Shown here piece by piece: positions 1 to 25,995 of a stretch of DNA of 25,995 bases (positions are counted from its first letter, which is position 1; each line of letters starts with the position of its first letter). A program made the position numbers and the translations under genes. Source of the DNA: a virus. Below the pieces are notes generated by a model, which was not told the DNA's origin, made no database searches, and saw only the letters and a program-made list of their open reading frames with translations. The stretch lies in IMG/VR virus record IMGVR_UViG_3300035670_009289, positions 1-25,995 of that record. One strand, written 5' to 3'.

Positions 1-182
1 AGCTCGATTGCTCGCGCCAGGTTATCGGACGACGCGCGCACGTTCTTGACCTTCGACTTCTCAGTCTCAACCAGGGTCAGATCCTTGATTTCGAGTGAGA
101 GAGTTTCGAGATCGAGCCACGCGGTTGCAACGCCAAAGTTTCGAAGGGATCCGTCGAGGCCGGCAATAAGGATCTTCGCCAT
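1..182 (-). CDS. RuvC-like Holliday junction resolvase, N-terminal part (cut by window edge)
   Basis: The reading frame is open from an ATG at 182 to the left edge, giving about 60 residues. It begins MAKILIAGLDGSLRNFGVA, the first beta-strand of the RuvC/RNase H-like fold with an Asp at residue 9 followed by a Ser-Leu-x-x-x-Gly turn, as in phage RuvC-like resolvases. In that family this Asp is the first metal-binding catalytic residue. The rest lies outside the window, so the other acidic residues cannot be checked. The start overlaps the upstream stop (TAATG), and a GGAG Shine-Dalgarno lies inside the last codons of the upstream gene. The enzyme would resolve branched DNA made by the recombination genes in this window. 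Other RNase H-fold nucleases remain possible. Confidence 0.68.
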   Translation of the reverse strand, partial: MAKILIAGLDGSLRNFGVATAWLDLETLSLEIKDLTLVETEKSKVKNVRASSDNLARAIE

Positions 183-652
183 TAAAACGCTCCGAACAGT
201 TCATTGGACTGCAGAGCTGCTTCGGTCTGCTTGCGTTCAATCTCGGCTGCGTCCACCTTGGCGTTCAAACGCTCGGCAACGACTGCTTTAACAACCAGAT
301 TGAAGTTTTCATTCTCGACGCCAAAGTGCTTTGCGACTGCGGCACCGAAGAGCGGGAATGTAGAGTCGACTTCCTTCGGATTAAGTTCGGCGAACTTGTA
401 TTCCTGGGCGTCTTCGGGAGCCATGCCAAGGATCAGCTTACCCTGGGTGCCGACATAAGCGTAGCTGACTGCGAAGAGCCAACTAGCCATCAGCGTTTTC
501 TTCTTGAAGTTACCTGCTTCGTATTTCACCGTCGCCATCGGCGTTCCATCGACCTCAAAGAACTCGTCCTTGAGAGCGGCAACGATCTCCTTGCCGACTT
601 CTTCGAGGATCTTCTGAGCTTCAGGATGCTGATCGGCCTTCACCTTCGCCAT
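182..652 (-). CDS. conserved-tail protein of unknown function
   Basis: A 156-residue acidic, mostly helical protein that I do not recognise. ATG at 652 is preceded by AAGGAG at good spacing. It is the first gene after the promoter and operator at 670-713, so it heads the transcript continuing into the RuvC-like gene. The C-terminus ends QSNELFGAF, nearly repeated as QSNDLYGRF at the end of the protein at the right edge of the window. In both cases the G-x-F codons also supply the Shine-Dalgarno of the next gene. No membrane segment, signal peptide or metal motif is visible. Confidence 0.75.
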   Translation of the reverse strand: MAKVKADQHPEAQKILEEVGKEIVAALKDEFFEVDGTPMATVKYEAGNFKKKTLMASWLFAVSYAYVGTQGKLILGMAPEDAQEYKFAELNPKEVDSTFPLFGAAVAKHFGVENENFNLVVKAVVAERLNAKVDAAEIERKQTEAALQSNELFGAF

Positions 653-669
653 CGCTTTCTCCTTATACG

Positions 670-713
670 TAAGTGCTTACTTAATATATAGCGATTTTGT
701 CGAGGGAATGCAC
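670..713 (-). promoter_or_regulatory. phage promoter with overlapping TAAGT operator
   Basis: Read on the minus strand: GCATTCCC (704-711), 11 nt, then GCTATAT (686-692), matching the repeated promoter element of this window. Immediately downstream lies the palindrome TAAGTGCTTACTTA (670-683), arms TAAGT/ACTTA, where a bound repressor would cover the start site. It drives the gene starting at 652. Confidence 0.7.
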
Positions 714-730
714 AAGATGTTGATGCCGAT

Positions 731-1024
731 TTAACTAAGCGTTCCCATCGCCCGCGAGTAATCGAGGAATTTCTCGACCTTCTGACGCTTGTCTTCCATG
801 TCAGGCAAATCAGCGTCAGTCACTGGCTTAATGTAGCCTTCTTCAGCAAGCATCCGCATAACCGCAAGCAAGTCGATGTATTCGGCACGGATCCGCTCCG
901 CATTGTTGAGATCCTGACCCGGCTGAACCTCGGTGAGCCCAAACCGGAGTGCCTTCGAGCAACGCTGCGCAACCTCATTGCATTCCTCGCCGAGGATGGT
1001 GAGCAGGTGTTCTTTCCGGTTCAT
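731..1024 (-). CDS. MazG-like nucleotide pyrophosphohydrolase
   Basis: A 97-residue all-helical protein with EECNE at residues 13-17 and EYID at 48-51, the E-x-x-E ... E-x-x-D metal-binding pattern of the MazG/all-alpha NTP pyrophosphohydrolase superfamily. Such enzymes hydrolyse (d)NTPs to (d)NMP and pyrophosphate; in phages they are thought to adjust nucleotide or alarmone pools. It is a single-domain version, much shorter than E. coli MazG. ATG at 1024 overlaps the stop of the upstream membrane protein (ATGA), so the two are probably translationally coupled. Substrate cannot be told from sequence. Confidence 0.7.
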   Translation of the reverse strand: MNRKEHLLTILGEECNEVAQRCSKALRFGLTEVQPGQDLNNAERIRAEYIDLLAVMRMLAEEGYIKPVTDADLPDMEDKRQKVEKFLDYSRAMGTLS

Positions 1025-1233
1025 TGCATCTGTCCAATCTTAATACCCAGCCAGACCGCTCCACAGACAGCGCCGATAAGCCAGATGGCGATACCAACAA
1101 CCGGAATAAGGACGAGCGATTCAAGTCCTCCCTTTCGATTGAGGAGTAGTGTCAAAAGCCCGCCCGTGTAGCCGAGCAAAAAGATGCAAACAACGTAGAT
1201 CGCCGCAGCCCCTGTAAGTTCGAGCCAAGTCAT
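1021..1233 (-). CDS. small two-helix membrane protein
   Basis: A 70-residue protein with two hydrophobic stretches, about residues 5-30 and 39-66, joined by a short polar loop (LNRKGGLES). This predicts a small inner-membrane hairpin. It overlaps the HNH gene upstream and the MazG-like gene downstream by ATGA at both ends, so it is firmly in the operon. The function is unknown. Small membrane proteins in phage early operons are diverse, and nothing here identifies a holin or spanin. Confidence 0.65.
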   Translation of the reverse strand: MTWLELTGAAAIYVVCIFLLGYTGGLLTLLLNRKGGLESLVLIPVVGIAIWLIGAVCGAVWLGIKIGQMQ

Positions 1234-1721
1234 TTCTTTTTCCTATTATTGCGTCGGTTGTTCGCCTGTTGTTTATAAGTGGCCCATCGACAGTTACCCC
1301 TATTGTAGGGGCCGTTGTTATCCTCACGATCCAGCGTGTGACCGGCAGGGCGCTCGCCCATGTCCGCAAGGAAGGTCTCGAAGCTCTCCCAAGCGGGATC
1401 GACGGTGATGCCGCGACCTCCGTAGCGGTCGTAGGCGTCATGATTCTCGTTCTGACAACGCGCCTTCATCGAGCGCCAGCTTCGATAGGTCGGATCGTTA
1501 TGATGACCATGTTTCGTGCGCTCAGCGGACCAGACCTTCTTCCTGCACTCCTTGCAGCAAATCTTGCTGCCGCTGTTGAGCGCGGTGATGAAGATGACTT
1601 CAGACCTACCGCAGTCGCAATCGACTTGCCACTTCCAGGTGCCGTTGCGGCTCTGCACAACAGGAGCCTTGGCTGTGAGACTGCCAAAGCGCTTCTCGGT
1701 GATGTCAGTGCCGCGGATCAA
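1230..1721 (-). CDS. HNH-type (homing-like) endonuclease
   Basis: A 163-residue protein with two parts. The N-terminal half has cysteines at 35, 37, 55, 56 and 59, a likely zinc-binding element. The C-terminal half (about 71-157) carries the signature common to many phage HNH proteins: W-x-x-M-x-x-R-C, YGGRGI at 100-105, W-x-x-F-x-x-F-x-x-DMG, DREDN at 131-135 and GNCRWA at 142-147. These are usually free-standing homing-type DNA endonucleases. The likely start is TTG at 1721, overlapping the sbcC stop as TTGA, with GAGG 7 nt upstream. The frame matches the family N-terminus (short lead, then FG-x-L). It probably inserted behind sbcC without breaking it. Confidence 0.8.
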   Translation of the reverse strand: MIRGTDITEKRFGSLTAKAPVVQSRNGTWKWQVDCDCGRSEVIFITALNSGSKICCKECRKKVWSAERTKHGHHNDPTYRSWRSMKARCQNENHDAYDRYGGRGITVDPAWESFETFLADMGERPAGHTLDREDNNGPYNRGNCRWATYKQQANNRRNNRKKK

Positions 1722-3655
1722 GCTGCGACCTCGAAGACCCTCGTGGTCTTGTCGGGGCGCTTCTCAACGATCATGACCTGCTTGATAAAATCCCGCAATT
1801 CGTTATGGGATACAACAAACACAGAGCCGCGTTCGCGCGCTTTCTCCTCAAGGATCTGCATCAGACGCTCCAGGCCGGACGTATCTAAAGCGTCATCAAT
1901 TTCATCACCGATGAAGAGATCGATTGGCTTTGTCGCGCGGGTTGCCACAAGATCCTGCAGCGCAAGCGCCGTCGAGATCCTAACCTTGCGCTTCTCACCA
2001 CCTGAAAGACCCTTGAAGCTTTCCCCACCGGTCGCGTTTGTCACGTCGATGGTGAACTTCTCCTTCAGATTACCCTTGGCATCCGGCGTGAGCGTGTTCC
2101 AGGTTGCCTCGATGTTGCCGTCTGACAGGATCGCCAGATACTTCGCGGTCTGAGAATTGAGGAACGGCGTCACATCATCAAGGATCGTGGCGCGCGCGCC
2201 AGCAGGCCCATAAACCTTGACCGCTTCAGTTTCGAGCGCGACTTCCGCCTCCTCGTCCTTGATCCTTTCGACAAGCTCAAGCGTCTTCACCTCGGCATCG
2301 GCAAGCTCCTTTGTCAGTCGCTCGACGGTCTCAGTGTGCGGGTTCACCTCTGCCTGTATTGCAATCAATCGATCACGCCAGGATTTCGCAGTGTTAGCGT
2401 AATGAGTCTGTTTGCCTGCAAGCTCGTTGTAGGATGCAAGCTCACGTTCAAGAGAAGAGCGCTGGGCGACGACCGCAGACAAATCAGTCATACTGGCCGC
2501 ATAGACATCGCGAGCGCTCTCAGCGGCCTTGTGAGCGGCCACACTCTCGTCATACGCCTTCTTGGTATCGGTGAGATCCTTCACAGCCTGGTCGAGAGAA
2601 TCTTGCGCCGCCTTGGTTGCCGCGCCGAGCTCCGTTGCGGTCATAGGGCGACCGCATTCGGTGCAGGGGCAGCCGAGCTTATGCGACACATTCGCAAGCG
2701 AGGTTTCGCAATTCGAATGGTGTCGCGCCGCGCGGTCAAAGTTCGCCTTCGCCGTGACCACCAAGGTGTGCTTATTGTTCACCTCCCTGTCGAGGCTTGC
2801 AAGCGTCGTCTGCTCGGATGAGACAGCGCCGATCTTTGCATCGCAATCTGCAATGGATGTCTCGATCGTGGGCTTATCAAGAGCATCCAGCGCCGCCTTG
2901 ACCGTCTTCAGGTGCGGAATAAGCGCTGATATCTGGTCCTTGGCTTCTGTCTCGCGAACTGTGCGCTGACCATCCCAGGATCCGAGTGAGCTTTTCGCAG
3001 AATGAAGCTGGGCGCGCAGAAAGCCTTCCTGACGCTCGGCCGTCATATGTTCGACCTTGACCGCCTCAAGCTTCTTCTGTGCCGCAAGAAGCCCCTTGCG
3101 GGCGATTTCATGAGCGCCTTCGAGTAGGGACGCGCCGGATGCCTCTTCGATGAGAACCTTCAGGTTCTTATCAGTCATACCGGGAAGGTCCGGCATCTGC
3201 TCCTGGCCCGCGTAGATTGAAGCCGTGAAGACTTCGAGGCTTGAGCCGATGATCTTGTTCGCCTCGATCTGCGTCAGAGCGTCCTTGCCCTTCGTCAGAT
3301 CGGTTTCCTTGAAGCCGTCGAACTGTTTCAGGGTGAAGGTGTTCTTGCCGGTCTTGTGCTTGCGATGGCGCGTAGCGGTGTAGGTCATCGTGCCGTCAAT
3401 GACGACCGAGCGGACGAAGCAGTCCTTCTTTGCATCACGGTTGATTACGTCGTCGCCTGATACGCCGCGAGCCGTGGTGCCATACCAGCACCAGCAAAGA
3501 GCGTCGGGAATGGTAGACTTGCCGGAGCCATTTGAGTCTGCGGACGTATCGGCGTTATTCTGGCCTTGTATCAGGACAAGGCCGCGATCCGCGAGGTTTA
3601 GCTTTGCCTGTGTAATTGCCAGGAAGTTCTGGATTTCAAGTTCGGGAAATTTCAC
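1718..3655 (-). CDS. sbcC: SbcC/Rad50-like ATPase (T4 gp46-like) recombination endonuclease subunit
   Basis: A 645-residue SMC-type ABC ATPase. Walker A is SNGSGKST at 41-48, within a stretched P-loop beginning GQNN as in phage gp46 proteins. Two coiled-coil arms flank a zinc-hook CTEC near residue 330. The ABC signature LSGGEK lies near 548 and the Walker B/D-loop region (IGDEIDDALD) near 580. With the SbcD-like nuclease it should form the complex that resects double-strand ends for recombination-dependent replication. The start is GTG at 3655 (AAGTGA overlap with the tiny upstream ORF) with GGAG 8 nt upstream. Its first 14 codons resemble those of the gene starting at 4144. Confidence 0.92.
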   Translation of the reverse strand: MKFPELEIQNFLAITQAKLNLADRGLVLIQGQNNADTSADSNGSGKSTIPDALCWCWYGTTARGVSGDDVINRDAKKDCFVRSVVIDGTMTYTATRHRKHKTGKNTFTLKQFDGFKETDLTKGKDALTQIEANKIIGSSLEVFTASIYAGQEQMPDLPGMTDKNLKVLIEEASGASLLEGAHEIARKGLLAAQKKLEAVKVEHMTAERQEGFLRAQLHSAKSSLGSWDGQRTVRETEAKDQISALIPHLKTVKAALDALDKPTIETSIADCDAKIGAVSSEQTTLASLDREVNNKHTLVVTAKANFDRAARHHSNCETSLANVSHKLGCPCTECGRPMTATELGAATKAAQDSLDQAVKDLTDTKKAYDESVAAHKAAESARDVYAASMTDLSAVVAQRSSLERELASYNELAGKQTHYANTAKSWRDRLIAIQAEVNPHTETVERLTKELADAEVKTLELVERIKDEEAEVALETEAVKVYGPAGARATILDDVTPFLNSQTAKYLAILSDGNIEATWNTLTPDAKGNLKEKFTIDVTNATGGESFKGLSGGEKRKVRISTALALQDLVATRATKPIDLFIGDEIDDALDTSGLERLMQILEEKARERGSVFVVSHNELRDFIKQVMIVEKRPDKTTRVFEVAA

Positions 3656-3732
3656 TTCAGCGTCTCCAGAATGAAAAGGGCGATCGTGCCACCGCCAGCA
3701 ACAATTAGGCCAGCGTAGAACTTAGGTGTCAT
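3652..3732 (-). CDS. 26-residue membrane micropeptide
   Basis: A 26-codon ORF exactly fills the gap before sbcC: ATG at 3732 and a TGA overlapping the sbcC GTG start (GTGA). The product starts MTPKFYAGLIVAGGG and continues hydrophobic to residue 22, a single transmembrane helix with a charged end (ETLK). It overlaps the end of the preceding 140-residue gene by 11 nt. The sbcC Shine-Dalgarno GGAG lies within it. Its own ribosome site (GAAG) is weak. It could be only a leader keeping ribosomes moving into sbcC. Confidence 0.4.
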   Translation of the reverse strand: MTPKFYAGLIVAGGGTIALFILETLK

Positions 3733-4144
3733 CTTCACTGTCTTCGTCCTTCTCGTATCCCACGATCTCGCAAACACCTTCGATGAACTCGTAGGCATTG
3801 ACGATTACGCGGTCTGTTTGATGCACGGTCTCAGCGCAGGAGATCCGCTGGTCCTTGATGAATTTCTGGCAATGCTGCCAAAGATTCTCTTTCGCAGAGG
3901 CTTCGGCGTTTAGCCTTTCCTTTTCTGCCAAACGTCTAGCTTGCCTGCGAGCACTTTGCTCTTCGACCGAAACAGTGCCGCGGTGCCTGGCTTGCCTCGT
4001 TGAATTAGCGGTTCGCCTTTCTTCATCTGTCAAATTAGAACGGCGAGATTTAATAACGCGACCTTCAGCGAGCGCCTTAGCATGTCGCCTTTCTTTGCGG
4101 ATGATCGCTTTAAGGTTCTGGATTTCAGATTTAGGCAGTTTCAC
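3722..4144 (-). CDS. charged helical protein of unknown function
   Basis: A 140-residue, very Arg/Lys/Glu-rich protein, with a predicted long helix or coiled coil from about 15 to 95 and an acidic tail (DEDSEDDT). I do not recognise it. GTG at 4144 overlaps the stop of the upstream gene (GTGA). Residues 1-14 (MKLPKSEIQNLKAI) align with the SbcC N-terminus (MKFPELEIQNFLAI) and share the 12 bases encoding EIQN, although the rest is unrelated. This suggests that the gene was built on, or inserted through, a copied sbcC 5' end. Confidence 0.65.
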   Translation of the reverse strand: MKLPKSEIQNLKAIIRKERRHAKALAEGRVIKSRRSNLTDEERRTANSTRQARHRGTVSVEEQSARRQARRLAEKERLNAEASAKENLWQHCQKFIKDQRISCAETVHQTDRVIVNAYEFIEGVCEIVGYEKDEDSEDDT

Positions 4145-4497
4145 TTCGCACCTGCGTTGATTGCTGCAGCCAGATTGCCGGAAGCAGCAGCGCTCTTGGC
4201 TGCCGACTTAGCCGTGACGGCGCTCGAACCCGCATAGGGCTTCGTCTTCCCACTTGGCACAGTGCCACGATATTCAGTCTTGGCCTTGCTGGCTCCGTGC
4301 GAGCGCTGAGCCTCCGACAGGTAGTATGGCTCCATCTTGAAGTTGCCGAACTTCTTGTAGCCGAGCGCAGTCGAGTGCGGCAGGGCGTGAATGGTTTGAG
4401 CGATGTCGGTTTCGTATTCGCCAATCTTGCGACCCTTGGCGTCGAACTGCGACACAATCTGCTTGGTTGTGAAATGGACGGTGTAAAGCTGCGTCAT
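4141..4497 (-). CDS. hypothetical protein with conserved AASGNLAAAINA tail
   Basis: A 118-residue protein. The first 75 residues look folded, beginning with a strand-like MTQLYTVHFTTKQI. A low-complexity Ala/Ser/Lys linker follows, then the tail SAAASGNLAAAINAGAK. Almost the same tail (DAAASGNLAAAINAA) ends the 195-residue protein at 25043, although the two proteins are otherwise unlike. The codons differ mostly at third positions, so the peptide appears selected. The gene sits between sbcD and the 140-residue gene in the same operon. The function is unknown. Confidence 0.7.
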   Translation of the reverse strand: MTQLYTVHFTTKQIVSQFDAKGRKIGEYETDIAQTIHALPHSTALGYKKFGNFKMEPYYLSEAQRSHGASKAKTEYRGTVPSGKTKPYAGSSAVTAKSAAKSAAASGNLAAAINAGAK

Positions 4498-4560
4498 GAT
4501 ACGTTTCCGTTTCTTTTCAGTGCGTTAGATACGTTTTCGCATCTTCGCGATCGGAGTTCG

Positions 4561-5652
4561 TCAGGCTTCTTCGTAGATCGAGCGGCTTTCTTCGAGGATT
4601 GCCTGACACCGCTTCTTCAGCTTTTCCTTATCGACAGAGGCAGGGATGGTTTTTGCACTGTCGACAAAGTTTGCGACCGACTGGTCAATCGTCAGACCTT
4701 TTGACGCAGCGGCAGACGGACGTGACGCGACAGTTGCCTTCGGCACTTCGATAGACACGCCGAGTGCGCCCCACTTGCGAAACTGGTCACGAAGTTCGTT
4801 GATCTCCGCCTGGGTCATCGTGGGTCCACGGAACCGGACGTAATTGCCACGGCACTCGATCTCCATGTCGGTCTCATCAAGGCCGGTCAGATCGGTGAAC
4901 TTTGGAGCCTGAGTGTCGTGAAAAACAGGATCGTTGCCCTTTTCAACAATGAGGAAGCCGGCACGAGTGCCGACATCGCCCCAATTGTGATGAGTGGTTG
5001 CGCCGACTGAAATCACCTTGCCGCCCGAGAAGGCGACGTGATTATGGTAGTGACCGGCGTAGACGCGCTCAAACCCAAAAGACGCAAGGTCCGTATCTGT
5101 CAGCCCATGCGCGGGCATTCCCGAAAGAACACCATCGATACCGGCGTGGATGAAGACTTCCATATCGACAGCATTGGGATGCGCCGACAGCTTCTGCAGG
5201 TCTTCAAGAAGATCCTTGTTTGAAGAGCGCCAGGGCACGAAGCCAAACCACTCGCCCTCGATCTGCTGAACCGTGACCTCGTTGTAACAGCGGAACATTC
5301 CACCTGCGATCGAGATCTGCGCGAGGTTTTCGATCTGCGAGGAGAGCGCCCGGCTGTCCTTCGACTTCAGATCGTGGTTGCCGGGGATGGCGTGAATATC
5401 GATCCCCATGTTGAGAATCTCTTCCACAGTCGCGCGAAGAGGATTGAGAACTTCCGGATCAATCGAGCCGCGGGTGTGGAAGATGTCGCCGGCAATAAAG
5501 ATGGTCTTGCCGCCCTGTGACTGAAGGGTCAGCGCGGTGCGCTTGAGCTCGGCCAGAATGAGCGACAGGCGAGTGTTGACGCCATCTACCCCGGTCGAGG
5601 AGTAGACGGTTGAGCCGTATGCGTGAATATCTGCAACGACGGCGAACTTCAT
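4561..5652 (-). CDS. sbcD: SbcD/Mre11-like nuclease (T4 gp47-like)
   Basis: A 363-residue calcineurin-like metallophosphoesterase with all the metal motifs: D-x-H at 8-10, GDIFH at 55-59, GNHD at 91-94, His169 in FIHAG and GHYHNH at 200-205. This is the nuclease partner of the SbcC/Rad50-like ATPase, acting on double-strand ends and hairpins. The start is ATG at 5652 (MKFAVVADIH), which overlaps the upstream stop as ATGA. The frame is open further upstream, but that extension reads antisense-free sequence of the neighbouring gene in the wrong frame and lacks family similarity. The C-terminal 80 residues are helical, consistent with the SbcC-binding region. Three small ORFs separate it from sbcC. 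Confidence 0.92.
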   Translation of the reverse strand: MKFAVVADIHAYGSTVYSSTGVDGVNTRLSLILAELKRTALTLQSQGGKTIFIAGDIFHTRGSIDPEVLNPLRATVEEILNMGIDIHAIPGNHDLKSKDSRALSSQIENLAQISIAGGMFRCYNEVTVQQIEGEWFGFVPWRSSNKDLLEDLQKLSAHPNAVDMEVFIHAGIDGVLSGMPAHGLTDTDLASFGFERVYAGHYHNHVAFSGGKVISVGATTHHNWGDVGTRAGFLIVEKGNDPVFHDTQAPKFTDLTGLDETDMEIECRGNYVRFRGPTMTQAEINELRDQFRKWGALGVSIEVPKATVASRPSAAASKGLTIDQSVANFVDSAKTIPASVDKEKLKKRCQAILEESRSIYEEA

Positions 5653-6617
5653 GCTGCTACTCCAAGTGTTTTCGGACGAGGGCGGTAGTCGGACTTGAGA
5701 CGCGGCAAGGTGTCTGGAATCCACATAAGGTTTGTCGCGTGGACGTTCTTTCGATTTCCATCTTTGAACCGGATTACATCGCCCCGAGGGCCGCAGAAGC
5801 AAAGCGCGACAGCGAGTGCCGCATTCACAGAGATCGTCTTGTTGCGCCGAATGAACATGGCGCAAGGCGTGTTATTGTTGAAATAAACCCGGTGAAGGGC
5901 GCCGTTTGAATTACGGAAACGGCCGTAGTTGGAAACTTCGGCGTTATTAATACCTGGCACAGGGCGCCAAATTTCATTAACCGGCTCCAAAACCCCATTA
6001 ACAGAGCGATACCGCGGCTTGTCGAACTTCGGCGTTGCGTCTTTTGGCTTGAAGGGAACAACGTTCGACTTGGCTGGCTCGCGCTCCGGCTGCGGCCCGT
6101 TGTTCATTAGGAAGCTGATATCCTTGTGCGCAGATGCAAGAAGCTGGGCAAGTCGATCATTTTTCGCCGTTAGCTTCGAATTATCTTGCATCACAGTCTG
6201 GAAGTAATTGGCAACTTGCTCAACAGTGCCGCTTACATCGATCACTTCATCGTCGACCGTGACCGCAAATGAAATGTGGGCGCTGTTTCGGCCCTTCTTC
6301 AAGCCTGCGCCGTGACCGCGACCAAGTGACAGCTTTTCTTTCGCCGACTGCTCGATCTTCGGATCATGATGATATGATTCAAGTTCTCCGAGAGATGACT
6401 CGAAGATGTAGTGACCAGGCGGAAGTCCGCTGCCTTTTGGAATGGACACGATTGCTTGCGGATTGTTAGCCTTGAAAATCTGTCGGATAGCGCTCAACAG
6501 ATTTTCGTCCTCGCCCGGTCGCTCTGCACGACTTACGTCAATCGCACGGACGACGATACGACCGCCGATCGATGCGCGAGCCATTCCGCGAATAAAGGGA
6601 AGCTGCGTGATGCTCAC
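5649..6617 (-). CDS. unknown N-terminal domain fused to a degenerate NUMOD4/HNH-like domain
   Basis: A 322-residue protein. Residues 1-175 are unrecognised and end in a short coiled coil. Residues 176-210 form a Pro/Lys-rich linker. Residues 214-237 match a NUMOD4 DNA-binding motif (EIWRPVPG, then VSNYGRFRN). Residues 260-300 follow the HNH_3 layout, with FKDGNRKN and NLMW. In active HNH_3 proteins the DG-N motif is preceded by a catalytic His (H-x-DG); here that position is Phe284. This suggests DNA binding kept and cleavage lost. The start is GTG at 6617 with AAAGG upstream. It is first after the promoter/operator at 6634-6682 and overlaps sbcD by ATGA. Confidence 0.72.
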   Translation of the reverse strand: MSITQLPFIRGMARASIGGRIVVRAIDVSRAERPGEDENLLSAIRQIFKANNPQAIVSIPKGSGLPPGHYIFESSLGELESYHHDPKIEQSAKEKLSLGRGHGAGLKKGRNSAHISFAVTVDDEVIDVSGTVEQVANYFQTVMQDNSKLTAKNDRLAQLLASAHKDISFLMNNGPQPEREPAKSNVVPFKPKDATPKFDKPRYRSVNGVLEPVNEIWRPVPGINNAEVSNYGRFRNSNGALHRVYFNNNTPCAMFIRRNKTISVNAALAVALCFCGPRGDVIRFKDGNRKNVHATNLMWIPDTLPRLKSDYRPRPKTLGVAA

Positions 6618-6633
6618 TTGATACCTTTCTAAG

Positions 6634-6682
6634 TAAGTGATTACTTATGAGAGAAGTTATAGCTGAGCGCAAATCGGAGTGC
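6634..6682 (-). promoter_or_regulatory. phage promoter with TAAGT operator
   Basis: On the minus strand GCACTCCG (6675-6682) is followed after 11 nt by GCTATAA (6657-6663). The palindrome TAAGTGATTACTTA at 6634-6647 follows 9 nt downstream and ends 17 nt before the GTG start at 6617. It is one of two perfect GATT-spaced copies in the window. Confidence 0.7.
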
Positions 6683-6701
6683 TGCAGGTGATGCGCGGGA
6701 A

Positions 6702-7139
6702 TTAAAAGGTCGTCTTTCCGGCAAGCTTGATGAAGTGCTTGTGGTTGACATAGTGCTGCATGGCACCGCCCCGCGCCTCATAATTGCGGAAGGAAAACTT
6801 GGTTGGATCCATGCAGGTGTCGAGGGTCGTGATATAGATCATTCCGCCTCGCTCGCGCTCAACAACGCCAACGTATTTCACCTTCTTGAGCCGGAACTCC
6901 AGGAGGTGATCGTGATCGAAGGCCCACTCTTCCTTGTTGAGGGCCATTGCCGCGGAGATATTAGGTTCTCCGCAGCAGAAGATCTCGCCACGCCAGCGAC
7001 GGGCGAGATAGCAGAGATCACCGTTCGACAACTCGTAGACCGCTCCAATAATGCGGGAGCTGCGCTTCACGACCCACTTGATGTTCTTCTTGGAGAACTT
7101 GCGCTGGGGCGGGCGTGGAAACTTCCGTTTCGCTGCCAT
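6702..7139 (-). CDS. basic protein of unknown function
   Basis: A 145-residue protein with a strongly basic start (MAAKRKFPRPPQRKFSKK) and a compact, strand-rich remainder. It is not recognised. ATG at 7139 has GGAG 9 nt upstream. Its first 122 nt overlap the 3' end of the ASCH gene on the same strand in another frame, a long overlap for this phage, where 1-4 nt overlaps are usual. The basic N-terminus lies wholly inside that overlap. It ends 17 nt before the promoter element at 6682. Confidence 0.6.
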   Translation of the reverse strand: MAAKRKFPRPPQRKFSKKNIKWVVKRSSRIIGAVYELSNGDLCYLARRWRGEIFCCGEPNISAAMALNKEEWAFDHDHLLEFRLKKVKYVGVVERERGGMIYITTLDTCMDPTKFSFRNYEARGGAMQHYVNHKHFIKLAGKTTF

Positions 7140-7569
7140 TTGGGAGGACTCCGTTCCAATCGTAGATGCCCTGTGCGCCTCTGATCGGGATAGGATGCTC
7201 CAGCGTCATCAGGTTCGCCAAGCGCCAGGCAAAGTTGCCGCGCTCCCAATGACCATACGCCTTCTCCTCATCGGAGACCTCCTCCATGAACTCTTCTGTC
7301 ATGAGGCAGCATTCCTCAATCAAGACTGTGCCGAGCAGATAGCCGCAAGGCAGAGTTTCAAGAGGAGGCATTCCGGTCGTAGCGTAGTAGTGAGCGAACC
7401 GCTCATCCTCGAAATAGGCGCGCTGCACTGGCTTCAGACCCTTGGTAGACGCAATACCGATAGTTTGACCAATGATTGAAGCCGGCGCAGGCCAGGTGCG
7501 TGTTTCAAAAGTCTTGAAGCCCATCACCGCTAATGAGGCGAAGGGCTGCCAGATCGAAATTACTTTCAT
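7018..7569 (-). CDS. ASCH-domain protein
   Basis: A 183-residue protein whose first 135 residues fit the ASCH (PUA-like) fold: ISIWQPFASL at 4-13, KTFETRTW at 19-26 and the terminal GIYDW near 133. ASCH proteins are thought to bind or modify RNA or nucleotides; some are amidohydrolases for N4-acetylcytidine. The 45 residues after GIYDWNG are low in structure and lie in the region shared with the next gene, so they may be a read-through tail after loss of an earlier stop. It starts at ATG 7569 without a clear Shine-Dalgarno, directly after the arm of a 14-bp inverted repeat. Confidence 0.68.
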   Translation of the reverse strand: MKVISIWQPFASLAVMGFKTFETRTWPAPASIIGQTIGIASTKGLKPVQRAYFEDERFAHYYATTGMPPLETLPCGYLLGTVLIEECCLMTEEFMEEVSDEEKAYGHWERGNFAWRLANLMTLEHPIPIRGAQGIYDWNGVLPNGSETEVSTPAPAQVLQEEHQVGREAQLPHYWSGLRVVER

Positions 7570-7572
7570 GTT

Positions 7573-7632
7573 TTGCCCGACTTGCTGTTACGTGTTGACG
7601 ATGCACTTATAGCAAGTCGGGCAAGGGAGTGC
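7573..7632 (-). promoter_or_regulatory. phage promoter flanked by a perfect 14-bp inverted repeat
   Basis: On the minus strand GCACTCCC (7625-7632), 11 nt, GCTATAA (7607-7613) matches the repeated promoter. The arms TTGCCCGACTTGCT (7573-7586) and its exact complement (7611-7624) lie 24 nt apart. One arm covers the promoter spacer and edge of the -10. The other lies in the leader just before the ASCH ATG. It may act as an operator pair, or as an RNA hairpin if transcription starts further upstream. Confidence 0.65.
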
Positions 7633-7637
7633 AGGGA

Positions 7638-8777
7638 TTAGGCTGCCTCTGCTTCGTCTTCTACGTCATTGCCGCCGAGCACGGACGCTACATCGTTCAA
7701 CTCGGCTTCAGCAACAACCGGAGCCTCATACTTGGCCGGCAACAGCGCCTTGAGCTTGTTGAAACCTACGTCGCCCTCCGCCTCGACGGCACGAGCCATC
7801 TGCTCGCGGGTCATCTGCTTGCCATCCCACCAGTAATAGCCAGGCTTGGTGTCCTTGCCTTCCGGCGTCTTGCCCGGCAGGAGCTTGCGCTCATTCAGGA
7901 ACTCGACCAGCGAACGCTCCGCGTCAAAGCGACCAGTGCCGTCCTCCTGGAACATGAAGCGCCACTTGGACTTCACAAACGGCCGCGAGACCTTGTTCTT
8001 CATGAAGATCCCGGACACTTCCATACCAAGAACTTCCTTGGTCTTGTCGTCCACGATCTTCGATGACGTCAGCCACAGGCGCTGCGAGAAGTAGAACTCC
8101 GGACTATCCCCGCCCGTCGTCTTGCGCGGATCACCGAACATGACACCAATCTTCGTGCGCATCTGATTAAGGAAAATCACGCAGACGTTATACTTTTCGG
8201 CAATCTGGGCGATACCCGCAAAGTGAGCTGAGGTCGCACGGGCAAGGGCCGTATTATCGTTCATATTGCGATCACCAGCAGCGCGGCGCTTGCCCTTGCT
8301 GTCGTAGAGCGTGGACTGCGGCGTCATGGCTGCCAGAGAGTCGAACACGACGCAGATCGGCGCAGAATCCGGAATAAGCTTCTTCGTGCGGATCGTCTCC
8401 ACCATCAGGTGGAACATCGCGACACCGTCTTCAAAGGTTTCAGGCTTCTTGTAGATCAGCCGGCCTGGCTCGACATCGAGACCAAGACGAGGTGCGAGTT
8501 TTAGAGAAAACGACCGCTCGTAGTCGAAGAACGCAGCGACACCTCCCAAAGCCTGAGCCGCGGCCATCGCCTTCGTTGAAATCGTAGTCTTGCCGGACGA
8601 GGGAGGACCGGCGATTTCGATGACGCGGCCTACAGGAAAGCAAGCATCCCAATCGGACGAGGATGCGTTGTTAAGCGGCGGAAAGCCACTGTCGAGCCAA
8701 TGGGTGACAGTCGCTTCGGCGTCATTTGCGCCGATGACGCCGGCAAGTGCCTTCATGATATCTTCGGGCTTGCTCAT
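7638..8777 (-). CDS. RecA/UvsX-like recombinase
   Basis: A 379-residue RecA-family ATPase. Walker A is GPPSSGKT at 57-64, the catalytic Glu region follows FFDYE near 84-87, and Walker B is ICVVFDSLA at 141-149. The L2-loop region NQMRTKIGVMFGDP runs from 204 and is followed by TTGG. The C-terminus is Ala/Glu-rich and acidic. It would coat ssDNA and catalyse strand exchange for recombination-dependent replication, with the SSB and SbcCD of this window. ATG at 8777 has an ideal GGAG spaced 6 nt. It sits in one transcript with the 5'-3' exonuclease upstream. RecA versus UvsX subfamily is not settled by eye. Confidence 0.9.
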   Translation of the reverse strand: MSKPEDIMKALAGVIGANDAEATVTHWLDSGFPPLNNASSSDWDACFPVGRVIEIAGPPSSGKTTISTKAMAAAQALGGVAAFFDYERSFSLKLAPRLGLDVEPGRLIYKKPETFEDGVAMFHLMVETIRTKKLIPDSAPICVVFDSLAAMTPQSTLYDSKGKRRAAGDRNMNDNTALARATSAHFAGIAQIAEKYNVCVIFLNQMRTKIGVMFGDPRKTTGGDSPEFYFSQRLWLTSSKIVDDKTKEVLGMEVSGIFMKNKVSRPFVKSKWRFMFQEDGTGRFDAERSLVEFLNERKLLPGKTPEGKDTKPGYYWWDGKQMTREQMARAVEAEGDVGFNKLKALLPAKYEAPVVAEAELNDVASVLGGNDVEDEAEAA

Positions 8778-8795
8778 TATTTCTCCTTCAGAGGG

Positions 8796-9746
8796 TTATG
8801 CTGCGAGCGCCTGTCTTGGCGCTCTGAATGCGGGAAATACGGAGATCCACTCGTCGAAATCCTTGAGGAATGACTTGAAGAGGAGGATCTCGCAGAACTG
8901 ACGGAATTTCTCAGCGTCAGGAGTGCCCTTGTCGACTTCGAGCGCCTGCGGCGCGGGACGCACCGTGGTTCGCAGATCGACAAGTGCCAGGTTGCGGGAA
9001 AAGGTGATGGCCTTGTCTTCATCTTCGACAAGGTTGCGATACTTCTTCGGCACACCCTTCAGGCTGATCGTCTTGTCGAGAATGACGCCGTTGGTGAAGT
9101 TTGCGACCGATCCGTATTGATTGATGAACTCGATCGCGCCCTTCTCGCCGATACCACCAACGCCGGCCACGTTGTCGCCCTGGTCGCCGCACAAGGCCTT
9201 GACCTCGACAAACTCCCGGACGGTCTTGACGCCGGTGAACTCTGCAAAGGTCTTTTGGGTCACAAGACGATCGTTGGCGAAGTCCTTCCAGACGACGCCC
9301 GGACCTACAAGCTGAAGCCAGTCTTTATCGCCGGTGAGAAGAATGACCCGTGAGCCAGTCTTGGTGTATCGATCGGTCAGAATTGCTCCAAGATCATCCG
9401 CTTCCATGTTGAGCGACCAGACCTGGGGAATACCGAGAAACCGGAGAGCTTTCTTGATGTAAGGAACCTGCTTCTTGTAGGCGTCCTTCATCTCCTGCAT
9501 CCGAATCTCGTTCTTGGTCTCCTTCCTGTCGCGGTTTTCCTTGTATTCGGCGAACATCAGCTTGCGCCAGGATGCTCCATCCCAAAGAACAACGGGCTGA
9601 TAGTCCTGAAAACCTGCAATCTGGGACCGGATCGCTTTCAACATGCCGTAGATCGACTGCACCTGGATCTCACCGATCGAGAGCGGCTTGGCATTGTTGT
9701 AGAAGTGACCGAGGGAGTTGCCGTCGATCAGCATGTAATTGGTCAT
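8796..9746 (-). CDS. 5'-3' exonuclease/flap nuclease (T4 RNase H-like)
   Basis: A 316-residue FEN-family nuclease. Metal-site residues are visible at Asp8 (LIDGNS), WDG at 55-57, MEADDL at 114-119 and TGDKD at 138-142. The helix-three-turn motif is GDQGDNVAGVGGIG at 187-200. It should remove RNA primers and 5' flaps on the lagging strand, before the DNA ligase at 23506 seals the nick. The start is ATG 9746 with GAGG 7 nt upstream; an in-frame ATG 20 codons further up reads through the hairpin region and is rejected. There is no polymerase domain, as in T4 RNase H or T5 exonuclease. Confidence 0.9.
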   Translation of the reverse strand: MTNYMLIDGNSLGHFYNNAKPLSIGEIQVQSIYGMLKAIRSQIAGFQDYQPVVLWDGASWRKLMFAEYKENRDRKETKNEIRMQEMKDAYKKQVPYIKKALRFLGIPQVWSLNMEADDLGAILTDRYTKTGSRVILLTGDKDWLQLVGPGVVWKDFANDRLVTQKTFAEFTGVKTVREFVEVKALCGDQGDNVAGVGGIGEKGAIEFINQYGSVANFTNGVILDKTISLKGVPKKYRNLVEDEDKAITFSRNLALVDLRTTVRPAPQALEVDKGTPDAEKFRQFCEILLFKSFLKDFDEWISVFPAFRAPRQALAA

Positions 9747-9766
9747 TGAAGCCTCGCAAGAGAAAG

Positions 9767-9849
9767 GCGACGACGCCGGGAGGAGGGCGTCGTCGCTAAG
9801 CCTCATCCGCGACGATGAGGCGACCGGAGCGGGAGAGGGGAAGTCCCGC
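9767..9849. repeat. three consecutive perfect hairpins between ssb and the exonuclease gene
   Basis: Arms 9767-9777/9786-9796 (11 bp, 8-nt loop), 9800-9807/9814-9821 (8 bp, 6-nt loop) and 9829-9834/9844-9849 (6 bp, 9-nt loop). On the minus-strand transcript the last and strongest is followed by CTTTCTCTT, a weak U-rich tract, and then the exonuclease ribosome site. It is either a leaky terminator after ssb or processing/stability structures. Confidence 0.65.
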
Positions 9850-9863
9850 TCGGCAGATGCTGA

Positions 9864-10898
9864 TCACACGAGGTTGTCGAGCTCAGCGAGGATCGCATCC
9901 TGTTCGGAAACAGGAAGTGCGGAGATACCTGCAGCGGGAGCCGCGGCTTCAGGCGCCGGGGCAGGAGTAGCAGGCGCTTCAAGTGCTGCCAATTCCGCAG
10001 CCGCTTCCTGCTGGCGACGAAGAATTTCAGCCTTGCGAGCTTCCATTGCAGGGTCGATAGCCGGCGCAGCCTGAGCAGCAGGGGCAGCAACCGGAGTAGC
10101 TACGGCAGCAGGAGCGACCGAAGCGCCAGCGACTGCGGCAGCAGTCGAAGAGAGTGCAGCGGTCGGCGTGCGCACACCGGCAGCAGTTGCGGGACCAGTC
10201 AGAGCCGGAACAGCGACACCTGCAATCTGCGCGATGCAGTTGAGAGCCTTCTGTTCCTCACCACGGAAGTAGTTCTGCGCGATAAATTCGTGCAGGTCCG
10301 TCGTGCGGGACAGAATGTCCGGAGAGACAGGCTTCGGCGGAGCCGGATCGACCATCACCTCATACTTCGTATTGAGAGCCTTGCCGGTCTTGGTGATGAT
10401 GATATCAACGCCGGAAACAGGGTCAGTGATATCGCGACCCGCATCGTCGTAGACGTTGATCAGATCCATGATCTTGCCGAACGTCGTGCCGGTGACTTCC
10501 AGAACGACCGGATCTTCACCCGAAGAGCGGTCGATAACGTTCAGAAGAACCGACTTCTTGGCCTTCCACTCGTTGTAGAGTTCCTTGGATTCCTCATCCA
10601 TCGCCGAGTTGATCGCCATTTCGATCGCGGTGTTGAGAACGGACGGCTGCTGGTAGACAGTGTCGCAATCGCCAACGACAGCGAGCGGCTTGCCGTTCTT
10701 GTCAGCCTTGATCCAGTGAACGCCCAGATCGGCCCAATACTGGCCGGATGCCGGCACCCAGGAAGCCTGGGCAGAGGTCGGTGCGAGAATGCGATAAGCA
10801 TTACGACCGTCCTTCGGCTTGACGGTCTTCTGATTGTTGGAAGAATACTTGTTCTTCGCGCCAGAGACCATCTTCTTCAATTCAGGGCTAAGAGCCAT
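9864..10898 (-). CDS. single-stranded DNA-binding protein, gp32-like candidate
   Basis: A 344-residue protein. The N-terminus is basic (KNKYSSNNQKTVKPKDGRN) and leads into YRILAP, the layout of phage gp32-type SSBs. Residues 100-200 are strand-rich and include a G-x-DIIITKTGK strand. A 100-residue Ala/Pro linker follows, then a short conserved-looking acidic tail (ILAELDNLV), typical of SSB interaction tips. The position next to RecA and exonuclease genes fits. ATG at 10898 has AAGGA 9 nt upstream. Its leader has two sets of tandem repeats (10914-10971). No zinc-binding Cys cluster like that of T4 gp32 is seen, so the family call is by layout. Confidence 0.6.
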   Translation of the reverse strand: MALSPELKKMVSGAKNKYSSNNQKTVKPKDGRNAYRILAPTSAQASWVPASGQYWADLGVHWIKADKNGKPLAVVGDCDTVYQQPSVLNTAIEMAINSAMDEESKELYNEWKAKKSVLLNVIDRSSGEDPVVLEVTGTTFGKIMDLINVYDDAGRDITDPVSGVDIIITKTGKALNTKYEVMVDPAPPKPVSPDILSRTTDLHEFIAQNYFRGEEQKALNCIAQIAGVAVPALTGPATAAGVRTPTAALSSTAAAVAGASVAPAAVATPVAAPAAQAAPAIDPAMEARKAEILRRQQEAAAELAALEAPATPAPAPEAAAPAAGISALPVSEQDAILAELDNLV

Positions 10899-10913
10899 AT
10901 GCGTAGTTCCTTC

Positions 10914-10971
10914 GTGCTTTGTGCTTTATGCTTTCGACTTGCCTCAATAGCTATTTAGCTATCTAGCTTTT
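10914..10971 (-). repeat. tandem repeats in the ssb leader
   Basis: On the minus strand, three AAAGCAY heptamers in a row (10914-10934) lie just upstream of the ssb ribosome site. Further up are three 8-nt units based on the self-complementary TAGCTA (10948-10971). They lie between the promoter at 10975 and the start codon. The arrangement recalls the repeated, unstructured operator by which T4 gp32 represses its own mRNA (comparison only). Confidence 0.6.
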
Positions 10972-11000
10972 TACTTATAGCGACACGTCGATGGGATCGC
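10971..11000 (-). promoter_or_regulatory. phage promoter for ssb
   Basis: On the minus strand GCGATCCC (10993-11000), 11 nt, GCTATAA (10975-10981). Only a half operator, TAAGTAA (10971-10977), overlaps the -10; no second arm is present. Confidence 0.65.
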
Positions 11001-11017
11001 TCAAGTTCTCAACGGAT

Positions 11018-11281
11018 TTACGCTGCCTTGCGGGCAGGGCGGATCAGTCCAGAATTCTTCCAATTGTTCGACAGTTCTGCTGCATCAGCGGCTTCGAGCC
11101 GTGCAGCCTCGGCAAGGCTTGCAGCCTTCTTCGCCTTCGCGTCGGCACGGGCAGCCTTTGCCTTGTGCAGACTTTCCAGGGTTTCAAGATCGCGAACGAC
11201 CTTGCTCTGGCGAGAAACCACACGATCGATGGTCAGTTCCAGACCAACGAGCTTGCGGAGGTATGCGATGATTGCGTCCAT
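11018..11281 (-). CDS. small coiled-coil protein
   Basis: An 87-residue protein that is almost entirely helical and Ala/Lys/Glu-rich from residue 30 to 75, with a basic end (RPARKAA). It is not recognised. ATG at 11281 has AAGGA upstream and follows the clearest promoter/operator of the window (11315-11356). It is a single gene between its own promoter and the ssb promoter, so it is probably made under repressor control. Confidence 0.6.
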   Translation of the reverse strand: MDAIIAYLRKLVGLELTIDRVVSRQSKVVRDLETLESLHKAKAARADAKAKKAASLAEAARLEAADAAELSNNWKNSGLIRPARKAA

Positions 11282-11314
11282 GAGGATCTTCCTTCAGGCA
11301 GGCGTCTCACTAAG

Positions 11315-11356
11315 TAAGTGATTACTTACTTTATAGCGTAAACGACATGGGATTGC
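11315..11356 (-). promoter_or_regulatory. phage promoter with best TAAGT operator
   Basis: On the minus strand GCAATCCC (11349-11356), 11 nt, GCTATAA (11331-11337), then a palindrome at 11315-11328 (plus-strand TAAGTGATTACTTA), extended to AAGTAAGT/ACTTACTT-type arms with AATC between. The operator starts 2 nt after the -10 element. Confidence 0.75.
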
Positions 11357-11358
11357 AC

Positions 11359-11934
11359 TTAATTTACAGAATTTTCTTCGCTCACCTGAGCGCCGTTGCG
11401 CCGAGCCAGACGTTCAAGCGCACTAGCCTTTGAAGACTCCAAAGCGTCTTCGCGGGCATTACGTTCACGAATGGACAGCTCGCCCTTCATCTCCTCACGC
11501 GAGATCAGACCCTGTTGCACGAGCATATCGCGCCGATGCCGGAACGCTTCGACAGCGGTCTTGCCGATAGACTCGATCCGCTTTGCCTCGTTTAGCGCCT
11601 TCTTGATCGAAATGACCCGCGGATGACGAGCCACCTTAGCGGCAATAGCAGACTCGGTGATCTTCTCGCCTACAGCCGCTAGATCATTGCGGATGATCTG
11701 CTGCACGGCAGCCTCGGTGTTCTCCACCAGCATCTTGACCACATCGGTCTGCTTGGCAGACTCGGCTGCCAGAATGCCGTAGTGAGAGAAAAGAGACGCC
11801 TGCTGCATCATGGCGTCGGTCAGATTGTTGGGTGAGTAGGCGAGATCCGCCTTCAACTGCTTGGCGTCAATGAAGTCGCGGACCTGGTAGACGGTCTGCT
11901 CCTTCCCGACATCGCCGGTCGTGGGTGTCGTCAT
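11359..11934 (-). CDS. helical phage protein of unknown function
   Basis: A 191-residue protein predicted helical almost throughout. It includes LTDAMMQQASLFSHYG at about 38-53 and RRDMLVQQGLISREE near the C-terminus, and ends in a polar tail. I do not recognise a named family. Its position between the polymerase and ssb genes suggests a replication or recombination accessory protein, such as a mediator, but that is context only. ATG at 11934 with AAGGA upstream. It has its own promoter at 11962-11987. Confidence 0.7.
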   Translation of the reverse strand: MTTPTTGDVGKEQTVYQVRDFIDAKQLKADLAYSPNNLTDAMMQQASLFSHYGILAAESAKQTDVVKMLVENTEAAVQQIIRNDLAAVGEKITESAIAAKVARHPRVISIKKALNEAKRIESIGKTAVEAFRHRRDMLVQQGLISREEMKGELSIRERNAREDALESSKASALERLARRNGAQVSEENSVN

Positions 11935-11961
11935 ATCTTGTTTCCTTCTGCGATGTTGTAT

Positions 11962-11987
11962 TTATAGCGCTCTGACAATTGGAGTGC
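11962..11987 (-). promoter_or_regulatory. phage promoter without operator
   Basis: On the minus strand GCACTCCA (11980-11987), 11 nt, GCTATAA (11962-11968), continuing AT. No TAAGT palindrome follows. It lies directly behind the polymerase stop codon and drives the 191-residue gene. Confidence 0.65.
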
Positions 11988-11993
11988 TGCAAG

Positions 11994-14900
11994 TCACGAC
12001 AGGCAATCAGCGACAGCCGCGAACACCTCGTTCATGTTCTGCTGCTTGTCGGGATCGTGGTAGATCTCGCCGGGGCTGAACCCGATCACGATGTTTGCAT
12101 CGTAATCCTTCGAGTAGATCACCTTGCCGGCCTGCTCTGACGCCTTGCCCTTGAAGTCGGGGAAGAAGTGTCGAACAGTGGTTGAGCCAAGCAGCACAAT
12201 AACAGGCGGCTTCAACAGCTCGATTTCTCGCGCAAGGTAAGGCTCATAGATCTTGATCTCTTCCGGCGTCACCTGCTTGCCGCGCTTCGGACGCTTGATG
12301 AGTGCCGTCCAGTAGGCATTTGCCCGATCCAGGGACGCATTCTCGATCGCCTCAACGACAGCGTTGTTGGACATGGAGAAGCCCATGACGCCGCCCGTAT
12401 CCTCCTCGTTGCCAGGCGCATCGGAAATGATCATGAAGTCCGCGTTCTTGCCGAAGAACGGCTTGACCGGATAGCCATCGGCAGTCGTCGCCTTCGGGCC
12501 ATGTGCTGCGCGGTATTCATCCACCAGCTCGCCAAGGGCAGCTTTTGTGTCCTTATCCCTGTTCAGTTCGTGCTCGATCGGCACATGTGCGGCGATCAAG
12601 CCTGGCAATAGCGCGATCTGATCCTTGATACGCGAGGGATCATTCGCCGGAACCTGTCCAGGTTCGATACGTGAGAAGGCACCGACGAGATCGAGCGCCT
12701 CTTGAACGCGCTTGTTACAGACGCGCTTTTCAACGCGGGAGAGAAAATCGTTCTTATCGAGAAACGGTCCCGCCTTTCGCGCCTCAAGAATTGCCGCCGT
12801 CGCCTTCTCACTCAGACCCTTGATGCGCTGAAGCGGCATAACCAGTCGAATAGGCGTTGCCATTTCAAAGCGATCGGTCGAGATATTGATATCGGGCATC
12901 GAGACTTCGATACCAAGCGACTTGGCATCGCGGATGATTCCCGTCAGCTTCTCTTCCCTTTGAACAGTGAGAGCGGCTGCGTAAAACTCTGCAGGATAGT
13001 AGGTCTTCAGATACATCGACTGATAGGAGATCAGCGTGTATTCAACCGAGTGCGACTTGTTGAAGCCGTATCCAGCGAAGCCTTCGATCTTGTCAAACAG
13101 CGCGCCGGCCCAATCCTCGGTGCAGCCGATCGTGGCGACACAGCCGTCGCAGAACTTCTTGCGCTCCTTCTTCATCTCCTCCGGCAGCTTCTTACCCATG
13201 ATCTTACGCAGCTTGTCAGCAGCGGCACCGGAATAGCCGGCAATCACCTGGGAGATCTTCATGACCTGTTCCTGATAGACGATGACACCGAAGGTCTCTT
13301 CGAGCACCGGCTCCATCAGTGGATGGTCGTATTCGATATCCTCGTTGCCCTGCTTGCGCAGATAGAACGAGTCCATCATTCCCGATTCAATAGGACCAGG
13401 GCGATAAAGCGCGGTGCAGGCGGTGATGTCTTCGAACGTAATCACGCCCGTTGAGCCGAGCTCCTTCAAGAGCCGGCGCATACCTCCGGACTCGAACTGA
13501 AAGATTGCGGTCGTGTTCGCCTTGGCAAAGTTTGCCAGCACCTTCTCGTCGTCCAGCGGAATCCGGTTAAGATCAAGCCGCTTTCCAGTGTTCTCCCTGA
13601 TGTAGTCGAGGGTGAGCGTCATATGGTCGAGCGTGTTCAAGCCGAGCACGTCCATCTTGACCAGACCCTGATCCTCAACGATGCGCTTGTCCCAGCAGAC
13701 AACATTGCCTTCTTTGCGCCGCTCCACGACTGCGCGGTCTACGATATCGACACCAGCGACAATGACACCGCCTGCGTGCTGACCAAAGTTGCGGATCGTG
13801 CCTTCCAGGCGCTCCATCATCGGATAGTGCGTCGGGTAGTTGTTGGCGAAGTCGTCGATCTCCTTTACCTGCTTGCGAGCCTCGGGGAGGGGAACGTTCT
13901 GCCCGTGCAGCTTTGGAACGAACTTGGAGACGGAGAAGTCCTTTTCGGGAATGAGCGTCACGCGGCCGACGTCACGGATCGCAGACGCCGAGCCGAGCGT
14001 TCCATAATTGTTGACGCCCGCAACGCGCTCAGCGCCATATTTCTTGGTCAGGTATTCGAAGACTTCGTGCCGGCGCTCGGACATGAAATCGAGATCGGCG
14101 TCAGGCAAGTCGATACGTTCGGGGTTGATGAAGCGCTCAAACAGAAGACCGAACCGGATTGGATCGCATTCGGTAATGCCCATCAGGTAAGCAACGAGGG
14201 ATCCGCCCACGGAGCCGCGACCAGGTCCAACCATGATGCCCGACTTCTTGGCAAACTGAACCACGTCCTGCACCAGCAGGAAGTAGCCCGAGAAGTTCAG
14301 GCGCTTCAGCGTTTCAAGTTCGTAGGCAAGACGGGGCTTATAGACCTCAAGCAGCTCTTTCGGATCAGGCTGATGACCGAAGATTGGCGCGTCGAAGCGT
14401 TCCTTCCAGCCCTTCTTGCACTCCTCGACCACAGCCGCAAACTCGTTCGGCGCCATAATTGGAAGGGAGACGTCGGCCTTCTTCCACTCATATTCGACCA
14501 GATTGACGAGTTCGACGGTGTTCATAAGACCGCTCTTGAACTGCGCAGCGGTGAAGCCAGGATCGTTGCCGCGCTTCACCAGATGAGCAACAGCCTTCTT
14601 CATTTCGCCTATCAGCTCGCCAGAGCCCATGACGTGCATGTCACGATTAAACCGGGACTTAAACCAGCCGTCCGTGATCTTGTTGTTCTCGGCTATCGCC
14701 GACATGATCTCCTGAGTGTCAGCCTCGCCCTGACCATAGAACGCCGGCCGCACTACGATCGGCTTCAATCCGTTCTCGTTGATCTGCTTGAGTGCCAGAT
14801 CGTTTAGGCGTCCGTAGTAGGGCGTATTGATCGGGATGAGAGGCGCATAAACGTTCTCGCAAAGAATGGTCAGTCCTTTGATAAGCTTCGTGTGCTCCGA

Positions 14901-15359
14901 ATGCTCCAGGATCGAATGCGCGTCACCAAGCACGATTGCGAGGTCGCCTCGGTCGATGGCGCGCAGCTCGTTGGTAAGATCACTGAAGCCGAGCTTGGCC
15001 TCGTAGTAGAAGCGATCATCCGAATTGGCGAGAGTCAGGAGACGGAAGATCGCCTTCATACCGGCTTCCTTCAGCGCGTAGACGGTGAGGAAGTAAGATC
15101 GCGGCATGTCCTTTTTCTTCTCGCCGTCACCGGGACGCCAGGTCGGGTTATCAGTCAAGCGAAGACGGCAGCCGATGACAGGCTTCAGACCTTCAGCCTT
15201 TGCCTTGTTGGTGAAGTCAATCATAGAGGTAACGGACATTGTATCCGTCATCGCGACAGCTTTTGCTCCGGCTTCGACGGCGTTCTTGATCAGACGCTTG
15301 GTCGTGAGGATGCTTTCGCCGACTGAGAAATCAGTCCGCGCTGCAAGGATCGAGTGCAT
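11994..15359 (-). CDS. dnaE: DNA polymerase III alpha subunit (DnaE-type) fused to a uracil-DNA-glycosylase-like domain
   Basis: A 1121-residue C-family replicative polymerase. The PHP-like N-terminus is degenerate: the family HxH and TDH motifs read LAARTDFS and MTDTMSV, so its metal site is probably lost. The palm has GPGRGSVGGS and the catalytic PDADLDF near 415-421. The fingers and helix-hairpin-helix regions continue to about 900. In place of the usual OB-fold and tau-binding end, residues 972-1121 form a family-4-like UDG domain: SDAPGNEED at 979-987 and VIVLLGST near 1053-1060. The UDG domain lacks Fe-S cysteines, and the usual HPS-type motif reads FSPGEIYH. ATG at 15359 with AGGG upstream. 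It follows the 77-residue gene by 6 nt. Confidence 0.9.
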   Translation of the reverse strand: MHSILAARTDFSVGESILTTKRLIKNAVEAGAKAVAMTDTMSVTSMIDFTNKAKAEGLKPVIGCRLRLTDNPTWRPGDGEKKKDMPRSYFLTVYALKEAGMKAIFRLLTLANSDDRFYYEAKLGFSDLTNELRAIDRGDLAIVLGDAHSILEHSEHTKLIKGLTILCENVYAPLIPINTPYYGRLNDLALKQINENGLKPIVVRPAFYGQGEADTQEIMSAIAENNKITDGWFKSRFNRDMHVMGSGELIGEMKKAVAHLVKRGNDPGFTAAQFKSGLMNTVELVNLVEYEWKKADVSLPIMAPNEFAAVVEECKKGWKERFDAPIFGHQPDPKELLEVYKPRLAYELETLKRLNFSGYFLLVQDVVQFAKKSGIMVGPGRGSVGGSLVAYLMGITECDPIRFGLLFERFINPERIDLPDADLDFMSERRHEVFEYLTKKYGAERVAGVNNYGTLGSASAIRDVGRVTLIPEKDFSVSKFVPKLHGQNVPLPEARKQVKEIDDFANNYPTHYPMMERLEGTIRNFGQHAGGVIVAGVDIVDRAVVERRKEGNVVCWDKRIVEDQGLVKMDVLGLNTLDHMTLTLDYIRENTGKRLDLNRIPLDDEKVLANFAKANTTAIFQFESGGMRRLLKELGSTGVITFEDITACTALYRPGPIESGMMDSFYLRKQGNEDIEYDHPLMEPVLEETFGVIVYQEQVMKISQVIAGYSGAAADKLRKIMGKKLPEEMKKERKKFCDGCVATIGCTEDWAGALFDKIEGFAGYGFNKSHSVEYTLISYQSMYLKTYYPAEFYAAALTVQREEKLTGIIRDAKSLGIEVSMPDINISTDRFEMATPIRLVMPLQRIKGLSEKATAAILEARKAGPFLDKNDFLSRVEKRVCNKRVQEALDLVGAFSRIEPGQVPANDPSRIKDQIALLPGLIAAHVPIEHELNRDKDTKAALGELVDEYRAAHGPKATTADGYPVKPFFGKNADFMIISDAPGNEEDTGGVMGFSMSNNAVVEAIENASLDRANAYWTALIKRPKRGKQVTPEEIKIYEPYLAREIELLKPPVIVLLGSTTVRHFFPDFKGKASEQAGKVIYSKDYDANIVIGFSPGEIYHDPDKQQNMNEVFAAVADCLS

Positions 15360-15365
15360 GGCGAA

Positions 15366-15599
15366 TTACCCTTTGATTGGATGAAAATCGTAAACGAATG
15401 CGTTGGGCTCGCCTTCGAGCAGACCAAGTCCGTCCTTTTGGGAGAGGTCTTTGATCTTGGTGTTTAGACGCTCCTCGACCCGGCGAATGATCGCATCGTT
15501 GATAGAACCGCTTTCGAAAACGCCGTTCGAGAAATGCAAGATTCCCCGGAACCTGTAGCTGTAGAAAAGCCTCGTGCCGGTCTTTTGCTCAGTCGCCAT
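15366..15599 (-). CDS. small protein of unknown function
   Basis: A 77-residue protein that looks folded, with alternating strands around RLFYSYRFRGILHFSN and a helix in the middle. I do not recognise it. ATG at 15599 is chosen because AGGGG lies 6 nt upstream; a TTG two codons earlier overlaps the upstream stop and is less likely. It sits between the four-cysteine protein and the polymerase gene in one minus-strand run. Confidence 0.65.
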   Translation of the reverse strand: MATEQKTGTRLFYSYRFRGILHFSNGVFESGSINDAIIRRVEERLNTKIKDLSQKDGLGLLEGEPNAFVYDFHPIKG

Positions 15600-15601
15600 A
15601 T

Positions 15602-16150
15602 TCAACCCCTTAGTTCTATCACGCCGTCCCGGTTGATGATCGCGCCGATATGCTCAAGCGCCTGGATTGCCATGCGAGCATGGGCGTCAGCTGTGCCTTG
15701 CTGCCAATCGAGCTTCTTCATGAAAGCGGTGGCAAGCAGAGGCCGGTCGATTCGCGCGCTCTTGAAGTTGAGCAAGATGTGCCCAACGATTTGCATGAAC
15801 TTCATGGACGAGCCGAACGGGTTTTCGCCGCGCGCGAACTTACCTTTGACGTCGTAATTTCCGCGGTCGAGCCGGTCGATCAGCTCCTGCGTCTTCTTTG
15901 GCAGAACCAGCATTTCAGCCGGACGGTTTGCTTCGCGCTGTCGGCGCTCCTCGGCAAGCTGCTGGGTGCGATCCGCATAGACCTGCGCAGAGGTCTTGAT
16001 GCCATATCGCTCGCGCAAAACCGCGCGCGCTTCAATATGCGCAGGCTCACATGCCTCTGCAAACTTGCATAGGCGGCAAACAGTGTCGTCCTTCTTGAAG
16101 GCGACTGCTGAGCCGAAGCAGCCCGGCGAATACTGTGGAATCGTCGTCAT
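15602..16150 (-). CDS. four-cysteine (WhiB-like spacing) protein
   Basis: A 182-residue protein starting MTTIPQYSPG, ATG at 16150, with AGGA 5 nt upstream. Cysteines 11, 25, 28 and 34 form C-x13-C-x2-C-x5-C (CRLCKFAEAC). The last three have the spacing of the iron-sulfur site in WhiB regulators, and the 195-residue protein at 25043 has the same Cx2Cx5C. The remainder is helical, with a possible winged-helix-like C-terminus (ALEHIGAIINRDG). Binding of Fe-S or zinc is likely; a DNA-binding regulator is one guess. It directly follows the sigma factor gene. The frame is open 50 codons upstream, inside the sigma gene, but without similarity or a ribosome site. Confidence 0.7.
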   Translation of the reverse strand: MTTIPQYSPGCFGSAVAFKKDDTVCRLCKFAEACEPAHIEARAVLRERYGIKTSAQVYADRTQQLAEERRQREANRPAEMLVLPKKTQELIDRLDRGNYDVKGKFARGENPFGSSMKFMQIVGHILLNFKSARIDRPLLATAFMKKLDWQQGTADAHARMAIQALEHIGAIINRDGVIELRG

Positions 16151-16157
16151 GATGGTC

Positions 16158-16790
16158 CTAATTCGAAATGAGCCGCCCGATCTGGCTGACTTCATCCATG
16201 ATCTGCTTCCGCTCGACGCGACTTGCGCCCATGAAGTCAAAGATGATGGCGCTGGTGACACGCTTCGGCACCGCGTAGCAGGCGCCGATTTCCTTGGCAT
16301 AGGCCGCTTTGGCCTGAAGATCGTTCATCCGCTCGATAAGCTCCGGCGGGTTGTCTCGCAGAAAAGTCAGGAACATCTGCGAGCGGCTGGAAAGCCGGGT
16401 CATGGCGTATGCAAAGCAGTCTTCACGCTGAAACGCCTCGTCGTGGCGAATGCCTGTATCGCCAATGATATCGCCCAGAGTGCCGTCGGAGGAATCGTCG
16501 CCGATCTGTAGATCGAGGGATGCGGCGACGGTCTCGGCGTGATTGCGCTCGAAGTTCTTCTCAACCCAACGGTTGATGTGATTGCGGAGCCCGGTGTAGA
16601 GGAACGTCTTGAATGAGGCACCGCCATTATCGTCGTAGGCGTCACAAGCCAGGCACCAGCCGACCCACAATTCGCTTTCGACATCTTCGAGGAGAACGCT
16701 CCTGGCCCCAAGCGCATGAACGCGCTTGAGAACCTTGTATGCGAAAGCCTTGATCTGGCTGCGATCAAGTTTTGGATCACGCTTGATCAT
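16158..16790 (-). CDS. phage RNA polymerase sigma factor
   Basis: A 210-residue protein whose residues 10-80 fit sigma-70 region 2: basic helix, LLEDVESELWVGWCLACDAY, then F-KTFLYTGLRNHINRW. This part binds the core enzyme and melts the -10 element. The remainder is helical but no standard region 4 helix-turn-helix stands out, similar to short phage sigmas such as T4 gp55 (layout comparison). It may direct the host polymerase to the repeated GCTATAW promoters of this window. ATG at 16790 overlaps the cobS-like stop (ATGA). Confidence 0.75.
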   Translation of the reverse strand: MIKRDPKLDRSQIKAFAYKVLKRVHALGARSVLLEDVESELWVGWCLACDAYDDNGGASFKTFLYTGLRNHINRWVEKNFERNHAETVAASLDLQIGDDSSDGTLGDIIGDTGIRHDEAFQREDCFAYAMTRLSSRSQMFLTFLRDNPPELIERMNDLQAKAAYAKEIGACYAVPKRVTSAIIFDFMGASRVERKQIMDEVSQIGRLISN

Positions 16791-18094
16791 GCGCCAAACA
16801 CCCGCTGCATGTATTCCTGGACGACCTTCTTATCGACGCGAGAAAGGCGGTTAGCGAAGGCAAGCTCCATTCCGAGCGTCCAGTTGCCACCGTAGGCGAT
16901 ACCAAGTGATGCGCAGCGGATAAGCTCGCGTGGCGACACGGTCATGGTGATCTTGCCGTCCCGGAAGAGCTTGCGCACTTCGTTCGCCATCTTGACGATC
17001 TTGTTGGCAGAGGCGCTATCGATGCCGGTCTTCGACTGCAGAATTGCGGTCTCGATCTTGGCATCCATGTATTCGACCTCTTCGGTGATGGCGAAGCGCG
17101 AATAGTTGGCAGCATTCTGAACGAGCGTGCCTTGATAGAGACCGGTCTCGTCACCGACACCGTTTGTGTTGCCGGTCGCAACGAAACGGAAGTTTGGATG
17201 CGGAATGATCTTGCGGAAGTGCGGTGGCGCATCCTTGATCAGAAGCGGCTGACCTTCGAGAACCGGCTGATAAACCGCAGTGACGGACGGCATCGCAAAG
17301 TCGTATTCGTCGGCGCAATAGACCCAGCCGTTGATCATAGCCATCGGCAACGGTCCAAGCTGGAACTCGGTGACTGACTGCTGCTTCATCACCTTGTGCT
17401 TGACGCCGGAGCTGTCAATCTCCTCGACTTCGACAGGCTTGGAGCGAACCGTCCACTGACCAAGAACGTCCGATTCCTGCATGTTGATCGTGTGCTGGAC
17501 GCGAATGAAGGGACGACGAGTGCGCGCGGCTGCCTGCTGCAAGATCGTTGTCTTGCCAGTGCCGTGAAAGCCCCAGAGATATGTCGGCATGTTCAGCTCA
17601 AAGCCGATGATGACCTTCTTCAAGAGATCGATATTGAAGACGTAGGACTTGTCGACATCGGCCAGGAAGTCGGACGAGATCGCGTCGTGGCCTTCGAGGA
17701 TCTTGATCGGGATCGGTTGACCCTTTGCAGACAAGGCCGCAGACGAAGTTCCAAGCTCGAACAACTCGTGAAACAGAGCCTGCTTGACGACAAGCTTGCT
17801 TGTGGAGCCAACGCCCGCTTCCATCAGCATGTTTGCGTGGATCGAGGATGACTGCTCAGAAGGAGCCGGCGCCTGTGCTTCGCGCTCCGCCTTCTTCTTG
17901 GCGATAATATCGAGCGCGGTCTGCGAGAAGAGCGGCTCGCCGGGATACTCGGCCTGATACTTCTCAATCGACCAGTCGGGGTGATTGTTCTTGATGTGCG
18001 CCTGGATCGAGTGAACGCGAACGTTGTCGATATGGCACAAAATCTTATCGTCAGGCGCAGCGACAGCTACGCCAGCTTCAGCAGCCTGGCTCAT
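16787..18094 (-). CDS. cobS: CobS-like MoxR-family AAA+ ATPase
   Basis: A 435-residue protein. The N-terminal CobS domain is at 20-60 (HSIQAHIKNNHPDWSIEKY then YPGEPLFS). The AAA+ core has Walker A GFHGTGKTT at 175-183, Walker B WVYCADEYD at 257-265 and a sensor-1 VATGNTNG. In cobalamin synthesis CobS is the ATPase of the CobNST cobaltochelatase; phage copies usually travel with CobT but without CobN. The role is therefore unclear: helping the host chelatase, or MoxR/VWA remodelling of another target. ATG 18094 with GAGG 6 nt upstream is preferred over an upstream frame extension that runs through the promoter. CobT lies just upstream. Confidence 0.88.
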   Translation of the reverse strand: MSQAAEAGVAVAAPDDKILCHIDNVRVHSIQAHIKNNHPDWSIEKYQAEYPGEPLFSQTALDIIAKKKAEREAQAPAPSEQSSSIHANMLMEAGVGSTSKLVVKQALFHELFELGTSSAALSAKGQPIPIKILEGHDAISSDFLADVDKSYVFNIDLLKKVIIGFELNMPTYLWGFHGTGKTTILQQAAARTRRPFIRVQHTINMQESDVLGQWTVRSKPVEVEEIDSSGVKHKVMKQQSVTEFQLGPLPMAMINGWVYCADEYDFAMPSVTAVYQPVLEGQPLLIKDAPPHFRKIIPHPNFRFVATGNTNGVGDETGLYQGTLVQNAANYSRFAITEEVEYMDAKIETAILQSKTGIDSASANKIVKMANEVRKLFRDGKITMTVSPRELIRCASLGIAYGGNWTLGMELAFANRLSRVDKKVVQEYMQRVFGA

Positions 18095-18135
18095 GATTTC
18101 CCTCTTGTGTGATGAAGCGCTTTCGCGTTGCGCTA

Positions 18136-18170
18136 TAAGTAACTGATTACTTATTTTCGAGTTGGGACGC
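18136..18170 (-). promoter_or_regulatory. operator and partial promoter upstream of cobS
   Basis: The plus-strand sequence TAAGTAACTGATTACTTA (18136-18153) differs by one base from the 18-nt operator core at 11311-11328. GCGTCCC (minus strand, 18164-18170) sits at the usual place, but the GCTATAW -10 is replaced by operator sequence. The promoter is weaker or different. Confidence 0.5.
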
Positions 18171-18205
18171 AAGCGGGAAAACTAAGCTCCCGCTTACTTT
18201 TTTTT
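18171..18205 (+). terminator. hairpin with T8 tract (intrinsic-terminator shape on plus strand)
   Basis: Arms AAGCGGGA (18171-18178) and TCCCGCTT (18188-18195), 9-nt loop, followed by AC and eight T (18198-18205). Read on the plus strand it is a textbook intrinsic terminator, but all genes here are on the minus strand, where the T tract becomes an A tract before the hairpin. It may stop antisense transcription, or act as a structure at the end of the cobT mRNA. Confidence 0.5.
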
Positions 18206-20511
18206 CAAACGCCGATAAGGATCTTCTTGATTTCGGTCATCACCTGGCCGGGAAGATCCTCGGCCTTACGCAGAACCGTCGACTTCGGGTAATACTTGTT
18301 GACGGAATCGTCCATGATCCCGATCCCGATACATTCGATACCGATCTTGCCAAGCTGCTTGACGACACCAGCAAGGTGTGGACCGGACTTGTGACCGCCC
18401 GCTGGCTGGCCGTCAGAGAGAACCAGCATCACCTTGCGCTTTTCCATCCGTTTCAACAGACGCTCGGCTGCGTATTCCAGGGACTCGCCGTCGATGTTGC
18501 CGTTCAGTCCAGGCTGAGCGCGTTTCATGAAGGCGAAACGCGCTTTCACGGTCGCGGTCAGGCGCTCATCGAAGGTCTTGTAGATTGGCATCACAATCGG
18601 CGTGGTCCGATCCCAACTAATACGCGCCTTCTTCGCCTCTTCGGCCATTGCATCGCGCAGCGACTGCGGCATGTAGCCATAGCCACCCGTCGTAAAGCCG
18701 ATCACCTCGTGCGCGATCTTGACGCGATCAAGCGTGGAGCAGAGCGCGTATCCGGCAGTCATCGCAAGGTTCATCTTGTGACCACCCATCGAGCCGGAGT
18801 TGTCGATCACGACAGACACAGCCGTATCCTTGGAGACATGCTCCTGCTTTTGCGTGAAGACGCGCGGATCGCCGCCTGGCACACGAAACAGCGACGGCGC
18901 ATGAAGCTTTCCGGTGCGATGACCAGGAGTTCGAATGACGTGGGACTGAGACGCCATGATGCGCTCAATATCCTTTTGCATCTTCGAGGTCATGAGCCGC
19001 GTCTCGTCTTCCATTTCCGGAACCCACTTGGAGTTCATATTGTCCGGAAGCTGGACGGGCTTGATTTCGTCAAGCTCGCGGGTGAACACCAGATACTGCT
19101 TCGGATCCATTGCCGCGACTGCTGCATCAGAGATCTTGATGGCGATCTGCGATGACATGTCGACCTCTTCGAAGTCGCCATCTTCATAATCGAACATGGA
19201 CTTTGCGCCACCGTTACCGACGCCTCCTCCACCGCCTTGATGCTCTTCGTCTGATCCTTCGCCTACTTCGCCCTCGCCACCGCCTTCATCACCTGCAGTG
19301 ATGACGGACGAGACCTCGTTGCGGCGACCACCCTCGCCATCGTCATCGTCTTCGTCGGAGCTATCGCTTGAGACGTCTTCGCCATCGTCATTCTCATCGC
19401 CGTCTTCAGCGCCTGACGACACAGTCTCGTCTTCCTCAGCGTCCGGGTCTTTATCCGTAACATCTTCGCCGTCTACGGTGCTGTCTTCATCCGGTTCATC
19501 TTCGGAAGCTTCACCATCGACGCCGTCCTCCGCAGTCTCAGGCTCATCATCGACCTCCTCTGCAGGCTCTTCTTCCTTCTTCTTGTCCTTGCCCTTTGAC
19601 TTCTTGTCGTCAGCCTTTGAGCCGCTACCGCTGCCTTCGCCCTCGGCTTCGTCTTCACCCTTGCTCTCTTCACCCTTGCCGCTATCACCAGGATCCTTAT
19701 CCTTGTGATCGCGCTCGCCGTCGCCATCGCCCTCGCCAGCCTCCTTTTCGGGCTTGTCCTGAGACTTGCCCTTCTGGCTGATCTTGACTTCCGGCTCAGG
19801 TGCGGCAGGCGGGGCAGGCGGGGCAGGCGGCAGGATCTTGCCCATGAGGATGTCATGGACCTCCTCTGTCACAGCGAGCGTTTCCTTCGTGGTCGTGGCC
19901 TTCTTGAGAAGATCGAGCGTTGCAGGCTTCATGGTCTTCAGAAGCTCTTCGACCATTGGATGCTTCCAGTAGCCGCGCTTATCCATCCATTCCTGCATTT
20001 CCTCATGCCCGCCCAGAGCACGCATCATCGGAACGAGAATGTAGCGAAACTGCTCCTTGGGATCCTTTACGCCCTTCAGCGCGACATCGGTGATCTTTTC
20101 GAGAAACCACTTGCGCGTAACCGACAAATTGCGCGCGGCACCAGGAAAAGTCTTTACCTGCTCGCGCTCGATCATCACGTCTTCGATGATGTTATGGGTC
20201 TGCATGAAAGCCCGGCGCTTGGGATCACGCAGATCCCTCTCGCTCATCCCGCCCTTTCCACCATAGTAGTTCCAGTCGGTGTGCAAGACATGCGCAACTT
20301 CGTGATCAACGAAGCCTGAAATGGCTGCGATGAACTCAGGCTGCGCATTGTCGGGAATATTGGGAATGTTGACCAAGATTGGCTGCTTGGTCTTAACGTC
20401 GGTCTTTACATATGCCTGCGAACCGCGCTGCGTCACTGCCAAACCCTTGCCTGACAGAAGAGGAACGAGCTTCGTAATCACCTCGCGCAATTCGATGATG
20501 TCGCGGTTCAT
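18205..20511 (-). CDS. cobT: CobT-like VWA-domain protein with HExxH motif
   Basis: A 768-residue protein. The N-terminal third has HEVAHVLHTD at 70-79 and IIEDVMIERE near 108-117, a zincin-like HExxH with a downstream Glu. A very acidic, repetitive Asp/Glu/Ser/Gly region lies at about 225-435. The C-terminal VWA domain has the MIDAS motif DNSGSMGG near 570 and LVLSDGQPAGG further on. This is the layout of CobT-type VWA partners of CobS ATPases. Whether the HExxH is a working protease is unknown. ATG at 20511 with GGAG 9 nt upstream, behind an operator at 20531-20548. The gene is longer than bacterial cobT (about 630 residues), mainly through the acidic region. Confidence 0.87.
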   Translation of the reverse strand: MNRDIIELREVITKLVPLLSGKGLAVTQRGSQAYVKTDVKTKQPILVNIPNIPDNAQPEFIAAISGFVDHEVAHVLHTDWNYYGGKGGMSERDLRDPKRRAFMQTHNIIEDVMIEREQVKTFPGAARNLSVTRKWFLEKITDVALKGVKDPKEQFRYILVPMMRALGGHEEMQEWMDKRGYWKHPMVEELLKTMKPATLDLLKKATTTKETLAVTEEVHDILMGKILPPAPPAPPAAPEPEVKISQKGKSQDKPEKEAGEGDGDGERDHKDKDPGDSGKGEESKGEDEAEGEGSGSGSKADDKKSKGKDKKKEEEPAEEVDDEPETAEDGVDGEASEDEPDEDSTVDGEDVTDKDPDAEEDETVSSGAEDGDENDDGEDVSSDSSDEDDDDGEGGRRNEVSSVITAGDEGGGEGEVGEGSDEEHQGGGGGVGNGGAKSMFDYEDGDFEEVDMSSQIAIKISDAAVAAMDPKQYLVFTRELDEIKPVQLPDNMNSKWVPEMEDETRLMTSKMQKDIERIMASQSHVIRTPGHRTGKLHAPSLFRVPGGDPRVFTQKQEHVSKDTAVSVVIDNSGSMGGHKMNLAMTAGYALCSTLDRVKIAHEVIGFTTGGYGYMPQSLRDAMAEEAKKARISWDRTTPIVMPIYKTFDERLTATVKARFAFMKRAQPGLNGNIDGESLEYAAERLLKRMEKRKVMLVLSDGQPAGGHKSGPHLAGVVKQLGKIGIECIGIGIMDDSVNKYYPKSTVLRKAEDLPGQVMTEIKKILIGV

Positions 20512-20530
20512 ATCGCGTCTCTCCGTGAAA

Positions 20531-20571
20531 TAAGTAGTTGATTACTTATGTTTAGTCTTAAAATGAACGGA
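20531..20571 (-). promoter_or_regulatory. operator and weak promoter upstream of cobT
   Basis: TAAGTAGTTGATTACTTA (plus strand, 20531-20548) is a two-mismatch copy of the extended operator. Upstream on the minus strand TCCG (20568-20571), 11 nt, ACTAAAC (20550-20556) is a poor match to the phage promoter, keeping the spacing. It overlaps the end of the upstream gene. Confidence 0.5.
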
Positions 20572-20785
20572 ACACTACAGGCTTCAAGTCAAAGGGTAGA
20601 AGACCCTTAGCATCGCCGATCGCCGGGATAACAACGTGAATATTACCGTGGATCGGATGCTTGCCGGAGTAGATGGTGCAGCCATTCAGTTCCTCCACTT
20701 CGAGCCCTTCCAGCTCCATAGCAACCTCATTGGCTTGCTCATTGGTGAAAGAAAGACTGCGAAGGAAAGGGGACTTCTCGCTCAT
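20558..20785 (-). CDS. small protein of unknown function
   Basis: A 75-residue protein starting MSEKSPFLRSLSF. ATG 20785 has GAGG 5 nt upstream; a longer in-frame start at 20821 would run through the operator and is rejected. The sequence suggests a helix followed by strands (GCTIYSGKHPIHGNIHVVIP). It is not recognised. It lies behind the operator at 20810-20827 and its end overlaps the cobT promoter region. Confidence 0.6.
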   Translation of the reverse strand: MSEKSPFLRSLSFTNEQANEVAMELEGLEVEELNGCTIYSGKHPIHGNIHVVIPAIGDAKGLLPFDLKPVVFRSF

Positions 20786-20809
20786 GATAACCTCGTCGTT
20801 GGGGCGGTG

Positions 20810-20827
20810 TAAGTATGTCATTACTTA
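20810..20827 (-). promoter_or_regulatory. TAAGT-type operator
   Basis: TAAGTATGTCATTACTTA on the plus strand, a two-mismatch copy of the extended operator at 11311-11328. The promoter upstream on the minus strand is unclear (GCAAATA near the -10 position, GCATTCT further up). It precedes the 75-residue gene. Confidence 0.5.
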
Positions 20828-20899
20828 TTTGCGCGGACAAAAAGAATGCTTGCCATTGGTATAGCAAGCATTCGATCGAACCGCAGCAGTTTGGGAGCG

Positions 20900-21298
20900 T
20901 CATGCCTTTGGTTTGAATATCTCCCGCAAAGCGGTCTCCTGTTCCTCGGTTAATTTTGGGACGTCCTCGGCGACCTCTCTGATCACTCTGAGGATCTTGC
21001 GCTCTTCGGCAGATATGCCGTGCTCCAGAAGATCCGTCATAAGTCTGACAGAGGCGTCGTCATAGAATTGGGTCAGCGCCAGTTTGAACATCGCGACCTG
21101 GTCAACACCCAGGGTCTTCGCCATCACTGGAACGCGGTCGAGAGCGAGCTTCACATGGCCCTGCTTGAGCATGGTAATCATATTCGGGTTCTTAAAACCC
21201 ACTGCCGCAGCAATCTCTTTCTGAGACTTCGGCGACTCCATGAGCAGCTTCATGATGTAATTGGAAAACCTCGAAGGTGTTCCTGTTTCGTTTGCCAT
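20900..21298 (-). CDS. XRE/Cro-CI-like transcriptional regulator
   Basis: A 132-residue protein with a helix-turn-helix at about 25-50 (SQKEIAAAVGFKNPNMITML) inside an XRE-type five-helix fold, followed by a helical C-terminus likely used for dimerisation. No protease-type (LexA/CI) C-terminal domain is visible. ATG at 21298 has AGGGG about 7 nt upstream, with promoter at 21360-21388. Regulators of this class bind short palindromes, so it is the leading candidate to read the TAAGT operators. That link is inference. It stands next to the plus-strand replicon cassette and could equally regulate that. Confidence 0.75.
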   Translation of the reverse strand: MANETGTPSRFSNYIMKLLMESPKSQKEIAAAVGFKNPNMITMLKQGHVKLALDRVPVMAKTLGVDQVAMFKLALTQFYDDASVRLMTDLLEHGISAEERKILRVIREVAEDVPKLTEEQETALREIFKPKA

Positions 21299-21359
21299 TG
21301 TAAATCCCCTAATAGGCGGTTCGTTTTCAATTTTAGCGTCTCGCTTTCGACAAACTGAT

Positions 21360-21388
21360 ATATAGCAAGACGTTGATGGGACCGTTGC
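21360..21388 (-). promoter_or_regulatory. phage promoter for the XRE regulator
   Basis: On the minus strand TCCC (21378-21381), 11 nt, GCTATAT (21360-21366). The GCA block upstream of TCCC is not kept (ACGG instead). No TAAGT palindrome follows. Confidence 0.6.
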
Positions 21389-21617
21389 GAAAGCCGTTAG
21401 ACCACACGATAAAATTATGTCAACACTTACTTATCTATTTTCGTTGGACAGGCTTGCGGCAAATCCCAGGTCTGTGTAATTGGCACCGCGTTGGTCTGCC
21501 AGCGAACTAGCCAAAGGAGTTCTTGAGTTCCATAACAGAACTTATCCCGCGCAACATGTGGTGCGGTTCTGAGACTTGGAAAACTTTTGGGGTTCACAAA
21601 CGGAGAGAATCGGGCAA

Positions 21618-21635
21618 TCACTAGCGATGTAGTGA
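21618..21635. promoter_or_regulatory. inverted repeat upstream of the ribbon-helix-helix gene
   Basis: Perfect TCACTA-GCGATG-TAGTGA, ending 5 nt before the ATG at 21641. The size and place fit an operator for autoregulation by the ribbon-helix-helix protein; not tested by any other copy in the window. Confidence 0.45.
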
Positions 21636-21640
21636 TTTGA

Positions 21641-21856
21641 ATGAGTCGGAATTTGAGCATGGGCATCCAAGCAGAGATCACACCGTCAGAACGTTATCGT
21701 GTCAAGCGTGAAGCGCAGGGCGAAAAGCAGGTTCTCCTTTGGATCGAGAACCGTCTGACAGCGAGATTGGATGAGCTGGTCAAATCTGGCGAGTTTCGCA
21801 ATCGGTCTGAGGCCGTTGCAGTTGCACTGAACAAGTTGATTGAGGAACGAAACTAA
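21641..21856 (+). CDS. ribbon-helix-helix (Arc/CopG/ParD-like) DNA-binding protein
   Basis: A 71-residue protein, one of only two plus-strand genes. Residues 30-36 (QVLLWIE) form the DNA-reading strand, followed by helices at about 38-50 (RLTARLDELVKSG) and 54-70 (RSEAVAVALNKLIEE), the standard RHH layout. ATG 21641 or the ATG six codons later (21659, GGA upstream) may be used. It lies 190 nt before repC in the same direction, so it may control copy number or partition of the replicon. An antitoxin is possible, but no toxin gene follows. Confidence 0.75.
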   Translation: MSRNLSMGIQAEITPSERYRVKREAQGEKQVLLWIENRLTARLDELVKSGEFRNRSEAVAVALNKLIEERN

Positions 21857-21865
21857 AGGCTAAAA

Positions 21866-21963
21866 CGGCTGAAGGCTCCAGGTCGGCAAACCCAGAGCCT
21901 TCTAAATAACAGTCGGCGATTCAGAAGGTCTTACAAACCATCGGGAAACACCAGAGCCTAAGC
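21866..21963 (-). ncRNA. candidate antisense RNA (repABC ctRNA/IncA-like) against the repC leader
   Basis: On the strand opposite repC, the 189-nt gap before it contains TTGACA (21993-21998), exactly 17 nt, GATAAC (21970-21975), a good sigma-70 type promoter. Its transcript would run leftward for roughly 100 nt to a hairpin with perfect 8-bp arms GAAGGCTC/GAGCCTTC (21871-21878 and 21895-21902), followed by CGTTTTAG, a terminator-like end. Known repABC replicons carry a small antisense RNA at this location that represses repC. Transcript ends are estimates. Confidence 0.5.
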
Positions 21964-21969
21964 AACTCT

Positions 21970-21998
21970 GTTATCCCGAATCACCGCTGATTTGTCAA
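21970..21998 (-). promoter_or_regulatory. sigma-70-like promoter of the candidate antisense RNA
   Basis: Consensus TTGACA, 17-nt spacer, GATAAC (4 of 6 to TATAAT). Unlike the phage promoters of the window it has host-type -35 and spacing, so it should work without phage factors. Confidence 0.5.
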
Positions 21999-22014
21999 CG
22001 ACTTTTCGAAGTCG
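21999..22014 (+). other. UUCG-tetraloop hairpin in the repC leader
   Basis: Arms CGACTT/AAGTCG enclose TTCG, giving on the plus strand a 6-bp stem with the very stable UUCG loop, 31 nt before the repC ATG and touching the antisense-RNA promoter. It may be part of the leader folding controlled by the antisense RNA. Confidence 0.45.
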
Positions 22015-22045
22015 AAGGCGAAGCTGTGCCTAGAAACGAGGGATA

Positions 22046-23158
22046 ATGAGAAGCGCGCAGTCTTCCGGCTGGCGTGCTCTAAAGCCGAACAAACCGTCGG
22101 CGGCAGAGCCTGATACAGCGGATAAGCAAGTCCTCTATGAGGCAGCCAGGGCAGCAGCCCAGGTCTTGAAACTACCATCGTCTTGCCGGTTCGTGCTGGA
22201 TCAGCTTGTCGGCGTCTACGGTGGCGAGCTGATTGAAAGCCGGATGCTTGTCTGGCCGTCTAACGAATTCCTTGTTGATCGCACAGGAATTCCGGAGCGC
22301 TCCGTTCGCTACGCTGTGTCTCGCCTCATCAGTGAAGGAGTTATCGCAGCGAAAGATTCACCCAATGGCAAGCGTTATGCGCAACGCGGGCCAAACGGGA
22401 AGATCGTAAAGGCGTATGGTTTCGACCTGTCTCCCCTGCTTGCGATGCTACCTGAGCTTCGCGCTCGACTACAGGTCATCAAAGACGCCGAGCGCGAGCG
22501 CCTGGCTGTATTTGATGATCTCACCATTCATCGCAGAGCAGCCCAGGAAGCTCTCAGAACGCTTGCCGAAGTCTATCCTGACATCGACATAGCCGATCTC
22601 GGTTCGCGCGCCCTTGAGCTTGCACGAGTCACGCCGCGTAGATCCGCAAGGGGATCAGCCGACCATGCCCGCGATGCCTGGAAGGCAATCAGGATTGAAG
22701 CAGAAGCCAGGTATTTTGCCGCCTCTGCCGGCAATTCCTGCCGTCACAAAGAGAACAACAAATATGACCCTGATAGATCTTGTAACAACGGCTTTGAAGA
22801 TGTTCAGGCGGAAACGCCGAGACCCGCGGCAACCGTAGAAGACGTGGTAAGGGCGTGCCCGGACGCTATGGAGTTTATCGGGTATGTGCGCAACGACAGG
22901 GAGTTTATTGGCGCCGTCAGTCGGGTCCGCGGCATGTTTGGCGTGTCGCCGTCGGCCTGGGAGGAGGCGGTGCGTGAAATCGGCCCGCTTGGCGCGTCTG
23001 TGACGCTGACTTACGTGGTGCAGCTACAGCAATCGCCCGCGCCCGGATCGGAGACGATCAAGAACGCGGGCGGCTATTTCAGGGCTCTGGTCCGGCTTGT
23101 GAAAGCGGGTCAGTTTGATCTGACAAAGGAGATCAGTCGGTTACTTCTAAGAAGATAA
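22046..23158 (+). CDS. repC: RepC-type plasmid replication initiator
   Basis: A 370-residue protein on the plus strand. The N-terminal winged-helix region (45-130) has the RepC hallmarks LVWPSN, RTGIPERSVRYAVSRL, DSPNGKRYAQRG and AYGFDLSPL. The C-terminal part (about 270-365) has the GVSPSAWEEA, then GGYFRALVRL and GQF pattern. RepC initiates replication of alphaproteobacterial repABC and repC-only plasmids, whose origin lies inside repC; here 22740-22800 is the most AT-rich part of the gene. ATG 22046 with GAGG upstream. No repA or repB precedes it, so it would be a repC-only replicon. Slightly shorter than typical RepC (about 400). Its 3' end overlaps the convergent gene by 26 nt. Confidence 0.85.
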   Translation: MRSAQSSGWRALKPNKPSAAEPDTADKQVLYEAARAAAQVLKLPSSCRFVLDQLVGVYGGELIESRMLVWPSNEFLVDRTGIPERSVRYAVSRLISEGVIAAKDSPNGKRYAQRGPNGKIVKAYGFDLSPLLAMLPELRARLQVIKDAERERLAVFDDLTIHRRAAQEALRTLAEVYPDIDIADLGSRALELARVTPRRSARGSADHARDAWKAIRIEAEARYFAASAGNSCRHKENNKYDPDRSCNNGFEDVQAETPRPAATVEDVVRACPDAMEFIGYVRNDREFIGAVSRVRGMFGVSPSAWEEAVREIGPLGASVTLTYVVQLQQSPAPGSETIKNAGGYFRALVRLVKAGQFDLTKEISRLLLRR

Positions 23159-23372
23159 CTTCTTCGCCAGGTGCTGCAACGGATGCCGCCCAGGCCTGGG
23201 CAGCGAGTTCTTCTTCAACACTTTGAAGAGCCTCCTGCCCGTAGAGCGCCCTGAGCCGCTGAATCTTCTTGGGAGCTTCCATCCTGGCGCTCCTATCATC
23301 TGACCTTACGTCCCGCAGGATCTGCTCGATCTCTGCGCGCACTTCGTCGGTAAGTTCTGCCTTGGGGCGCAT
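23133..23372 (-). CDS. small charged protein of unknown function
   Basis: A 79-residue helical, charged protein starting MRPKAELTDEVRAEIEQIL. ATG 23372 (GGAG 8 nt upstream) overlaps the stop of the 45-residue membrane ORF (TAATG) and is preferred to a start 14 codons earlier. It is not recognised. It runs convergently into repC with a 26-nt overlap, marking the junction between the plus-strand cassette and the minus-strand operon. Confidence 0.6.
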   Translation of the reverse strand: MRPKAELTDEVRAEIEQILRDVRSDDRSARMEAPKKIQRLRALYGQEALQSVEEELAAQAWAASVAAPGEEVIFLEVTD

Positions 23373-23509
23373 TAGTAGTTCTCCCTTGCTAGACCGGCGC
23401 CTATAAGAAGGCAAATAAAGCCTGCAACAGAGGGCGCGGGGTTTCCTGTGAATGCGGTAGCGGTGAATCCGCTACTCGCTGCCATGTAAAAGATCGTGGA
23501 AAAGCTCAT
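23372..23509 (-). CDS. 45-residue membrane protein
   Basis: An ORF of 45 codons fills the space after the ligase gene. ATG 23509 overlaps the ligase stop (ATGA), and its TAA overlaps the next ATG (TAATG). The product starts MSFSTIFYMAASSGFT and has a hydrophobic helix at about 28-41 (SVAGFICLLIGAGLA), ending ARENY. The exact coupling at both ends is the main support. The Shine-Dalgarno of the next gene lies within its last codons. Function unknown. Confidence 0.55.
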   Translation of the reverse strand: MSFSTIFYMAASSGFTATAFTGNPAPSVAGFICLLIGAGLARENY

Positions 23510-25032
23510 GCTGCTTCCCGGCATTCGACTTCTCCATCCTTGTCGTCGCGGAACTTGATCGCCCTGGGATGGCGAAGCGAACCATCAGGCGTGATTTCCA
23601 TGAACTCGGTTTCGAGAAGCCGGGTCATCAGGTTTGTCGCGCCGACTTCCTTGAGATCCGCGTAAGCGAAACTCTTGCCCTTAAAACCGACATGCGGATC
23701 GACACCGAGAGCCTTGGCATCGAGCACCCAGAGCTTCCAAAGCTCCTCACGATCGAGATCGGAAAAGCCACCGCCGACACGCACTTCGACGCCGTCATGG
23801 TCAACGATCACGCCGCCCAGGATATTCTCATACTTGGAATGCTCCTGACCGTTGTAGATTCCGATAATCGGCAGATCGAGCGTCTCCTCGGCCTTGACCT
23901 TCATCCAGACTGACGACTTTTTCTTCTCATAAAGCCCGTCGAGATCCTTTACGACGATCCCTTCGAGAACGGCCGGCTTACCGGTCTTCGGATTGATCGT
24001 GCGCTTGAGAAGCGCTGCCTCCTTGGCCTTGTCGCCGCGCGCCAGATAGGTTGCAAGCAACATTTCGCGAGAGCGCAGGAAGAGAGCCTGCACCTCTTCG
24101 TCATTGTTGACAAAGAACTGCGGCACGATCTGGATTGTCTCCGGCGCCGAGGTATCCTTGAGTGCGACCTTTGCGAGCTCCTGGAACTCCTTGACCCACA
24201 AACGACGAACGGACAACGGAGCGCCGACCGCGCCGACCGCATTGAAGTCATCATAGGACATCATGTCGTAGAGGTGGAGCTCTGCACCGATCGCGTCTTC
24301 ACCTTCGCGACGAAACGCGCCGGTCTCTTCAAACACCGTCATCATCGCTTCGCCGTCGAGCATGAAATTCAGGCGATCCTCGCCATCGCGCATCAGGACA
24401 GAGCGAAGCTCGGGACTGGCCGTTGAAGCGACATAAGCTGCAGCCTTCATAACCGGCTCAACCAGGAAGTCGAGCGCTGCAACACGATTGCCGGAGCGCG
24501 TGAAGAAGCCTGCATTGTTGTCCTTGCAAAGGAAGGTGTTGCGATTGCCGTCCAGCTTGAACTCGGCCTTGTAGGCCTTACCCTTCTTGAGCTTCTTTGC
24601 TTCGTAATGCACCGCCCGTTGAACAGAGAAGACCGGAATAAGGCCGGGCACTGCGATATTGATCGTTTGCGCGCCAATTCCGCATTTCAGATCCTTTGAC
24701 AGAATGAGAAAGAGAAGCCGTGCGCCGACTTCATCCAGCGCACCCATCACCTCGCCGACTTCGCGTTCTGCTGCAAGACCGGTCAGCTCGCGAGCGGCCA
24801 GACGGTTGAGAAGAGGCTCAATGAGGTTCTGCTTGAATTCCATCTTGAAGCGACCGGCGTTTTCGGTCAGCGCTGGCGTCAGGTAGAACCGAATGTAGGG
24901 GTTGTAGGCCCAGGATAGAACGAACCGGCCAAGCTCGGAGGATCCAAGTCGAACCGTCAGTTGCTCTTTCTCCGTGCGGGAAGTGGTCGCCGCGATATCA
25001 TCGATCAGGGACTTTACTGCATAGGCGTCCAT
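23506..25032 (-). CDS. ATP-dependent DNA ligase (T4 gp30-like)
   Basis: A 508-residue ligase. Motif I is KLDGNR with the AMP-accepting Lys at 159. Other nucleotidyltransferase motifs are FFTRSGN (region Ia), LDGEAM (III), EGIVVKD (IV) and WMKVK (V). An N-terminal helical domain of about 150 residues and a C-terminal OB-fold (GGFSDLDREELWKL) complete the T4-like layout. It seals nicks after flap removal by the exonuclease at 8796, and acts in recombination. ATG 25032 has a strong AAGGAG. It lies directly behind the 195-residue conserved-tail gene and is coupled to the small membrane protein by ATGA. Confidence 0.92.
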   Translation of the reverse strand: MDAYAVKSLIDDIAATTSRTEKEQLTVRLGSSELGRFVLSWAYNPYIRFYLTPALTENAGRFKMEFKQNLIEPLLNRLAARELTGLAAEREVGEVMGALDEVGARLLFLILSKDLKCGIGAQTINIAVPGLIPVFSVQRAVHYEAKKLKKGKAYKAEFKLDGNRNTFLCKDNNAGFFTRSGNRVAALDFLVEPVMKAAAYVASTASPELRSVLMRDGEDRLNFMLDGEAMMTVFEETGAFRREGEDAIGAELHLYDMMSYDDFNAVGAVGAPLSVRRLWVKEFQELAKVALKDTSAPETIQIVPQFFVNNDEEVQALFLRSREMLLATYLARGDKAKEAALLKRTINPKTGKPAVLEGIVVKDLDGLYEKKKSSVWMKVKAEETLDLPIIGIYNGQEHSKYENILGGVIVDHDGVEVRVGGGFSDLDREELWKLWVLDAKALGVDPHVGFKGKSFAYADLKEVGATNLMTRLLETEFMEITPDGSLRHPRAIKFRDDKDGEVECREAA

Positions 25033-25042
25033 GGTTTCTCCT

Positions 25043-25630
25043 TCAGGCTGCGTTGATTGCCGCTGCGAGGTTGCCGGATGCGGCAGCGTCGTTCAGGGCG
25101 TTTGTCTTGGTGTCATCGTTGTGAGCCTTCGGCGCAGCCTTGCGCGGCTTGCGCGGCGTTGAGGTTTCGCTGAATGCTGTGCGCGAATGCCGCGGCTCGT
25201 CATTGTCGCTGGACAGGGGCGCGGCGCCGATCATCTTGCCGATGCGATCTGAAGCCGTGAGCAGCTTGTCACGCTCCTGATCCGAAACACCGGGGAACTC
25301 GCGATAGTAGCTGTCGACCACCATGGGTCGCTGGATACGCTCAAGGATGTCCTTGCGAATCTTGCCCAGGACCGGCGTGTCCGATGTGTAATCATCCTTC
25401 CAGGACTTACCTGGCGGATAGCGTTTCGATGCGATTGCAGCCGCAGGGCACTTGCCGGCCCTCATGCAGATCTGGCAGCCCTTGCGAACTTCAGGCTTCT
25501 CACCGCGCCAGAAGAGTTCGCGCAGCTTCATGCACTGGCTCATCTTGGTCGTGGTTTCAAACACCGGACACACAAACGCGAACTGATTGCGCGGATCGTC
25601 TAGATTCACATACTGATTGGACGTCGCCAT
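25043..25630 (-). CDS. Cys-rich protein with conserved AASGNLAAAINA tail
   Basis: A 195-residue protein. The N-terminal domain has cysteines 21, 33, 52, 55 and 61, including GCQICMRAGKC (Cx2Cx5C), a probable Fe-S or zinc site with the same spacing as in the gene at 15602. The middle is helical. A charged, disordered linker (about 140-180) ends in DAAASGNLAAAINAA, almost identical to the tail of the 118-residue protein at 4141. ATG 25630 overlaps the upstream stop (ATGA), with GGGAGG inside the last codons of that gene. Function unknown; a DNA- or RNA-associated role is suggested by the ligase next door. Confidence 0.72.
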   Translation of the reverse strand: MATSNQYVNLDDPRNQFAFVCPVFETTTKMSQCMKLRELFWRGEKPEVRKGCQICMRAGKCPAAAIASKRYPPGKSWKDDYTSDTPVLGKIRKDILERIQRPMVVDSYYREFPGVSDQERDKLLTASDRIGKMIGAAPLSSDNDEPRHSRTAFSETSTPRKPRKAAPKAHNDDTKTNALNDAAASGNLAAAINAA

Positions 25631-25995
25631 CAGAACCTCCCATAGAGATCGTTTGACTGGTAGGCTTGCTCGATCGCCTCCTGCTGAGCCTTGAGCTGAG
25701 CTTCGCGAATGACAGCCGGGTCGACTTTGCGGGTCGGATCAAGCTTGTTGCCGTCCTCATCCCAATTGGGGCCGTCGAGCTGGCGCATTCCGGAGGTATC
25801 AAAGCCTGGATCGAGATGGCTGACGGCAGCCACGCCCATCTTGTTGAAGAAGGTGACACCAACGGCCTTCACGAGTTCGGACGAGTCCTTCGCCGTCGTT
25901 TCTCGGGCGGAGCTCGTCTGCCGATAGCCCTTTCGCGTCTTTTCGGTTTCCTTCTTGTCGAAGGCGCGCTGCGCTTTGACCGGACTGTCGAAGGT
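25630..25995 (-). CDS. conserved-tail protein, C-terminal part (cut by window edge)
   Basis: The frame is open from the right edge to the stop at 25630, 121 residues visible. It starts within the window with a polar, Lys/Glu-rich segment (QRAFDKKETEKTRKGYRQ), so an internal GTG at 25872 need not be the start. It ends in a helix and QSNDLYGRF, the counterpart of QSNELFGAF at the end of the protein at 182. The final Gly-Arg codons form the Shine-Dalgarno of the next gene. Similarity of the visible part to any family is not apparent. Confidence 0.6.
   Translation of the reverse strand, partial: TFDSPVKAQRAFDKKETEKTRKGYRQTSSARETTAKDSSELVKAVGVTFFNKMGVAAVSHLDPGFDTSGMRQLDGPNWDEDGNKLDPTRKVDPAVIREAQLKAQQEAIEQAYQSNDLYGRF

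Follow-up and report, generated by a model that had tools for sequence, protein, structure and literature searches.

Sequence comparison suggests that a phage sigma factor, not that of the host, turns on DNA-replication genes in plasmid-like phages of rhizobia and their kin

Judged by its sequence context, the repeated motif TCCN-N11-GCTATA(A/T) is a genuine promoter class of the plasmid-like phages of rhizobia and their kin. The findings suggest that these promoters turn on DNA-replication genes through a sigma factor of the phage itself rather than that of the host. The sites are probably phage-specific promoters read by RNA polymerase carrying the sigma factor P0001, which is encoded within the stretch of DNA analysed here (25,995 nt, positions 1 to 25,995 of IMG/VR virus record IMGVR_UViG_3300035670_009289; hereafter the window).

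The window covers part of a RepC-type phage-plasmid of ~120 kb. Its nearest relatives, at ~78% identity to the window, are the Rhizobium phages V1VFA-S, RHph_X66 (hereafter X66) and B1VFA. In Sinorhizobium, Shinella, Pararhizobium and Methylobacterium, related elements are found as phages or as 115-120-kb plasmids, and in Ancylobacter as a 114-kb contig. The genes recognised in the window include those for RepC, XRE, CobT-like, CobS-like, sigma, DnaE, SSB, RecA and SbcC/D-like proteins. RepC and the conserved XRE-CobT-CobS-sigma-DnaE order, both shared with the RHEph10/pLM21S1 group, place the window in that group, which consists of plasmid-like prophages (PMC4447125, PMC5537653). A word search of these two papers returned no mention of sigma factors or promoters. 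The DNA polymerase III alpha subunit of the window (11994-15359) bears a C-terminal uracil-DNA glycosylase-superfamily domain (2.4e-13).

Seven minus-strand gaps had been singled out by the original prediction as sharing TCCN, exactly 11 nt and GCTATA(A/T), and all seven were recovered (Table 1). GC(A/G) stands one base upstream of TCC in six of them, as had also been proposed, the exception being 21360-21381, which reads ACGGTCC. The strict form of the motif, GCANTCCC-N11-GCTATAW, occurs three times in the window and never in 100 dinucleotide shuffles. Relaxed to YCC-N12-GCTATAW, it yields seven matches on the minus strand and none on the plus strand, against an expectation of 0.1 (largest 1), and all seven are intergenic in a window that is 7% intergenic. 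Every minus-strand GCTATAW has TCC at the exact distance, and the single plus-strand copy lacks it. The box lies 27-76 nt before the start codon. A weight matrix partly trained on X66 sites added two weaker sites to the original seven. Between the promoter at 6657 and the SbcD-like gene lies an HNH/NUMOD4-matching ORF (5649-6617); X66 has no such gene there. The leader of the SSB gene (10930-10975) carries GCTAGATAGCTAAATAGCTA-type repeats, variants of which precede the SSB genes of X66, N1_10 and the Shinella relatives.

Table 1. Positions of candidate promoters, operator palindromes and regulatory genes in the window.
Feature	Position	Strand	Remark
Promoter GCATTCCC-N11-GCTATAT	686..711	-	33 nt before CDS 182-652; operator palindrome just downstream
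Promoter GCACTCCG-N11-GCTATAA, CACCTGCA upstream	6657..6682	-	before HNH/SbcD-like genes 5649-6617 / 4561-5865
Promoter GCACTCCC-N11-GCTATAA	7607..7632	-	before ASCH-domain-like gene 7018-7569
Promoter GCGATCCC-N11-GCTATAA	10975..11000	-	before gp32-like SSB gene 9864-10898
Promoter GCAATCCC-N11-GCTATAA	11331..11356	-	before CDS 11018-11281; operator directly downstream
Promoter GCACTCCA-N11-GCTATAA	11962..11987	-	before CDS 11359-11934
Promoter TCCC-N11-GCTATAT	21360..21381	-	before XRE-CobT-CobS-sigma-DnaE run, which includes the sigma gene
Weaker eighth candidate TTC-N12-GCTATAC	20859..20880	-	before CDS 20558-20821; score 16.9
Weak ninth candidate CCTGACGAACTCC...GCGAAAA	4534..4555	-	before CDS 4141-4497; X66 counterpart gene has a similar weak site
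Phage sigma factor P0001, 210 aa	16158..16790	-	Sigma70 region 2 (5.2e-8, over cut-off) and C-terminal helical domain; proposed promoter reader
XRE-family HTH protein	20900..21298	-	opens the sigma gene run; may be a regulator
Sigma-70-like promoter TTGACA-N16-TCTAAC	21396..21423	-	upstream of the gene run's phage-type promoter; proposed source of first sigma molecules
Operator palindrome TAAGTAAGTGTTGACATA	21416..21433	-	overlaps TTGACA
Operator palindrome TAAGTAAGCACTTACGTA	666..683	-	downstream of promoter 686
Operator palindrome TAAGTAATCACTTACTTA	6630..6647	-	downstream of promoter 6657
Operator palindrome TAAGTAATCACTTACTTA	11311..11328	-	downstream of promoter 11331
Further copies of operator palindrome TAAGTAANNNNTTACTTA	18136-18153, 20531-20548, 20810-20827		in the window

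Unbiased motif discovery in complete relatives gave a fuller motif, aCCTGnnGCAnTCC - 13 nt - CTATAA, with a G before CTATAA. Expectation-maximisation over the upstream gaps of X66, which unlike the weight matrix was not trained on X66 sites, converged on aCCtgccGCatTCC - N12 - GCTATAA whichever of three seeds it was given (the element, the -10 or the two together). The end of TCC is 13 nt from CTATAA (14 from TATAAN). Of 15 intergenic cases, 14 have exactly 13 nt between the element and CTAT, and the spacing shows no peak inside genes. The same approach in N1_10 first settled on an operator palindrome and, after masking, gave a weak promoter consensus, so the element-to-CTAT spacing count was used there. 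The upstream block proved longer than GCANTCCC: it reads ACCTGnnGCAnTCC and spans about -40 to -27, overlapping the usual place of a -35. Methylobacterium relatives keep the upstream CC and the spacing, with AAACCC or AAACGCC as the block. The -10 is lineage-specific, being CTATAA in the window and CTATTC in the RHEph10 clade.

The enrichment just upstream of start codons that the original prediction anticipated was found in a genome-wide search, the motif being nearly absent inside genes. In the relatives it is oriented with the coding strand and precedes start codons by ~35-50 nt (21 of 30 X66 sites have the -10 at 34-50 nt), and the genes that follow serve replication, recombination, nucleotide metabolism and accessory functions. 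Six viral relatives have 9-21 matches each, compared with 0-1 in controls, and at least 25 related phages and phage-plasmids carry the motif. Within IMG/VR, two records have one stretch with two strict-motif matches (IMGVR_UViG_2617270923_000003 and IMGVR_UViG_3300048850_000049) and a third has matches in two stretches (IMGVR_UViG_3300046474_000274); all three are among the window's sigma relatives. The single strict-motif matches scattered over IMG/VR are mostly put down to chance. A T7-like RNA polymerase promoter was also considered for CTATA and rejected, as the second conserved block is too far upstream and the window proteins scanned include no such polymerase.

The Ancylobacter genome holds 20 motif matches, 12 on the 114-kb phage-plasmid contig and 8 in the remainder, compared with 41 for a reversed-pattern control over the whole genome. 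The strict motif was found in none of 61 genomes of Ancylobacter's order. As far as these genomes tell, the motif is not used by host DNA; this, the enrichment before starts and the recurrence among relatives support the proposal of a new promoter class. It is highly improbable that the sites are plain host sigma-70 promoters whose -35 is weak or missing and which work mainly through an extended -10. The S. meliloti sigma-70 promoter is CTTGAC-N17-CTATAT (PMC2873474), and the phage CTATAA, with G in front, is close to its -10; the GCTATAA box alone would also suit rhizobial sigma-70, which counts against P0001 as the reader. However, CTTGAC is absent 17 nt before the -10 at the window sites, where nnnGCA stands instead, and the phage class has its 14-bp element in place of CTTGAC, in keeping with the earlier view that the upstream block is not a standard -35. 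The fixing of that block at exactly 13 nt and the lack of enrichment in host DNA also argue against host sigma-70, as does the RHEph10 clade, which has CTATTC in the same host species.

Exactly one Sigma70_r2 gene is present in each of the four phage genomes tested. The predicted structure of P0001 has a mean pLDDT of 75.6, and the predicted fold of residues 1-80 matches sigma domain 2 (SigE, Z 9.6, 1.8 A over 73 residues). Residues 113-210 are predicted to fold like sigma-H residues 130-197 (3mzy, Z 8.5, 2.6 A over 68). The sigma-H-like predicted fold makes a putative region 4 in P0001 likely, but Pfam region 4 was found neither in P0001 nor in its relatives and the profile comparison with host region 4 (hhalign) was weak. 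On the Methylobacterium plasmid pAMS5a, a CobT-like N-terminal protein is fused to Sigma70 region 4 (L124:1064-2104; 2.9e-6) beside a very divergent phage sigma, and no such fusion was seen in other relatives. The idea drawn from pAMS5a, that a CobT-like protein carries region 4, was dropped, since none does so in the window or eight relatives. Weighing against the phage sigma as the reader, Stenotrophomonas phage BUCTxx99 has a sigma-like gene, and the motif was not found in the 33 kb examined.

The -10 type tracks the type of sigma region 2.4 across 25 relatives. The comparison covered 26 sigma homologues, 17 of HINRW type, eight of SKL type (RR-SKLAINR..FKRI) and one intermediate (L140). 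At the 17 HINRW-type loci, CC-N13-CTATA(A/G/T) occurs 82 times on the coding strand and once on the other; at the eight SKL-type loci, CC-N13-CTATT(C/T) occurs 59 times on the coding strand and not at all on the other. The SKL-type sigmas form one clade (support 99/98), which makes the covariation a single evolutionary event, and its Fisher value ignores descent. Another phage gene changed on that branch could therefore be the cause. R. phaseoli was the isolation host of both X66 (HINRW type) and N1_10 (SKL type), and host sigma-70 therefore does not explain the -10 shift. The match between -10 and region 2.4 favours the earlier suggestion that a phage factor may be needed, and points to the phage sigma as the likely one.

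A MotA-like arrangement, in which the -10 is read by host sigma-70 and the block centred near -33 is bound by a different phage protein, perhaps XRE, that replaces -35 recognition, appears unlikely. The T4 MotA box lies at -35 to -26, 12 +/- 1 bp from the -10 (PMC2988021), and the phage block fits it in position and spacing. At 14 bp the block is wide for sigma region 4, and its reach to ~-27, nearer the -10 than the usual region 4 contact, weighs against P0001 as the reader. The downstream genes are similar to T4 middle genes, and a strong block is compatible with a weak -10 such as GCTAAAA. Of the two -10 types, CTATAA fits host sigma-70 and the CTATTC of the RHEph10 clade fits it poorly. 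Against this arrangement, the -10 is not the same in all phages of one host species and tracks the phage sigma, which host sigma-70 would not require, and homologues of MotA and AsiA (PF09158, PF09010) were found in none of four genomes, profiles that leave room for unrelated analogues.

Palindromic operators are a second repeated feature of these genomes. In X66, phage-type promoters occupy 0 of 14 virion-region gaps vs 29 of 68 other gaps (Fisher p = 0.0015) and the operator palindrome 31 of 82 upstream gaps, statistics that depend on the deposited gene annotation. In N1_10 another palindrome (GTCAGTAAATATTGACTGAC-like) occurs 44 times, in 40 cases between genes. The palindromes look like a genome-wide lysogeny repressor network with a putative repressor and a group-specific sequence. 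Many dispersed operator copies are familiar in temperate phages from the C1 operators of P1 and the stoperators of mycobacteriophage L5; the likeness lies in one operator with many scattered copies, and the sequences differ. There is very little to recommend the idea that the upstream block is itself an operator for a phage repressor or replication protein, beside the promoter and outside promoter recognition. Such phages do carry a genome-wide operator, yet the palindrome is a separate sequence in variable places, whereas the spacing between the GCAnTCC block and the -10 does not vary, and virion-gene promoters with operators lack the block.

Several X66 virion-region gaps have sigma-70-like promoters around operators. 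In virion-gene gaps these take the form TTGnnn-N17-TA(C/T)NAT with the operator exactly between the hexamers (X66, L008, upstream of 20804, 24604 and 38122; N1_10, L021, upstream of 23162, 29165 and 39942). A role for the sigma as a late factor for virion genes was set aside on the X66 gap counts.

If P0001 is the reader, its region 2 would recognise the -10 box (CTATAA after G), and its C-terminal region-4-like domain, or a partner protein, would recognise ACCTGnnGCAnTCC instead of a -35. In the window, the DNA before the XRE gene holds, in order, TAAGTAAGTGTTGACA, with the palindrome over the sigma-70-like -35, then TCTAAC, then the phage-type promoter. This tandem order recurs in most relatives examined, N1_10 having its own operator sequence. 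The XRE, CobT-like, CobS-like, sigma and DnaE run would thus start at tandem promoters, an operator-covered TTGACA followed by a phage-type promoter. Repression of the sigma-70 promoter may keep the sigma gene off; once the repressor departs, host sigma-70 would initiate transcription of the run, after which the phage sigma would boost its own production and activate replication, recombination and nucleotide-metabolism genes. There is about an even chance that these features together make up a phage sigma regulon, new to science and spread across phage-plasmids of Alphaproteobacteria. Its sigma2-sigma4 factor, with region 4 rebuilt, would read a 14-bp element shifted toward the -10 and amplify its own operon behind an operator-covered sigma-70 promoter, and would have switched -10 specificity once via a remodelled region 2.4.

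This scheme offers a candidate transcription logic for widespread, little-studied temperate phage-plasmids of nitrogen-fixing and plant-associated bacteria. The motif annotates dozens of transcription units per genome and may assign targets to an orphan sigma gene. Phages of one host species in which region 2.4 and the -10 box changed together provide a natural experiment, and the sigma and promoter pair could serve as an orthogonal set for rhizobia.

Among known systems, the middle promoters of T4, which use the MotA box, AsiA and host sigma-70, resemble the phage class in having an element near -30 that replaces the -35, ~12-14 nt from a TATAAT-like -10, and in driving replication, recombination and nucleotide genes. 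The phage class differs in its longer and distinct element, in having no MotA or AsiA homologue in the four genomes tested and in a -10 that varies with the phage-coded sigma. Phage-encoded sigma factors with promoters of their own include T4 gp55 and SPO1 gp28 and gp33/34. As in those systems, a small phage protein of the sigma-70 family seems to specify a class of promoters that the host lacks. In contrast, the present factor belongs to temperate phage-plasmids of Alphaproteobacteria and is predicted to combine sigma2 with a divergent region-4-like domain. Its proposed self-amplifying loop would lie behind a repressor, and the promoter class appears to serve replication rather than virion genes.

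Follow-up and report, generated by a model that had tools for sequence, protein, structure and literature searches.

A C-family DNA polymerase ending in a uracil-DNA glycosylase (UDG) domain has been known since 2014, when DnaEX, an additional polymerase in certain strains of Yersinia pestis and Salmonella enterica, was described with a UDG domain at its C terminus (Timinskas et al., PMC3919608). Its PHP-Pol3-(HhH)2 arrangement is followed by a PF03167 domain that replaces the OB fold and the C-terminal domain (CTD), as in the DnaE described here; in the main text as available to us, the architecture receives one sentence, the word "phage" is absent and loss of catalytic residues is not discussed. 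The DNA polymerase of Rhizobium phage RHEph10 (NC_034248) shares the same full-length architecture at 62.6% identity, and its record carries the note "uracil-DNA glycosylase-like", i.e., a domain label alone, without a function. SPO1-type family-A polymerases (SPO1 gp31; phiLo, 9qhs) also place a UDG-family domain on a phage replicase, although the polymerase family is unrelated and the UDG domain lies at the opposite (N-terminal) end. The vaccinia UDG, D4, works with a family-B polymerase. It acts as a polymerase processivity factor, i.e., a UDG fold serving as a polymerase accessory, but according to the accessible part of the source it differs in being a separate, active enzyme of a eukaryotic virus, bridged by A20 (PMC10253040). 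Literature searches turned up no work on what the DnaE-UDG domain does, and none on clade-wide loss of the catalytic set or on Fe-S relics.

The DNA analysed here is a viral record of 25,995 bases (the window), with dnaE on its minus strand. The gene is a single open frame of 1121 codons for amino acids, with no internal stops, and its principal features are as follows.

11994..15359, minus strand: dnaE, C-family DNA polymerase III alpha-like replicase of 1121 aa with a UDG-like C terminus (Pfam, NCBIfam, AlphaFold2 model)
14991..15338, minus strand: PHP domain match, residues 8-123 (Pfam PF02811, 58.0 bits)
13134..14429, minus strand: polymerase core, palm/thumb 311-573 and fingers 576-742 (PF07733, 250 bits; PF17657, 191.6 bits)
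12663..12914, minus strand: helix-hairpin-helix (HhH) region, residues 816-899 (PF14579, 66.9 bits)
12597..12620, minus strand: candidate beta-clamp-binding motif, residues 914-921, QIALLPGL (alignment with the family consensus QxEL(L/I/M)PGL)
11997..12557, minus strand: UDG-like domain, residues 935-1121, predicted to replace the OB fold and tau-binding CTD (profiles and superposition of the AlphaFold2 model)
12399..12425, minus strand: altered motif 1, residues 979-987, SDAPGNEED (family 4, GE[AG]PG..ED), with D980 for Glu
12285..12314, minus strand: altered motif 3, residues 1016-1025, YWTALIKRPK, with A1019 for the uracil-binding Asn; Y1016, T1018 and K1022 are invariant
12066..12080, minus strand: altered motif 2, residues 1094-1098, FSPGE, with S1095 for the His of HP[AS]

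The Pfam matches run in the order PHP, DNA_pol3_alpha, DNA_pol3_finger, HHH_6 and UDG, which is the DnaEX-UDG architecture (PHP-Pol3-HhH-UDG without OB and CTD), and the core is that of a C-family enzyme (PF07733/PF17657) rather than the family-A polymerase domain of the SPO1 type. Three acidic residues, which we take to be the catalytic ones (D420, D422 and D570), are invariant across 49 polymerase sequences. With NCBIfam, the best DnaE models stop at about residue 900, and the family-4 UDG models start at residue 971, with scores below their own cut-offs.

The C-terminal region matched the Pfam UDG model (PF03167) at residues 969-1108 with 50.8 bits (cut-off 24.3, E = 2.4e-13), placing it in the UDG superfamily by both gathering score and fold. 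It did not reach the levels set for active family-4 enzymes, scoring 63.7 bits with TIGR00758 (cut-off 125.3) and 56.5 bits with NF040953 (cut-off 250). A sequence-profile comparison matched the domain to the family-4 structure 4zbx with E = 1e-17. A full-length AlphaFold2 model, built from 49 sequences (the window and 48 of 55 candidates), had a mean pLDDT of 89.3 and a pTM of 0.76, the position of the UDG domain with respect to the polymerase being a prediction only; it superposed on 5lew with Z = 43.1, and its residues 935-1121 on Thermotoga UDG 1vk2 with Z = 22.0 (rmsd 2.6, 182 residues). When the domain was modelled alone from 68 sequences (the window and 67 of 73 candidates), pLDDT rose to 96.3 and pTM to 0.92, and the model superposed on 4zbx with Z = 22.5 (rmsd 2.5, 179 residues) and on UdgX with Z = 20-22. 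In fold and motif order the domain therefore resembles both family 4 (UDGa; 4zbx, 1ui0, 1vk2) and UdgX (6ajo), with Z values of 20-22 over about 180 residues, and on these models the C terminus of DnaE is predicted to be a family-4 UDG fold at the site where OB and tau-binding domains would otherwise be. A first-pass annotation made from the sequence alone had proposed just this replacement, quoting two motifs that do exist (SDAPGNEED, residues 979-987, and VIVLLGST, residues 1053-1060), and the profile search and structure prediction that it suggested both returned the UDG fold. Its estimate of the extent, i.e., the last 150 residues, was too short: the domain spans residues from about 935 to 1121 (12557-11997), because an N-terminal helix likewise superposes on the family-4 structures.

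It was also suggested at that stage that other phages be searched for the same fusion. Among the matches listed, full-length proteins were found in three Rhizobium phages (86.5-87.6% identity), seven further Rhizobium phage records (62-63%), Stenotrophomonas phages (43-44%), Pseudomonas phages (Nickievirus and kin, 42-43%) and SSU5-type phages (36-39%), so that the architecture, beyond what was described for DnaEX, can be traced across all four groups. DnaE matches occurred in 1259 phage records; in the 60 of them that were listed, the first 30 rows extend past query residue 1100 and the next 30 end at 894-934. Among the listed records, therefore, the fusion belongs to a single branch of the phage DnaEs. 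Scanning with a profile gave matches in 170 viral contigs (80 retained) and at six loci in bacterial genomes. Three of these six (L104, L105 and L107) lie on contigs of 109-118 kb, i.e., the size of the whole phage. The bacterial copies described as DnaEX-UDG in Yersinia and Salmonella are, we infer, resident SSU5-type phage-plasmids. Two phage DnaEs without a UDG domain (L029 and L030) entered one alignment only. The UDG part shares the reading frame of the polymerase in all 24 long records, although a UDG match in all 24 is circular, because the records were selected for encoding the domain; each has exactly one DnaE, and none a second UDG match. A frameshift or misassembly of two genes was ruled out by the one intact frame and by the same-frame fusion in these 24 records, and the occurrence of the fusion in Rhizobium, Pseudomonas, Stenotrophomonas and SSU5-type phages also shows that it is not an artefact.

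We aligned 86 distinct C termini, after excluding identical sequences and C termini with fewer than 150 aa following the profile match, with three sequences of the UDG family, taken from bacterial genomes in which the phage polymerase is also encoded. The motif-1 Glu was replaced by Asp in 86/86 (D980 in the window), and the stacking Phe was kept in four (Gly993 in the window). The uracil-contacting Asn of motif 3 was found in none, Ala, Gly, Ser or Thr occurring instead (Ala1019 in the window), nor was the motif-2 His, which was replaced by Asn in 48, Ser in 27 (Ser1095 in the window), Ala in eight, Thr in two and Gly in one. By comparison, all of the 32 family-4/UdgX controls keep all three motifs, although they serve as a yardstick rather than an independent sample because they were picked by the family-4 model. 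The window protein thus has none of the four residues of an active family-4 enzyme (Glu, Phe, Asn, His). It also has no Cys at any of the four Fe-S positions of family 4, although two host family-4 controls (L134 and L135) themselves lack some of these. Relics of the cluster were seen, in that 4/86 C termini have a CxxC (L020, L027, L097 and L102) and 3/86 have the fourth Cys; they sit in deep-branching phages such as nickie. The R-loop that carries the cross-linking His of UdgX behind motif 3 is absent as well, there being no insertion between K1025 and Q1029, where a UdgX-like control (L139) has one. Compared with UDGa and UdgX, therefore, the domain is fused to a polymerase and lacks the cysteines, the catalytic and uracil-contacting residues and the R-loop. 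The first-pass annotation had already noted the missing Fe-S cysteines and HPS motif; the alignment bears this out, and the motif-1 Glu, the Asn and the Phe are lost besides.

In UdgX, uracil is contacted by Asn91, Phe65 and His178, and in the portion of the study available to us the N91A, F65A and H178A mutations each abolished activity, with F65A additionally unfolding the protein (PMC10776899). Because the contact residues are lost and their Ala equivalents in UdgX are inactive, catalysis of the known type and base recognition have, judging from the sequences, very probably gone from the domain. Could a changed residue set, i.e., Asp980 with Asn or Ser at position 1095, still support an active glycosylase? 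An acidic residue is invariant at position 980, and Asn or Ser is what most often replaces the His, but the inactive UdgX mutants and the missing cysteines of the window protein speak against it, and excision on the replicase would create abasic sites at the fork. We consider such activity highly improbable and reject it on the residues, a judgement made from sequence rather than from an assay.

The loss of the uracil contacts bears equally on the proposal, made in the first-pass annotation, that the domain is a uracil reader. Archaeal family-B polymerases have a uracil pocket and provide a model for read-ahead reading, in which the domain would check incoming template bases for uracil or a modification and stall or tune the polymerase. 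Its position adjoining the polymerase would suit this role. A solved phage family-A polymerase with a similar domain (9qhs, Z = 15.1) bears the title "phiLo family-A DNA polymerase with modified template", taking the entry by its title, and phages that carry genes for a hydroxymethylase or dCMP deaminase likewise have family-A polymerases with UDG-like domains. Set against these points, Asn and His are absent from all 86 C termini and the stacking Phe from 82, as they are from the window (Ala1019, Ser1095 and Gly993). Moreover, 20 of 24 long records encode a dUTPase, so that these phages probably prevent uracil from entering their DNA and uracil-containing phage DNA is unlikely, while PF00303 (the thymidylate synthase/hydroxymethylase family) was found in only seven of the 24. 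The complete genome of a close relative, RHph_X66, has both a FAD-dependent thymidylate synthase and a dUTPase annotated. A reader of this kind therefore seems improbable to us, and glycosylase and uracil-reader roles are both unlikely for this domain.

A similar loss was apparent in the family-A polymerases. In 12 of their UDG domains, read by eye, the uracil-contacting Asn was kept in one, the motif-1 position was Glu in two and Asp in seven, and the His of the HP motif was kept in eight. Judged by these residues, loss of uracil recognition seems to recur in UDG domains tethered to polymerases. When two family-A UDG domains were used to scan viral_contigs, no relatives were found. In a tree of 48 DnaE-UDG representatives, 12 family-A domains and 22 of the 32 controls, all 48 DnaE-linked domains fell on one side of a branch with an SH-aLRT support of 98; this single clade is consistent with one acquisition and a later loss of the Fe-S cluster. 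With respect to a common origin of the DnaE-linked and family-A-linked domains, the tree has long branches and weak forks. On the sequence evidence, the domain is a decayed family-4 enzyme, whose deep branches retain the Fe-S cysteine relics. In Vibrio phage MAR10 (L180), the gene for a family-A polymerase with a UDG-like N terminus adjoins an annotated phage beta clamp, unlike in the DnaE-UDG phages.

Despite these losses, D980, Y1016, T1018, K1022, E1045, P1051, G1058 and G1078 are invariant in 86/86 C termini, and K1025 and D1087 are kept in 84. In six comparisons of the window with relatives, dN/dS for the UDG domain ranged from 0.044 to 0.182, near the range for the polymerase core (0.023 to 0.178); for the PHP domain it was 0.117 to 0.281, the UDG domain being lower in four of the six. 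Because these values are low and close to those of the core, the UDG domain is under strong constraint, i.e., purifying selection. Loss of the catalytic residues would also be expected of a vestigial leftover or a misassembled fusion, but with no relaxation of selection, with invariant columns and with the fusion present both in complete genomes of named phages and in 80 viral contigs, we regard this as the least probable explanation of all. Folding or contact with another protein could account for the invariant residues just as well. The UdgX equivalent of K1022, K94, is structural and needed for folding, according to the accessible part of the UdgX study (PMC10776899).

Where the conserved residues lie also bears on a possible docking function, in which the UDG fold would stay off the DNA and tether the polymerase to some component of the phage or host replisome (helicase, SSB, primase or clamp loader) in lieu of the tau-binding CTD. 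The domain does occupy the position of that CTD, conserved E1045, P1051, F1065, G1078 and D1087 lie outside the ancestral catalytic set, relatives carry their own DnaB-like helicase, primase and SSB, and the window carries a gp32-like protein. However, several of the most conserved positions fall on the ancestral active-site motifs (D980, Y1016-K1025 and F1094-P1096), which form the DNA-binding face in glycosylases. We therefore hold docking to be possible but doubtful, although more probable than reading or catalysis.

A beta-clamp-binding motif, QL[S/D]LF, is placed after the HhH region in C-family polymerases in the part of the survey available to us (PMC3919608). In the phage proteins the consensus after the HhH region is R-x-x-D-Q-x-E-L-(L/I/M)-P-G-L; in 84 rows Q was present in 77, E in 75 (D in six more), L917 in 80, L/I/M918 in all 84, P in 77 and L921 in 80. 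This clamp-like QxEL(L/I/M)P lies at the expected site (residues 914-919) but lacks the usual Phe, and in the window its third position is Ala (QIALL); it resembles a beta-clamp-binding motif and is a candidate for one, from which binding may be supposed. A bacterial beta clamp (domain 3) was found in none of the 24 long records, the control being positive in 11/14 genomes; the T4-type clamp PF02916 was also found in none of the 24, although the controls equally gave no match. Because the clamp-like motif is conserved and no clamp gene was found in the 24 records, use of the host beta clamp by the phage polymerase appears likelier than clamp independence. Of the "clamp-independent DNA-binding module" offered in the first-pass annotation as an alternative to the reader, the first half is hence doubtful, while a DNA-binding module is plausible.

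The domain is, in our view, most likely a non-catalytic accessory used together with the host clamp, and it probably binds DNA. The fusion, the fold and its descent, the loss of catalytic and uracil-contacting residues, the purifying selection and the lack of a beta-clamp match in 24 long records are results of computation, from which we infer DNA binding, host-clamp use and a role in processivity. In this proposal a family-4 UDG would have been joined once to a phage DnaE, behind the HhH region, displacing the OB fold and the tau-binding domain, and would then have shed its Fe-S cluster, uracil pocket and catalytic residues to become a non-enzymatic accessory. The ancestral DNA-gripping face of the glycosylase may hold the template or new duplex beside the polymerase, i.e., the job of an OB fold, and this grip would help to keep the polymerase processive and the fork stable; the host beta clamp would be recruited by the conserved QxEL(L/I/M)P. 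We give this reading as a whole a probability of about 0.5. A broader version is more tentative, i.e., that a dead glycosylase acts as a covalent DNA-gripping processivity module throughout a phage lineage, in parallel with D4, and that tethering of UDG domains to both C- and A-family polymerases accompanies loss of uracil recognition. If the domain does grip DNA, a replicase can do without an OB fold and a tau-binding tail, and phages, like poxviruses, have drawn UDG folds into replication; otherwise it remains a clear example of a repair enzyme that became a structural component, with Fe-S relics in its deep branches. Since isolated phages of this lineage that grow on laboratory hosts exist, the role of polymerase-tethered UDG folds is directly testable.

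Several other observations were made at these loci. In five relatives (L012, L023, L038, L077 and L101) dnaE is split at a point corresponding to window residues ~742-751, with a gap of ~280-940 bases; the N-terminal piece ends in a tail of ~40-50 aa, and the C-terminal piece opens with a short M-x-K-I-like stretch. An open reading frame matching HNH_3 lies between the pieces in four of the five (two above the Pfam cut-off and two below), L038 having no long open reading frame there. No group I or II intron or other credible RNA family was found at the split loci, where one sub-threshold snoRNA-like match is attributable to chance. A homing endonuclease appears to have left the gene in pieces here; nrdA of phage Aeh1 is a parallel case.

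Around dnaE in the window is a replication module with genes for gp32-like SSB, 5'-3' exonuclease, RecA-like, sigma-70 region 2 and DNA ligase-like proteins. Directly downstream of dnaE is a gene for a 191-aa protein (11359-11934, minus strand) with no Pfam matches; RHph_X66 has a neighbour of similar size, and in BUCTxx99 the gene downstream of the polymerase is labelled AAA ATPase. On the strand opposite the replication genes, the window encodes a RepC-type plasmid replication protein (22046-23158, plus strand; RP-C, 128.7 bits), which suggests that it derives from a phage-plasmid; RHph_X66 carries a RepC-type protein too. Finally, a gene pair at 16787-18172 and 18205-20511 (minus strand) is annotated as CobS/CobT cobaltochelatase in relatives, and a pair so annotated lies near dnaE in both Rhizobium and Pseudomonas phages; we presume that neither is a cobalamin enzyme and that the pair consists of an AAA ATPase of the MoxR type and a VWA protein.

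Follow-up and report, generated by a model that had tools for sequence, protein, structure and literature searches.

The closest described systems to the locus reported here are the phage-plasmids of rhizobia. In 2015, pLM21S1 and RHEph10 were put forward as archetypal prophages that resemble plasmids and have a RepC-like system (PMC4447125), pLM21S1 was termed a phage-plasmid in 2017 (PMC5537653), and in 2025 B1VFA and V1VFA-S were described as possible prophage-plasmids with parA, parB and repC (PMC12509600). Mitomycin C did not induce pLM21S1 (PMC4447125), and lysogeny of B1VFA and V1VFA-S has been proposed only (PMC12509600). The literature we searched contained no experimental work on replication in this group, nor any description for the lineage of the predicted antisense RNA, leader switch or frozen repC codons that are the subject of this article.

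Other replicons share parts of the same plan. The repABC replicons (p42d, the Ti plasmids) have a RepC initiator and an oriV-like region inside repC; between repC and the gene before it they encode an antisense RNA whose promoter contains a GANTC site. Our locus differs from them in having a gene for a ribbon-helix-helix (RHH) protein in the place of repA and repB, and an antisense RNA that is unmatched by the Rfam models of the repABC leader. Replicons of the repC family, such as pRmeGR4a, also have repC without repAB in the operon, and an antisense RNA (PMC10194956); the part of that account on which we draw does not mention an RHH gene, and the comparison is with a description rather than a sequence. 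The copG-rnaII-repB region of pMV158 has the same order and the same logic: RHH repressor, antisense RNA, initiator (PMC4485353). pMV158 is, however, a rolling-circle Gram-positive plasmid with an unrelated initiator, so this is a likeness of circuit, with descent not shown. Our literature search, with most subscription journals outside it, returned no description that brings together ribbon-helix-helix, RepC and repABC, and for repC, antisense RNA and phage-plasmid together it returned a general plasmid review only. As far as that literature goes, the RHH-antisense RNA-repC control arrangement, the oriV candidate and the placement in the RepC tree appear to be new.

A fragment of a probable rhizobial phage-plasmid

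The DNA that we analysed (the window) is an entire virus record of 25,995 bases, and is a 26-kb fragment of a phage of ~115-120 kb. A sequence-only reading had picked out the RHH gene and repC as a plus-strand cassette amid minus-strand phage genes, and so it is: the recognisable genes around it, those for CobT, the HTH regulator, DnaE, sigma, CobS and ligase, all lie on the minus strand (Table 1), as do recombination genes farther out, to the left of DnaE.

Table 1. Features of the window, from left to right
Feature	Position	Strand	Basis or remark
DnaE gene	11994-15359	-	
Sigma-like gene	16158-16790	-	
CobS-like gene	16787-18172	-	
CobT-like gene	18205-20511	-	Pfam/PHROG profile searches
Divergent XRE-like HTH regulator gene, 132 aa	20900-21298	-	HTH_3, PHROG, synteny
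Operator-like element GTTCCATAA...CTTAT	21527-21549		Alignment of upstream regions
GAATCGGGC and AATCACTAGCGATGTAGTGATT, CcrM-type GANTC site and inverted repeat	21607-21637		Alignment
RHH (CopG/ParD-fold) gene, 65 aa	21659-21856	+	Profile, model, relatives' start
Predicted antisense (counter-transcribed) RNA gene, ~100 nt	21860-21963	-	Terminator covariation, covariance model, folding
Antisense RNA promoter: TTGACA 21998-21993, 17-nt spacer, GATAAC 21975-21970	21970-21998	-	Kept in relatives
Predicted leader switch: anti-SD TTATCCC 21971-21977, SD/start GGGATAA 22040-22046, hairpin CGACTTTTCGAAGTCG between	21971-22046	+	Folding
repC, RepC/RP-C initiator, 370 aa	22046-23158	+	Pfam, PHROG, homology, selection
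Candidate oriV, repC codons 220-258	22703-22819		AT-rich, synonymous sites nearly frozen
DNA ligase gene	23506-25032	-	Right of repC

Members of the pLM21S1/RHEph10/B1VFA/V1VFA-S group are ~115-122 kb long, encode RepC proteins 62-73% identical to that of the window, and share its order of a divergent HTH gene followed by RHH-repC-(small genes)-ligase, as well as its CobT-CobS-sigma-DnaE order. In tblastn searches RepC found ten Rhizobium phage records within that range of identity and pLM21S1 at 72.6%; it also matches 2,326 plasmid records. Megablast of the window returned V1VFA-S, RHph_X66, B1VFA and pLM21S1, and because they align with only half to two thirds of it, and there at only ~78% DNA identity, we regard the window as a distinct member of the group. 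The gene order is common to the window, V1VFA-S, B1VFA, RHEph10, RHph_X66, Y2_11 and N1_10, and also to pLM21S1, pRlX6, Pararhizobium p5 and Shinella unnamed3. The records of these syntenic relatives run from 115 to 122 kb; several are complete circular plasmids, and RHEph10, RHph_X66, B1VFA and V1VFA-S are isolated siphophages. Like them, the window has a plasmid replication gene within a syntenic phage core.

Capsid, terminase and par genes, which the sequence-only reading wanted sought in the full genome, are absent from the 25,995-base window and present in relatives: B1VFA has terminase, portal, capsid, a ParA-like and a ParB-N protein, and pLM21S1 has ParA, ParB-like, terminase and major capsid genes. 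The proposal of a phage-plasmid is sound and, for this lineage, was already known (2015, 2017, 2025). The close relatives that support it are either phage isolates or plasmids recorded as complete circles, and those inspected for terminase, capsid and par genes have them. The remark that repA and repB are missing stands for the window. Neither lies 5' of repC in one operon, where the RHH gene and the divergent HTH gene are found instead, and the window has no parS of the repABC type (exact GTTNNCNNNNGNNAAC is absent, as is GGTNNGNGCNCNNACC at up to one mismatch). Relatives have parA and ParB-like genes ~40-45 kb away. Where partition is concerned, the lack of repA and repB in the window is an effect of the fragment, and the relatives' par genes are just unfused to repC.

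The relatives offer some observations of their own. In B1VFA (L004, 45850-46757) and in L133 (9644-10545) a small ParA of 215 aa is followed by an 85-87-aa gene, the B1VFA copy of which has no Pfam match; the two resemble a type Ib partition pair in which the centromere-binding protein has gone unrecognised. NAD salvage genes resembling nadM/nadV are present in B1VFA (13589-16080) and pLM21S1 (L003, 43808-46292). The CobS/CobT-like AAA and VWA pair (window 16787-20511) adjoins the replicon across the whole lineage, and possibly has a role other than B12 synthesis, since CobN is not encoded (PMC4447125). In pRlX6 (L010, NZ_CP140813, circular, 119 kb), repC is split into two overlapping frames (5751-6897), and the CobT and ligase genes nearby are annotated in pieces, through decay or sequencing errors.

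The initiator

The 'clear RepC initiator' of the sequence-only reading is just that. Both halves of the RP-C family exceed their curated Pfam cut-offs (N-terminal RP-C, 128.7 bits against 24.4; C-terminal RP-C_C, 67.2 bits against 32.6) and PHROG 22671, a 'replication protein', matches at 303 bits. These domain matches are not chance. The family's conserved columns are retained, and the structure model is confident except for disordered residues 1-19 and 233-259. That reading had allowed for a non-functional relic, which purifying selection speaks against. The nearest relative, L015, is 84% identical; since dN/dS against it is ~0.12 (0.115/0.97), the gene is not a relic, and over five relatives the ratio ranges from ~0.12 to 0.24. 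By these sequence measures repC is a complete RepC initiator under purifying selection, in a cassette that is working-looking.

The RHH gene and its upstream region

The open reading frame of the RHH gene is open from 21641 (71 aa), with its start probably at the ATG at 21659 (MGIQ...), the likelier of the two because relatives share the MGIQ start. The protein looks RHH-like, as the earlier reading had it. Pfam RHH_1 scores 18.3 bits, slightly below its cut-off of 20.5, a profile search matches NikR (E 5e-4), and the AlphaFold model has a pLDDT of 86.6; a fold search of the PDB puts the RHH domains of ParD and NikR first, weakly by E-value (ParD has probability 0.97 but E 0.5). In par systems of type Ib, small RHH proteins bind the centromere, and with ParD antitoxins as its best fold match the protein might serve partition (in the manner of ParG) or be an antitoxin, rather than repress repC. 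We think this unlikely. No toxin gene or parA adjoins the RHH gene, parA lies elsewhere and precedes its own 85-87-aa gene, and RHH is linked to repC even on plasmids without phage genes. A repressor of the RHH-repC promoter is the role we favour.

Facing the cassette is the HTH gene. HTH_3 scores 16.1 bits, under the cut-off, and PHROG classes the gene with transcriptional regulators. Its homologue is syntenic in phage-class relatives and missing next to the Rhizobium leguminosarum plasmid copies of the cassette, making it a candidate lysogeny regulator. The element GTTCCATAA...CTTAT follows the same pattern, being kept in most phage-class relatives and missing from both R. leguminosarum plasmid copies; it may be the HTH operator.

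Closer to the RHH gene, GAATCG...ATCACTAGCGA is strongly conserved and in the window belongs to an inverted repeat at 21616-21637. GAATCG is present in 15 of 15 aligned relatives, as is the TCACT that follows it. The palindrome has perfect 8-bp arms in the window and L015, and is imperfect in some relatives. We regard the conserved stretch as a candidate RHH operator and promoter of the RHH-repC transcript.

A predicted antisense RNA between RHH and repC

The gap between RHH and repC is 190 nt, partly conserved, and from it we predict a minus-strand RNA that starts at ~21963 and ends in a terminator hairpin and tail at 21909-21860. The terminator hairpin has a stem of 13 bp, and its tail is rich in T. 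An equivalent minus-strand promoter and terminator occur in most loci of phages and RHH plasmids, and in an alignment of 30 terminators 12 of the 13 stem pairs show compensatory (both-side) change. Of the cells, 93.6% are paired, a value that none of 500 shuffles reached (77.8% when shuffled); sliding the stems brings pairing down to 69% or less. A covariance model built with the window left out has its minus-strand match in it at 21909-21860, with 33.7 bits and E 7e-7, and scores 12.1 bits on the plus strand. The window thus resembles the repC family, with an antisense RNA 5' of repC and no repAB, in its promoter, covarying terminator and predicted transcript. A consensus sigma-70 scan called no promoter for this RNA, because its -10 element, GATAAC, is off consensus. 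Relative to the RHEph10/pLM21S1 group, the window's RNA has a ~20-nt insertion.

A scan of the window against Rfam gave no accepted match. Plastid 3'-UTR matches at 21888-21937 are merely the terminator hairpin, and we set them aside. Neither ctRNA_p42d (RF00489) nor the S-element matched in the window, phage L017 or plasmid L027; in the repABC locus L077, our positive control, ctRNA_p42d scored 71.5 bits and the S-element matched too. Our window-free model has a weak match in L077 (5745-5798, minus strand, 15.3 bits), and since this falls on the Rfam ctRNA_p42d match at 5747-5793, we take the two RNAs to be equivalents, possibly homologues.

The spacer of the window's antisense promoter contains a GANTC site (21978-21982). 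Such a site is found in 18 of 29 distinct phage promoters, which are related sequences and not 18 independent events, and in 21 of 22 repABC promoters; the background is ~5% of 32-nt stretches in the window and 15% of those in the same leaders. CcrM methylation and GcrA are reported to act on the corresponding Agrobacterium promoter (PMC11514494), and a link to the cell cycle is a lead that the site offers.

A possible switch in the repC leader

The -10 region of the antisense promoter has TTATCCC as its complement, and this stretch can also pair with GGGATAA at the SD/start of repC. We folded leaders with and without the antisense target, using its removal as a stand-in for the antisense duplex. 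In the window the SD/start is unpaired at 0.82 with the target and 0.44 without it. Across 22 loci the means are 0.62 with, 0.34 without and 0.43 with a shuffled target (Wilcoxon P ~1e-5, which overstates independence as the loci are related), and the switch is weak or missing in four of them (L105, L036, L112 and L114). The folding suggests that pairing of the antisense RNA would free TTATCCC, which would then close the repC ribosome site. In p42d, termination is the reported effect of the antisense RNA (PMC3155836). We rejected a termination of that type here: the leader shows no sense-strand intrinsic terminator before repC and no U-tract, for which reason we prefer closure of the ribosome site.

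A candidate origin inside repC

Experiments place the p42d oriV in an AT-rich region midway through repC that has neither iterons nor DnaA boxes (PMC3155836), and there are no DnaA boxes in 21300-23160 of the window either. In 13 phage RepC genes, counted solely where amino acids agree, codons 220-258 show an identical codon choice in 85-96% of comparisons; for the remainder of repC the figure is ~50-60%. Their synonymous excess is 0.34, the 95% maximum of permutations being 0.19. These codons, the AT-richest part of the gene, mostly encode a predicted disordered linker and overlap the segment of pLDDT <50 (residues 233-259). Among close phages the amino acids are conserved too, and a constraint on the protein, or a binding site other than an origin, might have frozen the DNA. 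We consider this improbable, since the excess is at synonymous sites scored where amino acids agree, most of the stretch is predicted to be disordered, repABC repC genes have a different but likewise conserved DNA block in the same place, and the p42d origin has a matching location. An origin remains our preferred interpretation, and codons 220-258 are its best candidate.

How the cassette may work

From what can be read in the DNA (RepC, an RHH-like protein, synteny, a conserved terminator and promoter, frozen codons), we think it probable that the cassette serves as replicon in the plasmid state of a rhizobial phage-plasmid of ~115-120 kb and works as follows. RHH and repC would be co-transcribed from a promoter between 21300 and 21640 that RHH represses, an autoregulation, and that the divergent HTH regulator probably couples to lysogeny. 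Within the gap, a constitutive promoter on the minus strand would supply the ~100-nt antisense RNA, whose pairing with the leader would free TTATCCC to close the GGGATAA ribosome site, so that RepC output would drop as copy number climbs. RepC would initiate at the AT-rich origin within its own gene, segregation would fall to parA and ParB-like genes located in another part of the phage genome, and lytic replication to the phage DnaE, helicase, primase and ligase.

RepC might instead be mainly lytic, loading the phage helicase and polymerase on the phage genome with no stable plasmid state. In all phage relatives repC does sit amid lytic replication genes (DnaE, ligase, primase, DnaB-like helicase), and several relatives were isolated by plaquing. 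Against this, relatives are known as complete, circular plasmids from sequenced bacteria. The cassette is also transcribed against the lytic operon, has predicted negative controls of its own and, in relatives, is joined by parA and ParB-like genes, all of them traits typical of low-copy maintenance. A mainly lytic RepC therefore seems to us a poor prospect beside a plasmid-state replicon.

For a widespread group of phage-plasmids, such a replicon would offer a circuit of copy-number control and incompatibility that can be put to the test. The antisense RNA sequence would predict which of them can coexist, and the repC candidate where the origin lies. Phages are also suggested as suppliers of replicons to rhizobial and methylobacterial plasmids, including one with nif genes.

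RepC in phages and plasmids

Using similarity to the phage protein, we drew relatives from genomes as well as viral contigs and scored their neighbours. Phage loci have the divergent HTH gene and RHH-repC with CobT, CobS and ligase, RHH falling under detection in some. Plasmid and chromosome loci (Microvirga, Methylobacterium and the R. leguminosarum plasmids CP090118, with nif genes, and pRL9b2) mostly have RHH-repC without the CobT/CobS/ligase phage genes; in ~10 Microvirga loci grouped with this class, RHH was undetected at E 1e-3. The third architecture is repABC.

A search and a tree of RepC, which the sequence-only reading had called for, place plasmid copies within phage copies; the tree, rooted on rhizobial repABC, was built quickly, its support values are SH-aLRT alone, and L116 is a long branch in it. 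The window pairs with L015 (SH-aLRT 99), the R. leguminosarum plasmid copies group with phages L016/L019/L022 (SH-aLRT 99), and Methylobacteriaceae plasmid copies are nested in the phage set. The block of divergent HTH gene and RHH-repC is syntenic over the whole lineage, and by this measure RepC is an old core gene of it. The earlier suggestion of a captured plasmid replicon finds no support as a recent event. RepC is otherwise a plasmid and chromid protein, as its thousands of plasmid matches attest, and yet a recent capture by the phage is very improbable given the synteny of the block through a deep lineage across Rhizobiales and the position inside phage copies of the nearest plasmid copies (CP090118 and pRL9b2), which lack the HTH gene. 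The original capture, if there was one, is ancient. Movement of RepC from phage to plasmid is the simplest reading of a quick tree with similarity-based sampling.

It may be, though we would wager slightly against it, that RHH-ctRNA-repC is a third replicon architecture beside repABC and plain repC, native to a deep Rhizobiales phage lineage, with pMV158-like double control and an origin inside the initiator gene. It would have moved to plasmids at least twice, to the R. leguminosarum nif plasmids and to Methylobacteriaceae plasmids, some of which then joined it to repAB.

Some individual loci deserve mention. CP090118 (L011, 7634-9122) and pRL9b2 (L014, 7645-9152) have the RHH-repC cassette of phage type, antisense RNA elements included, but no phage genes or HTH regulator, and nif genes lie near the CP090118 copy. 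In four Microvirga repABC operons (L025, L042, L043 and L056) RepC is of the phage/RHH clade; these are apparent chimeras of repAB with a phage-type repC.
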